Part shown: piece after piece, positions 1-64,000 of the stretch
Position numbering within the stretch: position 1 is the first letter of the stretch
How the letters are laid out: every line of letters begins with the position of its first letter
Origin: Alistipes sp.
Lineage (GTDB): Bacteria; Bacteroidota; Bacteroidia; Bacteroidales; Rikenellaceae
Length of the DNA stretch: 64,000 nucleotides
Reading direction: 5' to 3'
Assembly: GCA_017536555.1 (NCBI GenBank)
Contig: JAFXHE010000001.1
Location: 62,001 to 126,000 of the forward strand
Notes under the pieces: model-generated
Database searches by the model: none
Told to the model about the DNA's origin: nothing
The model's input: only the letters and a program-made list of their open reading frames with translations
Program-made: the position numbers and the translations under genes

Positions 1-1
1 T

Positions 2-307
2 CAGATTGATGCTAACATCAGTGTTAAGTTCCTCTCAACAAATATTGAGAAGGTGTGGCTCTATCGTATAAATGAGGGTAAGACAGAGAGTATACGTGAC
101 CGCATCCTTACAGCCTATGCCAACTACCCCTCAATCGTTGGAGCCAAGCAGGAGGTAAAGGATGGCGACACAAAGGCATACCAGTATATGATACCCTACT
201 CGGAGACATACGGTGGTACTATCGTTGTTGCCGTAGTCCTCGACACTGACGGCAAGTTCAACATCAGCTACTGCTACGTTGCTGGTAAGGGCGTTCAAGA
301 GCTGTAA
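2..307 (+). CDS. 3' end of an unidentified protein, cut by the window edge
   Basis: An open frame enters from the left edge, with its first complete codon at base 2, and stops with TAA at 305-307. About 101 C-terminal residues are visible. A GTG at 53 could serve as a start, but the frame is open upstream and no promoter is seen, so I treat this as a truncated gene. The visible part is mostly beta-type sequence with a short helical stretch near its middle (IRDRILTAYANYP). This strand-helix-strand layout recalls the modules of the lipoproteins at 7.3 kb and 50-59 kb, so a secreted or lipoprotein identity is plausible but unproven. A terminator follows at 329. No family could be named. Confidence 0.6.
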   Translation, partial: QIDANISVKFLSTNIEKVWLYRINEGKTESIRDRILTAYANYPSIVGAKQEVKDGDTKAYQYMIPYSETYGGTIVVAVVLDTDGKFNISYCYVAGKGVQEL

Positions 308-328
308 TCAATAGAGTATATAAACATC

Positions 329-363
329 ATAGGCTGCCTTCGAATGAAGACAGCCTATTTTTA
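329..363 (+). terminator. Rho-independent terminator of the leftmost gene
   Basis: An 8-bp perfect stem (ATAGGCTG / CAGCCTAT) with a 14-nt loop is followed by a run of Ts, 22 bases after the stop codon of the partial gene. Confidence 0.75.
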
Positions 364-455
364 TGGTATAGGTAGATTCTGCTGTGGCTAATATCTTGTA
401 TTGTACTCTTCTCGTACACCGTAGATGGGTATTCCTTGAAGTGAATGAGGATTCC

Positions 456-885
456 CTGAAGTAAATGAGGATTCCGAGAACAAGCGTAACAACAAAATCG
501 TCCTTTATACACTACCCGATAAAAACGGGTATAAACGAGGAATTTTTAGGCTTGCGTAGTTCGAGAAACCGCAGTTTACAAAGCGTCAATAAGGATTTCG
601 TGAATAAGCGTAACGACAAAATTACCGTTCATACACTACCCAATATAAACGGGTATAAACGAGGAATTTTTAGGCTTGCGTAGTTCGAGAAACCGCAGTT
701 TACTTAAGCGTAAATGAGGATTTCGAGAACAAGCGTAACGACAAAATTACCGTTTATACACTACCCAATAAAAACGGGTATAAACGAGGAATTTTTAGGC
801 TTGCGTAGTTCGAGAAACCGCAGTTTACTTAAGCGTAAATGAGGATTTCGAGAACAAGCGTAACGACAAAATTACCGTTTATACG
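456..885. repeat. Tandem array of 125-bp palindromic repeats (three full units and a partial fourth)
   Basis: Units start at about 456, 581, 706 and 831, each exactly 125 bp after the last. The 581 and 706 units are nearly identical, the 456 unit is more diverged, and the last is cut at about 885. Each junction region forms a long imperfect hairpin of about 105 bp. Its outer arms are GTATAAACG / CGTTTATAC and its centre is GCAGTTTAC-ttaagc-GTAAATGAGG. More degenerate copies of the GTGAATGAGGATTCC part lie at 440-460. The array ends 6 bases before the stop codon of the minus-strand antiporter gene at 891. No convincing protein is encoded; the short frames across it come from the repeat itself. 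The same hairpin centre recurs at 13381-13507. Bases 364-455, left of the array, hold nothing else that I recognise. Confidence 0.85.
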
Positions 886-890
886 TGTTT

Positions 891-2378
891 TTACACCTTG
901 TGTATATGCTTTATACCCAAAGCCTGAACCTGCTGTATAAGTTCCTCATTATTATCAGACACGACAAGTAACTTATCGCCAGGGAGCAACTTTGAGAAGC
1001 CCTTGGGAACGAAGTAGCTATTGTCACGATACACCATCACAACGAGGGTGTTACCTGGTAGTCTGATATCTTTGAGCGTGTCGCCATTATGAAGCATCGA
1101 GGCGGTAACGCCAATCTCCGAGAACTCGCTACGTATATGGTCAGGCACCGTGAGCTTGAAGGTCTTATCGGGCATCTCATACGATAGTGAGAGCCAGTTA
1201 GCCATCGCGCTTACGGTAGAGCCCTGTACAAGTAGCGAGATTATAGTAACGAGGAAGACCACATTGAAGATGTAGTCGGCACCCTCGATACCAGCAGCTA
1301 TGGGGCTCAATGCAAATATGATGGGCACAGCACCACGTAGACCCACCCACGACACATATACGCGTGCTTTGGGTGTAAAATCTCTAAATGGTATCATACA
1401 GGCAAATGTCGATATGGGACGTGACACGAAGATCATAAAAAGACCTACGGCGAGACCCATATATAGCACATCGGGCTGGAGCAACTCTTCTACATCCACA
1501 AGCAGACCCAAAGCAAGGAACATTACGATTTGCAGCAGCCACGTGAAACTATCAAAGAAGGTACCGAGCATATTGCGATAGACAATACGGCGGTTACCTA
1601 CGACAAGACCTGCGATATATACAGCAAGGTATCCGTTACCACTCGAGATAGTGGTAAACGAGAATGTAAAGAAGGCGCAAGCCAACAGTAGCACCGAATA
1701 GAGTGATGGGTTGCTACGTATGTTGATTCGATTGATAATCCACACCGTGACACGTCCAAAGGCGTAGCCAAGAACACCACCTACGGACATCTGTATAATG
1801 AAGGTTATCATCGCCTGCTGCCAATCCAACTCGGCACCACTTGCCGCAATACCAACCAACATAACGGTAAGTATATACGCCATAGGGTCGTTACTACCAC
1901 TCTCCAACTCAAGCAGCGGACGCAGATTCTCACGCAGACCCTGTTTCTTGGCTCGAAGAATCGAGAAGACCGATGCCGAATCGGTAGATGACATCGTCGC
2001 TGCCAGCAACAGTGCGAGCACGACAGATATCTCCACACCGATATACGGTGCTATAAAGTAGATGAAACCACCCGTAATAAGTGCCGTTAGGATGACACCC
2101 AGAGTGGCCATCACCACTCCAGATGCCAGGACAGGCTGTATCTCCGAAAAATTCGTATCCATACCACCCGAGAAGAGTATGATGCAGAGCGCAACCATAC
2201 CTATAAACTGGGCGAACTCATAAGAGTCAAATGTTACGAAGTCGTGATAACCAAAGAGCATACCCACACCCAAGAACAACAACAGGGCGGGGGCTCCGAG
2301 GCGATATGCCGCCTTACCAGCGAGCACTGCGACAAAGAGCAATAAGGCTCCTACAAGGAGGAAATTTTCGTTCAACAT
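891..2378 (-). CDS. Potassium/proton (CPA1-type) antiporter with C-terminal RCK_C domain
   Basis: A 495-residue inner-membrane protein of the monovalent cation:proton antiporter family, NhaP2/CvrA-like. About 12-13 hydrophobic helices span residues 1-400. The ion-binding Asn-Asp pair is visible in the ESGSNDP motif near residue 160. The last ~80 residues (from about KTFKLTVPDH) are soluble and match a TrkA-C/RCK_C regulatory domain, which in this family senses ligand or membrane state. It probably exports K+ (or Na+) in exchange for H+ for pH and ion homeostasis; the exact ion is inferred. The next gene upstream on the same strand is a small membrane protein 39 bp away, so the two may be co-transcribed. 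A palindromic repeat array lies directly behind its stop codon. Confidence 0.85.
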   Translation of the reverse strand: MLNENFLLVGALLLFVAVLAGKAAYRLGAPALLLFLGVGMLFGYHDFVTFDSYEFAQFIGMVALCIILFSGGMDTNFSEIQPVLASGVVMATLGVILTALITGGFIYFIAPYIGVEISVVLALLLAATMSSTDSASVFSILRAKKQGLRENLRPLLELESGSNDPMAYILTVMLVGIAASGAELDWQQAMITFIIQMSVGGVLGYAFGRVTVWIINRINIRSNPSLYSVLLLACAFFTFSFTTISSGNGYLAVYIAGLVVGNRRIVYRNMLGTFFDSFTWLLQIVMFLALGLLVDVEELLQPDVLYMGLAVGLFMIFVSRPISTFACMIPFRDFTPKARVYVSWVGLRGAVPIIFALSPIAAGIEGADYIFNVVFLVTIISLLVQGSTVSAMANWLSLSYEMPDKTFKLTVPDHIRSEFSEIGVTASMLHNGDTLKDIRLPGNTLVVMVYRDNSYFVPKGFSKLLPGDKLLVVSDNNEELIQQVQALGIKHIHKV

Positions 2379-2417
2379 AGTAGTATAATTTTATTTCATA
2401 TCTTCAACCCACAACAT

Positions 2418-2915
2418 CTATCGACGTATCACACGCGGCTCGATGATAGGCTTGCTCTCAAAGCCCACATACTCACAAACCACGTATGCTACCATACCAT
2501 TAGCCGACGTGCGGTACTCCGCCAAAGTGACAGCCGAAATATTGCTCGTGGGCATTGCATCTATAGCTGCATTGTCACCATCCTCAACGGCACGCAAAAG
2601 TGCGGGTAGTCGCTCGCGGTCATAGAAACGTTCACGGTAGCTCATATATCGCTTTGCCGCCACGTCATACGGCACTCGCTCCGAGCCTGCGAGACGCAAT
2701 ACAACGGCAACAACGCCGTATACTACAAGCACGAGACCCGATACAAGCAACATCATACTCAAAGCACCTGCGCTATCTTCTACGGCAAAGTAGTTGATAG
2801 CTAAAATCACAATGCCACAAATAGCGGCAACAAGAGGCTTAACAACAGAACGACGGCGCGCCTCCACAACGCCATCAGGCAAGGCATAAAGTACCTTGCA
2901 AAGAGTATCTTTCAT
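2418..2915 (-). CDS. Small membrane protein of unknown function
   Basis: A 165-residue protein with two adjacent hydrophobic helices at about residues 27-45 and 52-74, a short basic N-terminus, and a soluble C-terminal half rich in charged residues (RYMSYRERFYDRERLPALL). It lies 39 bp upstream of the antiporter gene on the same strand, which suggests one transcript. I do not recognise a family. A helper role for the antiporter would be guesswork. Confidence 0.6.
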   Translation of the reverse strand: MKDTLCKVLYALPDGVVEARRRSVVKPLVAAICGIVILAINYFAVEDSAGALSMMLLVSGLVLVVYGVVAVVLRLAGSERVPYDVAAKRYMSYRERFYDRERLPALLRAVEDGDNAAIDAMPTSNISAVTLAEYRTSANGMVAYVVCEYVGFESKPIIEPRVIRR

Positions 2916-2980
2916 AAAATAATATCTTCGTATTTAGTAAATGTTTAAGGGCATAAATTTTTCAAGACAAAATCTACCCG

Positions 2981-3385
2981 CTAAATACGAAGTCTCTCAA
3001 GACGATACAAGTAGTAGTGTCGAGCACGAGAGACAAATAGTATTTTATGATTATACAGTCCGTAACGATTTGCCACTGTCGAATCTATCGTGCGCACAGC
3101 AGATGCCTCCGTTGAGAATCGCTCGACAAGGCGCAATGTGCGCAATGTGCGCAATGTGCGTGCCACAACAGTTTGTACACTTCCACTATTGGTTATGGTA
3201 CACGGCGCGAGCAGCGACAGTGCCTCATAGCGGTCTATTGTAGGCTGCTCGGGGGTGGCAGTTGATGTAGCAGCGTGTGAAACTGTGTCAATGGTGCATA
3301 CACGCTCATTAGCCGTAGCAGCAATGCTCACACACATCGCCACAACAACTACAAATAAACGGTATGCCCTGCGTAATCCTATCAC
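2981..3385 (-). CDS. Small exported protein of unknown function, overlapping the TonB-like gene
   Basis: A 134-residue reading frame whose ATG overlaps the stop of the upstream TonB-like gene by 4 bases, a typical coupled arrangement and the main reason to accept it. The N-terminus looks like a cleavable signal peptide: basic residues, then LFVVVVAMCVSIAATA, then polar sequence. The mature part has no recognised domain. It contains three 9-bp repeats that read as LRT repeats on the protein level, and its C-terminus is basic and tyrosine-rich (RARHYYLYRLERLRI). It may be real but fast-evolving, or a decaying gene. Confidence 0.45.
   Translation of the reverse strand: MIGLRRAYRLFVVVVAMCVSIAATANERVCTIDTVSHAATSTATPEQPTIDRYEALSLLAPCTITNSGSVQTVVARTLRTLRTLRLVERFSTEASAVRTIDSTVANRYGLYNHKILFVSRARHYYLYRLERLRI
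3131..3157. repeat. Three perfect 9-bp tandem repeats (GCGCAATGT) inside a small reading frame
   Basis: Copies at 3131-3139, 3140-3148 and 3149-3157 are identical and in frame with the minus-strand gene at 2981-3385, so copy number changes would add or remove an Leu-Arg-Thr unit without a frameshift. Confidence 0.85.
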
Positions 3386-4224
3386 TGCGCCACAAAGGTA
3401 TATGTTATCGTTCCGCGCTGGGGTGCGGGAGCCGAATTGTTAATATCAAAGAGTGTGCGGCTATTACGCGCCGCAGACAACGCCTGCTGGTTTAGCTCCG
3501 AGTTTGTTGACGAGGCTATACGCGCCGTAGTCACCGTGCCGTTGCGGTCAATCCAAACATCGACAACTACCACACCACCGCCCTTACTGCGGTAGGCGGG
3601 AACATAGAGGTTGCGATGGTTACGCACAGGAGATTGGAAGCTGTAGCTAACGGTCACAGCACCCGAGAACTTACCCTTATCGCCCGTGCCGTCACCCTTT
3701 GCATTGCCAGAGCCAGAGCCACCTTTACCGATACCCGCGATATCGCGCATACCGCTCTGATAGCTATCGTTGTTCGTCGCCATATCGGATGCTACCTTGC
3801 TCATAAGCTCCTGTGTCTCTGCATCGAAGTTTGTGTTGGCTGTTGAGCCAGCACTCTCCGACGCATCGTTAGACTGGAGGTTGCGCACCTGCTGCATAGC
3901 AGCAAGACGACGGTCAATATCCTCTTGTAGCTTATCGCGCTGACGACGCAATTGTTCTAATTCTTCAATGGTAGGCTCCTCCTCGACAAACTCTATGGTA
4001 TACTCAACGGGGGGTATCTCCACGTTGACACGTGCCGTAAAGAGCAAATAGATACCTACGGCATACGCCACCAAAACCACTACAAGCCCAATACGATGGG
4101 CATAGAGCCATTCGCCAAACGACTCGGAGCGTGTATCACCGAGGTCGATAGCTGAACGACGCACAGAGTGTGGTTGTCTCTGTTTTGTTCTGTTTTGGAT
4201 ATTAATATTCGCCCTTTCTGTCAT
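3382..4224 (-). CDS. Energy transducer TonB family protein
   Basis: A 280-residue protein with TonB topology. It has a polar cytoplasmic N-terminus of about 47 residues, one transmembrane helix (IGLVVVLVAYAVGIYLLF), a charged coiled-coil-like stretch (EELEQLRRQRDKLQEDIDRR), a Gly/Ser/Asn-rich linker and a C-terminal TonB-like domain. That domain carries the family pattern 'vvvDvwIDrnGtVttarI ... lnqqALsAaR'. It should couple ExbBD proton-motive force to outer-membrane transporters, though no exbB, exbD or receptor gene is in the window. The gene is divergent from lpxC/fabZ and overlaps the small exported-protein gene downstream by 4 bp. Confidence 0.75.
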   Translation of the reverse strand: MTERANINIQNRTKQRQPHSVRRSAIDLGDTRSESFGEWLYAHRIGLVVVLVAYAVGIYLLFTARVNVEIPPVEYTIEFVEEEPTIEELEQLRRQRDKLQEDIDRRLAAMQQVRNLQSNDASESAGSTANTNFDAETQELMSKVASDMATNNDSYQSGMRDIAGIGKGGSGSGNAKGDGTGDKGKFSGAVTVSYSFQSPVRNHRNLYVPAYRSKGGGVVVVDVWIDRNGTVTTARIASSTNSELNQQALSAARNSRTLFDINNSAPAPQRGTITYTFVAQ

Positions 4225-4274
4225 TATAACACCATAATTGGAGCAAAAATAGTAATTTTTTCAGTATTTTTATC

Positions 4275-4282
4275 TATCTTTG
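4275..4282 (+). promoter_or_regulatory. Predicted -7 box (TATCTTTG) of the lpxC/fabZ promoter
   Basis: The box matches the Bacteroidota TAnnTTTG consensus and lies 28 bp before the lpxC/fabZ start, in the divergent spacer. The upstream region is T-rich, without a clear TTTG at -33. Confidence 0.6.
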
Positions 4283-4310
4283 CGAAAGATAACTCAAAAA
4301 TATTATCGAA

Positions 4311-5696
4311 ATGGCTACAAAACAACATACCCTCTCCGCAGCAATATCTTTTGAGGGCAAGGGTCTGCATACAGGTTTGCAGGTAAAAATGACTGTCAAT
4401 CCCGCCGAGGAGAATCACGGTATATCATTCCGTCGCGTAGATTTGGAGGATGCCCCCGAGATTCCAGCACTATGCGAATATGTTACCGACACTTCGCGTG
4501 GCACAACCATAGAGAAGGGTGCAGCCAAAGTTAGCACCATCGAACATATAATGTCGGCACTATGGACACTTGGCGTGGACAACGCAATAATAGATATCAA
4601 CGCCCCCGAGACCCCTATTATGGATGGCTCGGCTATGGAGTATGCTGCACGCATCACGGAGACAGGCACCGTAGAGCAGAATGCCGAGCGCAAATACTAT
4701 GAGGTGACAGAGAAGCAGGTTTACACACTTCCCGAGAAGGGCGTAGCTATCATCATCTACCCCGACGATGAGTTCTCTGTATCGGTACACGTTGACTATA
4801 ACTCAAAGGTTGTGGGCAATCAGTACGCTGTATACACCCCTGCTGATAACTATGCCGAGAAGATTGCTCCGTGTCGCACATTTGTCTTCTTGCACGAGCT
4901 TGAGCCACTTATCAATATGAACCTTATAAAGGGCGGTGACCTCGACAACGCTATCGTAGTTGTTGAGAACCCCGTATCTGATGAGCAGCTCAGCCACCTT
5001 AAGGAGATATTTGGCAAGGATGATATCCGCGTAACAGGCGGCTACCTCAACAACCAGCAACTACGCGCCAACAATGAGTTAGCACGCCACAAGTTGCTCG
5101 ACATCCTCGGTGACTTCGCCCTGCTTGGTATGCACATCAAGGGTCGCGTATGGGCAACACGTCCTGGACACTTTGCCAACACCGAGTTTATGAAGAGTCT
5201 CTCTCGCACAATACGTCGTGATGGCGACCGTCCCTCGTTTAAGTATAGCTCAAAGTGCGAGCCTGTCTTCGATATCAATGCCATCAAGGCACGTCTTCCG
5301 CACCGCCCCCCATTCTTGCTCGTTGACCGCGTGTTCCATATCGAGGAGAATGCCATTGGCGGCATCAAGAATGTCTCTATGAATGAGCCTTTCTTCGTGG
5401 GTCACTTCCCCGACGAGCCTGTTATGCCTGGCGTACTCATCATTGAGGCTTTGGCACAGTGTTGCGGCATCCTTGTATTGAGCAAGGTGGAGGATCCCGA
5501 GTTGTACTCGACATACTTCCTTAAGGCTGATAACGTACGCTGGAAGCGCAAGGTCGTTCCTGGTGATACGCTACAGCTTGAGTGTCACATCGTAGATATG
5601 CGTCGTGGCATCTGCACCGCCGAGTGCAAGGCATTTGTTGCAGGTCATCTCGCTTGCGAGGCTGTGCTCACTGCACAGATTGCAAAGAACCGTTAA
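4311..5696 (+). CDS. lpxC/fabZ: Bifunctional LpxC deacetylase / FabZ dehydratase
   Basis: A 461-residue fusion found throughout Bacteroidota. Residues 1 to about 310 are LpxC, the zinc enzyme that deacetylates UDP-3-O-acyl-GlcNAc and commits carbon to lipid A. Zinc ligands appear as H79 (STIEHIMSAL), H260 and D264 (ARHKLLDILGD). Residues of about 315-461 are FabZ, the 3-hydroxyacyl-ACP dehydratase of fatty acid synthesis, with catalytic H365 (GHFPDEPVMPG) and E379. Fusing the two puts the enzymes that compete for 3-hydroxyacyl-ACP on one chain. lpxA follows after 30 bp, so the pair forms a lipid A operon. ATG at 4311 fits the family start. Confidence 0.97.
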   Translation: MATKQHTLSAAISFEGKGLHTGLQVKMTVNPAEENHGISFRRVDLEDAPEIPALCEYVTDTSRGTTIEKGAAKVSTIEHIMSALWTLGVDNAIIDINAPETPIMDGSAMEYAARITETGTVEQNAERKYYEVTEKQVYTLPEKGVAIIIYPDDEFSVSVHVDYNSKVVGNQYAVYTPADNYAEKIAPCRTFVFLHELEPLINMNLIKGGDLDNAIVVVENPVSDEQLSHLKEIFGKDDIRVTGGYLNNQQLRANNELARHKLLDILGDFALLGMHIKGRVWATRPGHFANTEFMKSLSRTIRRDGDRPSFKYSSKCEPVFDINAIKARLPHRPPFLLVDRVFHIEENAIGGIKNVSMNEPFFVGHFPDEPVMPGVLIIEALAQCCGILVLSKVEDPELYSTYFLKADNVRWKRKVVPGDTLQLECHIVDMRRGICTAECKAFVAGHLACEAVLTAQIAKNR

Positions 5697-5726
5697 TAAA
5701 AATAGAAAAACCAATATTAACTAAAT

Positions 5727-6512
5727 ATGATAAGTAATCTGGCATACGTTCACCCCGACGCAAAAATCGGCAAGAACGTCACAATAGAACCATTTGCATA
5801 TATCGAGGGCGATGTTGTCATCGGTGATGACTGCTGGATTGGTCCCCACGCTATTATATACAACGGTGCACGACTTGGCAAGGGCAATAAGGTACATCCT
5901 GGCGCGTGTATTGCGTGCTTGCCTCAAGACCTTAAGTTTGCAGGCGAGCAGACAACAGCCGTTATCGGCGACTATAACGACATCCGCGAGTGCGTGACCA
6001 TATCGCGCGGTACAGTCTCACGTGGCACAACAGTCGTTGGCGACCACAATCTGCTTATGGCGTATGTACACGTTGCTCACGACGACGTTGTGGGCAGCCA
6101 CTGCGTCATTGCTAACCGCGTATCGTTGGCTGGCGAGGTCGAGGTAGGCGACTGGGTTGTCATCGGCGGTCACACAGCTGTACACCAGTGGATACACATC
6201 GGCGACCACGCTATGATTCAGGGTGGTGCGCTTCTTACGCAGGATGTTCCTCCCTACATCATCGTAACCAATGGCGAGGCACACTATGCTGGCATCAACA
6301 AGGTAGGCTTATCACGTCGCGGTTTTACCCCCGAGCAGATTGAGTCTATACATAACACCTGTCGCATACTCTTCCAGAGCGAGCTCAACTACCTCGCTGG
6401 CTGCGACAAGGCAGAGGCAGAGATTGAAGAGAGCGCAGAGCGCAACAAGCTTATTGAGTTTATTCGTGGCTCAAAGCGTGGTGTCATAAAGCAGTATATT
6501 TCAAAGCGATAG
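5727..6512 (+). CDS. lpxA: Acyl-ACP:UDP-N-acetylglucosamine O-acyltransferase
   Basis: A 261-residue cytoplasmic enzyme that adds the 3-hydroxyacyl chain to UDP-GlcNAc, the first step of lipid A synthesis. The N-terminal two thirds are hexapeptide repeats ([LIV]GxxxxI pattern) forming a left-handed beta helix, for example VVIGDDCWIG and KIGKNVTIE. The catalytic histidine is in VHVAHDD (H118 by position, equivalent to E. coli H125). The C-terminal ~70 residues are the helical domain typical of LpxA. It is 30 bp downstream of lpxC/fabZ. A strong hairpin ends the operon. Confidence 0.97.
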   Translation: MISNLAYVHPDAKIGKNVTIEPFAYIEGDVVIGDDCWIGPHAIIYNGARLGKGNKVHPGACIACLPQDLKFAGEQTTAVIGDYNDIRECVTISRGTVSRGTTVVGDHNLLMAYVHVAHDDVVGSHCVIANRVSLAGEVEVGDWVVIGGHTAVHQWIHIGDHAMIQGGALLTQDVPPYIIVTNGEAHYAGINKVGLSRRGFTPEQIESIHNTCRILFQSELNYLAGCDKAEAEIEESAERNKLIEFIRGSKRGVIKQYISKR

Positions 6513-6530
6513 AGTCGCAATCATCACAAA

Positions 6531-6576
6531 TAGAGTGAGGGGATGGCTATTCAGTTTTAGCCATCCCCTCACTCTA
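6531..6576. terminator. Long perfect hairpin between convergent lpxA and argR
   Basis: The 19-bp arms are perfect (6531-6549 and 6558-6576), starting TAGAGTGAGG, with an 8-nt loop. No long T-run follows on either strand, but the position between convergent genes fits a bidirectional terminator or transcript-end stabiliser. Confidence 0.75.
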
Positions 6577-6598
6577 TAAGTTTACTTGTGTGCAGCAA

Positions 6599-7075
6599 TT
6601 ACAGCATACGTATTGACGGAAACAACATATATAGCTGTGTCATAAGCGTATTCATATCGAAGCCCTCACGCAGGATAAGCAGAATGGTGTTATCACCAGC
6701 AATCGTTCCAAGCACCTCACTTATGCCCTTATTGTCGATAGGCACAGAGATAGCACTCGCATAGCCTGGGCGAGTTGTGATGACACACATATTACCAGAG
6801 AACGCGATATCGGTGATATTATCCGTTACATTCGTAGAGATATTGTGGTCATTACGCGCATTGTTGGGTAGCGTGTACACATACCCCTTCTCCTTGTGTG
6901 GCACCTTGGCAACGTGCATAAACTTCAGATCGCGCGACAATGTCGACTGTGTAACAGACACGCCGTTCTCCTCAAGGCGAGCAATAAGCTCCTCTTGCGA
7001 TGATATAAACTCTGATCTTATAATCTTGCGAATTAAAGACATTCGCTTTGTTTTCTGATTCATCGTATCTGCCAT
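6599..7075 (-). CDS. argR: Arginine repressor ArgR
   Basis: A 158-residue transcription factor. Residues 1 to about 75 form a winged-helix DNA-binding domain with the family signature VSVTQSTLSRDL in the recognition region. The C-terminal ~75 residues form the arginine-binding hexamer domain, including GTIAGDNTILLI. It should repress arginine biosynthesis when arginine is abundant. No arg operon is beside it. It transcribes away from the lipoprotein at 7334, and its own promoter region has a perfect 12-bp palindrome at 7115, which suggests self-control. Confidence 0.92.
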   Translation of the reverse strand: MADTMNQKTKRMSLIRKIIRSEFISSQEELIARLEENGVSVTQSTLSRDLKFMHVAKVPHKEKGYVYTLPNNARNDHNISTNVTDNITDIAFSGNMCVITTRPGYASAISVPIDNKGISEVLGTIAGDNTILLILREGFDMNTLMTQLYMLFPSIRML

Positions 7076-7114
7076 AGTTTCATTTCTTATTAAACGTGAC
7101 TATTCGACTATTAT

Positions 7115-7136
7115 TGTTCATGAACATACAAAATTA
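7115..7136 (-). promoter_or_regulatory. argR promoter -7 box with adjacent 12-bp palindrome
   Basis: On the minus strand TAATTTTG (7129-7136) matches TAnnTTTG. A perfect palindrome TGTTCATGAACA (7115-7126) follows two bases further on, over the expected transcription start. This is a natural place for an autorepressor site. It resembles an ARG box only loosely, so ArgR binding is inference. Confidence 0.45.
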
Positions 7137-7231
7137 GTAATTTTGTGGCAAATATTCAACTCTTTTGCAAAGTATAATTTTCATAGTAGCATTTTTTTGA
7201 AGAAAATGGTTGATAATATAAAAGATTTTAC

Positions 7232-7239
7232 TATTTTTG
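7232..7239 (+). promoter_or_regulatory. Predicted -7 box (TATTTTTG) for the lipoprotein at 7334
   Basis: It matches TAnnTTTG and would give a leader of roughly 90 nt. No other conserved element is evident in the rest of the 258-bp divergent spacer. Confidence 0.5.
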
Positions 7240-7333
7240 CACCCAACAGCGGGGTTAATGATAGAGATATAAGGCTATAAATAACCAGATAATTAATTTT
7301 TACTAACTTAATATAAAACTTTACTGAAGTACT

Positions 7334-8860
7334 ATGAGAAGACTTTTTGCGATTATGACACTTATCGTGTCGATGTTTGCAATCGCTTGTGAGAATGACA
7401 CACCAAAAGATGGCAAATCAGATGTGACATTTAAGTTCTCGGCAATTGACGCCACATCAAACTCGGTGACATACACCGTGACCCCCTCGGATCTCGACGT
7501 CAACTATTTCTCTTTTGTTGTTGAGTCTGCAACTATTAACGGCTTGAGTGACGCCGACATCATCAACCTTGCAATAGATGGTCTAAATGTAAACAAGGGC
7601 GAGAAGACACTCACCACGAACAACCTTAAGGCTGATACTGCATACAGCATCATCGCGTATGCTATCAATGGCACAGCGGTTTCGCAGAATCCCTTCTTCA
7701 CACAGAAGACAAACAGCGGTGACCCATCGAAATTTAATGTGGAGATAAAGTTATCTAATATCTCATCTTCTACTGTGACTGCAACTGCCACACCTAACGA
7801 CAATAACGTAAGCTACTTCTTCCGCGTACTTACCAAGATGGAGCTCGACTCTTTCGGCATCTATAACAATGACCTCGAGATATTTAACTACATCATCGAG
7901 AACCCCAATAGCAACAGCTTCATCTTCAAGGGTGCAAAGACCCTCGAATATGACCATCTTGCGCCCAAAACTACATACCTTGCAGTAGCATTCAATGTAG
8001 ATACATATCAGGATGTTGTAGATGGCATTATTGACATAGAGCTCTTCCGCAAGGAGTTTACAACCGACGATGCGGCAGCTGTTGATCCCTCAACACTCTT
8101 TACCTACAAAAACCTAACTGTTGACTACACTAACTTCTCGCTCGACGTAACACCCGTTCAGGGCGATGACAAGCTATGGACATACTACGTATTCGAGAAA
8201 AAATACTTCGACGAGTACCGCGAAAAGGGTCTTCAGCAGGTTGTAATGCGTGCATACTTCGGCTTGTACAACCTATGCAGTGAGTACAACACTCTCAATG
8301 GTGCAAACTTAACATTTAATGAGTTTATCAATGACTATATGGGTCAGCTTGGCACCACAACTATCATCAACTATGAGCCTCTTAAGCCCGCAAAGGACTA
8401 TGTAGTGGCAATGTTCTATATGGACACCGAGGTATACGACCCCACTGTCGTTTACGACTACAACTTTGTTGCGGTAGAGTTTACAACATCTACTCCTGAC
8501 GACAGTCAGAAGGTACAAATGGATGTCGTAGGCCCACAGATTGAGAAGGTAGGTTTTGGATATACCATCAGCTTCAATGTTGCTGTTAGCAACAATGCAG
8601 AGTCGCTCAAGTATGGTGCTGCATCGTGGACAGACCTTGTAGCACAGTACTACGACCCCAATGACCCCGCAAGCATCCGCGCATTTGTGAACTTCAAGAC
8701 CGCAACTGACGATATTTTGTCACTTGCAAAGACCGATGAGGGTGCAACTATTCTGTATGATACCGATCAGCCTTTCGATGGCGTATTCTTCTTCGAGGCT
8801 GTAAACAGCCAGGGTGCCTTGACACAGCATATGGTTCGTGTTACACCCGATATGTTTTAA
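7334..8860 (+). CDS. Lipoprotein with repeated Fn3-like/helix-insert modules
   Basis: A 508-residue protein with a lipoprotein signal: MRR, hydrophobic core, lipobox FAIAC with Cys19, then acidic residues (ENDTPKD), which suggests outer-membrane and possibly surface location. The rest is about three copies of one module. Each has a beta strand ending in 'TVTPsdxDvnY', a helical insert, then 'Lk.dTaYsiiAy' and a closing strand 'FfT'. The same scheme is seen in the five lipoproteins at 50-59 kb, but here no BACON domain precedes it. The next lipoprotein gene starts 22 bp downstream, so they are probably co-expressed. Function unknown; binding of host or dietary ligands is a guess from the class. 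Confidence 0.75.
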   Translation: MRRLFAIMTLIVSMFAIACENDTPKDGKSDVTFKFSAIDATSNSVTYTVTPSDLDVNYFSFVVESATINGLSDADIINLAIDGLNVNKGEKTLTTNNLKADTAYSIIAYAINGTAVSQNPFFTQKTNSGDPSKFNVEIKLSNISSSTVTATATPNDNNVSYFFRVLTKMELDSFGIYNNDLEIFNYIIENPNSNSFIFKGAKTLEYDHLAPKTTYLAVAFNVDTYQDVVDGIIDIELFRKEFTTDDAAAVDPSTLFTYKNLTVDYTNFSLDVTPVQGDDKLWTYYVFEKKYFDEYREKGLQQVVMRAYFGLYNLCSEYNTLNGANLTFNEFINDYMGQLGTTTIINYEPLKPAKDYVVAMFYMDTEVYDPTVVYDYNFVAVEFTTSTPDDSQKVQMDVVGPQIEKVGFGYTISFNVAVSNNAESLKYGAASWTDLVAQYYDPNDPASIRAFVNFKTATDDILSLAKTDEGATILYDTDQPFDGVFFFEAVNSQGALTQHMVRVTPDMF

Positions 8861-8882
8861 GTAATAATCCAGCGTATATACA

Positions 8883-10292
8883 ATGAAGAGACTACTTAAT
8901 ATTGCTGCAATGTTGGCTATCTTCGCAGGCTTCACCGCCTGTGAGGAGAAGCCCACACCCACTCCTCCCTCAAAAGAGGATAAGGATACCGTTGTTGAGC
9001 TTAAGGCGGACAAAGAGAGCATCATCGCCAATGGTGTAGATGAGGTTGTGTTCACTGTGCTTGTAGACAGCGTAGACCGCACCTCGGAGTGCAAGATTAT
9101 CGAGCTTAACACCAACGAGTACCTCGCAGGCAACACTTTTACAGCAACAGAAGAGGGCACATACACCTTTAAGGCCGTATGGGACAGCAGCCACACATCA
9201 GAGGTTGTCACAATTACAGCAACAGCCGCAAACGAGGAGCCCGTTGCCCCAAAATTGGTCTTCCTTTCAGCAGATAAGAGATCTATCGTTGCCGATGGTG
9301 TTGACAGCGTTACATTCAGCGTTTTAGCCGATGATGTAGATGTTACAAGTGAGGCTACAATCGTCTACGTGATAGATGGTAGCCCTATTGAGGGAAACAC
9401 CTACACTACCACCATCGCGGGCACGGCAACATTTATGGCTGTATATAAGGATGTGGAGTCCAACGAGGTTAGCATCGTTGCAACAGAGCCTTCAAATCCC
9501 GATGATGGCAAGAGCCTAAAGCTCACAGCATCAACATCACGTATTAAGGCTGATGGCACAGAGAGCGTTACATTCACAGTCCTCTATGGCGAGGATGATG
9601 TCACTGCAAGTAGCACCATCACTAACACTGCGGATAACACTACCGTTGTTGATGCTACATTCTCAACTACCGAGGCTGGCGACTACACATTCCGCGCAGA
9701 GTATGATGGCAAAACATCGGAGAGCGTCACCGTTACCGCTTACGATGCGACTACACAGGGTGGATATGCCCCTGGCGACGTATATGACGAGAATGGCGTT
9801 AAGGGCATCGTATATGCTATCAAGAAGGATAACCACGGAGTTACATACTGCTACATAATGTCGCTTGACGAGGAGGACTTGCAGTGGTCAACAGAGTATG
9901 CGTGGTGTAACTGTCTATCAAGTCGTGGCGACTGGAACACAGAGGATATGCTTCGCTTCGGCACAAACCCCGATAAGTATCCCGCAGCACAGTGGTGTCA
10001 GGCTCACGGCGAGGGATGGTTTATGCCCTCGGCAGACGAGATGGAGTGGATGTGGGAGGCTATCACAGATGGTCAGCGCGACTTCAAAGCACCGAGCGTT
10101 GCCAAGTACAACCAGCTGCTTGTGGAGAATGGTGGCGAGCCCTTCTGCGAGACATTCTACTGGACATCTAACGAGACTACCGAAGAGTTGGTTACAGTTA
10201 TTGCCTTTATGAACGACAGCGTGGTATGTCTTGAGCCTTACAAGGATCGCGTATATACCGTGCGTGCAGCCTACCGTTTTAAGGTGGAGTAA
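8883..10292 (+). CDS. Lipoprotein with three Ig-like repeats and a C-terminal DUF1566-like domain
   Basis: A 469-residue protein. It has a lipoprotein signal with Cys20 (GFTAC), then a Glu/Lys/Pro/Thr linker. Three bacterial Ig-like repeats follow at roughly residues 38-117, 123-200 and 208-285. Each opens with 'LxAdk.sI.AdGvdsVtFtVl..d.DvT' and closes with 'a..tf.A.y.g..SneV.itA'. The C-terminal ~180 residues (GGYAPGDVYDENGVKG onward) carry 'WCQAHGEGWFMPSADEME' and 'YWTSNET', the pattern of DUF1566/Lcl-C or Fib-succ-major type domains found on cell-surface proteins. It is probably a surface-displayed stalk-plus-head protein. It shares a transcript with the lipoprotein 22 bp upstream. A terminator follows. 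Confidence 0.75.
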   Translation: MKRLLNIAAMLAIFAGFTACEEKPTPTPPSKEDKDTVVELKADKESIIANGVDEVVFTVLVDSVDRTSECKIIELNTNEYLAGNTFTATEEGTYTFKAVWDSSHTSEVVTITATAANEEPVAPKLVFLSADKRSIVADGVDSVTFSVLADDVDVTSEATIVYVIDGSPIEGNTYTTTIAGTATFMAVYKDVESNEVSIVATEPSNPDDGKSLKLTASTSRIKADGTESVTFTVLYGEDDVTASSTITNTADNTTVVDATFSTTEAGDYTFRAEYDGKTSESVTVTAYDATTQGGYAPGDVYDENGVKGIVYAIKKDNHGVTYCYIMSLDEEDLQWSTEYAWCNCLSSRGDWNTEDMLRFGTNPDKYPAAQWCQAHGEGWFMPSADEMEWMWEAITDGQRDFKAPSVAKYNQLLVENGGEPFCETFYWTSNETTEELVTVIAFMNDSVVCLEPYKDRVYTVRAAYRFKVE

Positions 10293-10314
10293 GCAGTTGA
10301 GCGAATAGCTACAT

Positions 10315-10378
10315 TAGGGAGGTTAAGGGTATAGCGCATTTGTCGTGAAGTGAAGCCCCTAACCTCCCTACATTTTTT
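10315..10378 (+). terminator. Terminator after the lipoprotein pair
   Basis: The left arm TAGGGAGGTTAAGGG (10315-10329) pairs with CCCCTAACCTCCCTA (10356-10370) with one bulged A, and TTTTTT follows at 10373. Confidence 0.8.
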
Positions 10379-10397
10379 AATCTCGCGAGATGCGATA

Positions 10398-10428
10398 TTG
10401 CACAATAGCCGCAAAATTGTTAACTTTG
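10398..10428 (+). promoter_or_regulatory. thiL promoter, predicted to give a nearly leaderless mRNA
   Basis: TTG (10398-10400) is followed after 20 bp by TAACTTTG (10421-10428), a good Bacteroidota promoter. The -7 box ends only 4 bases before the thiL ATG at 10433, so transcription should begin at or next to the start codon. Confidence 0.6.
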
Positions 10429-10432
10429 TGCT

Positions 10433-11374
10433 ATGAAAAAAAACGAATTTTCCTTTATAGGCGATATCGCCACACTCTTTAGCACGATACCCCACCACGG
10501 CTTTGAGCCTATTGGCGATGACTGCACGCTAATAGAACTTGGCGACGATGCCCTCGTGATGACTACAGATATGCTTGTCGAGGATGTACACTTCCTGCGT
10601 GCAGCAAGTAGTGCAGAGGAGGTAGGCGAAAAGAGCCTCCTTGTAAACCTCAGCGATGTGGCTGCGATGGGTGCTACGCCAATTGCTACGATGCTCTCCA
10701 TAGCTCTGCCTGCCAACGCACAAGAGGAGTGGGCAGAGGGCTTTATGCGTGGCTACCACGAGGCGAGCCATAAGGCGGGTGTAGCCCTCGTAGGTGGCGA
10801 CACTACGTCATCACGCGACAGAATTACGATAAATGTTGTGGCGATAGGTCGCGCACCGAAGAGTAATATCAAGCGCAGGCGCGACGCGCGCGTGGGAGAT
10901 GCTATATGCGTAACGGGCAAGCTCGGGAGATCATCAAAGGGGCTTGTGGATATAATGTTTGGTGACCTCAACACCATAGCAGCACGCCACCATCGTGTAG
11001 CTCAAGCACGCATAACCGAGGGCGTATGGCTCGGCACACGCAGCGAAGTGCACGCGATGATGGATGTGTCGGATGGCATTGCTTCAGATATTAAGCATAT
11101 AATGGAGATGTCGAAGGTGGGTGCAGAGATTGACACCCAGCGCGTGCCTACCGACTATGATTTGCGCTATGCCCTATCTGGTGGCGAGGACTACGAGTTG
11201 CTACTAACCGTAGATGGTGCTCACGCCGAGAGGCTATGCCGCGAGTTTGAGGCGGCGCACGGCACGCCACTTACGATAATAGGTCGCATCACCGAGCCTA
11301 CGTCGGACGATGTATGTTGGATGGAGGGTGAGAAACAAGTAGAGATGGATATTAAGGGCTTTACGCACTTTTAG
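10433..11374 (+). CDS. thiL: Thiamine-monophosphate kinase
   Basis: A 313-residue cytoplasmic kinase that makes thiamine diphosphate from thiamine monophosphate and ATP. The N-terminal metal/ATP site is visible as PIGDDCTLI. Further family blocks are TTDMLVEDVHF, NLSDVAAMGATP, ALVGGDTTSS and the C-terminal SGGEDYELLLTV. The length is normal. It stands apart from other thiamine genes. The start codon lies 4 bases from the promoter's -7 box, yet starting at the next in-frame Met would remove the essential GDD motif, so the mRNA is probably leaderless or nearly so. Confidence 0.93.
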   Translation: MKKNEFSFIGDIATLFSTIPHHGFEPIGDDCTLIELGDDALVMTTDMLVEDVHFLRAASSAEEVGEKSLLVNLSDVAAMGATPIATMLSIALPANAQEEWAEGFMRGYHEASHKAGVALVGGDTTSSRDRITINVVAIGRAPKSNIKRRRDARVGDAICVTGKLGRSSKGLVDIMFGDLNTIAARHHRVAQARITEGVWLGTRSEVHAMMDVSDGIASDIKHIMEMSKVGAEIDTQRVPTDYDLRYALSGGEDYELLLTVDGAHAERLCREFEAAHGTPLTIIGRITEPTSDDVCWMEGEKQVEMDIKGFTHF

Positions 11375-11426
11375 ACAAGTGCCCAGCGAGCGCACTAACA
11401 CATCCACAAAGAATAAGAGAGTTGTG

Positions 11427-11457
11427 AGTCTACCGAGGTTACTTGGTAGACTTTTTT
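11427..11457 (+). terminator. thiL terminator embedded in the 3' end of the convergent flippase gene
   Basis: AGTCTACC (11427-11434) pairs with GGTAGACT (11445-11452), followed by a T-run. The loop contains the stop codon of the minus-strand gene (11439-11441), so the terminator's right arm is also coding sequence of the flippase. Confidence 0.75.
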
Positions 11458-12902
11458 ATCATATCTCGAAGCAAGGCAACAGCCTCACTAAAGGCGTGTA
11501 GACGGAAAATATAGGCTCCAGCAAGGTAGACGACAACACCTATAACTATCTTTGCAAGAAGTGTTACATAGATAGGCAAGAGGCTCAAATATGGTGCCCA
11601 TACAAATATTATATAGAACATTAACAGCGACAAGAGTAGCTGTGGAAGCAACGCACGCAACAACCTGCCGACACCCAAGAGTACATAGCGACGTGCAGCA
11701 AGAAGATTTATCGCGCAGTCAACAACAGCCATTATCACCATACCCCACGCCACAGCCTTGACACTATGAGGTATTGTAACAGCGAGAACTGCCGTCATTA
11801 TAACGCGGCGCACCACCTCTAAACGTACAATGATACGTCCATCGCTACGGACTTTAAGGATGTTATACGCCACAACAGAGAGCGGATAGAAGAGACCTGT
11901 AAGTGCCAATATCTCAAAGTAGGGCACTGTGGGCATCCACCTGTCGCCAAGTAATATCATAAACATCTCGGGGGCGATGGCAACAAAGCCAAGCATCACG
12001 GGGAAGAGCACAAATGATGTCAGCACCATAATACGTCGATAGCCCTCCGCCAACTTCTCGCCATCAGTATCGAGCTTCGCCAGCGCAGGAAAACTGACTC
12101 CCTGCACAGCCTGCACCGTAGATGTCACAGGCAGATCCTTGAGCTTCTGTGCTTGCGAGTAATAGCCCAATATACTTGCAGAGTGCATCTTGCCAATAAA
12201 GAGCTGCGCCACATTGTTATATATCGAGGCTATAAGGTCGGTAGCCAAGAGTCGCAGACTATATGGCGCCATAGCACGCAGTGCTGCAAGGTTAAAGCGA
12301 GCTGAACAACGCCAGCGTCGTATCCACCAAAACGCCACAGCCTTACCACCCATAGCCAACAGACGCTGCGCCACAAGGCTCCAGATGCCGCAGCCAGCAA
12401 GAGCCATAACAACAGCCACAACACCACTCACAACCGAGGATGCAAAGACAATCTTGGAGAGTAACTCGAAGCGGAACTCGCGCGTGAACATCACCGTCTG
12501 CACTACACATAGCGAGTTTATAGGTAGCAGCAGAAAGAGTATAGGTGCTATCTCGGCAATTATTGCGTAGCCGTAGAAACGCGCTAAAGGCTGGGCAAGC
12601 AGCACCAACAGGATATAGAGCACCACCGCGACAACAACATTAAATGTCAGCACCGAGCGATACTCCTCATCAGTAGGGGCACTCTTGCGTATTAGCGTCT
12701 GCGAGAAACCGCTATCTACGATAGTCAGAGCAACAGAGGTGAAGAAGGTCAAAATAGCCATAACACCAAAGTCCTCGGGCATAAGGCAGCGCGCTACGAT
12801 AATGCTGACAACCATCTGCACTACCATAGTTAGGAACTTCTCCGAGAAGCTCCACGCCACACCTTTAACAACCTTATGTTCTAACTTTTCACCCTCTGCC
12901 AT
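11439..12902 (-). CDS. Wzx-type polysaccharide flippase (MOP superfamily)
   Basis: A 487-residue integral membrane protein with about 12-14 hydrophobic helices. The N-terminus has the pattern 'vvkGvaWsfsekf...iiVaRcLmPEDFGvmAi' typical of the polysaccharide_synt_3 branch of O-antigen/teichoic acid exporters. It should flip a lipid-linked sugar across the inner membrane. No glycosyltransferase cluster is next to it. aroQ follows upstream on the same strand 17 bp away, so the two may be in one transcript without a shared pathway. Substrate unknown. Confidence 0.85.
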   Translation of the reverse strand: MAEGEKLEHKVVKGVAWSFSEKFLTMVVQMVVSIIVARCLMPEDFGVMAILTFFTSVALTIVDSGFSQTLIRKSAPTDEEYRSVLTFNVVVAVVLYILLVLLAQPLARFYGYAIIAEIAPILFLLLPINSLCVVQTVMFTREFRFELLSKIVFASSVVSGVVAVVMALAGCGIWSLVAQRLLAMGGKAVAFWWIRRWRCSARFNLAALRAMAPYSLRLLATDLIASIYNNVAQLFIGKMHSASILGYYSQAQKLKDLPVTSTVQAVQGVSFPALAKLDTDGEKLAEGYRRIMVLTSFVLFPVMLGFVAIAPEMFMILLGDRWMPTVPYFEILALTGLFYPLSVVAYNILKVRSDGRIIVRLEVVRRVIMTAVLAVTIPHSVKAVAWGMVIMAVVDCAINLLAARRYVLLGVGRLLRALLPQLLLSLLMFYIIFVWAPYLSLLPIYVTLLAKIVIGVVVYLAGAYIFRLHAFSEAVALLRDMIKKSTK

Positions 12903-12919
12903 AGATATTTACAAAGTTA

Positions 12920-13336
12920 TCACCCCAACAGGTACTCCACAGCAAGGCGGTATGACTCCATACCAAAGCCCATTACTGTGCCTCGCGCCACGGGGGCAAT
13001 CATAGAGACGTGACGGAACTCTTCGCGTGCAAGAATTGACGAAATATGCACCTCGACAACAGGTGTCGAGATAGCCGCCACAGCATCGCGTAGCACAACA
13101 GATGTGTGGGTATAGCCACCAGCATTTAGCACCACGCCGTCATACGCACCATCGGCACGCTGCAACTTATCTACCAGCTCACCCTCAATGTTTGATTGGT
13201 AGTAGTCGATGATATGCTCCGAATAACGTGCACGAAGAGCTCCGAGGTACTCCTCGAAGCTCTTTGTACCGTATATCTCGGGTTGGCGAACACCCAATAG
13301 GTTAAGGTTCGCCCCGTTGATAATCAAAATTTTCAT
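12920..13336 (-). CDS. aroQ: Type II 3-dehydroquinate dehydratase
   Basis: A 138-residue enzyme of the shikimate pathway that converts 3-dehydroquinate to 3-dehydroshikimate and forms a dodecamer. Family motifs are visible: INGANLNLLGVRQPEIYG with the catalytic Tyr, QSNIEGELVD, LNAGGYTHTS, and EVHISSILAREEFRH with the catalytic His. The length matches the family. It lies 17 bp upstream of the flippase gene on the same strand. An imperfect 127-bp palindrome separates it from buk. Confidence 0.95.
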   Translation of the reverse strand: MKILIINGANLNLLGVRQPEIYGTKSFEEYLGALRARYSEHIIDYYQSNIEGELVDKLQRADGAYDGVVLNAGGYTHTSVVLRDAVAAISTPVVEVHISSILAREEFRHVSMIAPVARGTVMGFGMESYRLAVEYLLG

Positions 13337-13380
13337 CGCTAAAGATTTAAATTAGCGCAATATTATTAGGCATCGAGCCC

Positions 13381-13507
13381 ATTTTATCGTTAGAAGGTAT
13401 TAGATGCGGTAGCTTATCGCAGATTGCAAATCCGCAGTTTACTCGACGTAAATGAGGAATTTGCAGGCAAGTAAGATGCCACAGATGATACCTTATCACG
13501 ATAAAAT
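13381..13507. repeat. 127-bp imperfect palindrome abutting the buk stop codon
   Basis: Outer arms ATTTTATCGTTAGAAGGTAT (13381-13400) and its imperfect complement ending ATCACGATAAAAT (13507) enclose a centre GTTTAC-tcgac-GTAAA at 13437-13452. The arms of about 60 bp pair imperfectly along most of their length. The centre matches the 456-885 array, and the termini match the elements at 32352-32617. It ends one base before the buk stop codon (13509-13511). Its length is close to the 125-bp unit of the first array. Confidence 0.85.
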
Positions 13508-13508
13508 A

Positions 13509-14576
13509 TTAGTACTCCTTTGCTGTGGTCTCACCCTTGAGAACACGCAGAGCATTCTCTGCCAACGACTCAAGCTCGTTCTCACCAGGATAGATCTTGA
13601 TGGGCGCAAGGAACTTACAATAGTCAATGATAACCTCGTTAACACAGTCGTTCCAAGCGATACCACCAGTAAGAAGGATGGCATCAACCTTACCCTTAAG
13701 AACAACAGCCATCTCACCAATCCACTTGGCAACAGAGTACGACATAGTCTTGAGCATAAAGCGAGCCTCCTCGTCACCCGAAGCAGCACGCACCTCATTG
13801 AGCTCCTGAACATTGTTGCAGTTAACGTGATCAACAAGACCACCCTTACCTGCCAGCAACTTCTTGATCTCCGACTTCTCATACTTGCCAGAGAAGCACA
13901 AGTCTACCAAGTCGCCTGCGGGCAGTGTACCTGCACGCTCGGGAGCGATTGGGCCATCACCGTCAAGGGCATTGTTAGTGTCGATAACACGACCCATATT
14001 GTGTGCCGATACAGAGATACCACCACCCATATGCACTACAACAAGATTTAGCTCCTCATAGGGGCGACCAACCTCGGCAGCATAGCGACGTGCAATAGCT
14101 TTCTGGTTGAGTGCGTGGAAGATAGAACGACGTGGCAACTCCTTGATACCGCTGACACGCGCCATATCCTGCAACTCGTCAACAACAACGGGATCGGCAA
14201 TATAAGCCTCGACACCTGCTGCATCAGCAATGCGGCGAGCAATCAAAGCACCAAGGTTGCTGGCGTGCTGACGCTTGGGCGCAGATAGGTCGGCAATCAT
14301 AGCCTCGCCAACACGGTATACGCCACCCTCAATGGGGCGCATAAGACCGCCACGACCAATGACAGCATCCAACGTCTTGAGGTCGATACCATCAGCCTTG
14401 AGAGCATCGAGGATAATCTCAAGACGCCAATCGAGCTGATCGGCAACAGTTTCAAAGCGAGCAATCTCCTCTGCCGAGTGGCTCAACTTCAAGGTCTTAA
14501 CCTGCTCCAAGTCGTGGAACAGAGCAACCTTTGTTGAGGTAGAGCCTGGATTGATTGTTAATATGCTATAAGCCAT
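13509..14576 (-). CDS. buk: Butyrate kinase
   Basis: A 355-residue ASKHA-fold kinase that interconverts butyryl phosphate (or a branched-chain acyl phosphate) plus ADP with the free acid plus ATP. The N-terminal phosphate loop is ILTINPGSTSTKVALF. The family block VVHMGGGISVSAHNMGRVID and the C-terminal ILLTGGIAW are also visible. It is longer than nothing typical: about 355 residues is the normal size. ptb lies 34 bp upstream on the same strand, so ptb-buk form one operon that turns acyl-CoA into acid and ATP. The natural substrate could be isobutyrate or isovalerate rather than butyrate; the sequence does not decide. Confidence 0.93.
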   Translation of the reverse strand: MAYSILTINPGSTSTKVALFHDLEQVKTLKLSHSAEEIARFETVADQLDWRLEIILDALKADGIDLKTLDAVIGRGGLMRPIEGGVYRVGEAMIADLSAPKRQHASNLGALIARRIADAAGVEAYIADPVVVDELQDMARVSGIKELPRRSIFHALNQKAIARRYAAEVGRPYEELNLVVVHMGGGISVSAHNMGRVIDTNNALDGDGPIAPERAGTLPAGDLVDLCFSGKYEKSEIKKLLAGKGGLVDHVNCNNVQELNEVRAASGDEEARFMLKTMSYSVAKWIGEMAVVLKGKVDAILLTGGIAWNDCVNEVIIDYCKFLAPIKIYPGENELESLAENALRVLKGETTAKEY

Positions 14577-14610
14577 CTGTTTCAGTTTTTAATGGTTTGC
14601 AATTAAGTGA

Positions 14611-15513
14611 TTACTTCGCAGCCAAGCAAGCCAAAGCGATTGAGTAGAGCTTGGTCTTGGTAGTATCACCACGTGAAGTCAACACGCAGGGAGCCATAGG
14701 GCCTGCAACCATTGCAGCCAACTCGGCACCACCAAACTTCGAGCAAGCCTTGAAGAATACATTACCTGACTCAAGGTTGGGGAACAACAGACAGTCGGCA
14801 TCACCAGCAACGGGACCCTGCAACTTCTTAATCTTTACTGACTCCTCGTCGATAGCAACATCCAAAGCCAAAGGACCCTGGAACAAGCCCTTGCCAAGCT
14901 CACCAGCAGCACCAAGCTCACCAAGCTCCTTCGCCTCAACAGAGCTTACCACCTTGGGCAAAAGCTGCTCGCTGGGTGCGATGAACGCCATCTTGGGGCA
15001 CTCGATACCGAGGTTATTTGCAGTCTCAAGCAGGTACTTTGCAATCTGCTTCTTCTGGTCGAGAGTAGGACAAGGAAGAACAGCTACGTCGCTGACAACA
15101 AGGAGCTTGTGATAAGCGGGAATCTCCAATACTGTAACGTGGCTCAAGGTAGTGCCTGCGGGCAACAAACCCCACTCCTTGTTCAAGATACCACGCATAT
15201 ACTTATCAGTGGGAACAACACCCTTCATAAGTACGTCGTACTCGCCATTGTGAACAGCCTTAACCGCAATCTCAACAGCCTTTACATCCTCCTTCTCCTC
15301 GATGATGTTATACTGGCTCATATCTACGCCCTCTGCCTCGCAAGACTTCTTGATCTCCTCGGGATCACCAACAAGAGTAACCTCTGCAAGACCAGCCTTG
15401 ATAGCCATATCGGTAGCACCGATAGAGTGGGTATCCTGACCATAAGCCACAATCATCTTCTTCTTACCACGTGCAACCGCCGCAGCAACGATCTCATCCA
15501 AATGCTTAATCAT
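14611..15513 (-). CDS. ptb: Phosphate butyryltransferase
   Basis: A 300-residue enzyme of the phosphate acetyl/butyryltransferase family. It converts butyryl-CoA (or a related acyl-CoA) plus phosphate to acyl phosphate and CoA. Visible blocks are KKMIVAYGQDTHSI, the internal DVLMKGVVPTDKYMRG, and the C-terminal GPMAPCVLTSRGDT. The length (300) fits Ptb rather than the usual Pta. It precedes buk by 34 bp on the same strand. Together they provide substrate-level phosphorylation from acyl-CoA. Confidence 0.92.
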   Translation of the reverse strand: MIKHLDEIVAAAVARGKKKMIVAYGQDTHSIGATDMAIKAGLAEVTLVGDPEEIKKSCEAEGVDMSQYNIIEEKEDVKAVEIAVKAVHNGEYDVLMKGVVPTDKYMRGILNKEWGLLPAGTTLSHVTVLEIPAYHKLLVVSDVAVLPCPTLDQKKQIAKYLLETANNLGIECPKMAFIAPSEQLLPKVVSSVEAKELGELGAAGELGKGLFQGPLALDVAIDEESVKIKKLQGPVAGDADCLLFPNLESGNVFFKACSKFGGAELAAMVAGPMAPCVLTSRGDTTKTKLYSIALACLAAK

Positions 15514-15574
15514 AATAGTTTTAGGTTTTATTTTATTAGTTTAATTTGAATTCTTATTTAATTAGTAAGCGTTT

Positions 15575-15666
15575 AATTAGTATGCGACAATACAACCTCA
15601 AGATTTTCATCTCTGCGTATCTGCGAGGATAACCAACTACCAGGCACTTGTCGTATGCAGCAATTA
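15575..15666. repeat. Imperfect long inverted repeat between ackA and ptb
   Basis: AATTAG-TATGCGACAA (15575-15590) faces TTGTCGTATGCAGCAATT (about 15649-15666), with a weaker inner CCTC/GAGG pairing. It resembles the other long palindromes in size but shares no clear core with them. The rest of the 183-bp spacer should carry the ptb promoter, but no clear -7 box was found. Confidence 0.35.
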
Positions 15667-15696
15667 GCTCCCCCCACATAACATAAAATCGCTAAA

Positions 15697-16905
15697 TTAT
15701 TTTGCTGTTACAAGTCTGTAAGTATCCTTTGCAATAACAAGCTCCTCGTCGGTGCAGATAACAGCAGCCTTCACGCGTGAGCCCTCCTTGGTAACCTCAT
15801 AGTCGGTACCGCGCTTGCCACGGTTACGTACCTCGTCGAACTCGATACCCATAAACTCCATATTGCGCAATACATACTCGCGCAACTCGGGAGAGTTCTC
15901 GCCAACACCACCAGTGAATACTACGATGTCAACACCACCCATCTCGGCAGCATACTCGCCCACAAACTTCTTGATGCGGTTGAAGTACATATCACGAGCG
16001 ACGATAGCACGCTCGTTGCCCTCGTCGTAAGCAGCGTCGATATCACGCATATCACTTGAGATGCCTGTAAGACCCTGAACACCCGACTTCTTGTTGAGCA
16101 TAGTGTCGAGCTCCTTGTATGACATACCCTCCTTCTCTGCGATGTATGTAGCTGCGCTCACGTCCATAGAGCCTGCACGTGTACCCATTACAAGACCATC
16201 CAGCGGAGTGAAGCCCATAGATGTATCGAAAGACTTACCATTGAGAACAGCGGTAACAGATGCACCATTACCAATGTGGCAAGTAACAATCTTTGACTTC
16301 TCAAAATCAAGACCAAACATCTCGGCAGCTACGCGAGCAACAAACTTATGGCTTGTGCCGTGGAAACCATACTTACGCACACGATACTTGTCGTAGTACT
16401 CGTAAGGAATAGCGTAGAGGTAGTTGATAGCTGGGATAGTGTGGTGGAACGATGTATCGAACACAGCCACCTGCTTAATACCAGGCAACACCTTCTCCAT
16501 TGAGAGGATACCCTCAAGGTTTGCGGGGTTGTGCAAGGGGGCAATAGAGTATAGTGACTCAATCTTTGCCTTTACCTCATCATCAACAAGGCAGCTATCC
16601 TCGAAGAACTCGCCACCGTGAGCTACACGGTGACCAGCAGCCTTAAGCTCGTCAAGCGACTTGATTACACCGTGCTCGGGGTGTGTCAACGCATCGAGTA
16701 CAAGACGAATACCTGTTGTATGATCTGGGATAGGACAGTGAAGCTCAAACTTATCCTTACCCTGTGGCTTATGAGTGAGGTCACCCTCTGCCAAACCGAT
16801 ACGCTCTACAAGACCCTTTGCAAGGAGCGTGTTTGTTGACTCAACAACATCAAGCACCTGATACTTGATTGATGAGCTACCGCAATTAAGTACTAAAATT
16901 ACCAT
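15697..16905 (-). CDS. ackA: Acetate kinase
   Basis: A 402-residue ASKHA kinase that makes acetate and ATP from acetyl phosphate and ADP. Diagnostic parts are MVILVLNCGSSSIKYQVLD at the N-terminus, the VAHGGEFF and FHHTIP substrate-pocket blocks, KYGFHGTSHKFVA, and CHIGNGASVTA with FTGGVGENS for nucleotide binding. The length is standard. No phosphotransacetylase lies beside it. ptb-buk is directly downstream on the same strand after 183 bp, making a group of acyl-phosphate enzymes. Confidence 0.97.
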   Translation of the reverse strand: MVILVLNCGSSSIKYQVLDVVESTNTLLAKGLVERIGLAEGDLTHKPQGKDKFELHCPIPDHTTGIRLVLDALTHPEHGVIKSLDELKAAGHRVAHGGEFFEDSCLVDDEVKAKIESLYSIAPLHNPANLEGILSMEKVLPGIKQVAVFDTSFHHTIPAINYLYAIPYEYYDKYRVRKYGFHGTSHKFVARVAAEMFGLDFEKSKIVTCHIGNGASVTAVLNGKSFDTSMGFTPLDGLVMGTRAGSMDVSAATYIAEKEGMSYKELDTMLNKKSGVQGLTGISSDMRDIDAAYDEGNERAIVARDMYFNRIKKFVGEYAAEMGGVDIVVFTGGVGENSPELREYVLRNMEFMGIEFDEVRNRGKRGTDYEVTKEGSRVKAAVICTDEELVIAKDTYRLVTAK

Positions 16906-16956
16906 TTTATGAAAATATTTATTGTTAATGTTTTACTCGAGACTTTAAAAACGTAA

Positions 16957-16964
16957 CAAAGTTA
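16957..16964 (-). promoter_or_regulatory. Predicted ackA promoter -7 box
   Basis: TAACTTTG on the minus strand matches TAnnTTTG, 52 bp before the ackA start. The 16906-17250 spacer is AT-rich and otherwise holds only the divergent promoter at 17183; I see no gene in it. Confidence 0.5.
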
Positions 16965-17182
16965 ATAAAATAAATGGGAGTTTCCAACCATTTTTACACC
17001 TTTTTTTTTGGTCATTATTATACATCACACTTTGACCCATACTTTTTATCGTCAATATCAGTATCTAATTATCCAAATGCGCGATATTACAATTAGTCCA
17101 AAATTTGCCATTTAGCCCCATTAAAAATTGTGCCAGGCAACAAAAATAATCAAGCGGTATTTTTTCTTTGAAAAAGATTTGT

Positions 17183-17190
17183 TATCTTTG
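17183..17190 (+). promoter_or_regulatory. -7 box (TATCTTTG) of the DUF349 gene; fixes its start
   Basis: The box lies inside the longer open frame that begins at 17128, so that upstream start cannot be used by this promoter. The ATG at 17251, 60 bp downstream, is the likely start. Confidence 0.6.
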
Positions 17191-17250
17191 CGGGAAATAC
17201 GTGCCCGCGGATGCGCACGGCACGAGCATAACTTAAAACTATTGAAAGCG

Positions 17251-19215
17251 ATGGCTACTGAAAAAACTAATCTTACGGCTCCCGCGGAGCCTGTCGGCAC
17301 AACCGCCGAAGATACGCAGACGACTACCATGACAACCAACGTAAGCACAGACGACACCTACAGCAATCTTCCCAACGAGGAGAGTGCGCAGCCTATGAGC
17401 GAGGCTTTTGCCGACGAGGAGGCTGCCCTCGCTGCCGATGAGGCAGGTCTCGATATTGGCGAGGAGACAGCCGAAGAGGTAGAGGCAGCACCCGTTGCTG
17501 GCGATGACCTCACAGGATTGAGCGAGGAGGAGTTAGTAGCTCTCTTTGCCTCAAAGATTGAGTCGGAGCCAGTGCAGACACTACGTCCCGTGGTCGAGGC
17601 CATCAAAATAGCATTCTACAAGCAGCACCGCGCAAAGGTGGATGCCGAGCGCAAGGCATTCGTTGAGGCTGGTAACGACGAGGAGACATTTACCCCCACT
17701 CCCGACGAGTATGAGCAGCGTTTTAAGGAGCTGTTTGCAATATACCGCGAGCACCGCGACAAGCATATAGCTATGCTCGAGGCTGACAAGGCAGAGAACC
17801 TCAAAATAAAGTTGCAGATTATTGAGGAGCTTAAGGAGCTTATCAACTCTGACGAGACTATGAACACCACGTTTACCCGCTTCCGCGAGTTGCAGCAGAA
17901 GTGGAAGGAGACAGGTCTGGTGCCACAGCAGAATGTCAAAGACCTCTGGGAGACATACAACCTCCACGTCGAGAACTTCTACAACTTCATCAAGATTAAC
18001 AAGGAGCTTCGTGACCTCGACCTCAAGAAGAACTACGAGATAAAACTCGCATTGGCAGAGCAGGCAGAGGCACTTGCCCTCGAGACACAGGTTGTGGAGT
18101 CTTTCCGCAAGTTGCAGAAGTTGCACGACGAGTGGCGTGAAACAGGCCCTGTTGCCACCGAGTATAAGGAGGTGCTATGGGAGCGTTTCAAGGAGGCCTC
18201 AAGCCGCATAAACAAGCGTCACCAGGAGCACTTCGAGCAGCTCAAGGCAGAGCAGAACAAGAATCTTGCACTCAAGAGTGAGTTGTGCGAAAAGACCGAG
18301 GCTCTCTCGGCACAGCCCATCCTCACTCGCAAGGAGTGGAACAAGGCGAGTGACGAGCTGCTTGAGATACAGAAGGTATGGAAGACCATTGGCTTTGCAC
18401 CAAAGAGAGATAATAACCGCATATACGAGCGTTTCCGTGCTGCGTGCGACAAGTTCTTTGAGCTTAAGCGCGAGTTCTACGCAGGTATGAAGAGCGAGAT
18501 GGAGCATAACCTCGCCCTCAAGAGTGAGTTGTGCGAGCAGGCAGAGGCACTTGCCGTATCGGAGGATTGGAAGCACGCCACAGACGAGCTTATAGCACTT
18601 CAGGCAAAGTGGAAGCAGACAGGTCCCGTGGCACGTCGTCACTCTGACGTTATCTGGAAGCGTTTCCGCGCGGCTTGCGATAAGTTCTTCGAGCGCAAGG
18701 CTGCACACTTCTCATCTATCGACAGCGAGCACGAGCAGAACCTCAAGCTCAAGCAGGCACTCATTGAGGAGATGCGTGCTGCGGACATCAAGAGTGGTGG
18801 CTTTGAGGCTGTCAAGGAGTTCCAGCGTCGCTGGAGCCAGATAGGCTTCGTGCCCATCAAGCAGAAGGATGCTCTACAGAAGGAGTATAAGAGCATCGTT
18901 GACGAGATGTTCCAGACGCTTCGTTCATCGGAGCGTGACCGCTCAATGAAGCGTTTTAAGGAGCGCGTAAGCAATATGAAGGGTGGCTCGCAGCTACGCT
19001 CTGAACGAGAGCGTCTCTACAACAAGGTACGCCAGATGGAGCAGGATATCGCACTTTTGGAGAACAACATCGGCTTCTTCTCTAAATCCAAGAACGCCGA
19101 GAGCCTCATCGCAGATGTACGTGAGAACATCGAGCGCACAAAGCGCGATATGGCAGAGCTTATCGAGAAGATATGTCTTATCGACGAGGAGGAGAAGAAG
19201 AACGCTGCAAAGTAG
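17251..19215 (+). CDS. DUF349-repeat protein
   Basis: A 654-residue soluble protein from the chosen ATG at 17251. The first ~110 residues are acidic, Ala/Thr/Glu-rich and probably disordered. After them come about five DUF349 repeats of 70-75 residues. Each carries the helical signature 'lq.kWk.tG.vp.......lw..F....d.ff..': LQQKWKETGLVP, LHDEWRETGPVA, IQKVWKTIGFAP, LQAKWKQTGPVA and FQRRWSQIGFVP. The C-terminus is a coiled coil (ERERLYNKVRQMEQDIALLENN). DUF349 proteins have no firmly assigned function that I can state. pyrG starts 58 bp downstream and may be co-transcribed. Confidence 0.85.
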   Translation: MATEKTNLTAPAEPVGTTAEDTQTTTMTTNVSTDDTYSNLPNEESAQPMSEAFADEEAALAADEAGLDIGEETAEEVEAAPVAGDDLTGLSEEELVALFASKIESEPVQTLRPVVEAIKIAFYKQHRAKVDAERKAFVEAGNDEETFTPTPDEYEQRFKELFAIYREHRDKHIAMLEADKAENLKIKLQIIEELKELINSDETMNTTFTRFRELQQKWKETGLVPQQNVKDLWETYNLHVENFYNFIKINKELRDLDLKKNYEIKLALAEQAEALALETQVVESFRKLQKLHDEWRETGPVATEYKEVLWERFKEASSRINKRHQEHFEQLKAEQNKNLALKSELCEKTEALSAQPILTRKEWNKASDELLEIQKVWKTIGFAPKRDNNRIYERFRAACDKFFELKREFYAGMKSEMEHNLALKSELCEQAEALAVSEDWKHATDELIALQAKWKQTGPVARRHSDVIWKRFRAACDKFFERKAAHFSSIDSEHEQNLKLKQALIEEMRAADIKSGGFEAVKEFQRRWSQIGFVPIKQKDALQKEYKSIVDEMFQTLRSSERDRSMKRFKERVSNMKGGSQLRSERERLYNKVRQMEQDIALLENNIGFFSKSKNAESLIADVRENIERTKRDMAELIEKICLIDEEEKKNAAK

Positions 19216-19273
19216 TAACCACACCAAGACTCGGTACGCAGATTTAGCAAATTAAGTAAACACAGATACACTC

Positions 19274-20899
19274 ATGAAACTATCTAAACCAAAGTACATA
19301 TTTGTCACAGGTGGTGTAGCATCATCACTTGGCAAAGGTATTATCTCGGCATCTATCGCCCGTCTGTTGCAGGCGCGAGGCTACTCGGTAACGATCCAGA
19401 AGCTCGACCCCTACATCAACGTCGACCCGGGTACACTCAATCCCTATGAGCACGGAGAGTGCTATGTTACAGAGGATGGTACAGAGACCGATCTTGATTT
19501 GGGACACTACGAGCGTTTTACCTCGATACAGACCACCAAGAACAACAACGTCACCACAGGTAAGATCTACCAGTGTGTGATTGAGAAGGAGCGTAGCGGC
19601 GAGTTCTTGGGCAAGACCGTACAGGTTATCCCCCATATCACCGACGAGATTAAGCGTCGCGTGCAGCTCCTCGGTGCCACAAAGAAGTATGATGTGATCA
19701 TCACAGAGATTGGTGGTACGGTGGGCGACATTGAGTCGTTGCCATTTATTGAGTCTGTACGCCAGTTGCGCTACCAGCTCGGCTACCAGAACACGGTACT
19801 TGTACACCTCACACTAATACCTTATATGGCAGCATCAGGCGAGCTTAAGACAAAGCCTACACAGCACTCTGTCAAGGAGTTGCTGTCGTACGGATTGCAG
19901 CCCGATGTCCTCGTACTCCGTTCAGAGCACGTCTTGAGCCAGGATATACGCCGCAAGGTGGCACTCTTCTGTAACGTTGCACCCGAGGCTGTGGTTGAGT
20001 CTATCGACGTTCCCACAATCTATGAAGTGCCCCTGCGTATGCACAACCAGCACCTCGACGAAGTACTCCTCGAGAAGCTCGGTCTTAAGGCTGACCAGGA
20101 GCCCGACCTTGCAGAGTGGGAGGCATTTGTTGAGAAAATCAAGAACCCGAAGAGCGTTGTCAACATCGCGCTCGTAGGTAAGTACACCGAGCTCCCCGAT
20201 GCCTACAAGTCTATCAGCGAGTCGTTTATCCACGCTGGTGCCGTCAACGAGGTTAAGGTCAAGCTACACTACGTAAACTCGGAGACCCTCACAAACGACA
20301 ATATCAACGATAAGCTCAAGGATATGTCGGCGGTTATGGTTGCCCCAGGCTTCGGCAATCGTGGCATCGAAGGTAAGCTTGTTGCTGTTAGGTACGCCCG
20401 CGAAAACAATGTGCCCTTCTTTGGTATCTGCCTCGGTATGCAGTGCGCCGTTATCGAGTTTGCACGCAACGTCATCGGCTGGAGCGACGCTAACTCTATG
20501 GAGATGGCGCAGACTCCGCACGCCGTCATCGACCTTATGGCAGAGCAGAAGAACATTACAGCTATGGGTGGCACAATGCGTCTTGGTGGCTATCCCTGTG
20601 CTTTGGCTAAAAACTCACGCGTGGCAAAGGCTTATGGCACACTCAACATCGTTGAGCGTCACCGCCACCGCTACGAGTTCAATAGCCACTTTATCAACGA
20701 CTTCGAGGCCGCAGGTATGCAGGCTGTAGGTCGCAACCCCGAGACAGGTCTTGTAGAGGTTGTAGAGATTCCGTCGCACCGCTGGTTTGTCGGCACGCAG
20801 TACCATCCAGAGTACCACTCTACCGCTGCAACGCCACACCCGCTGTTTGTGGCATTTGTGAAGGAGGCTATAAAATATCGTGACGAGAAGGCACAATAA
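19274..20899 (+). CDS. pyrG: CTP synthase
   Basis: A 541-residue enzyme that aminates UTP to CTP with glutamine and ATP. The N-terminal synthase domain (about 1-270) starts KYIFVTGGVASSLGKGIISAS and includes KLDPYINVDPGTLNPYEHGE. The C-terminal class I glutamine amidotransferase domain has the nucleophile in FFGICLGMQ and the His-Glu pair in YHPEYHS. The length is standard. It lies between the DUF349 gene and yidC on the same strand. Confidence 0.98.
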   Translation: MKLSKPKYIFVTGGVASSLGKGIISASIARLLQARGYSVTIQKLDPYINVDPGTLNPYEHGECYVTEDGTETDLDLGHYERFTSIQTTKNNNVTTGKIYQCVIEKERSGEFLGKTVQVIPHITDEIKRRVQLLGATKKYDVIITEIGGTVGDIESLPFIESVRQLRYQLGYQNTVLVHLTLIPYMAASGELKTKPTQHSVKELLSYGLQPDVLVLRSEHVLSQDIRRKVALFCNVAPEAVVESIDVPTIYEVPLRMHNQHLDEVLLEKLGLKADQEPDLAEWEAFVEKIKNPKSVVNIALVGKYTELPDAYKSISESFIHAGAVNEVKVKLHYVNSETLTNDNINDKLKDMSAVMVAPGFGNRGIEGKLVAVRYARENNVPFFGICLGMQCAVIEFARNVIGWSDANSMEMAQTPHAVIDLMAEQKNITAMGGTMRLGGYPCALAKNSRVAKAYGTLNIVERHRHRYEFNSHFINDFEAAGMQAVGRNPETGLVEVVEIPSHRWFVGTQYHPEYHSTAATPHPLFVAFVKEAIKYRDEKAQ

Positions 20900-20950
20900 A
20901 CAGCACTATGCACCGTTCAGTAGAGCGACTGCATCACAACAGAAATTAAC

Positions 20951-20994
20951 CATCGGGGCGTCGTTTCAATTGCATTGAGGCGACGTCACCGATG
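20951..20994 (+). terminator. Hairpin after pyrG (possible terminator)
   Basis: CATCGG-GCGTCG-TCAAT (20951-20970) pairs imperfectly with ATTGA-CGACG-CCGATG (20974-20994) around a 3-nt loop. No T-run follows directly, so it could also be an mRNA-stabilising structure in the 155-bp spacer before yidC. Confidence 0.45.
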
Positions 20995-21054
20995 AATAGT
21001 AACCAACAAACATCTTTTTGAGGGGGCCGCAGCCCCAGATAACTAAACGAGGAA

Positions 21055-22983
21055 ATGGATAAAAAAACGATTATCGGACTGATACTTATGGTTGCCGTAT
21101 TTGTCGGCTTTACTTGGTATCAGGGCAGCGAGGCAGAGAAGTATAACGAGTGGAAGAGGGAGCAGGCTGCCGTTGAGCAGGCATTAGCCGATAAGCAGGC
21201 AGAGGAGCGCAGAGCACAGCAGGCTATCGAAGATGCTATGAGCGAGGAGGAGCGTATGCAACGCGACTCTATTGAGGCGGCACGCAAGCTCAACGCAGAG
21301 TTGTATGCATACGGCTCACAGTTGCTCGCAGCGAAGAATACCGCAGATGAAAACTTCAGCGTGGAGAACGACGTAATGAGGGTTGACTTCTCGACACGAG
21401 GCGGTAAGATTGTAAATGTCACACTTAAGAACTACACCAAGTATGCCGAGGGCGAGCGCACCGAGCTTGTCGAGTTGATGCAGCCTGCAAGTGTAGTATT
21501 CAATATGGATCTTTTGTCCGAGAGTGGCACTGCTATTAACAGCGAGGAGTTCTCGTATGACTACACCATAGATACAGCCGACCAGAGCACAAAGGTAGCT
21601 ATGACGCTTAACCTGTCGGCAGATGCATACATCAAGTACATATACACCATCTACAACACCAGCAACCCCAGCCGTGACTACCTCATCGACTTCGATGTTG
21701 ACGTGCAGGGCGTGGAGAGGCATCTTGCACAGGCTGGCGTGATGGACTTCAGCTGGAAGATGCGTACAAATATGAACGAGCGTGGCTTCCAGAATGAGAA
21801 TATGGCAACTACCATTGCCTACTATGAGGATGGCGATATGGATGACCTTGGTGCCGATGGCAAGAATGAGAACGTAGAGGGTGTTGAGTGGATAGCACTC
21901 AAGCAGCAGTACTTCTCATCTGTGCTTATCTCTGGGGAGTTGCTAAATGCTGATTTATCGTTTGTGACATCTGCACGTGAGGGTGCTGACTACGTTAAGG
22001 AGTTTAACACCAAGCTACACATACCCATCAACGCTAACCAGCAGACCTACAACTTTGCCTTCTACTATGGCCCTAACGACTTCAAGATATTAAATAACGT
22101 TGAGTTTGAGGGCGAGAAGAGCAATATTGAGGAGCTTATCCCTATGGGCGGTATGCTTGTGGGCTGGATCAACCGCATATTTACCATTCCCATCTTCAAC
22201 TGGTTGAGTGACAATGGCTTTAACTTTGGTATCATCATCCTCATTCTCACAATCTTGGTTAAGCTTATCATCTTGCCACTGACGTATAAGAGCTATATGT
22301 CTACTGCCAAGATGCGTGCTATTCGTCCCGAGTTAGACGAGCTAAATGCCAAGTATCCACGTCAGGAGGATGCAATGAAGAAGCAGCAGGCAATGATGGA
22401 GCTATATCAGAAGGCTGGCATCAGCCCTATGGGTGGCTGTCTGCCACTACTTATCCAGATGCCTATCTTGTGGGCAATGTTCCGCTTCTTCCCTGCAAGT
22501 ATCGAGCTTCGTGGCGAGAGCTTCTTGTGGGCAGATGACCTGTCATCATACGACAGCGTACTCAAGTTGCCATTCAACATACCCTTCTACGGCGACCACG
22601 TGAGCCTCTTTGCGTTACTAATGGCAGTAGCTCTCTTCGGGTACTCGTTCATCACCTACAAGCAGCAAGCAGCAACCACAGCAGGTCAGCCTGGTGCAGG
22701 TATGATGAAGTTTATGATGGTGTACTTTATGCCTGTGATGATGTTGTTCTTCTTTAACAACTACTCATCGGGTTTGTGCTACTACTACTTCTTGTCGCAG
22801 ATATTCACTATGATTATTATGTTTGTGATACGTCACACCGTTGACGACGAGAAGGTACGCGCCAAGCTACTTGCGGCAAAGGCTCGTCCCAAGAAGAAGT
22901 CGAAGTTCCAGGAGCGTTACGAGGAGGCTCTCAAACAGCAGCAGGAGCAGCTCAACCGTGAGCAGCGTCGTATGCGTAGATAG
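21055..22983 (+). CDS. yidC: Membrane protein insertase YidC
   Basis: A 642-residue inner-membrane insertase that helps membrane proteins fold with or without SecYEG. It has an N-terminal signal-anchor helix (TIIGLILMVAVFVGFTWYQ) and a charged linker. A large periplasmic beta domain spans about 85-360. The conserved core of five helices starts near residue 380, with the family block GGCLPLLIQMPILWAMFRFFP. The C-terminus is strongly basic and Gln-rich (KKKSKFQERYEEALKQQQEQ), as expected for ribosome contact. A perfect 18-bp terminator hairpin follows. Confidence 0.97.
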   Translation: MDKKTIIGLILMVAVFVGFTWYQGSEAEKYNEWKREQAAVEQALADKQAEERRAQQAIEDAMSEEERMQRDSIEAARKLNAELYAYGSQLLAAKNTADENFSVENDVMRVDFSTRGGKIVNVTLKNYTKYAEGERTELVELMQPASVVFNMDLLSESGTAINSEEFSYDYTIDTADQSTKVAMTLNLSADAYIKYIYTIYNTSNPSRDYLIDFDVDVQGVERHLAQAGVMDFSWKMRTNMNERGFQNENMATTIAYYEDGDMDDLGADGKNENVEGVEWIALKQQYFSSVLISGELLNADLSFVTSAREGADYVKEFNTKLHIPINANQQTYNFAFYYGPNDFKILNNVEFEGEKSNIEELIPMGGMLVGWINRIFTIPIFNWLSDNGFNFGIIILILTILVKLIILPLTYKSYMSTAKMRAIRPELDELNAKYPRQEDAMKKQQAMMELYQKAGISPMGGCLPLLIQMPILWAMFRFFPASIELRGESFLWADDLSSYDSVLKLPFNIPFYGDHVSLFALLMAVALFGYSFITYKQQAATTAGQPGAGMMKFMMVYFMPVMMLFFFNNYSSGLCYYYFLSQIFTMIIMFVIRHTVDDEKVRAKLLAAKARPKKKSKFQERYEEALKQQQEQLNREQRRMRR

Positions 22984-22999
22984 AGTCACGCGACTATGC

Positions 23000-23040
23000 A
23001 TAAATGAGGGTATCACATTGTTTGTGATACCCTCATTTAT
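23000..23040 (+). terminator. yidC terminator, 18-bp perfect hairpin
   Basis: The arms ATAAATGAGGGTATCACA (23000-23017) and its exact complement (23023-23040) are separated by 5 nt. The downstream flank is AT-rich without a long T-run. Confidence 0.8.
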
Positions 23041-23051
23041 AATATTAGGTA

Positions 23052-23080
23052 TTGCACAACCGATATTTTTACTATCTTTG
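23052..23080 (+). promoter_or_regulatory. Promoter of the M64 peptidase gene
   Basis: TTG (23052-23054), 18 bp, then TATCTTTG (23073-23080), 24 bp before the ATG at 23105. Confidence 0.6.
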
Positions 23081-23104
23081 TCAAAATTAATGTGAATTTT
23101 GTCT

Positions 23105-25624
23105 ATGAGAGAGTCTACCATACTACTAATCGCCGTTATCGCAATGTTCTTTGTGGGGTGCGACAACCACTTTAGTAACGATATGCCGTCAACAGACCAA
23201 GATACTTCGCTATATGAGGATATTGAGGCTACCACAGAGGACAACACGCGGACGTATATTGATGACTATGCTATCTATTGGAGCGAGAATGACCTATTGA
23301 GTGTCTTCTACCGCAATACACTAAATAGTCAATATATCTTCACGGGTGAAAGTGGCGAAAAGTACGGCACATTTACCTATGTCGCAACACCCAATGGCGT
23401 AGGCGAGAGCCTAAACAACCTATATGCCCTCTATCCATATCGTGAGGATGCATCAATATCGTCAACGGGCGTTATCACAACTACCCTACCTGACGTACAG
23501 AGATATAGCGTAGACTCATTTGCTGCGGGGTGCAACACAGCTATTGGCGTAAGTTATGGCGACCATAATAGCGTGTCGTTCAAGAATGTATGTGGCTACC
23601 TCAAAATACAACTTTGGGGCGAAGGCAACGTCAAGAGCATTATGCTCAAGGGCAATAATGGCGAATCAATAGCTGGTAAGGCAACCATCGCAATAGCGAG
23701 TGATGGTTTACCCGAGGCTACTCTCACAGATGACCTGTCGCAAACAATCACACTAAACTGCGAAGAGGGCATAGCACTATCTAACAACAACCAGACACCA
23801 ACGACATTCTGGTTTGTGCTCCCCGAGACAACATTCACAAAGGGTATATCTATCACCGTGACCGACAACAGTGGCGCGATATACAGTAAGCACAGCGATA
23901 AGCCCCTATCTATCTCTCGCAATACCATACAACCTATGGCGGCACTTGAGGCGATATTTACCTTGCCACAGCCCGACAACCAGATATGGTACACCACAAC
24001 AGATGGGCAGCAAATTACATCGCTCGGAGAATTCGATGCGCAAATACAAAAGCAGGAGTGGGTCAACAACAGGTGGGTTATCACATTTGACAAGACCGTC
24101 ACGGAGGTAGGCTACGAAGCATTTGACCGTAAATCTACGCTTATGAGCATATCGCTACCTAACAGCGTAACGTCCATTGGCACTTATGCCTTTTATTACT
24201 GTAGCAACCTTGAGTCGATAACTATGTCTAATCGTTTGGAGAGCATAGGCGAGTTGGCTTTTAGCGACTGCATCAAGCTGAAGGATATAACATTGCCATC
24301 GAGCATCAAGAGCCTTGCGGCAGGCGCATTTTATAATTGTGATTCTCTAACAAGTATCACCTTCCCCGAAGGCACACAATCTATCGGTGGTTTTGCCTTC
24401 GACCTTTGCGACAAACTTGTCTCGATATACACATTAGCCACAACGCCTCCTACCCTGGGTAACGGCGCTTTCGAGAAGGACAAAGTAGTTATCTACGTCC
24501 CCGCTATTGCGGATGCAGCATATAGATTGCACCCTGTTTGGGGACAATACTTTATCAATGGCGAGGTATACTCATCTTCCGACTACTCGATGGATGGCGA
24601 AGTAGAGATATTGCAGCAAGCCAAGAGTGGCAATGGCATAGACATCGTGTTTATGGGAGATGGCTATTCTGACCGTCTAATAGAGATGGGTAACTATGAG
24701 GCAGATATGCGAACTGCTATGGATATGCTCTTCAGCGAGGAGCCTTATAGCACATTCCGTGACCTCTTTAACGTATATATGGTCAAGTGCGTATCAAAGC
24801 GAGAGGGTGTTTCGGAGGACAACACACGTGGCAACACAGCCTTTAACTGTTACTTCAAAGGCGTAGAGATAAAGCACGACGAGTGGGTGCCTTATGATTA
24901 TGCGCGTAAGGCCATCAGCGACAGACGCATCGACAATGCTATGCTAATAGTAATTCTCAACAGCTCGATTTATGGCGGTACCTGCTATATGCACGTGCCA
25001 AGCTACGACTATGAAGTCAATAGCTACGGAAATGGTACCAGCGTATCATTCTTCTCAACTGGCGGCAATCAGGAGACCCTCAAGCAGCTACTTTTGCACG
25101 AGGCGGCAGGTCACGGCTTTGCAAAGCTTGCCGACGAGTACTTCTACGAATCAAACGGACATATCTCTAGTAAAGAATATTACATAGCTTTAGAACTCGA
25201 TGATTATGGCTGGTATAAGAATGTAGATTACGCCTTAGAGGGCAGCAAGAATGCCTCTAACATCAAGTGGAGACACTTCCTCGAAGATCTGCGCTACGCC
25301 TATGATGGGTTAGGAGTCTTTGAAGGCGCATATACCTTCCTCACTGGAGCATATCGCCCCACAGACATAAGCATAATGCGCCACAATGTAGGCGGCTTTA
25401 ATGCCCCATCACGTGAGGCTATCTACCAACGCATACACCACCTCGCTTATGGCACGAGCTGGACATACAACTACGAGACATTTGTGGAGTACGACGCCAA
25501 AAACCGCAAGAGTGCTCAACAAGCCTCTATGAGCAGTCTGATATACAGCGAGTATCCACATACAGCACCGCCAGTTATAACACATCGCAATTGGCGCGAT
25601 ATTGTGGCAGAGTATGCCGAGTAG
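23105..25624 (+). CDS. M64 (IgA-peptidase-like) metallopeptidase lipoprotein with BspA-type repeats
   Basis: An 839-residue lipoprotein. The chosen start is ATG 23105, since the earlier TTG adds only two residues. The lipobox FFVGC gives Cys19. Residues of about 40-285 resemble Mfa-like/fimbrillin-type N-terminal domains of Bacteroidales (TRTYIDDYAIYWSENDLLSVF). Residues of about 325-480 hold BspA/LRR_5 repeats (SLPNSVTSIGTYAFYYCSNL and similar). From about 500, after DIVFMGDGYSDR, comes the M64 peptidase domain with HEAAGHGFAKLADEY: H665, E666, H670, D677. It is probably an outer-membrane or secreted protease. Immunoglobulin as substrate is only the family's founding example. It forms a single-gene unit with its own promoter. 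Confidence 0.85.
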   Translation: MRESTILLIAVIAMFFVGCDNHFSNDMPSTDQDTSLYEDIEATTEDNTRTYIDDYAIYWSENDLLSVFYRNTLNSQYIFTGESGEKYGTFTYVATPNGVGESLNNLYALYPYREDASISSTGVITTTLPDVQRYSVDSFAAGCNTAIGVSYGDHNSVSFKNVCGYLKIQLWGEGNVKSIMLKGNNGESIAGKATIAIASDGLPEATLTDDLSQTITLNCEEGIALSNNNQTPTTFWFVLPETTFTKGISITVTDNSGAIYSKHSDKPLSISRNTIQPMAALEAIFTLPQPDNQIWYTTTDGQQITSLGEFDAQIQKQEWVNNRWVITFDKTVTEVGYEAFDRKSTLMSISLPNSVTSIGTYAFYYCSNLESITMSNRLESIGELAFSDCIKLKDITLPSSIKSLAAGAFYNCDSLTSITFPEGTQSIGGFAFDLCDKLVSIYTLATTPPTLGNGAFEKDKVVIYVPAIADAAYRLHPVWGQYFINGEVYSSSDYSMDGEVEILQQAKSGNGIDIVFMGDGYSDRLIEMGNYEADMRTAMDMLFSEEPYSTFRDLFNVYMVKCVSKREGVSEDNTRGNTAFNCYFKGVEIKHDEWVPYDYARKAISDRRIDNAMLIVILNSSIYGGTCYMHVPSYDYEVNSYGNGTSVSFFSTGGNQETLKQLLLHEAAGHGFAKLADEYFYESNGHISSKEYYIALELDDYGWYKNVDYALEGSKNASNIKWRHFLEDLRYAYDGLGVFEGAYTFLTGAYRPTDISIMRHNVGGFNAPSREAIYQRIHHLAYGTSWTYNYETFVEYDAKNRKSAQQASMSSLIYSEYPHTAPPVITHRNWRDIVAEYAE

Positions 25625-25643
25625 CGGATACCCCAAAAACAAA

Positions 25644-25676
25644 ACGGGAGGCGAAGATTATCTCTTTACCTCCCGT
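25644..25676 (-). terminator. Terminator between the convergent M64 and YgiQ-like genes
   Basis: ACGGGAGG (25644-25651) pairs with CCTCCCGT (25669-25676). On the minus strand the stem is followed by TTTTGTTTTT, so it mainly serves the YgiQ-like operon. Confidence 0.75.
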
Positions 25677-25681
25677 TAGTC

Positions 25682-27505
25682 TTATCTACGGTTACCCGAC
25701 TTTTTATCTTGTCGCCTTACGCCACGCGGCTTTGTCACTTGTGATTTGGGGCTGCGTCTAATGCCCTGTGCTGTCGGCTTTGCACCTCGACTATCATCAG
25801 GGAGCGTACCTCCAAAGAAGTATGCCTTCTGTCGGCGTTTATCATCCTGCGAGCGCGCCACAAACACCTTCTCGCCCGTGTACGGGTTCTCGCCCGTATA
25901 GAACATCGTCGACGAGAGCGTCATCGGCGTAGGTGTCAAGTCCTGCACCTGCTCAAGTGTGAAGTGCAGCTTGCCAAGAACGCGCTGTGCCAACGACCTC
26001 ATATCCTGCTCGGTACACCCAGGATGCGACGATATAAAGTATGGTATTAGCTGATAGCGCAGACCCTCGCGCCTGCATATACTTGTAAATCGCTCATTGA
26101 GCTGCTCAAACATCATGAACGACGGCTTACGCATAAGCTTAAGCACGTGCTCCTCGGTATGCTCTGGCGCAACCTTCAAGCGTCCCGACGTATGATACTT
26201 GACAACGGTATCAAAGTAGTCGCTATCATCAAACAGGTCATAGCGTATGCCGCTGCCGATAAATGCACGCTTCACACCCTTAATCTCGCGTATCTTACGG
26301 TACAGCTCCAACAAGGGTCGGTGGTCGTTATTCATATTGGGACATAGCTTCGGATGCAAGCAGGAGGGACGACGGCACTTGCGGCACAGCTCCTCGTTCT
26401 TGCCTCGCATACGGTACATATTGGCTGACGGAGCACCCACATCTGATAGATTTCCCTTAAAGTCGGGCATAGCCACAACGCGCTTGACCTCGTTTAAGAT
26501 TGAATGCTCCGAGCGCGAATTGATAAACTTGCCCTGATGTGCCGATATAGTACAGAATGAGCAACCGCCAAAGCAACCACGATGTATATTTATCGAGTGC
26601 TTAATCATCTCCCACGCGGGGATGTCACCCTTGCCATTATAGCGTGGATGAGGAGCACGCTCATACTCCAAATCGAATGAGTGGTCAAGTTCATCGGTGG
26701 TGAGTGTTGCGTGGGGCGGTGTTATCACAACATAGTCGTCGCCAGACCTCTCGACGATAGTGGTGTTGCACTCCATCATATTGCTCAAGGTCTCGATATG
26801 CACGAAATTCTTGCCAAAGGTCTGCTTCGAGGCACAACACTCCTCATAAGAGCCAAGGTGCAGCGTTGTAGCAGCATCAAGACGCTCGACATAGCCTCTA
26901 TCAGCAATAAACCCCACCTGTCGCAGACCGCGTAGCAGCTTGGCGTTATAGCCATTACGCATAGCACGCGCCACCTCGCGTATAGGCTTATCACCCATAC
27001 CATACACCAACAAATCGGCACCACTGGTCTTAAGTATCGAGCGATGTAGCGAGTCACTCCAATAGTCGTAGTGCGTAAGACGACGCAGTGATGCCTCAAT
27101 ACCACCAATAACCACAGGTGTATGCGGGAAGAGTCGCTTAAGAATCTGCGTGTATGTGTCTATCGTGCGATCTGGGCGAAAGCCAGCCTTGCCACCTGGC
27201 GTGTAGGCGTCGTTGCTGCGCAAACGCAGGTTTGCCGTATAGTGGTTCACCATAGAGTCCATAGCTCCCGCCGTAACAGCAAAGAAGAGACGCGGCTGCC
27301 CGAGCTTCTTAAAGTCACGCAGGTCATCGCGCCAATTAGGCTGTGGCACAATGGCTACACGATAGCCCTCGGCCTCGAGAAGTCGTCCAATGACAGCAGC
27401 ACCAAAGGCAGGATGGTCGATATAGGCATCACCCGAGAAGATGATGACATCGAGCTGCTCCCAGCCTCGTGCTCTTACCTCCTTTATGGTTGTTGGCAAA
27501 AACAT
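25682..27505 (-). CDS. YgiQ family radical SAM protein
   Basis: A 607-residue protein of the UPF0313/YgiQ group. An N-terminal cobalamin-binding-like domain of about 270 residues precedes the radical SAM core, whose 4Fe-4S cluster cysteines are C311, C315 and C318 in RGCFGGCSFCTIS. A second Cys-rich stretch (CRKCRRPSCLHPKLCP) could bind another cluster. The C-terminal tail is basic and Arg/Lys-rich. The reaction is not known for this family. It is the last gene of the lptG-mqnE/PASTA-rluD group on the minus strand, 88 bp after rluD, possibly on the same mRNA. Confidence 0.88.
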   Translation of the reverse strand: MFLPTTIKEVRARGWEQLDVIIFSGDAYIDHPAFGAAVIGRLLEAEGYRVAIVPQPNWRDDLRDFKKLGQPRLFFAVTAGAMDSMVNHYTANLRLRSNDAYTPGGKAGFRPDRTIDTYTQILKRLFPHTPVVIGGIEASLRRLTHYDYWSDSLHRSILKTSGADLLVYGMGDKPIREVARAMRNGYNAKLLRGLRQVGFIADRGYVERLDAATTLHLGSYEECCASKQTFGKNFVHIETLSNMMECNTTIVERSGDDYVVITPPHATLTTDELDHSFDLEYERAPHPRYNGKGDIPAWEMIKHSINIHRGCFGGCSFCTISAHQGKFINSRSEHSILNEVKRVVAMPDFKGNLSDVGAPSANMYRMRGKNEELCRKCRRPSCLHPKLCPNMNNDHRPLLELYRKIREIKGVKRAFIGSGIRYDLFDDSDYFDTVVKYHTSGRLKVAPEHTEEHVLKLMRKPSFMMFEQLNERFTSICRREGLRYQLIPYFISSHPGCTEQDMRSLAQRVLGKLHFTLEQVQDLTPTPMTLSSTMFYTGENPYTGEKVFVARSQDDKRRQKAYFFGGTLPDDSRGAKPTAQGIRRSPKSQVTKPRGVRRQDKKSGNRR

Positions 27506-27593
27506 AGTTCAACGAAATAACCACACAATAGTTAATTATCCAATATCTTCTAAAGACTCACAGCCGAGTCAACATATTGGCGATGCCACGATA

Positions 27594-28694
27594 TTACACC
27601 TCATCGAGGTCTAAACCCACAGCATCGGTATATGTATCCCACTTCTGTAACACCGCCTTGAAATCATCGGGCATCTCCGACTCAAACTGCACATACTTGC
27701 CCGTTGTTGGATGGTCGAAGCCAAGTGCGCGGGCGTGAAGCGACTGTCGCGGAATGAGCTTAAAGCAGTTCTCTACAAACTGCTTATACTTCATAAAGGT
27801 TGTACCCTTCAGGATGCGGTTGCCGCCATAACGCTCATCGTTAAAGAGCGGATGTCCCTGCCACGACATATGGACACGTATCTGGTGGGTACGTCCTGTT
27901 TCGAGCCTACACTCTACAAGTGTCACATAGCCATAGCGACGCAATACCTTATAGTGAGTCACAGCGTGCTTACCATCAGAGCCATCACTGAAGACATACA
28001 TCTGTAGTCTATCCTTTGGACTACGCCCAATATTTCCGATGATAGTGCCCTCATCCTCGGCAAGATTACCCCACACCAATGCCACATAGCGACGATAGAT
28101 GGTATGGTCAAAAAATTGCTTGGCAAGTGACGCGTGCGCCCTCTCATTCTTCGCCACTACGAGTAGTCCCGAAGTATCCTTATCAATACGATGCACAAGA
28201 CCAGCACGAGCATTACCCTCCGAGAACATAGGCAGATCCTTCAAATGCCACGACAGAGCGTGTACCAACGTGCCAGAGTGGTTGCCAACACCTGGATGCA
28301 CAACCATACCCGCCTCCTTATTTACCACGATGATATCGTCATCCTCATATACAATGTTGAGCGGTATATTCTCGGGTACTATCTCCTCCTTACGGCGTGG
28401 ATAAGGCATCACGATAGATATCTGGTCGAGAGGCTTTACCTTATAGCTCGACTTCTGCGGCTTGCCATTAACCAAGATATTCTGACCATCTGCTGCCGCC
28501 TGTATACGGTTACGCGACGTATGCTCCAGACGTGCTGTCAGGAACTTGTCGAGACGCATCAGCGACTGACCCTTATCTACGGTTATGGCAAAGTGCTCAT
28601 ATAGCTCGTCACCCTCGTCGCTGCTCTCTGCAGATATTGCATCCAGCTCGTCGGGCAACTCATCATATCTATCATCGAAATTTTGTGTCTGCAT
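27594..28694 (-). CDS. rluD: RluA-family pseudouridine synthase (RluD-like)
   Basis: A 366-residue RNA-modifying enzyme. Residues of about 40-110 form an S4 RNA-binding domain (SLMRLDKFLTARLEHTSRNRI). The catalytic domain has the aspartate in LVHRIDKDTSGLLVVAKN and the motif LETGRTHQIRVH. RluD makes pseudouridines in helix 69 of 23S rRNA, and that target is inferred from the family. In many Bacteroidota an rluA-type gene lies beside a PASTA-domain gene, and here it follows the MqnE-PASTA fusion after 11 bp, keeping that pairing. The C-terminus adds an acidic tail. Confidence 0.88.
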   Translation of the reverse strand: MQTQNFDDRYDELPDELDAISAESSDEGDELYEHFAITVDKGQSLMRLDKFLTARLEHTSRNRIQAAADGQNILVNGKPQKSSYKVKPLDQISIVMPYPRRKEEIVPENIPLNIVYEDDDIIVVNKEAGMVVHPGVGNHSGTLVHALSWHLKDLPMFSEGNARAGLVHRIDKDTSGLLVVAKNERAHASLAKQFFDHTIYRRYVALVWGNLAEDEGTIIGNIGRSPKDRLQMYVFSDGSDGKHAVTHYKVLRRYGYVTLVECRLETGRTHQIRVHMSWQGHPLFNDERYGGNRILKGTTFMKYKQFVENCFKLIPRQSLHARALGFDHPTTGKYVQFESEMPDDFKAVLQKWDTYTDAVGLDLDEV

Positions 28695-28705
28695 AAAAAC
28701 CTAAA

Positions 28706-31063
28706 TTACTCCGTAGCACCCTCCTGTGAAGCATCTGCAACTGGGGCATCTACCTCGGTCTTGACCGCCTCCTGTTCGGCTTTAGCAGCCTCCTCTGCCT
28801 CAAACTGTGCGCGTAGTGCAGCCTCCTCCTTACGACGCTGCGCATCATAGCTCTTTGCCGCCTTATCAGAGATCTTTGCCAACGAATCTATGAGCTTTTC
28901 ATCGCACGTGAGATATAGCGTGATACCTGCACCACGACGTGCACCAGAGTTCTGGTGCAACGACTGTTTATATACCTTTGCCTCGCGGCGTGACTTAAAG
29001 TCTGTAATACTCTCATCGTATACCACCTTCTCCACGTTAAGACCACGATCCCACGCAGTGCTCTTTGCCTGCGACAGGCGCATACCAACGAGGCGGGGCA
29101 CACTTGTAAGCTGCTCGTCACGACGATATGTCACGTGTAGTGTCACGCCCGTACCAAAGGGCTCTTGTGCCGATGTCGAGGCGGTGATATCGCGGTTGCC
29201 GATGCTCTGCTTTACAACATAGTCCGTAGAGGTCATATCTGGCTGATATACCAACTTGTCGATGGTAAGTCCCGCACGCTCAAGCTGGTTGAGTGCCTGA
29301 CGTAATGGCTGCTTGGCAACAAATGGCACATCTACAATACGACGATTATAGGCATTTATGGTCACATAGATCTTACGACCAGGCTTTACGGTTACGGTGC
29401 GTATACTTGAGGTGCGAGGCAGCTGGTCGACAACGACACCACCCGCAACATCAGAGTCAAATACCGAGTCGCGTATGACAATATTAAGGTCGAGATCCTC
29501 TGCCATACGCTCCACGTCGCTGACGTGCTGACCAACAAAGTTTGGTATATCTATGCTCTTGCCGTGGCGCGTACCCACCATAAGTCCTATGTACAGGAGT
29601 ATTATGAGTAGTATCATAAGTAGTCCGATGTAGACTACATTGCGCCATACAGGGTGCGATGCAAGGAAACCCTTGGCACTCTTAACACCACGCTTTGCGG
29701 CGGCACTACCCCTCTCCACAACAGCACTCTTTGTTGCGCGTCGCACGCTACTGTTCTCTTTGTCTTCTCTCTGGTGCATTCTCTCTTTACTCTCATTTTT
29801 AGGCGTTGCCACAGGCTGCATAGCAGGCTCGGTGACAACCTCAATATTACTATCTTGCTTACTCTCTCTATCTCTCTCTGCAGCTATTGGTACAACCACA
29901 GGCTCACGCTCCTCAACACGCATAGGCTCTACCTTAACGGGAGCCACCTGCGGCTTGGTGTCTTCGGGCTTGGCGTTTGCGGACTTTGTGCGCAACACGT
30001 GGTTATAGTGCGTATCGCGCTCAACGGGCGTAAAGCCAGCACTCTGCACCATAGCACACAACTCATCTACACTCATCGCGGGCTTCTGGTCGGCTCCCGC
30101 CATTGAGTATATCTTTGTCGAGTCGTCAATGGTGCCGTCGATGTCATCTGCTCCAAATGCCAAAGCCATCTCCGTTGTCGGCTTGCCGTATGCCACCCAA
30201 TATGCCTTGATATGGGGGATGTTATCGAGATATAGACGGCTCATAGCTATCATCCTCAAATCATCCTCAACCGAGCACTCTCCAATAGAGGACATACGGT
30301 TGTGGCGGCTGCGATACTTGAGCGGTATAAAGGCATCAAAGCCTGGTGCTGCATCTTGCAACTTACGCAGACGCTCAAGGTGGTCTACTCGCTGCTCAAG
30401 GCTCTCCACGTGTCCATAGAGCATTGTACAGTTAGTGGGTATTCCCATATTGTGGGCTGCACGATGCACCGCCAACCACTCCTCCGACGAACACTTCTCG
30501 GGACATAGCTTCTCGCGCAACGTCTCATCAAAGATCTCTGCGCCACCGCCTGGTATCGCATCCATACCCGCCTCTTTTAGACGACGCAACCCCTCAACAA
30601 TGCTAATACCCGCACGACGCGTCATATAGAGTATCTCCACAGCCGTATATGCCTTCACCGCAACCTCTGGCAACACACCCTTCACACGACGAATCATAGC
30701 GCAGTAGGTATTCAAGTCGTGCTTGGGGTGTACACCACCAACAATATGCACCTCGGTAATATCGGAACCCTGCATCTCTCGCGCACGCGCCTCGATGTCG
30801 TCCAGCGACATATTCCACGCATCGGCATCACCCTCACGACGACGAAACGAGCAGAACTCGCAGTTGAACAGGCAGATGTTTGTAGGCTCAAGATGAATGT
30901 TGCGATTGTAGTATACCTCGTCACCACTCATCTGTCGCTTACGCTCCGTAGCAAGCTCACCCAAGAGCCACAGCGGTGCTTCACGCCACAATATAAGGGC
31001 ATTCTCCGCCGTAAGACGCTCTCCCGAGCGTACCGAGCTAACAATGTTATCTAATGTCTGCAT
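28706..31063 (-). CDS. mqnE: Aminofutalosine synthase MqnE fused to a membrane-anchored three-PASTA protein
   Basis: One uninterrupted 785-codon frame holds two proteins. Residues 1 to about 358 are a complete radical SAM enzyme of the MqnE type, with NIHLEPTNICLFNCEFCSF and cluster cysteines C64, C68 and C71. MqnE joins S-adenosylmethionine to 3-[(1-carboxyvinyl)oxy]benzoate, making aminofutalosine for menaquinone. Residues of about 360-465 are a charged, low-complexity linker. A single transmembrane helix follows at about 475-497. Three PASTA domains come next (about 503-574, 575-647, 652-720), then a Glu/Ala-rich coiled tail. PASTA domains usually bind peptidoglycan-type ligands outside the membrane. 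Topology would place MqnE in the cytoplasm and PASTA in the periplasm. The gene lies between lptG (1 bp) and rluD (11 bp), the usual position of a stand-alone PASTA gene. Confidence 0.85.
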   Translation of the reverse strand: MQTLDNIVSSVRSGERLTAENALILWREAPLWLLGELATERKRQMSGDEVYYNRNIHLEPTNICLFNCEFCSFRRREGDADAWNMSLDDIEARAREMQGSDITEVHIVGGVHPKHDLNTYCAMIRRVKGVLPEVAVKAYTAVEILYMTRRAGISIVEGLRRLKEAGMDAIPGGGAEIFDETLREKLCPEKCSSEEWLAVHRAAHNMGIPTNCTMLYGHVESLEQRVDHLERLRKLQDAAPGFDAFIPLKYRSRHNRMSSIGECSVEDDLRMIAMSRLYLDNIPHIKAYWVAYGKPTTEMALAFGADDIDGTIDDSTKIYSMAGADQKPAMSVDELCAMVQSAGFTPVERDTHYNHVLRTKSANAKPEDTKPQVAPVKVEPMRVEEREPVVVPIAAERDRESKQDSNIEVVTEPAMQPVATPKNESKERMHQREDKENSSVRRATKSAVVERGSAAAKRGVKSAKGFLASHPVWRNVVYIGLLMILLIILLYIGLMVGTRHGKSIDIPNFVGQHVSDVERMAEDLDLNIVIRDSVFDSDVAGGVVVDQLPRTSSIRTVTVKPGRKIYVTINAYNRRIVDVPFVAKQPLRQALNQLERAGLTIDKLVYQPDMTSTDYVVKQSIGNRDITASTSAQEPFGTGVTLHVTYRRDEQLTSVPRLVGMRLSQAKSTAWDRGLNVEKVVYDESITDFKSRREAKVYKQSLHQNSGARRGAGITLYLTCDEKLIDSLAKISDKAAKSYDAQRRKEEAALRAQFEAEEAAKAEQEAVKTEVDAPVADASQEGATE

Positions 31064-31064
31064 A

Positions 31065-32174
31065 CTATTTCGGTGCTTTGTTATACACTATTACTGCTAT
31101 TATGGCGTATATTATGTTGGGCAGCCATACACCAAGCCACGGTGTCATCGAGCCACTTATGGCAATCTGCTCAAATACTCGTCCTAACATAATATAACTG
31201 AAACACAGCGTGATACCCAAACCAATGTGCATACCCATACCACCGCGCACCTTGCGCGATGATAGAGCAACACCTATCAGCGTGAGGATAAACGTCGAGA
31301 AGGGATATGAGTAGCGCGTATGTCGCTCTACCTCGATGATGAATACGTTGTCGGAGCCTTTACGACGCTGCTGCGACAAGAAGTCGTTTATCTCCTCAAT
31401 TGTCATCGTCTTTACCAAAGACTTAACCTCGCTCAACTCGCGGGCATCAAGGTTGATGAGTGTGTCGAGATTACGATACTGCTTGTATCCCAACGAGCCA
31501 TCCTCCGAGCGTGTGTATATCACATATCGCGGTGCTGTCCAACGCCCCGACTCCTCGTCAAACGATGCGCTGGCAGCGTTCAGCGTCTCAACCATCTCCG
31601 AATTTTCAAACCTCTCGAGGGCAAAGAATGGCACTCGCTCCAGATGAGGCGAGTAGCCTCGCACATAGGCAAATGTTCCTGGTTCAATCTGGCGGTATAC
31701 GTGATCCTCGTACATTATCACCTGGTTCTTCTTGAGATACTGGCTCTGAAACTCCATACTCTTGCGCTGTGTTATGGGTATCACCCATAGGCTCAACACA
31801 ACAGATAGTAGCGCGATGATTGATGCTCCAACAAAGTAGGGCCACATAAGTCGTCTAAAGCTAACGCCACCAGATAATATCGCCACAATCTCGGTCTGCA
31901 TAGCCATCTTCGACGTGAAGAATATCACGGCGATAAAGGTAAATAGCGACGAGAACTGATTTATGAAGTAGGGCACAAAGTTGAGGTAGTAGTCGAAGAT
32001 TACATCTCGCCACGGTGCCTTAAGCTCGGTAAAATCATCGACCTTCTCCACATAGTCAAATACCACAACGACTATGATGATCATCAACAGACCAAAGATG
32101 TACGTCGACAGGAACTTTCCAAGAATATACCTGTCAAGTGTACGATAACCGCGTATGGATGGTATAAGTCTCAC
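31065..32174 (-). CDS. LptF/LptG-family lipopolysaccharide export permease
   Basis: A 369-residue inner-membrane protein of the YjgP/YjgQ family. It has three N-terminal helices (starting LDRYILGKFLSTYIFGLLMII), a periplasmic beta-jellyroll domain (about 135-270) and three C-terminal helices. With LptB2 and LptC it extracts LPS from the inner membrane. F versus G cannot be told apart from the sequence alone, and Bacteroidales often have only some of the set. The next gene, mqnE/PASTA, begins 1 bp after its stop. A 443-bp spacer full of palindromic repeats lies upstream, and I saw no clear -7 box in it on this strand. Confidence 0.88.
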   Translation of the reverse strand: MRLIPSIRGYRTLDRYILGKFLSTYIFGLLMIIIVVVVFDYVEKVDDFTELKAPWRDVIFDYYLNFVPYFINQFSSLFTFIAVIFFTSKMAMQTEIVAILSGGVSFRRLMWPYFVGASIIALLSVVLSLWVIPITQRKSMEFQSQYLKKNQVIMYEDHVYRQIEPGTFAYVRGYSPHLERVPFFALERFENSEMVETLNAASASFDEESGRWTAPRYVIYTRSEDGSLGYKQYRNLDTLINLDARELSEVKSLVKTMTIEEINDFLSQQRRKGSDNVFIIEVERHTRYSYPFSTFILTLIGVALSSRKVRGGMGMHIGLGITLCFSYIMLGRVFEQIAISGSMTPWLGVWLPNIIYAIIAVIVYNKAPK

Positions 32175-32229
32175 TGTTTGTTTTTCTAAATTTGTTATTT
32201 GTTACGCACTATGTGTATCTCTCGTTTCG

Positions 32230-32271
32230 GGGCAGCAAGCTATACATCGAAGCTGCACCCTTATCACGAAA
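32230..32271. repeat. Half copy of the 124-bp palindromic element
   Basis: CGGGGCAGCAAGC...GCTGCACCCTTATCACGAAAC resembles the right half of the element at 32352-32475 (CGGGGCAACAAGCTC...GCGCCCTTATCACAAAAAA). Its left half is missing, possibly lost at the lptG side. Confidence 0.6.
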
Positions 32272-32284
32272 CTATTAAGAGCCC

Positions 32285-32351
32285 CCTCCGCTGAGAGCGG
32301 TTTTTTTCCACCCTGTTGAGAGTAGTTTCATCCCCTCCTTGTTGAGAGTGG
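32285..32351. repeat. Three 25-26 bp direct repeats with a TGAGAG core
   Basis: CTGAGAG (32291), TTGAGAG (32316) and TTGAGAG (32342) are each preceded by C-rich sequence (CCCTCC or CACCCT) and followed by G.GGTTTTTT or TAGTTTC. A fourth, looser copy, TTTGAGAGC, is at about 32484. They lie between the palindromic elements. Confidence 0.65.
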
Positions 32352-32475
32352 TTTTTTGTCAGAAGGGTTGCAGATGTGGTGGTGAGTCGCAGTTGGCACG
32401 GATGGGACATACTTTGGGTATTTCCCATTCGGGGCAACAAGCTCAACGCCGCAGATGCGCCCTTATCACAAAAAA
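32352..32475. repeat. 124-bp palindromic element (copy 1 of the pair behind tgt)
   Basis: It starts TTTTTTGTCAGAAGGG and ends CCCTTATCACAAAAAA, so its ends are imperfect inverted repeats. The centre forms ATGGG...CCCAT at 32402-32428. The flanking arms pair only partly. Confidence 0.8.
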
Positions 32476-32493
32476 CAAAGAACTTTGAGAGCA

Positions 32494-32617
32494 TTTTTTG
32501 TCAGAAGGGTGCAGATACAACGCTCGGCGAATTTCGAGGCGATGGGCTGTACCTCACGTACTGCCCATTGACGAGATAATTCGTTAGCGGCAGTAGATGC
32601 GCCCTTATCACAAAAAA
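32494..32617. repeat. 124-bp palindromic element (copy 2), abutting the tgt stop codon
   Basis: It has the same ends as copy 1 and the same length. The centre is GATGGGCTGTAC...GTACTGCCCATT at about 32540-32569. The right end touches the stop codon of the minus-strand tgt gene. The termini also match those of the 13381-13507 element (CCTTATCACGATAAAA). Confidence 0.8.
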
Positions 32618-33748
32618 TCACAGGCGGCGAGATAGCTTAATAACCATCTCCTCCTTCCAAGGCTTAAAGTCTCCTGCTAAAATATGTCTTCGAGCTTCGC
32701 CCACAAGCCATAGATAAAATGCTATGTTGTGGAGCGAGGCTATCTGTGCCGCAAGCATCTCCTTGCATACCACAAGGTGGTGGAGATATGCTTTGGTATA
32801 CTGCAAATCGGCGAATGTCACACCATTGGGGTCAATGGGCGAGAAATCATCCTCCCACTTCTTGTTGCGTATGTTAATAATGCCCTCCGAGGTAAAGAGC
32901 TGTCCGTTGCGTCCATTGCGCGTAGGCATCACGCAATCGAACATATCGACACCTCGGTCGATGCCCTCAAGGATGTTTACAGGCGTACCGACGCCCATCA
33001 AGTAGCGCGGCTTATCCTCGGGGAGCACAGCATTTGTCACCTCTATCATCGAGTACATCACCTCGGTAGGTTCACCAACGGCAAGTCCACCTATGGCATA
33101 GCCATCGGCATTATACTGCAAGACATTGCGCGCAGCACGCTCACGAAGGTCGGCATAGCCGCAACCCTGCACAATGGGGAATAGTGCTTGATAGTGTCCC
33201 CACTTGGGCGATGTCTGGTGATAGCGGTTGAAACATCTATCGAGCCAACGCTCGGTGAGGGCTAATGACTTTGCGGCATAGTCGTGTGGGGCATCACCTG
33301 GAGGACACTCATCGAATGCCATCATAATATCGGCACCTATGGTACGCTCGGTGTCGATGACACTCTCGGGTGTGAAGAGGTGGCGTGAGCCATCTATGTG
33401 TGACTGAAAGTGACAACCCTCCTCCTTGAGTTTACGACAAGCTGCCAGCGAGAATACCTGAAAGCCACCACTATCTGTGAGCATCGGTTTATCCCACGAC
33501 GAGAAGCGATGTACGCCACCCGCCTTCTCCAAAATCTCCATACCTGGACGCAGGTAGAGGTGGTAGGTGTTGGCGAGAATTATCTGCGCGTGCGCCTCAT
33601 TAATCACATCGCGGTGGAAGATACCCTTCATTGCCGCAGCCGTACCGACAGGCATAAATATTGGGGTCTCAACCGCACCGTGGTCGGTATATAGTACACC
33701 TGCACGAGCGCGACTATCAGAGGCTGTATGTAGTAACTTAAATTCCAT
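32618..33748 (-). CDS. tgt: Queuine/preQ1 tRNA-guanine transglycosylase
   Basis: A 376-residue enzyme that exchanges guanine-34 for preQ1 in GUN-anticodon tRNAs. The start ATG at 33748 (MEFKLLHTAS) is chosen because the promoter -7 box at 33766-33773 lies inside the longer frame. Catalytic residues are D92 (LTDSGGFQVFS) and D271 (DMFDCVMPTRNGR). Unusually, the region after FSPID, where the classical CxCxxC zinc cysteines sit, reads PNGVTFADLQYTKAY (about 307-320) and has none of them. The conserved His region (LHNIAFYL, H340) remains. Single gene, divergent from the glycosyltransferase. Confidence 0.92.
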   Translation of the reverse strand: MEFKLLHTASDSRARAGVLYTDHGAVETPIFMPVGTAAAMKGIFHRDVINEAHAQIILANTYHLYLRPGMEILEKAGGVHRFSSWDKPMLTDSGGFQVFSLAACRKLKEEGCHFQSHIDGSRHLFTPESVIDTERTIGADIMMAFDECPPGDAPHDYAAKSLALTERWLDRCFNRYHQTSPKWGHYQALFPIVQGCGYADLRERAARNVLQYNADGYAIGGLAVGEPTEVMYSMIEVTNAVLPEDKPRYLMGVGTPVNILEGIDRGVDMFDCVMPTRNGRNGQLFTSEGIINIRNKKWEDDFSPIDPNGVTFADLQYTKAYLHHLVVCKEMLAAQIASLHNIAFYLWLVGEARRHILAGDFKPWKEEMVIKLSRRL

Positions 33749-33765
33749 AGTACATATATAACGCA

Positions 33766-33773
33766 CAAAGATA
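33766..33773 (-). promoter_or_regulatory. tgt promoter -7 box
   Basis: TATCTTTG on the minus strand, 17 bp before the chosen tgt start. The remaining divergent spacer to 34007 is AT-rich with nothing else that I can name. Confidence 0.6.
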
Positions 33774-34007
33774 CACAAAATATGTGGAAAATGAAATCAT
33801 TTTATCAATCTTTACCCCTACCCAAACCCTTTCCCGCCAAAACATCACAATTTTTATATTTTATTTATTGAAGTATATATTCTTTATTTAGCTATATAAT
33901 GACAACTTTTAACGATGAAATCAAGCGGTTTTCAGGGTATTATTTGGCAGATTATATAATTTTTGAAAAATTATCTCACACTTGTTGTCGATTATCATTT
34001 AATTTAG

Positions 34008-34015
34008 TATCTTTG
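34008..34015 (+). promoter_or_regulatory. -7 box (TATCTTTG) of the GT2-sigma factor operon
   Basis: It matches TAnnTTTG 25 bp before the ATG at 34041, with TTGTTG about 19-25 bp upstream. Confidence 0.6.
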
Positions 34016-34040
34016 CGCGATATATATCTTTTATAAGGTT

Positions 34041-35198
34041 ATGCACTTGTTAAACAATATACTCTCTCACTACTCCTGGCAGGGTTTGACCCTTATTGGC
34101 GTGCTGCTGATACTATTTTTCGTACAGATGTACTACTATGGCATAGCGTATGGCCGCATACGCCGTTTCCGCCTTATGCGCACGCACAAGCGTCGCTGCG
34201 AGAACCCAGCTGTATCGGTCATTGTCGTAGTGCGTGGCGAGAATGAGCTATTTCTCACAGTCGACCTACCGTCGCTCTTATCACAGCATTACAATCTCTA
34301 TGAGGTAGTGGTCGTATATGTCGGTGGCGACATTGACTACTACGACGAGTTGCAGCGCGTGCGTAAGAATCACTCGTGGATGCGTCTTACGAAGATGGGA
34401 GGCAACGAGCGACTATATATCACAACGAAGCAGGCAATGAACGTGGGTATCAAGTCGGCACAGTACGACAACCTACTATTCACAACCACGGGAGCATCAC
34501 CGCGTAGCGAGGAGTGGGTGGCAACGATGGCTCGCGGCTTTGAGCGCGGCAGCATCGTCATAGCCCCCGTAGTTCCGCTATTCGAGGAGCACTCGCTGAA
34601 GACCTACCTTATGCGAATGTGCGAGTTTCACCGCCAGCGCAACGCCTTTGCACAGGCTGTCACAGGATACGCCTACTGGGCACCGCGCAGCAACTTTGGC
34701 TTTGTGCGCAAACTCTATGATAGCACACGTGGCTTCAACCACCTCAATTTGGACATTGGCGAGAACGACCTATACTTGCAGTCTATAACAACACCGAGAC
34801 GCACTGCCGTCGTTATGTCGAAGCAATCCATAATGACCGAGGAGCGTTCATCAGATTGGCACGAGTGGCTCGACATAATGCGTTACTACAACCATACAGA
34901 GAGCCTATACCCCAATCGTCCGCGCACATTCCACCGTTGGGAGACAGGCAGTCGCGTGTTGTTCTTCCTCGCAGCACTTGCGGCACTCATATTACTTCCA
35001 CACGAGCTACGTATCGGTGTGGCACTATTAGTGCTAATACGCTATATCGTTGTCCTGGTGTCGACACGTCGCACGGCGCGTAAACTTGGCGAGGTGAATA
35101 TAGCGTGGAGATATTGGATATACGACCTTATAGGCCCTATGATTGATTATATGATAAGCCTCGGCAAGAGCCATAAAAGCCCCTCTGCATGGAGATAG
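34041..35198 (+). CDS. Membrane-anchored family 2 glycosyltransferase
   Basis: A 385-residue protein. It has an N-terminal transmembrane helix (LTLIGVLLILFFVQMYYYG), a GT-A fold glycosyltransferase domain from about residue 57 (NPAVSVIVVVRGENE), and two C-terminal hydrophobic segments (about 308-345). The canonical DxD is not obvious: the usual position reads TTTGASPRSEEW, which may mean weak or altered activity. An IGENDLYLQ segment resembles the acceptor-side ED motif of the family. The sigma factor gene begins 10 bp before its stop, so the two are translationally coupled. Sugar and acceptor unknown. Confidence 0.75.
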   Translation: MHLLNNILSHYSWQGLTLIGVLLILFFVQMYYYGIAYGRIRRFRLMRTHKRRCENPAVSVIVVVRGENELFLTVDLPSLLSQHYNLYEVVVVYVGGDIDYYDELQRVRKNHSWMRLTKMGGNERLYITTKQAMNVGIKSAQYDNLLFTTTGASPRSEEWVATMARGFERGSIVIAPVVPLFEEHSLKTYLMRMCEFHRQRNAFAQAVTGYAYWAPRSNFGFVRKLYDSTRGFNHLNLDIGENDLYLQSITTPRRTAVVMSKQSIMTEERSSDWHEWLDIMRYYNHTESLYPNRPRTFHRWETGSRVLFFLAALAALILLPHELRIGVALLVLIRYIVVLVSTRRTARKLGEVNIAWRYWIYDLIGPMIDYMISLGKSHKSPSAWR

Positions 35199-35746
35199 AT
35201 GACTATATTGTAGCAACGGATGCGGAGCTTGTAGAGCTTGCCGCAGGTGGCGACCAGCAGGCCTTTGAGTATCTGTTTACGCGCTATCGAGAGTCCATTG
35301 AGCGACTCTTCGAGCAGCGTTTGAACGACAAAGATACCGCGAGCGACCTACTGCAAGAGACCTTTATCAAGGTGTATCTGCACTTGGATAATTACTCCAA
35401 GTCTTTCACCTTCGGGCAGTGGGTATACACCATAGCGCGTAATACGCTTATTGACCACTTGCGACGACGCTCCGATGACATATCCATCGACGAGCGATTT
35501 ACTGCCCCAGCCGCCTCGACACCGACACCCGAGGAGAGCGTGATAATAAGTCAGACGCAGACCCATTTTGAGGCATCGCTCAATGAGCTTTCGGAGGAGT
35601 ATCGCCGAATAATAAAGATGCGTTTCTTGGATGAATACTCCTACGAAGAGATTGCCGAGAAGCTGGGTCGCCCGATGAACACTGTAAAGACGCAGATACG
35701 CCGCGCGAAGTCGGCCATTTGCAAGATGATTATAGAGAAGGAATAG
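35189..35746 (+). CDS. RNA polymerase sigma-70 family (ECF-type) factor
   Basis: A 185-residue sigma factor. Region 2 spans about 15-95: AFEYLFTRYRESIERLFEQRL, DLLQETFIKVYLHLDNY, FGQWVYTIARNTLIDHLRRR. Region 4 spans about 125-180: LSEEYRRIIKMRFLDEYSYEEIAEKLGRPMNTVKTQIRRA, here split for reading. It overlaps the glycosyltransferase gene by 10 bp. No anti-sigma factor gene follows; the next gene is rsmG, 49 bp downstream, so this is not a typical sigma/anti-sigma pair. Targets unknown. Confidence 0.9.
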   Translation: MEIDDYIVATDAELVELAAGGDQQAFEYLFTRYRESIERLFEQRLNDKDTASDLLQETFIKVYLHLDNYSKSFTFGQWVYTIARNTLIDHLRRRSDDISIDERFTAPAASTPTPEESVIISQTQTHFEASLNELSEEYRRIIKMRFLDEYSYEEIAEKLGRPMNTVKTQIRRAKSAICKMIIEKE

Positions 35747-35795
35747 GTGAGGCACAACGCACCACCAAACAGAATAGAACCAAGCAAAATAAGAG

Positions 35796-36422
35796 GTGAA
35801 TATAGAGCTCATATTGAGATATTTCCCAGAGATTACAGCCCAGCAGCGCGAACAATTTGCGCAGCTCGGGGAGTTATATACGGAGTGGAATAGCCGTATA
35901 AACGTAATCTCGCGCAAAGATATGGAACATCTCTACACACGCCACATACTACACTCGCTGGCTATCGCCAAGGTGTGTAGGTTCAATGACGGAGCAAAAA
36001 TTGTGGATATCGGCTGTGGCGGAGGCTTTCCGTCGGTGCCATTGGCAATAATGTTCCCCAAAGCGGAGTTTGTAGGTGTAGACTCCATCGCCAAGAAGAT
36101 ACGCGTGGTGCAGGGCATAATTGAGGGCGCGGGCATAGAGAACTTGCGCGCAGTGAATAGCCGTGCCGAGCAGCTCGGAGAGAAGTTCGACTACGTTGTA
36201 TCACGCGCCGTAACGGAGATGCCTCGCTTCATACAGTGGGCACTGCCGCTGCTGCGCAAAGGGCAGGCAGGCGAGCTTCCCAATGGCATACTCTACCTCA
36301 AAGGAGGCGACCTTGCCGAGGAGCTTGCTATGACACGTCGCCACTGGACACTGTATGACATTGCACCAATGTTCGAGGATGAGTTCTTCGAGACCAAGCG
36401 CGTAGTATACGGCAAATTTTAG
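35796..36422 (+). CDS. rsmG: 16S rRNA (guanine527-N7)-methyltransferase
   Basis: A 208-residue SAM-dependent methyltransferase that modifies G527 of 16S rRNA. The start is GTG at 35796, with a purine-rich AAGAG just upstream, and no upstream ATG fits. The SAM-binding motif is KIVDIGCGGGFPSVPLAIM, followed by the RAEQL and VVSRAV blocks typical of RsmG. The length is standard. The DUF4954-like gene starts 6 bp downstream. Confidence 0.93.
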   Translation: MNIELILRYFPEITAQQREQFAQLGELYTEWNSRINVISRKDMEHLYTRHILHSLAIAKVCRFNDGAKIVDIGCGGGFPSVPLAIMFPKAEFVGVDSIAKKIRVVQGIIEGAGIENLRAVNSRAEQLGEKFDYVVSRAVTEMPRFIQWALPLLRKGQAGELPNGILYLKGGDLAEELAMTRRHWTLYDIAPMFEDEFFETKRVVYGKF

Positions 36423-36428
36423 AGACTT

Positions 36429-38159
36429 ATGGGAGAGCGAAAAACGATATACCGACAACTGACAAACGAGGAGCGACACGAGCTTCAACTGCGCGGCTGT
36501 AGTGCCGAAGAGTGGGATAGCGTCTATGTAGCGGAGGACTTTGCTACATCACAGCTACGTAGCGTACACTTTGAGGGGCGCGTGACCATTGGTAGTCGTT
36601 GTCGTATTGTTGATAGCACCATACGCAACTACACTATTGGCAACGACTGCACGATAGAGGCTGTATCACGTATGGAGTGTCGCCACACATCGACATTTGG
36701 AGAGGGTATCGAGGTAGCTGTCATCAACGAAAATGGAGGACGCAAGGTCACGATATACCGTGATTTAACGGCACAGACAGCATATCTGATGGCTATGATG
36801 CGCCACCGACGGGAGGCTGTAGCAGAGCTGCAACGCCTTGTTGCAGAGCACATCGCAAACAGTAGTTCGGAGATAGGTACAGTGGGTAATAATGTGACAA
36901 TACGCTGTGTCAAGTTCCTGCGCGAAGTGAGCATCGAGGATGATGTTACCATTGAGGGCGCATCGCAACTGCGCAATGGCACGATATGTCGTGGTGCAGA
37001 GGTGGGTGTTGATGTACGAGCGTGCGACTTCATATTTGCCGAGGAGGCTCGCGTGGAGGATGGAGCAAGCATCGAGCGATGCTTCATCGGCGAGCGTAGC
37101 ATTGTCGCCAATAACTTCACCGCCGTAGATACGCTACTCTTTGCCAACTGTCACTGCGAGAATGGCGAGGCAGTATCGGTGTTTGCAGGCCCGTGTACCG
37201 TGTCGCACCATAAGTCATCGTTGCTCATTGCGGGCATCTTCTCATTCTTCAATGCAGGTAGTGGCACCAACCAATCCAACCACCTCTTTAAGAGTGGTGC
37301 AGTGCATCAGGCTGTGCACGAGCGAGGTACCAAATTTGGCAGCAACGGCTATATTATGGCACCCTCTATCGAGGGCCCCTATACCGTTGTTATGGGCAGG
37401 CACACACGTCACCACGACACACAAGATATGCCCTACTCCTACCTTATTGAGTCGGAGGGCAAAACGATGTTGCTGCCAGCAATAGCCCTCACGAGCTATG
37501 GTGCTGTGCGCGACATCGAGAAGTGGAAGGTGCGCGACAGACGCAGACTCAAACGCGACAATATACGCTACGAGGAGTTTAACCCCTTTATCACGGGCAG
37601 GATGCTGCGCGGTGTAGATACTTTGACACGCCTTCAGGAGGATGACCCCGAGGCTAAAACCTACTCATACAACCGTACTACCATCAAAGCATCAATGCTC
37701 CAGCGCGGCATAAAGCTCTATAACAGTGCTATCGCCGCATCACTCGGAATAATGCTTGGCGCAGGAGACCACCGTATGGGCAAGTGCGACAACACAGAGT
37801 GGATAGACCTCGCAGGCGAGTATGTACCTTTGGGCATTGTCAACGAACTGCTTACACGCCTTGAGACGGGCGATATAACACTCGAAGAGATACAAGAGAC
37901 CTTCGACGATGTTATGCATAACTACAATAATATGGCGGCAGCATACGCATACGACATCTTGGCACGTCTAACAGGACACCAGCCCTCGGATGAGGAGGTT
38001 GACGAGACCATAGCTGCTGCTGGCAATATCGTGGCACGTATGCGCGAGGCTACCGATGCCGATCGCCGCCGCGACTCATCCGAAGAGATGTGGGTGGGCT
38101 ACGGCTATGACTTCCGCGGTGATGAAGAGCGCGAGGCAGACTTCCGCAACACGCGCTGA
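36429..38159 (+). CDS. DUF4954-like left-handed beta-helix protein
   Basis: A 576-residue cytoplasmic-type protein with no signal peptide. From about residue 45 to 270 it has hexapeptide-like repeats (VTIGSRCRIVDSTI, VTIRCVKFLREVSI, ERSIVANNFTAVDT) that predict a left-handed beta helix, as in nucleotidyl- and acyltransferases of sugar metabolism. A conserved block follows (SSLLIAGIFSFFNAGSGTNQ, GPYTVVMGRHTRHHDT), then a helical C-terminus. It resembles the DUF4954 family of Bacteroidota, for which I know no established reaction. It starts 6 bp after rsmG. Confidence 0.7.
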   Translation: MGERKTIYRQLTNEERHELQLRGCSAEEWDSVYVAEDFATSQLRSVHFEGRVTIGSRCRIVDSTIRNYTIGNDCTIEAVSRMECRHTSTFGEGIEVAVINENGGRKVTIYRDLTAQTAYLMAMMRHRREAVAELQRLVAEHIANSSSEIGTVGNNVTIRCVKFLREVSIEDDVTIEGASQLRNGTICRGAEVGVDVRACDFIFAEEARVEDGASIERCFIGERSIVANNFTAVDTLLFANCHCENGEAVSVFAGPCTVSHHKSSLLIAGIFSFFNAGSGTNQSNHLFKSGAVHQAVHERGTKFGSNGYIMAPSIEGPYTVVMGRHTRHHDTQDMPYSYLIESEGKTMLLPAIALTSYGAVRDIEKWKVRDRRRLKRDNIRYEEFNPFITGRMLRGVDTLTRLQEDDPEAKTYSYNRTTIKASMLQRGIKLYNSAIAASLGIMLGAGDHRMGKCDNTEWIDLAGEYVPLGIVNELLTRLETGDITLEEIQETFDDVMHNYNNMAAAYAYDILARLTGHQPSDEEVDETIAAAGNIVARMREATDADRRRDSSEEMWVGYGYDFRGDEEREADFRNTR

Positions 38160-38226
38160 TAGCCGAAAAACATATTGAGAGACGAAACAAATAACACAAT
38201 TACAAACACATAAACCAACTAAAACT

Positions 38227-39156
38227 ATGGAGAAAGTACAAGTTTTGATTATCGGTAGCGGTCCTGCCGGTTTCACAGCAGCAATCTACACTTCACGTGC
38301 AAACCTCTCACCCGTACTCTATGAGGGTATTGAGCCTGGAGGTCAGCTCACAACAACCACCGAGATTGAGAACTTCCCTGGCTACCCCGAGGGTATCACT
38401 GGCTCGGCTATGATGGAGGATCTTAAGAAGCAGGCGTTGCGCTTTGGCGCAGATGTACGTCGTGGCATCATCACAGATCTCGACCTCTCACAGCGTCCCT
38501 TCAAGGTTAAGGTAGACCACGAGCACGACATTGAGGCAGATACCATCATCGTATGTACTGGTGCTTCAGCAAAGTACCTCGGCTTGGAATCAGAGGCAAA
38601 GTTCCGTGGTATGGGTGTCAGCGCGTGCGCTACTTGCGACGGCTTCTTCTACCGCAAGCAGGATGTAGCTGTTGTGGGTGGTGGTGACACCGCTTGCGAG
38701 GAGGCTACATACTTGGCATCTATCTGCCGCAAGGTATATCTTGTTGTACGTAAGAATTATCTTCGTGCATCGAAGGCTATGCAGGAGCGCGTATTCAACA
38801 CACCCAACATCGAGGTTCTCTTTGAGCACAACACTGCCGAGGTTTTGGGTGATGAGAATGGTGTAACTGGCGCACGTCTCTACCACAGCGAGACAAAGGA
38901 GGAGCGCACCATCGACATCACAGGCTTCTTCCTTGCTATCGGTCACAACCCCAACACAGAGTTCTTGAAGGGTCAGTTGGAGCTCGACGAGCAGAAGTAT
39001 ATCAAGGTTGTTCCAGGCACATCAAAGACCTCTGTAGAGGGCGTGTTTGCCGCTGGTGATGTGAAGGATCCTCACTATCGTCAGGCTATCACCGCTGCAG
39101 GTTCAGGCTGTATCGCTGCTTTGGACTGCGAGCGTTTTATTCTTGCAAATAAGTAG
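38227..39156 (+). CDS. trxB: Thioredoxin-disulfide reductase
   Basis: A 309-residue FAD/NADPH flavoprotein that reduces thioredoxin. It has the FAD-binding GSGPAGFTAAIY at the N-terminus, the redox pair C134-A-T-C137 (SACATCDGFFY), the NADPH-binding VVGGGDTACEEA, and a C-terminal FAD block FAAGDVKDPHYRQ. The length is standard. rnz follows after 3 bp, so the genes are co-transcribed. Confidence 0.97.
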   Translation: MEKVQVLIIGSGPAGFTAAIYTSRANLSPVLYEGIEPGGQLTTTTEIENFPGYPEGITGSAMMEDLKKQALRFGADVRRGIITDLDLSQRPFKVKVDHEHDIEADTIIVCTGASAKYLGLESEAKFRGMGVSACATCDGFFYRKQDVAVVGGGDTACEEATYLASICRKVYLVVRKNYLRASKAMQERVFNTPNIEVLFEHNTAEVLGDENGVTGARLYHSETKEERTIDITGFFLAIGHNPNTEFLKGQLELDEQKYIKVVPGTSKTSVEGVFAAGDVKDPHYRQAITAAGSGCIAALDCERFILANK

Positions 39157-39159
39157 TGG

Positions 39160-40101
39160 ATGGCATTCAGCGTAACCATACTTGGTAATGCGTCTGCTAA
39201 ACCCACAATCGCGTCACACCCCTCGGCACAGGTAGTAAACCTCAACGAACAATACTACCTTGTCGATGCGGGCGAGGGCGTACAACAGCAGCTCATAAGG
39301 CGCGGCATTAACCCGCTGCGCCTTCGGGCTGTGTTTATATCACATCTGCACGGCGACCACTGCTTCGGCATCTTTCCGCTAATATCGACGCTCGGACTAT
39401 ATGGCAAGCGCACGCCGCTAACCATCTATGCTCCAGCACCTTTTGGCGAGATACTCAACAACCATCTGCGATACTTCGACACAGAACTACCCTACGAGAT
39501 AAAATGGGTAGAGGTGCGCACAACGGAGCATACGCTGCTCGTGCAAAACAACACCCTTGAGGTGTGGAGCATACCACTACGACACCGCGTGCCTACGGCG
39601 GGCTTTCTCTTCCGCGAGAAGCAGCCACCGCTAAATGTCGACAAGTGGCAAATCACGCGCCACAACCTCACAATAAGCGAGATTACGGCAGCCAAGCGTG
39701 GCGAGGACATCATACGTGACACGGGAGAGCGTATAGCCAACAGTGATATCACGTATATACCATATCGCGCACGCTCATACGCCTACCTCTCCGACACGAA
39801 CTACTCGGCAAAGGCGGCCGAACTGGTTAAGGGCGTTGACCTGCTATACCACGAGACGACATACGCAAGTGCCGAGAGCCGTACAGCAAAGAGTCGCGGA
39901 CACTCGTCGACAACAGACGCCGCAAAGGTAGCACTGCGCGCAGAGGCAAAACGCCTCATCATAGGGCACTTCTCATCACGATATAAGGATCTAAATATGC
40001 TCCTTAATGAGTGCCGAGAACTATTCTCGGAGAGCTATATTGCCGAGGAGGGAGCGACCTTCACCATTGAGGAGGAGCGCGTAAAGGCTGCTACAAAGTA
40101 A
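39160..40101 (+). CDS. rnz: Ribonuclease Z
   Basis: A 313-residue metallo-beta-lactamase fold nuclease that removes tRNA 3' trailers. The zinc motif is SHLHGDHCFGIFPL, with further ligands in LLYHETTY and the RLIIGHFSSRY region. The flexible arm region sits near residues 150-185, as in short RNase Z. It begins 3 bp after trxB. Confidence 0.93.
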   Translation: MAFSVTILGNASAKPTIASHPSAQVVNLNEQYYLVDAGEGVQQQLIRRGINPLRLRAVFISHLHGDHCFGIFPLISTLGLYGKRTPLTIYAPAPFGEILNNHLRYFDTELPYEIKWVEVRTTEHTLLVQNNTLEVWSIPLRHRVPTAGFLFREKQPPLNVDKWQITRHNLTISEITAAKRGEDIIRDTGERIANSDITYIPYRARSYAYLSDTNYSAKAAELVKGVDLLYHETTYASAESRTAKSRGHSSTTDAAKVALRAEAKRLIIGHFSSRYKDLNMLLNECRELFSESYIAEEGATFTIEEERVKAATK

Positions 40102-40146
40102 AGATATAACTCACACCAAACAAGGTAAACCGACGCCACAGATAGG

Positions 40147-40887
40147 ATGACAAAGGCAGAGATACAATTTGTACGCTCGCTCGCAGATAAGCGCGCGCGT
40201 GACACGCACGGAATGTTTATAGCCGAGGGCAGCAAGCTCGTGGAGGAGATACAACACTCGTCGTGGCGTATCGAAAGCGTGTATACTACGCGCAAAGAGC
40301 TGACGGGTGGTAACGTCACTCATATCGAGCGCAAAGAGATGGAGCGTATTTCACAGCTAAAGACAGCCAACGACACCCTCGCTGTGGTACATATACCACA
40401 TTATAGCCTCTCTATGGAGGAGCTCGACAACGGTCTTACACTGGCACTTGACGGTGTGCAGAACCCAGGAAATATGGGCACAATAATACGCCTCGCCGAC
40501 TGGTTTGGCATAAAAAATATAGTATGCTCTGCGGAGTGTGCCGACTGCTATAGCCCCAAGGTTATTCAAGCAACAATGGGAGCAATACTGCGCGTAAAGG
40601 TACACTATGTAGACAACCTCGCGCAGCTATTACAGAGCGCAGCACGACGCAAGGTTGCGATATACGGGACACTGCTCGATGGTGACAACATCTACGCAGC
40701 AGAGCTACAAGAGTGTGGAATAATCGTTATGGGCAATGAGGGTCGCGGTGTTTCGGAGGAGTGTCGCCAGACAATTACGCATAGTCTCTTTATACCTCCC
40801 TACCCCACCAACGCAGCAACATCGGAGTCACTCAACGTGGCTATGGCAACGGGCATCGTCCTTTCAGAATTCCGCCGTCCAAGATAG
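40147..40887 (+). CDS. SpoU/TrmH-family RNA 2'-O-methyltransferase
   Basis: A 246-residue enzyme. The N-terminal ~90 residues form a substrate-binding domain (KAEIQFVRSLADKRARDTHGMFIAEG). The SPOUT catalytic domain has the three knot motifs: DGVQNPGNMGTIIRLADWF, IVMGNEGRGVSEE and PTNAATSESLNVAMATGIVLSEF, each shorter than the full block. It transfers a methyl group from SAM to a ribose in rRNA or tRNA. The exact nucleotide is not predictable here (RlmB-like is one option). Confidence 0.87.
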   Translation: MTKAEIQFVRSLADKRARDTHGMFIAEGSKLVEEIQHSSWRIESVYTTRKELTGGNVTHIERKEMERISQLKTANDTLAVVHIPHYSLSMEELDNGLTLALDGVQNPGNMGTIIRLADWFGIKNIVCSAECADCYSPKVIQATMGAILRVKVHYVDNLAQLLQSAARRKVAIYGTLLDGDNIYAAELQECGIIVMGNEGRGVSEECRQTITHSLFIPPYPTNAATSESLNVAMATGIVLSEFRRPR

Positions 40888-40890
40888 AAT

Positions 40891-40923
40891 GTTAAGATAG
40901 TTTAAGATAGTTTAAGATAGTTT
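40891..40923. repeat. Decamer repeats (TTTAAGATAG) upstream of pdxA
   Basis: Three copies follow each other exactly every 10 bp (40891, 40901, 40911; the first begins with G). A fourth AAGATAG lies just before, at 40881. The repeats end 13 bp before the -33 element of the pdxA promoter. Confidence 0.85.
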
Positions 40924-40935
40924 ATCATATATAAT

Positions 40936-40966
40936 TTTGCATATTACTCAACTTTTCTTATATTTG
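40936..40966 (+). promoter_or_regulatory. pdxA promoter with ideal spacing
   Basis: TTTG (40936-40939), exactly 19 bp, then TATATTTG (40959-40966), the Bacteroidota -33/-7 arrangement, 35 bp before the ATG. Confidence 0.75.
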
Positions 40967-41001
40967 TAGGTTGAAACAATTTTAGAACACGAACACACAA
41001 G

Positions 41002-42099
41002 ATGAGCGACAGACTAAAGATTGGCATAACCCAGGGCGACACCAACGGTATCGGCTGGGAGCTTATCATCAAGATATTTGCAGATAGCCGCATAACAGAG
41101 CTATTCACGCCCGTTATCTACGGTTCAAGCGCAGCAGCAACATTCTACCAGCGTTCACTTAAGGAGCAGCTGGAGCAGCCACTAAAGTTTAACATCGTAG
41201 ATAGCGCAGAACACGCCATAAGTGGCAAGGTAAACCTCGTAGAGTGCGGTAGCAAGGAGTTGAGCATAACCCCAGGCAACCCCTCGAAGAGTGGTGGCGA
41301 GGCAGCGGCAGCGGCACTGCGAATGGCTATAGATGACCTCAAGGCTGAAAATATTGATGCAATGGTTACCGCTCCTATCGACAAGGAGATGATCCAAAGC
41401 GCAGACTTCTGCTATACGGGACACACCGAGTTTTTAGCAAAGGAGCTTGACGGCACTCCGCTGATGATGATGACATCAGATATTATGCGCGTTGGCTTGG
41501 CTACAATACACGTACCTGTGTCACAAGTTACCGAGGCTCTTACAAAGGAGCTCATTGCAGAGCGCGTACATCAGATAAACGACTCACTGAAGCAGGATTA
41601 CGGCATTGTACGTCCGCGCATCGCAGTCCTTGCGCTCAACCCCCACGCTGGCGATGGAGGTCTTTTGGGCAAGGAGGAGCAGGAGATTATCAAGCCCGCT
41701 ATCGTGGAGTGCTACGAGGAGGGTATCCTCACCTTTGGTCCATTTGCAGCAGATGGCTTCTTTGCTGCTGGTCAGTTTAAAAACTACGATGCGGTACTTG
41801 CTATGTACCACGATCAGGGTCTTGCACCATTCAAGACACTATCGCCCGAGGGTGTAAACTTCACAGCATCGCTAACAGGCGTGCGCACCTCTCCCGACCA
41901 CGGCGTAGCATACGACATCGCAGGCAAGGGCATTGCCGACGAGCAATCTATGCGCAATGCAATATATGAGGCTATAGATATCGTGCGCCGCAGAGCGGAG
42001 TGGTCGGAGTGGAACAGCAACCCTCTGGAGCACTTTGAGCGCGAGAAGGGCCGCGACATCTCGGTTAAGGATCTGCCCGACGCAGAGCATAACGACTAA
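41002..42099 (+). CDS. pdxA: 4-hydroxythreonine-4-phosphate dehydrogenase
   Basis: A 365-residue NAD-dependent enzyme of pyridoxal phosphate synthesis (DXP-dependent route). Family blocks include IGITQGDTNGIGWELIIK at the N-terminus, DAMVTAPIDKEMI, CYTGHTEFLA with a metal-ligand His, ALNPHAGDGGLLG, and MYHDQGLAPFKTL with another His. The length is slightly above E. coli PdxA because of a charged tail (EHFEREKGRDISVKDL). It has a strong own promoter and phased repeats upstream. Confidence 0.95.
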   Translation: MSDRLKIGITQGDTNGIGWELIIKIFADSRITELFTPVIYGSSAAATFYQRSLKEQLEQPLKFNIVDSAEHAISGKVNLVECGSKELSITPGNPSKSGGEAAAAALRMAIDDLKAENIDAMVTAPIDKEMIQSADFCYTGHTEFLAKELDGTPLMMMTSDIMRVGLATIHVPVSQVTEALTKELIAERVHQINDSLKQDYGIVRPRIAVLALNPHAGDGGLLGKEEQEIIKPAIVECYEEGILTFGPFAADGFFAAGQFKNYDAVLAMYHDQGLAPFKTLSPEGVNFTASLTGVRTSPDHGVAYDIAGKGIADEQSMRNAIYEAIDIVRRRAEWSEWNSNPLEHFEREKGRDISVKDLPDAEHND

Positions 42100-42117
42100 A
42101 TAACAAGCACTTTCAGT

Positions 42118-42327
42118 ATGAGCGAGCGAGTAAGAGTAATAATAAGTATTGTCATCAGTAGCGTACTCTTGGCTATGGTCGTTATATACCTTATCAGGGC
42201 GTGGATGCCCACCGAGGTAATCGACTGGGTGATGTTTGTTGCAGCATCGCTAATTGGCATATACGCCATACATCGCATAGCCAATCTCGCCAAAGCACTG
42301 GAGAGTTGCGACAAGAGGGATGAATAA
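42118..42327 (+). CDS. Small two-helix membrane protein
   Basis: A 69-residue protein with two hydrophobic helices (about 6-26 and 36-53), a short polar turn between them, and a charged C-terminus. It starts 19 bp after pdxA on the same strand, so it is probably on that transcript. No family recognised. Confidence 0.6.
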   Translation: MSERVRVIISIVISSVLLAMVVIYLIRAWMPTEVIDWVMFVAASLIGIYAIHRIANLAKALESCDKRDE

Positions 42328-42417
42328 AACAAGGAGTGCAGCTGAGTAGTAATCCGTCTCGTTATTGTGGAGCTACGAAGGCACTCAAAATAATAACACT
42401 AAAAACACAAAATTATC

Positions 42418-44358
42418 ATGGTTAAAGTAACCTTTCCCGATGGCTCAGTAAGAGAGTTCGCCAAAGGGACAACTGCCTTTCAGGTGGCAGAGAGCATCAG
42501 CCCTCGTTTAGCTGCTGACTCACTCGCAGCCGAGGTAAACGGCGCAACTGTAGATATGACGCGCCCTATCGACAGCGACTGTTCGATTAAATTCTTTAAA
42601 TGGGATGACGCCGAGGGCAAGCACGCCTTCTGGCACACATCATCACACCTATTGGCGGAGGCTCTTGAGGCACTCTACCCAGGTATCAAGTTTGGTATCG
42701 GCCCCGCTATAGAGAACGGATTTTATTATGATGTAGACTCTCCCGTACCCATCACCGAGGCAGACCTCGCAGTCATCGAGCAGAAGATGATTGAGCTATC
42801 GCGCAATAAGGAGGTTTTGGTACGCTCTGAAGTGTCGAAGGCTGATGCCCTCAAGACCTTCACCGAGAAGGGAGATCAGTATAAGGTTGAGCTTATCACC
42901 GACCTTGAGGACGGCACAATCTCATTCTATACAAATGGTGCATTTACCGACTTGTGTCGTGGCCCGCATATCCCCAACACAGGATATATCAAGGCAATTA
43001 AGCTAACCTCTGTTGCTGGTGCTTATTGGCGCGGTAACGAGAAAAATAAGATGCTTACCCGTATCTACGGTGTATCATTCCCCAAGAAGTCGATGCTTGA
43101 TGAGCACCTCGCATTATTGGAGGAGGCAAAGAAGCGTGACCACCGTAAGTTGGGCAAGGAGCTTGAGTTGTTTATGTTCTCGCAGCGCGTAGGTCAGGGT
43201 CTACCTATGTGGTTGCCCAAGGGTGCCGAGTTGCGTGACCGTCTTGAGCGTTTCTTGCGCCAGATTCAGAAGAACTATGGCTACCAGCAGGTTATCACTC
43301 CCCATATCGGTAACAAGGACTTGTATGTTACCTCTGGTCACTATGCAAAGTATGGCAAGGACTCATTCCAGCCTATCCACACACCATTTGAGGGCGAGGA
43401 GTACCTACTAAAGCCTATGAACTGTCCTCACCACTGCGAGATCTATCGCTCGAAGCCTCGTTCATACAAGGATCTTCCTGTTCGTCTTGCAGAGTTTGGT
43501 ACAGTATATCGCTACGAGCAGTCTGGTGAGTTGCACGGTTTGACACGTGTACGTTCATTCACACAGGACGATGCTCACCTGTTTGTACGTCCCGACCAGC
43601 TGTTGGAGGAGTTCGAGAAGGTTATCGACATCGTGTTGTACATCTTCCGCACCTTGAAGTTCGATAACTACACAGCACAGATCTCTTTGCGCGATCCCAA
43701 CAACACCGAGAAGTATATCGGCTCTGACGAGAATTGGGCAAAGGCCGAGGGCGCAATTATGCAGGCTTGTAAGGAGAAGGGACTCAACACCACTGTTGAG
43801 CTCGGCGAGGCTGCATTCTATGGCCCCAAGCTCGACTTTATGGTTAAGGATGCGTTGGGTCGTAGCTGGCAGCTTGGCACAATTCAGGTTGACTACAACC
43901 TTCCCGAGCGTTTCGACCTTACCTACAAGGGCTCTGACGACAAGTTGCACCGTCCTATTATGATCCACCGTGCACCATTTGGCTCAATGGAGCGTTTCGT
44001 GGCGGTACTATTGGAGCACACAGGCGGTAAGTTCCCATTGTGGCTCACTCCCGACCAGGTTGTTGTATTGCCCATCTCGGAGAAGTATAACGACTATGCA
44101 GAGGAGGTTGCACGAGAGCTTAATATTCAGGATGTACGTACACAGGTTGACGACCGCAACGAGAAGATTGGTCGTAAGATTCGTGACAACGAGCTTAAGC
44201 GTATCCCCTACCTGCTTATCGTAGGTGAAAAGGAGGCTATGGAGCGTAAGGTATCTGTGCGCGCACAGGGCGAGGGCGACAAGGGTCAGATGACTATTGA
44301 CGAGTTCGCAAAGTTTATGCAAGACTTGGTAGCAAAGGAGATTGAGGAGCACAAATAG
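42418..44358 (+). CDS. thrS: Threonyl-tRNA synthetase
   Basis: A 646-residue class II aminoacyl-tRNA synthetase. It has an N-terminal TGS domain (1 to about 60: [20 protein letters not shown]) and an editing domain with the zinc-binding-like [11 protein letters not shown]. The catalytic core has motif 2 around [18 protein letters not shown] and zinc ligands in [14 protein letters not shown]-terminal anticodon-binding domain starts near [14 protein letters not shown]. infC follows after 84 bp, as usual. Confidence 0.98.
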
Positions 44359-44442
44359 TTAACCTCTCGCAATACCGAGTCTACGATATGTAAGCACATT
44401 AAGTGAAACAGACAACATATTATTAACTAACAATTAACCAAT

Positions 44443-45063
44443 TTGGCAGGACAATTTCCATTCCGCCCGCGTCCACAGGCGCAGGGGAATAACCAGAACC
44501 AGAACAACAATCAACAACAGCGTGATCCTCGTGGTCGCCGCCCCGTGCAGGAGAATCCTCATCGCATCAACGACGAGATTACAGCACCACAGGTGCGTGT
44601 AGTAGGCGAAAACGTAGAGCCTAACCTCGTGTTGAGCATCAAGGAGGCTATTCGCCTCGCCGATGAGATGGAGCTCGACCTTATCGAGATTTCGCCCAAG
44701 GCTGATCCTCCAGTATGCCGCATTGCTGACTACCAGAAGTTCCTCTATCAGCAGAAGAAGAAGGCGAAGGAGATCAAGGCAAAGCAGGTGAAGGTTGTTA
44801 TCAAGGAGATTCGTTTTGGTCCACAGACCGACGACCACGACTACAACTTCAAGCTCAAGCACGCCGAGAACTTCCTTAAGGAGGGTGCCAAGGTTAAGGC
44901 TTATGTCTTCTTCCGTGGACGTTCTATCGTCTTCAAGGAGCAGGGCGAGATTTTGTTGTTGCGCTTCGCTAACGACCTTGAGGAGTATGCTCGCGTAGAG
45001 CTTATGCCCAAGCTCGATGGCAAGAAGATGAACATGATTCTCGCACCCAAGTCGAAGAAGTAG
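44443..45063 (+). CDS. infC: Translation initiation factor IF-3, non-AUG start
   Basis: A 206-residue factor that binds the 30S subunit and checks start codon pairing. It has an N-terminal Gln/Asn-rich extension (about 1-50). The IF3-N domain begins at [18 protein letters not shown], then a linker, then the IF3-C domain ([20 protein letters not shown] and FFRGRSI). The only plausible start is TTG at 44443: a stop codon lies 15 bases upstream in frame and no ATG exists in the conserved part. A rare start codon is a known device for IF3 self-control in E. coli (AUU). It follows thrS, but rpmI and rplT, its usual neighbours, are absent. Confidence 0.95.
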
Positions 45064-45114
45064 AGCTTTACGCTTGACTGTTGCGTGCCACGCTACACGT
45101 GGCTTATATTACTA

Positions 45115-45161
45115 CCCGAGACGGGAGGTACACGGTTGCCTCCTGCTCGGGAATTTTGTTT
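45115..45161 (+). terminator. Terminator after infC
   Basis: CCCGAG-ac-GGGAGG (45115-45128) pairs with CCTCC-tg-CTCGGG (45139-45151), followed by AATTTTGTTT. A small hairpin GCCACG/CGTGGC lies just upstream at 45087-45103. Confidence 0.8.
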
Positions 45162-45190
45162 ATAGTAGCTTAAAAAGTATGGTCGATAAT

Positions 45191-45222
45191 TTTTAAGTTT
45201 AGCCAAAAAATACATATCTTTG
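45191..45222 (+). promoter_or_regulatory. Promoter of the LuxE-like/LicD operon, close to the start codon
   Basis: T-rich -33 region (TTTT at 45191-45194), about 20 bp, then TATCTTTG (45215-45222), only 4 bases before the ATGATG start, so the mRNA is probably leaderless. Confidence 0.55.
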
Positions 45223-45226
45223 TGAA

Positions 45227-46198
45227 ATGATGACAATTCAGAGCATACTACGTATAGATAACGACGCAGCGTTCAAGCAGTGCGCGCTGGAGCTGTTTCG
45301 CTATCAGGCAGAGCAATGTGAGCCATATCGTGACTACATTAAGCTATTAGGCATAGACCCCGCCAGCGTGATGCATATCGAGGAGATACCGTTTATGCCT
45401 ATTGAGCTCTTCAAGAGCCACGAGGTATATTGTGGCACAACGCCGCCCGAGATGGTCTTTACGTCGAGCAATACTGGTAACACCGTTGCCTCGCGCCACT
45501 TTATGGCATCGCTCGACGCATATCGCCAGACGTTCACAGCCGCCTTCACACACTTTATGGGTGACCCTGCCGAGTGGAGCATATATGGGCTATTGCCCAG
45601 CTACTTGGAGCGCGAAGGCTCATCGCTGGTATATATGGTTGACTCACTTATTAAGTGTGCTGGCTCGGGTGGTTTCTACCTAAACAACTATGAGCAGCTA
45701 ATATCAGATATGAAACGCAACCCAAAGCGCAAGTTGCTTCTCGGCGTTAGCTACGCACTGTGGGATCTTGCCGAAGGGTACGCTCCAAAGCTTGAGAACA
45801 CCGTAGTAATGGAGACTGGCGGTATGAAGGGCAGACGACGTGAGCTATCGAAGTACGAACTACACAAGATATTGTGCGAGGGCTTTGGAGTGGAGCATAT
45901 CGCCTCGGAGTATGGTATGGCGGAGCTTACCTCACAGGCATACTCTATGAAAGAGGGCATATTTAGAGCACCCGCCTGGATGCGTGTCCTGGTGCGTGAT
46001 GTAAATGACCCATTTGACCACTCGCCACACGCTATGCGCGGTGGTATCGACATCATCGACCTCGCTAATCTCTCATCGTGTGCATTTATACAGACACAGG
46101 ATATGGGGCGTGTTAGCGCGGATGGCAGTTTTATGATAGAGGGGCGCATTGCTGGTAGCGACATACGCGGCTGCAACCTGCTTATACAGAACGACTAA
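45227..46198 (+). CDS. LuxE-like acyl-protein synthetase family protein
   Basis: A 323-residue cytoplasmic protein resembling the acyl-protein synthetase (LuxE) branch of adenylate-forming enzymes. Family-like blocks are IPFMPIELFKSHEV, MVFTSSNTGNTVASRHF (the Ser/Thr/Gly-rich nucleotide loop), LLPSYLEREGSSLVYM and VMETGGMKGRRRELSK. In this family the enzyme activates a fatty acid and carries it on a cysteine. Start codons at 45227 or 45230 are both possible. The LicD-GT2 gene follows after 3 bp, so the two probably act together, perhaps on a cell-surface glycan or lipid. The role is inferred from context only. Confidence 0.75.
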   Translation: MMTIQSILRIDNDAAFKQCALELFRYQAEQCEPYRDYIKLLGIDPASVMHIEEIPFMPIELFKSHEVYCGTTPPEMVFTSSNTGNTVASRHFMASLDAYRQTFTAAFTHFMGDPAEWSIYGLLPSYLEREGSSLVYMVDSLIKCAGSGGFYLNNYEQLISDMKRNPKRKLLLGVSYALWDLAEGYAPKLENTVVMETGGMKGRRRELSKYELHKILCEGFGVEHIASEYGMAELTSQAYSMKEGIFRAPAWMRVLVRDVNDPFDHSPHAMRGGIDIIDLANLSSCAFIQTQDMGRVSADGSFMIEGRIAGSDIRGCNLLIQND

Positions 46199-46201
46199 CA
46201 G

Positions 46202-47989
46202 ATGAAGTATAATAGCGACATACTCCGCGAGTTACACCGCGAACTTATAGACATCCTACGTGAGACGGCGCGTGTGTGCGACACTCTCGGCATTGACTAC
46301 TTCATACAGGGTGGCACAGCCATAGGTGCGCACTTCTTCGAGGATATAGTGCCGTGGGATGATGACATAGATCTCGGTATGACACGCGATAACTATGAGC
46401 GATTTATACGCGAAGCTCCGAAACATCTCGCCGAGGGCTACACGCTACAGGAGTACGCCACCGAGCCAGATACACCATTCTACTTCTGCAAGATACGCAA
46501 GTGTGGAACGCGCTTTGTGGAGCGCGAGTGGGTGGGGCTCAATATTGATGATGGCATATACATCGACATCTTTCCCTACGACCTTATTCCAGATAACCCA
46601 CACGCAGAGCAGAGACAGCGACAAAGAGTCAAATTCTGGGTAAACTGCTTCACGGCGAAGAGTGTATGGCTTTGGCGATGGTTTGGACGCGCCAACAACG
46701 GAGTGATACTCCCAAAGAGCATCCTATCGTGCGCCGCGATACGTTTGCTAACACTCCTTATGTCGAAGGAAGAGATATATAAGCGTCTACATCAAGAGCT
46801 TACACGCTATAACAACACATCAGCTACGCGCTACAACATTGTGCGTATGCCCAAAGATATGATATCGCGCCACGCCATTGAGCACCCCGAGATGCGACAA
46901 TTTAACAATATGGTGTTACCTGCGCCAAGCGACTTGGAGAGCTATCTGCGTAACCATTATGGCGATATACAAAAGTGGCTACCCGAAGACAAACAACTAA
47001 ACCACGCACCAGAGATACTACACTTTGGACGGCGCATAGAGTCCGACGAGTCGATGCGAATCTCGGTGGTTATACCTTTATATAATAAGGAGAGGGAGAT
47101 TGCCCGTGCGCTACGCTCCGTAGTCGAGCAGAGCCTTGCGCCTCGTGAGATTATAGTCGTTGATGATGGGTCGACAGATGGCTCGGCACATATCGTCGAA
47201 GAGTTTATCGCCGAGCATCCCGAGCATAACATCGTCCTTCACAGACAATACAACAGCGGTGTCAGTGCAGCGCGTAACCGAGGTATAGAGTACGCCACAG
47301 GCGATTATGTAGCGTTGCTGGATGCAGATGATATGTGGCAGACGGGATATATCGCCGAGGTATGCCGCCTTATGACCTACTATCCCGACAGCGACTGCTA
47401 CTCTACGGGTTTTGACATCTTAAATAATGGTCGCCGCCATAGAGCTACGACACCACACAAAGAGGGATATATCAACCCCGCCGAGGAGGCAAATGCAGGG
47501 TGTTACAGCGTCATACCCTCTGCAGCGACACTTTGCCGCAGCACCATACTCAACATTGGTGGCTTCCCCGAGGGTATGCGCATAGGCGAGGATCAGTGGT
47601 TGTGGATACGTATGATACAGCGGGGGGCAAAGTTCTGCTTCTCGCCGATGTCGTTAGTAATATACTCTCGCACAGCAAGTAATCGCTCGGCATCAATATA
47701 TCGCTCGGAGATATGCGAGCACACCATAGCAGAGCTATATGACGACTCGCAGAGTGATACTCTCAACGAGTACATTGCTCGCACAGGCATAGGCAAAGCT
47801 ATTACACAGAGCGTGCGCGGTGGCACAGCAGATGCACGCGCAGCTATTGCGGCATTTGGCTACACTCGTCGTCACCGTCGTCAATTACGTCGCCTAAAGG
47901 TTATAAATACTCTACCAGCGTGGCTACGACCAACAATAGATGGCGCGTATAGCACCATAGCGTGGCTTATATCACGACGCGGCTTATAG
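46202..47989 (+). CDS. LicD-family transferase fused to a family 2 glycosyltransferase
   Basis: A 595-residue two-domain protein. Residues 1 to about 284 are LicD-like, with FIQGGTAIGAHFFEDIVPWDDDIDLGM split around the acidic D53-D54-D55 / D57 metal site. LicD proteins transfer phosphocholine or related phospho-groups to surface glycans. Residues from M285 (MRISVVIPLYNKE) to the end form a GT-A glycosyltransferase with DDGS at 321-324, DADD near 374 and the GEDQWLWIRM acceptor-side motif. M285 looks like the ordinary start of a stand-alone GT2, so this is a true head-to-tail fusion. The LuxE-like gene is 3 bp upstream. It suggests a decorated surface glycan or lipid. Confidence 0.85.
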   Translation: MKYNSDILRELHRELIDILRETARVCDTLGIDYFIQGGTAIGAHFFEDIVPWDDDIDLGMTRDNYERFIREAPKHLAEGYTLQEYATEPDTPFYFCKIRKCGTRFVEREWVGLNIDDGIYIDIFPYDLIPDNPHAEQRQRQRVKFWVNCFTAKSVWLWRWFGRANNGVILPKSILSCAAIRLLTLLMSKEEIYKRLHQELTRYNNTSATRYNIVRMPKDMISRHAIEHPEMRQFNNMVLPAPSDLESYLRNHYGDIQKWLPEDKQLNHAPEILHFGRRIESDESMRISVVIPLYNKEREIARALRSVVEQSLAPREIIVVDDGSTDGSAHIVEEFIAEHPEHNIVLHRQYNSGVSAARNRGIEYATGDYVALLDADDMWQTGYIAEVCRLMTYYPDSDCYSTGFDILNNGRRHRATTPHKEGYINPAEEANAGCYSVIPSAATLCRSTILNIGGFPEGMRIGEDQWLWIRMIQRGAKFCFSPMSLVIYSRTASNRSASIYRSEICEHTIAELYDDSQSDTLNEYIARTGIGKAITQSVRGGTADARAAIAAFGYTRRHRRQLRRLKVINTLPAWLRPTIDGAYSTIAWLISRRGL

Positions 47990-48005
47990 TTAGCTCAACA
48001 CACAA

Positions 48006-48040
48006 AGTGCCACCATTAGAGATATTCCAATGGTGGCACT
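48006..48040. terminator. Terminator between the LicD-GT2 gene and the convergent small gene
   Basis: A 12-bp perfect stem AGTGCCACCATT (48006-48017) / AATGGTGGCACT (48029-48040) with an 11-nt loop. The downstream T-run is weak (ACGTTTAG) on the plus strand. Confidence 0.7.
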
Positions 48041-48067
48041 ACGTTTAGTATGGTACACGATACACTA

Positions 48068-48292
48068 CTATACTGGAGTGATGTCTTTATCCACGTGCGG
48101 CGACTTCATATCAAGAATCTGGCGAATGGCACGCTGGATGACTACCAGACATAAAAACGCAACAATATCAATCACTGCGAGTACCGCAGCAAATATAAAA
48201 CTTCCAGTAACAGCGCACCAAAGCGCATAAGGCACACACACAATCAATACCAAGAGGCATATAGCCTTCAAAAATCGAAGTTGTCCAAGCAT
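48068..48292 (-). CDS. Small two-helix membrane protein
   Basis: A 74-residue protein with two hydrophobic helices (about 7-28 and 31-52) and a polar tail (RQILDMKSPHVDKDITPV). It lies 52 bp downstream of ung on the same strand. The hydropathy is convincing, but no family is recognised. Confidence 0.55.
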   Translation of the reverse strand: MLGQLRFLKAICLLVLIVCVPYALWCAVTGSFIFAAVLAVIDIVAFLCLVVIQRAIRQILDMKSPHVDKDITPV

Positions 48293-48344
48293 AGACTCTA
48301 TTTGTTTGTTTAGTAGTTAGCTATAAATGGTCTAAATATCTCAT

Positions 48345-49019
48345 TTACCATAATATGGGCTCCTTGCCTTGTTGCTGCAAGTAGCTGTTGGCTGCCGAGA
48401 AATGGCGACAACCAAAGAAACCGCGATATGCCGACAAGGGCGATGGATGCACAGCACGCAAAATAAGGTTTGTGTTAGGGTCGGCAATAGCACCCTTACG
48501 CTGCGCATAGTTGCCCCAGAGCATATATACCACACCCTGCTTACGCTCGGCAACGGCACGTACCACAGCATCTGTGAACCTCTCCCAGCCGTGTCCTGCG
48601 TGTGATGCTGCATTGTGGGCGCGTACCGTGAGTACAGCATTTAACAACAACACCCCCTGCTCTGCCCATCTATCAAGCTCACCCGATGCAGGTATCTCGG
48701 CACCCGTATCGTCGTGTACCTCTCGCAAGATGTTTTGCAGCGACGGCGGGAAGGGTACGCCCTCACCCACCGAGAAACACAAACCATTAGCTTGACCAGG
48801 GCCGTGATAGGGGTCTTGACCGATGATAACGACCTTGAGTTTGTCGAAGGGGCACTTATCAAAGGCTCGAAAGATGTTACGTCCAGCTGGATATACCTCA
48901 CCTGCGGCATACTCGGCACGTACAAAGTGTACCAACTCCTCGAAATAGGGCTTCGAGAACTCATCACGGAGGATATCTTTCCAATCTTCAGCTATGCGCA
49001 CATCAATCATAGAGAGCAA
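48345..49019 (-). CDS. ung: Uracil-DNA glycosylase
   Basis: A 224-residue repair enzyme that removes uracil from DNA. The catalytic water-activating loop is VVIIGQDPYHGPGQANGLCFSV with the catalytic Asp (shown in part). The C-terminal HPSPLSAYRGFFG loop carries the catalytic His and the DNA-intercalating Leu. The start is at 49019, or at the Met four codons later. The promoter -7 box lies about 11 bp upstream, so the leader is very short. Divergent from phoA. Confidence 0.96.
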   Translation of the reverse strand: MLSMIDVRIAEDWKDILRDEFSKPYFEELVHFVRAEYAAGEVYPAGRNIFRAFDKCPFDKLKVVIIGQDPYHGPGQANGLCFSVGEGVPFPPSLQNILREVHDDTGAEIPASGELDRWAEQGVLLLNAVLTVRAHNAASHAGHGWERFTDAVVRAVAERKQGVVYMLWGNYAQRKGAIADPNTNLILRAVHPSPLSAYRGFFGCRHFSAANSYLQQQGKEPILW

Positions 49020-49029
49020 CGGCTTAACA

Positions 49030-49037
49030 CAAAGTTA
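49030..49037 (-). promoter_or_regulatory. ung promoter -7 box
   Basis: TAACTTTG on the minus strand, 11 bp before the ung start. Confidence 0.5.
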
Positions 49038-49070
49038 TAGTTATATGTTGCGAAGTTACCATTTTTTTTC

Positions 49071-49078
49071 TATTTTTG
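49071..49078 (+). promoter_or_regulatory. -7 box (TATTTTTG) of the alkaline phosphatase gene
   Basis: It matches TAnnTTTG, with GTTG about 20 bp upstream (49047-49050). It lies inside a longer open frame starting at 48994 and so rules that start out. Confidence 0.55.
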
Positions 49079-49107
49079 CGCATATTCACGTACAATTATT
49101 TTTGACA

Positions 49108-50184
49108 ATGCGTAAATTTATCTCTGCAATCCTCCTCGTATTGCTCGGCGCAGCCTCATCGTTTGCCGCAGAGCCTATCAAGAATATCATATATCTTATC
49201 GGCGATGGAATGGGACTTACGTCGGCAAGTATGATGCAGATTGAGGGTAGCTATGCACCCACAATATTTGACCGTGCTGACAACGTTGCACTCATCACAA
49301 CATACTCTAACGACAACCGTGTAACAGACTCGGCAGCAGCAGGCACAGCCCTTGCCACGGGACATAAGACCAACAACACCTACCTCGGTGTATCGCCTGA
49401 TGGCACTCCGTTAGAGTCACTCACGACTTTGGCACAGAGACAAGATATGGCGACAGGCGTGGTTGTAACAACCTACCTACAACACGCCACACCAGGTGCA
49501 TTTTATGCCCACACTACAAGTCGTCACGACTATAACCTTATCACCGAGCAGCTCGCTGAGAGCAATTTCGATGTAGCTATTGGCGGTGGTATGGAGCTAT
49601 TCAGAGATGTCTACGGTAGCGAGGAGGCTGCCATAGAGCACCTTATGGAGCAGGGCTTTGGCGTGGCTCGCACTATGGAGCAACTCGCATCGGAGGATGG
49701 CGCACAGCGTGTAATAGCACTACTCGCCGACAAAGAGATAGGAGCATACAGCGGCACTTATCTGGCTGATGCAACACGCGAGGCACTACGCCTTGTCGAT
49801 CTTCGCGACAACGACAACGGCTTTGTAATTATGGTCGAGGGCTCTCTCATTGATGGTATGGGTCACGGCAACGACGCACAAGGTATGCAGGCGGAGATGG
49901 CTGGTTTTATGGCAGCCATAGAGGTCGCTGTGGAGTATGCCGAGCGTAACGAGGGTACACTGGTAGTTGTCACGGCAGACCACGAGACGGGAGGTATGTC
50001 GGTGGTCAGCAACAACTCCGACTTCAATCTCTCGGAACAAGGCGTGGAGTATCGCTTCTCAACAGATGGGCACTCGGGCGTGATGGTGCCCGTATATCTC
50101 TATGGCGATGGCGCAGAGAGAATAAACGGAGTACTTGATAATGCAACACTTGGCGCAATGCTTAAGTCATTCATTAGCAAGTAG
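49108..50184 (+). CDS. Alkaline phosphatase (PhoA family), exported
   Basis: A 358-residue protein from ATG 49108. The N-terminal signal peptide is MRKFISAILLVLLGAASSFAAE. The mature enzyme has the metal and nucleophile sites of the family: IYLIGDGMGLTSASMM, VTDSAAAGTALATGHKT with the phosphoserine, and VVTADHETGGMS plus TDGHSGVMVPVY for zinc ligands. It releases phosphate from monoesters in the periplasm. It is shorter than E. coli PhoA (about 450), as many Bacteroidota members are. The first BACON lipoprotein starts 45 bp downstream without an evident promoter, so the two may share an mRNA. No Pho box was identified. Confidence 0.92.
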   Translation: MRKFISAILLVLLGAASSFAAEPIKNIIYLIGDGMGLTSASMMQIEGSYAPTIFDRADNVALITTYSNDNRVTDSAAAGTALATGHKTNNTYLGVSPDGTPLESLTTLAQRQDMATGVVVTTYLQHATPGAFYAHTTSRHDYNLITEQLAESNFDVAIGGGMELFRDVYGSEEAAIEHLMEQGFGVARTMEQLASEDGAQRVIALLADKEIGAYSGTYLADATREALRLVDLRDNDNGFVIMVEGSLIDGMGHGNDAQGMQAEMAGFMAAIEVAVEYAERNEGTLVVVTADHETGGMSVVSNNSDFNLSEQGVEYRFSTDGHSGVMVPVYLYGDGAERINGVLDNATLGAMLKSFISK

Positions 50185-50229
50185 CAACACGATAATTGAT
50201 AGCAAGTTAGTATTGATTTAAATAAATGA

Positions 50230-52239
50230 ATGTTTATGAGAAAAGTTTTAAGCAAGTTGCTCTATATGGCGGTAGCCACTATGGCAACTATAACCTTTAG
50301 CGCGTGCAAAGAGACACCCGACACACCCGACACGCCTGATACTCCAGACACTCCAAAGGAGGCTGTGATAACACTTGATAACACGGCCATAAAGAGTTCA
50401 AGCAATGGTGGCGAATATGTCGTAACATATAGCATCGAAAACCCTATTGAGGGTGCGACAATAGAGCTTAAGTGCAGTGCCGACTGGGTGCATTTCACAC
50501 AGCCTGCAACCAATGAGATAGGCATTGTTATTGATGCGAACACCTCGCCAGAGCCCCGCACAACAACTGTTAGCGTAGACTATGCAACAAATACCAATGT
50601 CGCAGAGTTCAGCATTGAGCAGGAGGGCTATGTTGCTCCCGCGCCCTTCACCATAGAGATTGAGGAGATACTTGCTACATCGTGCATAACAAACATCAAG
50701 GCAAGCGACCCAAATATGTGGTACGTGATGTATATGGTCGATGATGTGCAATATTTTTATGACTATGCAATATCGACAGCCGAGGAGCTATTCGAGGATG
50801 ATAAGGCTACGTTTATGAAAAATGCAGAGTTCGACGGTATGAATCTCGGCGACTATATGGAGACGTATCAGTCGATATTCAAAGGTGATAAGCGTGTGCA
50901 GTGGAGCAATATGCGTCCTGGTTTAAAGTCTGTACTCTATGTATACGGCATTGAGTTTAATGAAGACCGCACAGACTACACTATGCTCACCGACGTATAC
51001 TATGAGATTATAGAGCCCAAAACCGCCGATATCGTTGACGGCAGTTTTAATGTTGATGTCTCGGTGGAGGGCCCTGATGCCCGCTTTGATGTATCTCCAG
51101 AGGGTTGGGATGGATACTATTGCGTAGAGGTGTACAACAATGGCGAAGAGCTATACCTTGAGATGGGGGCTACGCCAGATGAGGTCTACACATCGAAGTT
51201 GGGTAAAAACTGGATGGATCTTTGTGGTATGTACCAGATGTATTATGGCTACACTATACAGGACATTCTTGATGAGTTCTGCCACATTGGCAACAAGAGT
51301 GTCGAGATGGAACTTATGTCAGAGGTGCAGTACTGTGTCGTGGTATATGGCGTGAAGGAGGTGGACGGCTTGTTGCAGCTCGTCACACAACCCGTTGTTA
51401 AACACTTTGCCACAGAGCGTGTAACCACCGTAGATATGAGTATTGACATTGCAGTAGATAATATCGGCTCGCGCGTAGCAGATATCTCTGTAAATCCGTC
51501 ATTAGATGATGAGCAATACCTATTCTTGCTGGTACCTTCCGACAATATTATGTCAACGGAGAATATCGACATCATTAACGAGATTTTGGTTAACTTCTAC
51601 AACTACGCATACCGTTTCACAGGCTCAATAAATAGCCACGTATCTACTCTAAATCCAGATACATTATACTCTGTATACTGTTTTGGTTTCCACGGAGGTA
51701 TCATCACAACAGACCTATATCACTATAGTTTCACTACAGAGAAGGCTGCACCTGGAGAGATTAACCTCTTGGATGTGGAGATAAAGGGGCCATACGCGGC
51801 AGATGAACTCGGCAAAGCAATGCCCGAGAAGTATGGAAATTACACATCATATACCAGCACATACGTCGTGTCTATCGCTCCCAAGACTGACATACCAACC
51901 AATGATGTCTTCTATTTAGCGTGGGATTACGACACGTTTAGCTACTACAACAAGTACTATCCCGACATTGTTATTGGTGACACATTGACATACTACTGCG
52001 ACATAGTGGGTATTAGCCGTCCTTGTGCATACGAGATAGACAATGTTGTAACAGCTCTCGCTATGGATAGCAAAGGAAACTTATGCGACCTATGGGTATC
52101 GGATATATTCAACTACACTGTTGATGATGTGCGACCCATAGAGGAGCTTGTAACCCTTCTGTCATCCGTCGACACAGCTACGCGTGTACTCTCTGCAGAT
52201 GCCCCCGCAGAGCTTACAAGTTTGGTATATGGCAAATAG
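50230..52239 (+). CDS. BACON lipoprotein, array member 1 (full-length)
   Basis: A 669-residue lipoprotein with Cys26 (TFSAC) and four TPD repeats as linker. The start is ATG 50230 or the second ATG at 50236. Residues of about 45-135 are a BACON domain with the conserved Trp (SADWVHF), Arg (PEPRTTTVSV) and final Gln (IEQEG). Three modules and a C-terminal domain follow. Module 1 holds 'WSNMRPG...VLYVYGIEF'. Module 2 has the PEGWDGYY signature. Module 3 has 'NPDTLYSVYCFGFHGGIITTDL'. It follows phoA by 45 bp and ends at its own terminator. Probably outer-membrane; ligand unknown. Confidence 0.8.
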   Translation: MFMRKVLSKLLYMAVATMATITFSACKETPDTPDTPDTPDTPKEAVITLDNTAIKSSSNGGEYVVTYSIENPIEGATIELKCSADWVHFTQPATNEIGIVIDANTSPEPRTTTVSVDYATNTNVAEFSIEQEGYVAPAPFTIEIEEILATSCITNIKASDPNMWYVMYMVDDVQYFYDYAISTAEELFEDDKATFMKNAEFDGMNLGDYMETYQSIFKGDKRVQWSNMRPGLKSVLYVYGIEFNEDRTDYTMLTDVYYEIIEPKTADIVDGSFNVDVSVEGPDARFDVSPEGWDGYYCVEVYNNGEELYLEMGATPDEVYTSKLGKNWMDLCGMYQMYYGYTIQDILDEFCHIGNKSVEMELMSEVQYCVVVYGVKEVDGLLQLVTQPVVKHFATERVTTVDMSIDIAVDNIGSRVADISVNPSLDDEQYLFLLVPSDNIMSTENIDIINEILVNFYNYAYRFTGSINSHVSTLNPDTLYSVYCFGFHGGIITTDLYHYSFTTEKAAPGEINLLDVEIKGPYAADELGKAMPEKYGNYTSYTSTYVVSIAPKTDIPTNDVFYLAWDYDTFSYYNKYYPDIVIGDTLTYYCDIVGISRPCAYEIDNVVTALAMDSKGNLCDLWVSDIFNYTVDDVRPIEELVTLLSSVDTATRVLSADAPAELTSLVYGK

Positions 52240-52266
52240 AGGGTGTTCAGAACAGATACTACATAC

Positions 52267-52296
52267 AAAGGCTGACGTGTGTCAGCCTTTGTTGTT
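52267..52296 (+). terminator. Terminator after array member 1
   Basis: A perfect 10-bp stem AAAGGCTGAC-gtgt-GTCAGCCTTT (52267-52290) followed by GTTGTT. Confidence 0.75.
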
Positions 52297-52364
52297 ATGG
52301 TGGTATTACACAATAGTTGGTATAGCACTTGGCAGCACCAACAATAAATAAATGTGCAAAAATA

Positions 52365-52395
52365 TTTGTAAAATCACTTTTATATCGTATATTTG
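52365..52395 (+). promoter_or_regulatory. Promoter of array members 2-3
   Basis: TTTG (52365-52368), exactly 19 bp, then TATATTTG (52388-52395), 37 bp before the start of member 2. Confidence 0.75.
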
Positions 52396-52432
52396 TCTAC
52401 TCTAAAGAGAATAAACAAATAATTGATAGTCT

Positions 52433-54523
52433 ATGAGAAGATTTTTACACCTACTATTTGGAGCAGTTGTTATCGCTGCTATGGTATCTGCGTGTACCGA
52501 TGACAAACCTATTGACCCACCAGCACCCGAGCCACCCGTAGAGAGTGACCCAGTGCTCACACTTGAGAGTAGTAGTATTACTGCATCGACAGCTGGCGGT
52601 CAGTTTAGTGTGAACTACACGCTTGAGAACGCACTTGAGGGCATTTCGCTTTTAGCAAAGTGTGAAGTTGCGTGGATTAGCGATATCACCGTAACAGATA
52701 AAAGCATCGACTTTGCAGTGGCACCAAACACAGAGAGTGAAGAGCGTAGTGCAAAGATTACTCTTAAGTATCCTGGCATAGAGCAGCAAGAGATAACTGT
52801 TACACAGGAGAATTTTGCCGATGAGCTTTTCACAATAACCATCAGTGATATAACATCATCTACCTGTGTATCAAAGGTGACACCAGCCGACCCGACAATG
52901 GAGTATGTTGTATTTATGTCGTCTGTAAGCTACCTCCAGCAGATGGGTATTCTCACCGAGGAGGCTCTTGTAAGCGACGACAGAAGCTACTTTATAGGAC
53001 TTGCAGAGGAGTATGGTGTAAACCTTGGAGCATTTATGCGCGCCAATGCTCTCTGCCAGAAGGGAGAGTCTAATATAAAGTGGACAGGTATGAGCCCTGG
53101 TGATGACTTTGTGGTGTACGTATACGGCATCAAGTTCAATGATGATGAGAGCGACTATGTGCAGAATACTCCTATGTATCACGCGATGGTGACACCTGCA
53201 GCCGCCACACTTCAGGATATAAAATTTATCTTCAATTATGAGATTAGTGGCCCACAGGTTACACACACTATAACACCTGAAAACTGGGACGGCGCATTCT
53301 TCTACGAGTACTTCCCCGAGGGCTCTCCGTATCACTATCCCGAAGGAACAGAGGTTACAGACAGCTATATTGAGTCTGTTGCATCGGACTGGCTAATGCT
53401 CGTGAATGCATATATGGGTTCAGGATATGGCGCACAGGAGTTTGTGGATATGGCTTGTTACTATGGTACCCACTCATTCACAAACACCCTGCAAGCAAAC
53501 ACCAAGTATATGGCACAGGCATACGCAATTGACGTTGTAGATGGTATTCCACAGGTGGTTTCACTACCCGTGCTGACCTACTTTAGAACAGAAGAGGTTA
53601 CAATGTCAGATATGACCTTTGACATTTCACTCGAGAATGTTTATGCCCGAGTGGCAGATGTTGTTGTTACCCCGTCGAACAACGATGACCCCTACACAAT
53701 AGCTATTGTTCCCACAGCTGACATTGAGGGCACTACAAATAGCGAGATTATGCAGTGGCTAATTAGCACATTCCAATTGGGACAGTATAAGGGTGTCGTG
53801 ACATCACACCTCAACACACTACAGCCTGACACCGACTACTCAATGCTTGTGTTTGGTTACTATGGTGGCACACTAACCACTGACCTTACACGTATTGACT
53901 TCAGCACAGAGCCTGCTGGAGTGGGTGAAAACCGCGTACTCGACATCCTGCACGATGGCCCATATAGCCCACGTGCTCTTGCAGACTACGACCCTGAAAA
54001 CTACGGACATTTGACAATGTACGAGGATTATGGATACGTACTCTTCTGGTCGGAGATTGTCGTGGAGACACCTACACCCGACATCTTCCACTACCACTAC
54101 ACCTTGGACAAGATTATGTATGGCAATGACTACCTTATCGAGGATTTGACATCATTCCAAAGCTCTGAACCTTGGGTAATGCTCACCGCACGTGAGGATG
54201 TGACATTTGTGTTGTGCGGCTTGGCTCTCGACTATCGCGGCAACTACAGCGAGTTGTTTATGACAGAGCCCTTCTCATATAACCTCGACCAGTGCCGTCC
54301 AATAGACGAGTTGATAGAGTATATGAACGCTGGCACGACTCGTGGCAAGTTGATGCTTATGAGTAACGACGGACGTAGCATAGAGATTAGCCGTGAGCTT
54401 ATGCCCGAGGCACGCACGTCGCAGCAGACAGCACCCGTGAGCGTGACAACACCAAACACCAACACCATCGACAAGAGTGCCTTTGCAAAGCCTTACAAGG
54501 GTTTTATGCCTATAGTAAAGTAG
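52433..54523 (+). CDS. BACON lipoprotein, array member 2 (full-length)
   Basis: A 696-residue lipoprotein with Cys21 (MVSAC) followed by TDD and a Pro-rich linker. The BACON domain spans about 40-128 (CEVAWISD, SEERSAKITLKY, VTQEN). Module 1 has 'WTGMSPGDDFVVYVYGIKF'. Module 2 has the PENWDGAFF variant of the WDGYY signature. Module 3 has 'LQPDTDYSMLVFGYYGGTLTTDL'. The C-terminal domain ends in an unusual Ser/Thr/Gln-rich tail (ARTSQQTAPVSVTTPNTN). It is 28 bp before member 3 and shares its promoter. Confidence 0.8.
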   Translation: MRRFLHLLFGAVVIAAMVSACTDDKPIDPPAPEPPVESDPVLTLESSSITASTAGGQFSVNYTLENALEGISLLAKCEVAWISDITVTDKSIDFAVAPNTESEERSAKITLKYPGIEQQEITVTQENFADELFTITISDITSSTCVSKVTPADPTMEYVVFMSSVSYLQQMGILTEEALVSDDRSYFIGLAEEYGVNLGAFMRANALCQKGESNIKWTGMSPGDDFVVYVYGIKFNDDESDYVQNTPMYHAMVTPAAATLQDIKFIFNYEISGPQVTHTITPENWDGAFFYEYFPEGSPYHYPEGTEVTDSYIESVASDWLMLVNAYMGSGYGAQEFVDMACYYGTHSFTNTLQANTKYMAQAYAIDVVDGIPQVVSLPVLTYFRTEEVTMSDMTFDISLENVYARVADVVVTPSNNDDPYTIAIVPTADIEGTTNSEIMQWLISTFQLGQYKGVVTSHLNTLQPDTDYSMLVFGYYGGTLTTDLTRIDFSTEPAGVGENRVLDILHDGPYSPRALADYDPENYGHLTMYEDYGYVLFWSEIVVETPTPDIFHYHYTLDKIMYGNDYLIEDLTSFQSSEPWVMLTAREDVTFVLCGLALDYRGNYSELFMTEPFSYNLDQCRPIDELIEYMNAGTTRGKLMLMSNDGRSIEISRELMPEARTSQQTAPVSVTTPNTNTIDKSAFAKPYKGFMPIVK

Positions 54524-54552
54524 TCTTGTAGATTGACAAAACAGAATAAGAG

Positions 54553-55701
54553 ATGAAGATTTTAAGATTTACACACCTGTTTATGGCCGCCATAGCTCTC
54601 ATTATGGCGAGCTGCGATAGTGATACGCCCGACACTCCGCAGAATGATATACAGAATCCTGTTATAACTTTCGAGAAGAGCGATGTCGAACTGTCACACG
54701 AGGCAGGTAGCTACACCCTTAACTACACTATCTCCAACCCCTTGGCTGGTGCAAGCATCATCGCCAACTGCGAGGAGTCGTGGTTGACAATCACCACAAT
54801 CAGCGATTCTTCGGTATCGTTCAACGTCGAGGCAAACAACACCTTTGACGAGCGTGTCGCAACAATCGTTGTGAAGTACCCGAAGTTGGATAGCCCCGTG
54901 AACGTCACCGTACGTCAGGCAGCCCCCGAGAACACTATATTCTCGTTTGATATACAGAATCTCACCACAACGAGCTGTACGGGTATCATCACGACACAGG
55001 ATGACTCGATGTACTACATAGCCATTTTATCTGATGTGGAGTACCTAACAAACAACAATCTGCTTACCGAGGATGCACTGTTCAAAGATGACTATGACTA
55101 CTTCGCATACGAGGCTTCGCAGGCAGGTATGCCTCTCAGCGACTTTGTCAAGAGCTATGTAGCCAAGCAGGGACGTTGTGAGATGCCGTGGAAGAATATG
55201 ACTCCCGCATCAACATACGTGTTGTATGCCTACGGTATAGAGTTTGAGGGCAACAGTTACAAGCAGGCAACACCCATACAACATATGATTATCGAGACTC
55301 CGCTGCCCAAGCTCTATGATGCGACATTCGATATCGACATTACGGTAAATGGCAGAAACGTATCATTCGATATGACTCCTCACAACTGGGATGGTTACTA
55401 CTGTATCGACTTCTACTCGTCGTCAAGCTCATCATATCTTCCACAAGGCGAGGCTGTTGACGAGGAGTATACACGTCGCATTGCCCAGAACTGGATAGGC
55501 ACGCTTATCGACGGTATGGATATGGGATTGGATATGGAGAGTGTCGTTGCAACATACTGCTTTACAGGCCCTACGCTCTATGAGTACACGCTACGTGGCA
55601 ATGTCGACTATATTGCTGTGGTATATGCCGTAGAGTACTACGACGACCTGCCACAGTTAGTGTCGCAGCCCACAGTAGCATACTTCACCACTGGCAACTA
55701 A
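54553..55701 (+). CDS. BACON lipoprotein, array member 3 (short)
   Basis: A 382-residue lipoprotein with Cys21 (IMASC) and a DSDTPDTPQ linker. It has BACON (about 34-122; ANCEESWLTI, DERVATIVVKY, VRQAA), module 1 ('WKNMTPASTYVLYAYGIEF') and module 2 with PHNWDGYYCIDF. It then stops after 'VAYFTTGN', exactly where modules 3 and the C-terminal domain would begin in members 1, 2 and 5. The frame is clean, so this is a natural short form, not an obvious frameshift. A terminator follows. Confidence 0.8.
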   Translation: MKILRFTHLFMAAIALIMASCDSDTPDTPQNDIQNPVITFEKSDVELSHEAGSYTLNYTISNPLAGASIIANCEESWLTITTISDSSVSFNVEANNTFDERVATIVVKYPKLDSPVNVTVRQAAPENTIFSFDIQNLTTTSCTGIITTQDDSMYYIAILSDVEYLTNNNLLTEDALFKDDYDYFAYEASQAGMPLSDFVKSYVAKQGRCEMPWKNMTPASTYVLYAYGIEFEGNSYKQATPIQHMIIETPLPKLYDATFDIDITVNGRNVSFDMTPHNWDGYYCIDFYSSSSSSYLPQGEAVDEEYTRRIAQNWIGTLIDGMDMGLDMESVVATYCFTGPTLYEYTLRGNVDYIAVVYAVEYYDDLPQLVSQPTVAYFTTGN

Positions 55702-55727
55702 CAGCGCAGTATAGAAGATAGATATTT

Positions 55728-55767
55728 GGAGCATTGTCCTATGTGTGGATGATGCTCCTCTTATTTC
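55728..55767 (+). terminator. Terminator after array member 3
   Basis: GGAGCAT (55728-55734) pairs with ATGCTCC (55752-55758), followed by TCTTATTTCT. Confidence 0.6.
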
Positions 55768-55824
55768 TACCCATTTATGGCTACGACATTAGTGTTGATA
55801 CACTTTTTACTTTCATTTTCAGCA

Positions 55825-55850
55825 ATTATTAGTATATTTGCACTAATAAT
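55825..55850 (+). promoter_or_regulatory. Promoter of array members 4-5 with an overlapping inverted repeat
   Basis: The -7 box TATATTTG (55833-55840) lies between the arms of a perfect 9-bp inverted repeat, ATTATTAGT (55825-55833) and ACTAATAAT (55842-55850). A protein bound here would block the promoter, so this is a candidate operator. Confidence 0.55.
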
Positions 55851-55868
55851 ATTAACACGAGAGGTTAT

Positions 55869-57014
55869 ATGTCAACAACAACCAAACTACTTACACTACT
55901 ACTAACAGCTGCAACCATCATCTTGTCAATAGGTTGCGAGGATAATGAGCAGCCTGTAAACAATGGGGCAGTATCTATCAGTCTTGAGCGCAATAACATC
56001 GTCGTTGGTGGCGAGGGTAGCGACCTGATGATACCCTACACTGTGACAAACCCACAGGCAGGTGTATCAGTTGTTGCCGAGTGCGAGGAGAGCTGGGTAA
56101 CAAACATTGTAGTATACGACAAGATTATCTCTTGTACTATTCTGCCCAGCGACGTGCGCGAGTTGCGTACAGCACGCATAAAGCTCACATATCCCAACAG
56201 CAATGCTGGCGCGTCTATATTCATCGAGCAGGAGGAGATGATTCTGGACCGCATAGCCATAACCACGGGTAACCTTACGCACAACTGCTGCGACCTTATC
56301 TTCACACCTGTAGATAGCGGGCTACGCTACGTGTCAAACATCATTGCTATCGAGTACTTCACATCATCGGGCATCTCTGACGAGCAGACATTCATCGACG
56401 AGGAGCTTAAATATATGACAACCGTTGCACAGAGTATGAACATAACCCTTGAAGAGTACCTCACAAAAGCGGGGCTGCTCTCCACGGGGTCTATAACAAA
56501 ATACTGCTCAAACCTTGTGCCAGGTAGCAAGTATGTGGTATATGCCTATGGTCTGGATATTGACGGCAACGAGTACACTATGACCGTGCCTATTCACCAT
56601 ATTGTGCTCTCGATGCCAATGCCCGAGTTGCACGATATATCATTTGCAGTAAATGCCACAGATACAGGCGAGCAGATGCGATTTAACATCACCCCCGACA
56701 GCTGGGATGGATACTATACGGTACAAGTAGTAAGCCCTGGCTCAATATACTACGTAGAGCCTGGTGAGCAGATACCATCAACTGTCGTTAAGGCCCTTAA
56801 CACCACCTTCTTCACACAGGCTCGTACCGCTATGGCGCAGGGCATAGATGCAGAGAGCTATATGGAGAAACACTGCTACCGTGGCAAATCTCACGTAAAT
56901 GTTGCAGTGGAGAGTGGATTACGCTATATGATGGTAATATTTGCCGTGAAGAGCGATGATGGTCTTGTACCCGTAATGTACTCAATGCCTCAAATACAAT
57001 ATTTCTCTAAATAA
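55869..57014 (+). CDS. BACON lipoprotein, array member 4 (short)
   Basis: A 381-residue lipoprotein with Cys23 (LSIGC), then EDNEQ. BACON domain (about 36-123; AECEESWVTN, LRTARIKLTY, IEQEE), module 1 ('SNLVPGSKYVVYAYGLDI') and module 2 with PDSWDGYYTVQV. It ends after 'MPQIQYFSK', at the same domain boundary as member 3. Member 5 starts 20 bp downstream on the same transcript. It has the same build as member 3, which supports two independent short genes or an inverted full/short order after duplication. Confidence 0.8.
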   Translation: MSTTTKLLTLLLTAATIILSIGCEDNEQPVNNGAVSISLERNNIVVGGEGSDLMIPYTVTNPQAGVSVVAECEESWVTNIVVYDKIISCTILPSDVRELRTARIKLTYPNSNAGASIFIEQEEMILDRIAITTGNLTHNCCDLIFTPVDSGLRYVSNIIAIEYFTSSGISDEQTFIDEELKYMTTVAQSMNITLEEYLTKAGLLSTGSITKYCSNLVPGSKYVVYAYGLDIDGNEYTMTVPIHHIVLSMPMPELHDISFAVNATDTGEQMRFNITPDSWDGYYTVQVVSPGSIYYVEPGEQIPSTVVKALNTTFFTQARTAMAQGIDAESYMEKHCYRGKSHVNVAVESGLRYMMVIFAVKSDDGLVPVMYSMPQIQYFSK

Positions 57015-57034
57015 TACATCAGAGTAATCTAACT

Positions 57035-58909
57035 ATGGAATTATCAAGAGTACATCTAATTATAGCTACGTCGCTCATACTTTTCGTAGCAGGTTGCACC
57101 AACAACCACAACGAAGATAGCATCCCCCGCATTGAACTTGAAAATTCTATAGTAGATGTATCGGATGATAGCGGTGTATACAACGTTGGATGCACCGTAA
57201 CAACACCTCTCGCGGGTGTCGACATACTCGCACAGAGCGATACACCGTGGATAACAGATGTCGAGAGCATAGACAACACCACGTTACGCTTCCGCGTACT
57301 TGGCAACCCACTACCAGAGCCACGCGAGGGTGCTATAACGCTGAAATATCCAAGTATGGAGAGTGTCACCCTAACCGTGCGACAGCGAGCCTGCGTTGAG
57401 CCAAAGATGACGCTCACAATAACCGAGGAGGAGTACTCGTCAATAGGTGTAAGCATCACACCACACGACAAGCAGATGCGCTACATTGTAATGATGGCAG
57501 AGAAAGAGTACTTTAGCGAGCTTAACATCACCGACACACAGAGCCTCATTGCCAACGACCTCGCATACTTCCAGAGCTATATGACAGAGAGCGACACCGA
57601 CTTTGAGAGCTATGCCCTCAATGCCAATATAACGCTACAAGGTGACAACAGCAAGCGTTGGGAGTCTCTGTCACCCGCCACGGAGTATGTCATATACACC
57701 TATGGCGTGGAGCTTAACGAGAGTGGCTACACACAGCTTACCCCCGTCTACTACACGCTCATAGAGAATCGTATGCCCGAGCGCACGACTATCGACTTTG
57801 ACATTGAGATAACTGCCGATGGCCCCGAGGTGAACTTCGATATAATGCCCCAAGGCTGGGATGGCTACTATATGGTGCAGCTCGTAGCCGACGATGAGGC
57901 TGGATATATCGCACAGGGCACCACTCTTGATGAGACATTTGAGGAGGCTGTGGCAGAGTCCTTCTTCTACCTCTCTGACAACCTGTACTACTTCTATCAG
58001 CATAGTGCAGAGGAGATTATGCAGATGTTGGGCTATCGCGGTCACGCCACATTCCACAAGACACTCAACGCCAACCATAAGTTTATGGCTATCGTCTACG
58101 CTATAGCTGCCGAGGAGGATAATATACCTATGGTTGTCTCTAAACCCATTGTGCGCTACTTTGCCACAGGCGATGTTATGATGTCTGATATAACATTTGA
58201 TGTACAGATAGAGAATATCAAACCTCGCTCGGCAGATATCACAATCACCCCATCAAACAACGATGAGACATACTCTGCAGTGATTATGTATGCCCACAAT
58301 CTACCCGACGGCACACCCGCCGAACAGCTCGAGTACGTGCTTGAACGTTACAGCATATATGAGATACAAGGCGTATACAAAGAGAGTGTTGACGGCTTGC
58401 AGCCCGATAGCGAGTTTATACTTGCTATCTTCGGAGTGTACGCTGGCACGCCCACAACAGACCTTATAGTACATAGCTTCAAGACACCCAAGGAGGGCGA
58501 TGGCAGCAACCGCATAACCGCTGTCGACTACACCGCCTACGACCTGCTGGAGGTAGTAGCCCTTGAGAGCTACTATAGCTCAATGGTTGGTTACGGCGAA
58601 TATTTCCTCTCTGTTGAGATTACCACCGAGCAACCTACCGAGCGCGTATACTTCGATATCTTCAGTGCATCAAGCTTTGAGGAGAATGGCGAAAAGTGGG
58701 TGCGTGAAAGCCTGTTAGATTATAGCTACCACTCGCTCTTCGACTGGGCATTATGCATCTATGATAATAGATATGTCATCTGCGGTCTTGCCGAGGATAG
58801 CAACGGTAACGTTGGCGAGATGTTCATCTCGGAGTATATCAGTTTCGCCGAGGGGGAGACGGGCGATGCCGCCGAATTTGTCGAGCGTTACAAGGAGTAT
58901 ACAGAGTAG
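57035..58909 (+). CDS. BACON lipoprotein, array member 5 (full-length)
   Basis: A 624-residue lipoprotein with Cys21 (FVAGC), then TNNHNED. BACON domain (about 33-118; SDTPWITD, PREGAITLKY, VRQRA), module 1 ('WESLSPATEYVIYTYGVEL'), module 2 (PQGWDGYYMVQL), module 3 ('LQPDSEFILAIFGVYAGTPTTDL') and a C-terminal domain ending 'FVERYKEYTE'. It lies 20 bp after member 4 and is closed by a terminator. Of the five, its BACON domain appears to lack the Cys that members 1-4 carry just before the Trp (it reads AQSDTPW). Confidence 0.8.
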   Translation: MELSRVHLIIATSLILFVAGCTNNHNEDSIPRIELENSIVDVSDDSGVYNVGCTVTTPLAGVDILAQSDTPWITDVESIDNTTLRFRVLGNPLPEPREGAITLKYPSMESVTLTVRQRACVEPKMTLTITEEEYSSIGVSITPHDKQMRYIVMMAEKEYFSELNITDTQSLIANDLAYFQSYMTESDTDFESYALNANITLQGDNSKRWESLSPATEYVIYTYGVELNESGYTQLTPVYYTLIENRMPERTTIDFDIEITADGPEVNFDIMPQGWDGYYMVQLVADDEAGYIAQGTTLDETFEEAVAESFFYLSDNLYYFYQHSAEEIMQMLGYRGHATFHKTLNANHKFMAIVYAIAAEEDNIPMVVSKPIVRYFATGDVMMSDITFDVQIENIKPRSADITITPSNNDETYSAVIMYAHNLPDGTPAEQLEYVLERYSIYEIQGVYKESVDGLQPDSEFILAIFGVYAGTPTTDLIVHSFKTPKEGDGSNRITAVDYTAYDLLEVVALESYYSSMVGYGEYFLSVEITTEQPTERVYFDIFSASSFEENGEKWVRESLLDYSYHSLFDWALCIYDNRYVICGLAEDSNGNVGEMFISEYISFAEGETGDAAEFVERYKEYTE

Positions 58910-58985
58910 CAGACGCTGCTTCACGCAAAATATGCTACGCCTAAACACCCACTCGGAAATATAACCCGACAAAAGTGTTAGAGAT

Positions 58986-59029
58986 GAGGCTGTCCAACAA
59001 GTACGTTGCGACAGCCTCGTATCTTTTTT
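58986..59029 (+). terminator. Terminator after array member 5
   Basis: GAGGCTGTC (58986-58994) pairs with GACAGCCTC (59010-59018), followed by GTATCTTTTTT. Confidence 0.8.
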
Positions 59030-59142
59030 GCATGATTCTTTTCAATCCCCACTGGTTTTTCGGACTGACCCTATCTTTGCATACGTGCTACGATACAGTC
59101 TATCACAGCAGTCGGCAACGACTCATCGCTTGATATGTGAAA

Positions 59143-59180
59143 CCAGCAAAACAAAAAACGACCCTCAAATTGAGAGTCGC
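59143..59180 (-). terminator. Terminator of tRNA-Gln
   Basis: On the minus strand GCGACTCTC-aattt-GAGGGTCG is followed by TTTTTTGTTTTG, just past the tRNA 3' end. Confidence 0.75.
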
Positions 59181-59185
59181 TTTAG

Positions 59186-59256
59186 TTGGGCTACCTGGAT
59201 TCGAACCAAGAATGACAGGACCAGAATCTGTAGTGTTACCATTACACCATAGCCCA
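59186..59256 (-). tRNA. tRNA-Gln (anticodon CTG)
   Basis: The minus strand folds as a tRNA. The acceptor stem is TGGGCTA / TAGCCCA (7 perfect pairs, U1-A72 as in other tRNA-Gln), with discriminator A at 59186. The D arm is GGTGTAATGGTAACAC, the anticodon loop TTCTGGT with anticodon CTG, and the T arm GGTTCGAATCC in its usual place. The anticodon stem has one A-C mismatch by my pairing. CCA is not encoded. A promoter and a terminator flank it. Confidence 0.93.
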
Positions 59257-59275
59257 ATATTTGTTTTTGACGATG

Positions 59276-59306
59276 CAAAAGTAGAACATTATTTTGTAAT
59301 TGCAAA
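59276..59306 (-). promoter_or_regulatory. tRNA-Gln promoter
   Basis: On the minus strand TTTG (59303-59306), exactly 19 bp, then TACTTTTG (59276-59283), 20 bp before the tRNA 5' end. Confidence 0.7.
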
Positions 59307-59327
59307 GAAAATTGCAAAAAAAATTCA

Positions 59328-59335
59328 TATCTTTG
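59328..59335 (+). promoter_or_regulatory. -7 box (TATCTTTG) of the nucleoside permease gene
   Basis: It matches TAnnTTTG 50 bp before the ATG at 59386. Confidence 0.55.
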
Positions 59336-59385
59336 TTAAGATATTTTGACCATATACGCTATTGAAACAATATAAATAACTGATT

Positions 59386-60669
59386 ATGAATAGTATAAAG
59401 TTAAGATTGATTGTTATGAACTTTTTACAGTTTGCTGTATGGGGTTCATATCTTACATCTATGGGAACACTGCTTGCCACAATAGGTATGCAGGACAAGA
59501 TTGGTATCTTCTATGCCGTGCAGGGTATCGTATCGTTGTTTATGCCCGCTGTGATAGGTATTATCGCCGACAGATGGGTACAGGCACAACGTCTCTTGGG
59601 TATCTGCCACGCTGTTGCCGCCCTCTTTATGGCTGCTACGGCGTATATGGTTATGACAACGGCCGCAGCACCCAACACCTCGGCAATCTTGGGTCTCTAC
59701 TCGCTGAGTGTAGCCTTCTATATGCCCACGCTTGCGCTATCTAACTCTGTGGCTTACAGCGTCCTTGAGAGCAATAAGCTCGACCCTGTAACAGCCTTTC
59801 CTCCCATCCGCGTATGGGGCACTATCGGTTTTATTTGTGCGATGCTATTATGTGACTTCGCAGGCTTCCAGCAGAGTGCTATGCAGTTCTGGCAGAGTGC
59901 CACAATAGGCATAGCTCTCGGCGTATATGCCTTTACGCTGCCCTCGTGTGCTGTTAATAAGAGTGGCGAGAAGAAGAGCCTCGTGGAGTCGCTCGGTCTT
60001 CGCGCCTTCACACTCTTTAAAGATCGTAAGATGGCAATGTTCTTCATCTTCTCGATGTTGCTGGGTGTGTCACTGCAGATTACCAACGGCTTTGCCAACC
60101 CCTTCATCACCTCGTTTGGTGCTATCGAGGAGTACTCTTCAACATTTGCTGCCAACCACGCTAACGCGCTAATCTCAATATCGCAGATTTCGGAGACATT
60201 GTGCATACTGCTCATACCCTTCTTCCTCAAGCGTTTTGGTATTAAGACGGTGATGCTTATCGCAATGTTTGCGTGGGTGCTGCGCTTCGGTCTATTTGGC
60301 GTAGGTAACCCTGGTAGTGGTGTATGGATGTTCATCCTATCGATGATTGTCTATGGTGTAGCTTTCGACTTCTTCAATATATCGGGTTCACTCTTTGTAA
60401 ATAAGGAGACCGATGCCTCGATACGTTCAAGCGCACAGGGACTCTTTATGATTATGACAAATGGTATCGGTGCTACCATAGGCACGCTCGGGGCACAGCA
60501 GGTGGTAAACCACTTTGTCTACTCGCAGTCTACACCCCTGGCCCAGATTGAGGGCTGGTCGACAACGTGGCTTGTCTTTGCAGGCTACGCCTTGGTTGTG
60601 GCACTCGCCTTCTGGGTATTGTTCAGATATAAGCACGAGCCCGACAAGTTGGGCAATATCAACCACTAA
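59386..60669 (+). CDS. Nucleoside permease, NupG-like (MFS)
   Basis: A 427-residue inner-membrane transporter with about 12 helices. The N-terminus MNFLQFAVWGSYLTSMGTLL fits the nucleoside:H+ symporter branch of the major facilitator superfamily (NupG/XapB). The IIADRWVQAQRLLG loop is the MFS A-like motif. It should import nucleosides using the proton gradient. The exact specificity is not readable from the sequence. It is transcribed alone, from the promoter at 59328. Confidence 0.85.
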   Translation: MNSIKLRLIVMNFLQFAVWGSYLTSMGTLLATIGMQDKIGIFYAVQGIVSLFMPAVIGIIADRWVQAQRLLGICHAVAALFMAATAYMVMTTAAAPNTSAILGLYSLSVAFYMPTLALSNSVAYSVLESNKLDPVTAFPPIRVWGTIGFICAMLLCDFAGFQQSAMQFWQSATIGIALGVYAFTLPSCAVNKSGEKKSLVESLGLRAFTLFKDRKMAMFFIFSMLLGVSLQITNGFANPFITSFGAIEEYSSTFAANHANALISISQISETLCILLIPFFLKRFGIKTVMLIAMFAWVLRFGLFGVGNPGSGVWMFILSMIVYGVAFDFFNISGSLFVNKETDASIRSSAQGLFMIMTNGIGATIGTLGAQQVVNHFVYSQSTPLAQIEGWSTTWLVFAGYALVVALAFWVLFRYKHEPDKLGNINH

Positions 60670-60698
60670 CAGAGACTTTTACACAATATAATAACAGG

Positions 60699-60720
60699 GG
60701 CTGCTCTCACCAGAGCAGCC
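60699..60720 (+). terminator. Hairpin between the permease gene and rarA
   Basis: GGCTGCTCT (60699-60707) pairs with AGAGCAGCC (60712-60720). There is no T-run, and rarA starts 16 bp later, so read-through or mRNA processing is possible. Confidence 0.5.
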
Positions 60721-60736
60721 TCACGTATCGACGTAT

Positions 60737-62017
60737 ATGGCACAACAACCCCTTGCCGAGCGTCTGCGTCCGCAGAGCCTCGACGAATATATAGGACAGT
60801 CGCACCTCGTAGGCGAGAATGGTGTATTTCGTAAGTTCATAGCTTCGGGCAGCGTTCCCTCATTCATACTATGGGGCCCTCCAGGTGTGGGTAAGACCAC
60901 TCTGGCAAAGATTGTTGCCAATGCCCTCGACCGTCCATTCTATACGCTGTCAGCAGTAACATCGGGTGTCAAGGATGTGCGCGAAGTTATCGAGAAGGCG
61001 AAGAACCAGCACCTCTTTAGTGCCCGCTCCGCATTTCTATTTATCGACGAGATTCACCGCTTCAACAAGTCGCAGCAAGACTCGCTGTTAGGTGCTGTTG
61101 AGCAGGGCATAGTCACGCTTATAGGTGCTACCACAGAGAACCCATCATTTGAGGTTATCTCGCCGCTGTTAAGTCGTTGTCAGGTATATGTGCTTAAGCC
61201 TATGGACGATGGCGAGCTTAATACCTTACTACACCGCGCCATAGCGCAGGATGAGGAGCTACGTTTGCGCCACGTCGACATACGCCAGACAGAGGCACTA
61301 TTCCGTTTCTCGGGAGGCGATGCACGTAAGCTACTCAACATCCTCGACATCGTGGCGGGTGCTACCACGGGTGATATCATCATCGACGACGACCACATAA
61401 CCGAGTGCTTGCAACAGAACATAGCCCTCTACGACAAGCAAGGGGAGCAGCACTACGATGTCATCTCGGCATTTATAAAGTCGGTACGTGGCAGCGACCC
61501 TAACGCCGCCATCTACTACCTTGCACGTATGCTTGCAGGTGGCGAGGAGCCACGATTTATAGCACGCCGACTTGTCATTCTGGCGAGCGAGGATATAGGC
61601 TTGGCAAATCCCAATGCGCTGCTGCTTGCTAATGCCTGCTTCGACACCGTACATAAGATAGGTATGCCCGAGGCACGTATAACCCTTGCGGAGACGACGA
61701 TATACCTCGCAACAAGCCCAAAGAGCAACACCGCATATATGGCGATAAACCGTGCGCTGCAACACGTCGAGCACGACACAACAAATCAGCCCGTGCCCTT
61801 GCATCTGCGTAATGCTCCAACCAAGCTTATGGATAAGCTGGGCTATGGCGCAGACTACAAGTATGCCCACGACTACGACGGAGGCTTTGTCAAGCAGGAG
61901 TTTATGCCCGAGGCACTTGCAGGAACACGCTTCTACATACCCAATGAGCAGAATGCACAGGAGGCAAAGATTGCCGAGCGCATACGCACGCTATGGGGAG
62001 ATAAATATGGCAAGTAG
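60737..62017 (+). CDS. rarA: Replication-associated recombination protein A (RarA/MgsA)
   Basis: A 426-residue AAA+ ATPase that acts at stalled replication forks. Walker A is LWGPPGVGKTTLAK, Walker B FLFIDEIHRFNKSQQD, sensor 1 LIGATTENPSFE, and the arginine finger region SRCQVYVLKP. The C-terminal region (about 190-426) contains the tetramerisation domain block YYLARMLAGGEEPRFIARRL. The length is standard. The groESL control region begins 11 bp after its stop. Confidence 0.95.
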   Translation: MAQQPLAERLRPQSLDEYIGQSHLVGENGVFRKFIASGSVPSFILWGPPGVGKTTLAKIVANALDRPFYTLSAVTSGVKDVREVIEKAKNQHLFSARSAFLFIDEIHRFNKSQQDSLLGAVEQGIVTLIGATTENPSFEVISPLLSRCQVYVLKPMDDGELNTLLHRAIAQDEELRLRHVDIRQTEALFRFSGGDARKLLNILDIVAGATTGDIIIDDDHITECLQQNIALYDKQGEQHYDVISAFIKSVRGSDPNAAIYYLARMLAGGEEPRFIARRLVILASEDIGLANPNALLLANACFDTVHKIGMPEARITLAETTIYLATSPKSNTAYMAINRALQHVEHDTTNQPVPLHLRNAPTKLMDKLGYGADYKYAHDYDGGFVKQEFMPEALAGTRFYIPNEQNAQEAKIAERIRTLWGDKYGK

Positions 62018-62027
62018 ACTGACAAAA

Positions 62028-62102
62028 TGTCATACCGCACGTGGACAAGTGTCACAAAGCGTTCAAAATTGTGTCAACACTACATTTGGCACAGTGATTG
62101 CC
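62028..62102 (+). promoter_or_regulatory. groESL control region: sigma-54-like promoter with three upstream TGTCA sites
   Basis: TGGCAC-AGTGA-TTGCC (62087-62102) has GG and GC exactly 10 bp apart, the sigma-54 -24/-12 pattern. Upstream, TGTCA occurs at 62028, 62050 and 62072, each 22 bp after the last; the first two are preceded by GACA. No CIRCE element is present, and no convincing TAnnTTTG box lies between 62018 and 62157. Confidence 0.6.
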
Positions 62103-62156
62103 CTACGACTAACGAAACAGGAAATATTATCAAAAACATAAAACCTAAATTAAACT

Positions 62157-62429
62157 ATGGCAATTAGACCACTTTCAGACCGTGTATTGGTGAAGCCCAA
62201 TCCGGCAGAGGAGAAGACCGCTGGAGGTCTCTTTATTCCAGACACAGCAAAGGAGAAGCCCCTGATGGGTAAGATTGTTGCAGCAGGCCCTGGCACCTCG
62301 GAGATTAAGATGGAGGTGAAGGTTGGTGATGTGGTTATGTACGGCAAGTATGCAGGCACAGAGCTTAACTACGAGGGTGAGGACTACCTTGTGATGAAGC
62401 AGTCTGATATTATCGCAGTAATCGAGTAA
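62157..62429 (+). CDS. groES: Co-chaperonin GroES
   Basis: A 90-residue chaperonin lid protein. It has the N-terminal [20 protein letters not shown] with the mobile-loop region following ([16 protein letters not shown]), and the C-terminal [17 protein letters not shown]. The length is standard. groEL starts 23 bp downstream. Confidence 0.98.
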
Positions 62430-62452
62430 ATAACGCTTAATATTTGATAGAG

Positions 62453-64000
62453 ATGGCAAAGGAGATTAGATATAACGTAGAGGCACGTGAGCTTCTCAAG
62501 GAGGGTGTTGACGCACTATGCAACGCCGTAAAGGTTACACTTGGCCCCAAGGGTCGTAACGTGATTATTGACAAGAAGTTTGGCGCACCACAGGTAACAA
62601 AGGATGGTGTGACAGTTGCCAAGGAGGTAGAGTTGGAGGACACCTTCGCTAATATGGGCGCACAGATGGTGCGCGAGGTGGCATCAAAGACAAATGATGA
62701 TGCTGGTGACGGTACTACTACTGCCACTGTTCTCGCACAGTCACTCATCTCGGTAGGTATCAAGAACGTAACAGCAGGTGCTAACCCTATGGATCTTAAG
62801 CGCGGTATTGATGCAGCAGTGGAGAAGGTTGTAGAGTCGCTCAAGGCACAGAGTCAGGTTGTAGGCTCTGACTTCGACAAGATTGAGCAGGTGGCAACAA
62901 TCTCTGCAAACAACGACCGCAAGATTGGTAAGCTCATTGCCGAGGCTATGGCAAAGGTTAACAACGAGGGTGTTATCACCGTTGAGGAGGCAAAGGGCAC
63001 AGAGACACACGTCGACGTGGTTGAGGGTATGCAGTTTGACCGTGGTTACATCTCGGCATACTTCATCACCGACACCGAGAAGATGGAGGCACAGCTCGAC
63101 AAGCCCTACATCCTTATCACCGACAAGAAGGTCTCTACAATGAAGGAGATTATGGGCATCTTGGAGCCTGTGGCACAGAGTGGTCGCTCGCTGCTTATCA
63201 TCGCCGAGGATGTCGATGGCGAGGCTCTCTCTGCACTCGTTGTAAACAAGTTGCGTGGTACGCTGAAGATTGCTGCTTGTAAGGCTCCAGGCTTCGGTGA
63301 CCGCCGCAAGGAGATGTTGGAGGATATCGCAACGCTCACAGGTGCTACTGTAATCTCTACCGACAAGGGTATGAAGATTGAGGATGCTGGTCTTGAGGCG
63401 TTGGGTACTGCCGATAAGGTTACACTCAACAAGGAGAACACAACCATCGTTGATGGCGCAGGCTCAAAGGAGGCTATCGCTGCACGCGTACAGCAGATTC
63501 GCGCATCTATCGAGAACGCTACATCGGACTATGACCGCGAGAAGCTTCAGGAGCGTTTAGCAAAGCTCGCTGGTGGTGTTGCCGTACTCTACGTGGGTGC
63601 TGCTACCGAGGTTGAGATGAAGGAGAAGAAGGATCGCGTGGACGACGCTCTTGCGGCTACACGTGCTGCTGTTGAGGAGGGTATCGTACCAGGTGGTGGC
63701 GTAGCCTACATCCGTGCCGTAGAGTGCCTCGAGGGTATGAAGGGCGAGAACGACGACCAGACAACAGGTATCCAGATTGTCAAGCGCGCTATTGAGGAGC
63801 CGTTGCGTCAGATTGTCTCTAACGCTGGCGGTGAGGGCTCTGTTGTCGTTAACAAGGTTAAGGAGGGCAGCGGTGCCTTTGGCTACAATGCACGTGACGA
63901 CCGCTACGAGGATATGCTCGCAGCAGGTATCATCGACCCGACAAAGGTGTCACGCGTAGCCTTGGAGAACGCAGCCTCTATCGCTTCGATGTTCCTCACC
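62453..64000 (+). CDS. groEL: Chaperonin GroEL, 3' end beyond the window
   Basis: 516 codons from ATG 62453 to the window edge, of about 545 expected, so only the last ~30 residues are missing. Family blocks are visible: [47 protein letters not shown] with the catalytic Asp, [18 protein letters not shown], and [43 protein letters not shown] in shorter parts. It folds proteins with GroES and ATP. It is co-transcribed with groES. Confidence 0.98.

Follow-up and report, generated by a model that had tools for sequence, protein, structure and literature searches.

Small mobile palindromes are already known. The attC site of integrons is an imperfect hairpin located behind a stop codon, in which structure is conserved over sequence and of which the folded bottom strand is recognised, as outlined in an integron review (PMC8618304). 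REP sequences and BIMEs are palindromic and intergenic, and some copies are placed within 15 nt of stop codons in one published account (PMC12306157); a length of 20-40 is given for REPs elsewhere (PMC3733652). The enterobacterial ERIC/RU-1 (127 bp) and YPAL/RU-2 (168 bp) are described as dispersed structured repeats without a gene of their own, with target duplications of 3-26 bp in the case of YPAL (PMC2229807). The hairpins found in the genome of an Alistipes sp. (GCA_017536555.1) are palindromic, intergenic and near stop codons like REP/BIME, and form a dispersed structured repeat without its own gene like ERIC/RU-1 and YPAL/RU-2. From sequence comparison, they are best read as members of a large family of hairpins of ~128 bases, present in gut bacteria related to Alistipes, which would have spread by insertion immediately behind the ends of ordinary genes, in many cases precisely at the stop codon.

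The window, a stretch of 64,000 nucleotides of contig JAFXHE010000001.1 (positions 62,001 to 126,000), contains six full copies, located by covariance models, and fragments, all of one homologous family and all in the same orientation relative to their host gene. The three loci listed in the earlier note are all real, but the single length of 124-127 bp that it gave them does not hold, as two subfamilies are present: subfamily I comprises 128-bp units behind buk and tgt, and subfamily II units of about 111-123 bp behind a Na+/H+ antiporter gene. All the features that follow are on the minus strand. The first subfamily I copy behind tgt (32618..33778) spans 32492..32619 in the tgt sense, the structure-bearing strand being the plus strand (covariance model E 1.1e-20); its arm overlaps the tgt stop TGA (32618-32620) by two bases. 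The second copy, at 32350..32477 (covariance model E 2.7e-25), is accompanied by a degenerate half copy near 32258, comprising the left end only (32210..32275, limits by eye). The next gene, lptF/lptG (31065..32174), lies 443 bp behind tgt. The buk gene, of the acetokinase family (13509..14576), has a subfamily I element at 13381..13507 (covariance model E 2.8e-21), the centre of which is common with subfamily II. Behind the antiporter gene, of the Na_H_Exchanger family (891..2378), the tandem previously delimited as 456-885 is indeed an array, now corrected to three full subfamily II copies at 771..891, 646..763 and 527..641 (covariance model E 1.2e-27, 1.2e-24 and 1.8e-20) and, at about 431..526, a degenerate remnant of subfamily II that contains a 20-bp repeat.

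The common centre noted earlier for the antiporter and buk loci is reflected in the cross-matches of the models, that of subfamily II matching 13386-13502 behind buk (E 3.5e-9) and that of subfamily I weakly matching 770-892 behind the antiporter gene (E 5e-4). The common ends of the buk and tgt loci are likewise recovered, since one model accommodates the copy at 13381 together with the two behind tgt; a 14-base end motif, with at most 2 mismatches allowed, occurs 5 times in the window for 0.39 expected. The distance to the minus-strand stop codon is 0 bp at tgt, 1 bp at buk and 6 bp to the paired arm at the antiporter gene, within the 0-6 bp first proposed. No Rfam family matches the element at gathering score: only a tRNA reaches this score in the window, and with the limit relaxed to E up to 10 the vicinity of the tgt copies gives a single chance-level match.

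The subfamily I model matches 28 of the 36 other genomes of the genus, and the subfamily II model 45 of 61 genomes. All 17 strong subfamily I arrays of the source genome adjoin the 3' end of a gene, 16 protein genes and one tRNA-Gly gene. Placement was quantified on 137 subfamily I elements, which are the best 150 model matches after merging of both-strand duplicates. A same-sense stop codon is found at -7 to +12 bp in 91 of these 137 elements, compared to 270 of 3130 control points (8.6%), and one identical stop distance (6) recurs in 51/137 versus 23/3130 controls (0.7%). The upstream gene is on the element's own strand in 124 of 128 cases. For 44 of the 137 best-match elements, no open frame of at least 70 codons ends nearby (later array copies, locus ends, a tRNA neighbour), and a few of the remaining 93 rest on short frames of 71-104 codons (the second copy of L145, L096, L085, L152, L125). 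Counting against the placement rule, in nine cases at -4 and one at -7 the stop that closes the called gene lies within the element itself. Subfamily II copies are near stops but not exactly at them, and young copies obey the stop-codon rule loosely. The motif used to score 30 subfamily II copies misses those with a GCTCA centre, in genomes G028, G035 and G064, which appear in a separate listing of subfamily II. A target rule based on TAATTT alone was rejected, as stop codons account for only 14 of the 263 occurrences outside elements; so was a TTT following the stop as the tgt target, the fetched sister tgt stops generally not being followed by TTT. The earlier note had named the lack of further copies, or random placement without common ends, as speaking against the family; the genome-wide examination did not refute it.

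The hairpin covaries, with two-sided changes at 31 of 35 pairs. A second alignment has 46 rows, seven degenerate rows having been excluded beforehand, 2 of a pool of 47 left unused and one distant element added. On the sense strand, A.C mismatches number 222 versus 12 for G.U, and the antisense strand has the lower folding energy in 137/137 elements (from the best 150 matches). At the level of sequence, these comparisons demonstrate that the base pairing conserved in the hairpin is that of the antisense strand, the host gene being taken as sense. The earlier suggestion of an RNA structure belonging to the host gene's own 3' untranslated region fares less well, as the pairing pattern favours the opposite strand. 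Unit ends are sharp: arms pair in 37 of 49 cases at position 8 from the core and in 11 of 49 at position 9.

The tgt locus documents insertion. Its 29 fetched sister loci are all empty of the element, with lptF/lptG at 1-194 bp behind tgt in 28 of them as against 443 bp here. Because tgt retains its native C-terminus despite the adjoining element and all these sister loci are empty, the elements are taken to be insertions. Further pairs of filled and empty orthologous sites were found beyond tgt; among 13 distant loci, one (L251) is too close to the contig end for its element to be excised. Subfamily I is nested inside subfamily II at loci L188 and L287, and neither nested insertion shows a target-site duplication, although their common junction may reflect a single event. 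For the MITE-like character that had been envisaged, no target duplication was seen at these two sites. An AATT direct duplication was also rejected, arms such as CCTTTCTT/AAGAAAGG and AGTTTC/GAAACT being inverted and not direct. A base-exact gain, sought in regions downstream of orthologous filled loci, yielded turnover and no clean case. Of 25 adjacent pairs within arrays, 19 have the better arm pairing in the gene-proximal copy, 4 show no difference and 2 have the worse pairing there; an age order based on model score was discarded, the proximal copy scoring higher in only 14 of the 24 arrays.

The search for an enzyme covered three families. Y1_Tnp, the IS200/IS605-type transposase domain, is found in none of 37 genus genomes and in 19 of 24 other genomes of the order; a Y1/RAYT origin was rejected on this absence, and for the same reason the REP-like label of the earlier note is not supported in its strict sense. 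Integron integrases above the TIGR02249 cut-off are absent from the 37 genus genomes, all of which have weaker matches corresponding to Xer-like tyrosine recombinases. A tyrosine recombinase near elements of G017, G025 and G035 was dismissed, the elements being actually behind other genes in ordinary neighbourhoods. By eye, open frames resembling obg and secD are among those that the elements of these genomes follow. RVT_1, at E up to 0.001, is absent from the ten copy-rich genomes searched (27 or more model matches each; G004, G011, G017, G021, G022, G024, G027, G028, G034 and G035, all incomplete assemblies), and present in the copy-free genomes G002, G007 and G023; its absence from the former led to rejection of a reverse transcriptase as common factor. 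IS200-type transposases, integron integrases and reverse transcriptases do not account for the family.

These elements are probably non-autonomous and mobile, acting as structured nucleic acid whose folded antisense strand would be recognised and inserted at gene ends. The mobile, structured and 3'-end character proposed earlier is supported by the dispersed copies, the empty sister loci, the covariation and the placement counts. The comparisons show that a discrete unit, of 128 bp in subfamily I, was gained immediately after the 3' end of ordinary genes in a single orientation, without target-site duplication in the two readable nested cases, and often in arrays where arm pairing is better in the copy nearest the gene. 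What is recognised for mobility may be the antisense strand folded on itself, either as single-stranded DNA, like integron attC, or as an RNA intermediate, and the joining site would be set by the gene end and not by a DNA consensus. As in attC, the conserved structure belongs to the strand that lies opposite the gene. The R box of attC has the consensus RYYYAAC / GTTRRRY; unlike attC, none of the 46 elements tested on both strands contains this motif, none of the 37 genus genomes has an integron integrase above cut-off, and the elements are dispersed behind housekeeping genes, with gene-less tandem copies. Integron membership was rejected on the integrase and R box results. The elements also differ from REP/BIME with RAYT (Y1), being about 128 bp and not 20-40 in genomes devoid of Y1_Tnp, and from YPAL, their nested sites lacking target duplications and their placement being tied to gene ends.

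Selection and not targeting might hold the position, if the hairpin worked as a 3'-UTR regulatory RNA in the host mRNA behind the stop. The exact proximity of subfamily I to stop codons, the long retention of elements behind orthologous genes of different genomes, and the report that REPs within 15 nt of a stop stall ribosomes (PMC12306157) are consistent with this role. It is nevertheless unlikely, given that it is the opposite strand whose structure is conserved, that one array follows a tRNA gene, that subfamily II copies are looser at stops and that the 29 fetched sister tgt genes lack the element. An RNA-mediated retroelement, in which an antisense-sense RNA serves as template and its copying into DNA starts from the 3' end of the mRNA or tRNA, or from that of DNA nicked where the gene ends, would jointly explain the antisense structure, the orientation, the tRNA case and the junctions that fall within the stop codon or right after it; the distribution of RVT_1, lacking in the copy-rich genomes and present in copy-free ones, makes it decidedly unlikely.

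Transcription terminators or insulators spreading via recombination would fit the 18 of 30 scored subfamily II copies that lie between convergent genes, and the second short hairpin carried by many subfamily II copies. However, whichever strand is read, subfamily I arms have their T-rich sequence 5' and their A-rich sequence 3', the reverse of an intrinsic terminator, and 69 of the 137 subfamily I elements (from the best 150 matches) are flanked on both sides by genes of their own sense, leaving this function with a very slim probability. Hardly more plausible is a MITE of the usual kind, mobilised by a DDE transposase with a target that happens to include stop codons: the short, dispersed palindromic units with conserved ends recall such elements, but the nested sites without duplication, the rarity of stop codons among TAATTT sites, and the variable outer arms with their compensating changes argue against it, and none of the unpaired ends in the loci fetched from a sample of the genomes was seen to belong to a longer element bounded by the same pair of ends.

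Insertion tied to the stop codon, structure on the opposite strand and no readable target duplication together fit no mechanism tested here, and raise the question of how a gene end can position a DNA insertion. It is a rather doubtful, bolder proposal that a new mobility system writes folded-strand hairpins behind stop codons, and once behind a tRNA 3' end, making them attC-like without integrons. The mechanisms by which new gene cassettes form figure among the outstanding questions of the integron review (PMC8618304), and a system that places hairpins of the attC type behind stop codons would be relevant to this question. If it exists and the hairpins are recombinable, it would offer a natural route from a plain gene to a gene-plus-hairpin cassette.

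With models built in this analysis, all three hairpin loci claimed in the earlier note are found in the window, with small corrections. The subfamily I model places elements at 13381-13507, 32350-32477 and 32492-32619, and the subfamily II model at 771-891, 646-763 and 527-641, with fragments at about 431-526 and at 32210-32275. A 14-base end motif occurs five times in the window at two mismatches or fewer, against 0.39 expected. The mix of shared ends and shared centres described earlier is borne out: the 13381 element fits both R2, the antisense-strand covariance model of subfamily I (99 bits), and R3, the subfamily II model (51 bits). The two subfamilies are homologous. To note, array copies in this genome have a short recurring unit of the type CTCTCAACGGGGAG between and behind them, at 32270-32350 in the window and downstream of elements at loci L005, L012 and L010.

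In the subfamily I unit, two 8-base arms flank a core, GTGATAAGG...CATCT ... ATCT...CCTTCTGAC, that is about 112 bases long. Among 49 elements lying at the commonest distance from the stop codon, 46-49 are paired at each of arm positions 1-7, numbered from the core; this falls to 37 elements at position 8, 11 at position 9 and 5 at position 10. The unit boundary is thus sharp despite the variable arm sequence (TTTCTT, TTTGTT, TTTAGC, CCTTTCTT, and GGAGGCG in Pullibacteroides). Among 49 copies that share less than 80% pairwise identity, the stem from ends to centre is highly divergent, and matched length is 126-133 in 48 of these, the exception being 118. An alignment of 46 diverse copies exhibits two-sided changes at 31 of 35 pairs and 94.4% paired cells, versus 70.9% when shuffled and 36-47% when the partner column is shifted by 1-3; covariation scores 0.615 versus 0.172. 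Deletion derivatives, hairpins of ~47-58 bases that retain both element ends without the centre, are present at L137:5755 (minus strand) and L139:479-525.

The mismatches point to the strand whose fold is conserved. On the host-gene-sense strand, isolated mismatches (two Watson-Crick pairs on either side, neutral score) comprise 222 A.C and 12 G.U, and these A.C mismatches are G.U wobbles on the opposite strand. Folding energy favours the antisense strand in 137/137 subfamily I elements (mean -65.4 vs -50.8 kcal/mol). The simplest conclusion is therefore that selection acts on the fold of the host gene's antisense strand, be it RNA or single-stranded DNA. Read from sequence, the two CATCT repeats form a tandem G.A motif within a helix of that strand.

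Placement was measured from the same-sense stop codon to the core start, a host being a same-sense open frame, 70 codons or longer, that ends between 25 bases before and 10 after the core start. Such a frame is present at 93 of the 137 distinct subfamily I elements. The distances are 6 (51 elements), 7 (9), -4 (9), 8 (5), 10 (5), 9 (4), 11 (3) and 5 (2), with one each at 12, 16, 21, 1 and -7; the same procedure, applied to randomly chosen intergenic points from 80 loci of the set, puts 270/3130 at -7 to 12 and 23/3130 at exactly 6. At distance 6, the last two bases of TAA also serve as the arm's AA; where the stop is another codon, the arm may come after it, as with AGTTTC...GAAACT behind TAG at L121. 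The element at -7 (L043) looks like a later deletion when compared with L114 and L076. A coarser gene call gives an upstream gene for 128 elements, and in 124 cases this gene has the element's own strand. All 17 strong arrays of the window's genome adjoin a gene end, 16 of them of protein genes (in two of which the stop lies inside the element) and one of tRNA-Gly(CCC), whose predicted end shares two bases with the element. At L040:1501-1701, an element adjoins the tRNA-Gly(CCC) 3' end, and just downstream come a truncated duplicate of that tRNA end and then a second element. The scanned hosts are ordinary genes, including tgt, release factor RF3, GMP synthase, elongation factor G, RsfS and RimP.

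Empty sites are documented behind tgt, for which 30 orthologous loci, including the window genome's own, were taken from 40 genomes with a match. In 29/29 sisters the protein terminus is at the same place, and no element is found in the 167 bases read behind it; lptF/G follows within 194 bp in 28 of them versus 443 bp in the window, where the array occupies the gap. Further filled/empty pairs are L105 and L029 vs L142, L141 vs L108, L164, L123 and L209, and L021 vs L132. At two different loci, L188 and L287, GTCGT and GCTCGC of a subfamily II element flank a nested subfamily I element. With uninterrupted subfamily II copies as the empty-site reference, no direct repeat is present at either insertion and 2-3 target bases are missing. 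Since the junctions are identical, a single ancestral event is possible, and the two cases may reflect either one target hit twice or the movement of a composite unit. At least two full copies occur in 24 of 112 arrays. Of 25 adjacent pairs, the gene-proximal copy has the better-paired arms in 19 and the worse-paired ones in 2, with 4 ties, which is the outcome expected if new copies land beside the gene; model scores display no such trend, the proximal copy being better in only 14/24 arrays.

Subfamily II follows a looser rule, near and behind gene ends and not exactly at them. Among 30 scored copies, 23 lie behind a same-sense gene, 20 of these within -13 to 27 bases, and 18 are flanked by convergent genes. 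In five genomes, a same-sense frame ends within 70 bases before the anchor in 26/36 rows, at scattered distances, and is absent from the other 10. To the right of most young copies (L300-L339) stands another short hairpin with perfect pairing, GGAGATGACTAA...TTAGTCATCTCC or a variant of it, whose differences from genome to genome are compensating as judged by eye; its loop is inverted at L311 and L315.

The genome holding the window (1.63 Mb, 79% complete) carries 26 subfamily I places in 17 arrays (first model, E up to 6e-11). Elsewhere in the genus, the subfamily I model matches 28/36 genomes at E up to 0.01. Several of these have more than 50 matches, with both strands counted and no more than 57 candidates scored per genome, and weak matches may be subfamily II; at the same threshold the model matches 0/24 genomes from other families of the order. 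Subfamily II is present in 45/61 genus genomes, with runs of equal scores within single genomes. Contigs C18, C35 and C44 of genome G035 and C16, C19 and C27 of G465 stop shortly after a subfamily II copy, at distances from a few to several hundred bases, as would follow from assemblies broken by near-identical copies. A pattern scan of public genomes gave at least 80 loci; among those listed, titles read Alistipes sp. or Rikenellaceae bacterium save one Candidatus Pullibacteroides, and many name ruminant guts. Across the class, R2 matches 5/395 genomes (E up to 0.001): the window's own, two of the same order but of other families, and two from the rest of the class. The fold is kept in the distant elements, and in 5 of 12 excisable ones a same-sense open frame has its stop codon within 3 bases.

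The family resembles several known elements. ERIC is 127 bp and YPAL 168 bp with duplications of 3-26 bp (PMC2229807), REP sequences up to 15 nt from the stop are reported to stall ribosomes (PMC12306157), and attC folds its bottom strand (PMC8618304). ERIC and YPAL are similar in size but differ in placement; REP shares the closeness to stop codons and attC the folded bottom strand, yet defining features of both were looked for and not found. It is therefore assigned to none of the four. No title or abstract describing it was found in a literature search that covered few subscription journals.

As candidate enzymes, Y1_Tnp and the integron integrase (over cut-off) were discarded, each being found in 0/37 genus genomes, as was RVT_1, which three copy-free genomes have and 10 copy-rich genomes lack. 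Xer-like tyrosine recombinases are encoded in 37/37, and such a protein is a possible enzyme. The analysis establishes a mobile unit with gene-end placement, polarity and antisense-strand structure, and without duplication in the readable cases. The element would be recognised as its folded antisense strand, and two routes fit this anatomy: a recombinase would work on single-stranded DNA in folded form, in the manner of IntI on attC, or an RNA-primed step would copy the element. We lean towards the broad reading of a mobile element whose folded antisense strand is recognised and which is inserted at gene ends.
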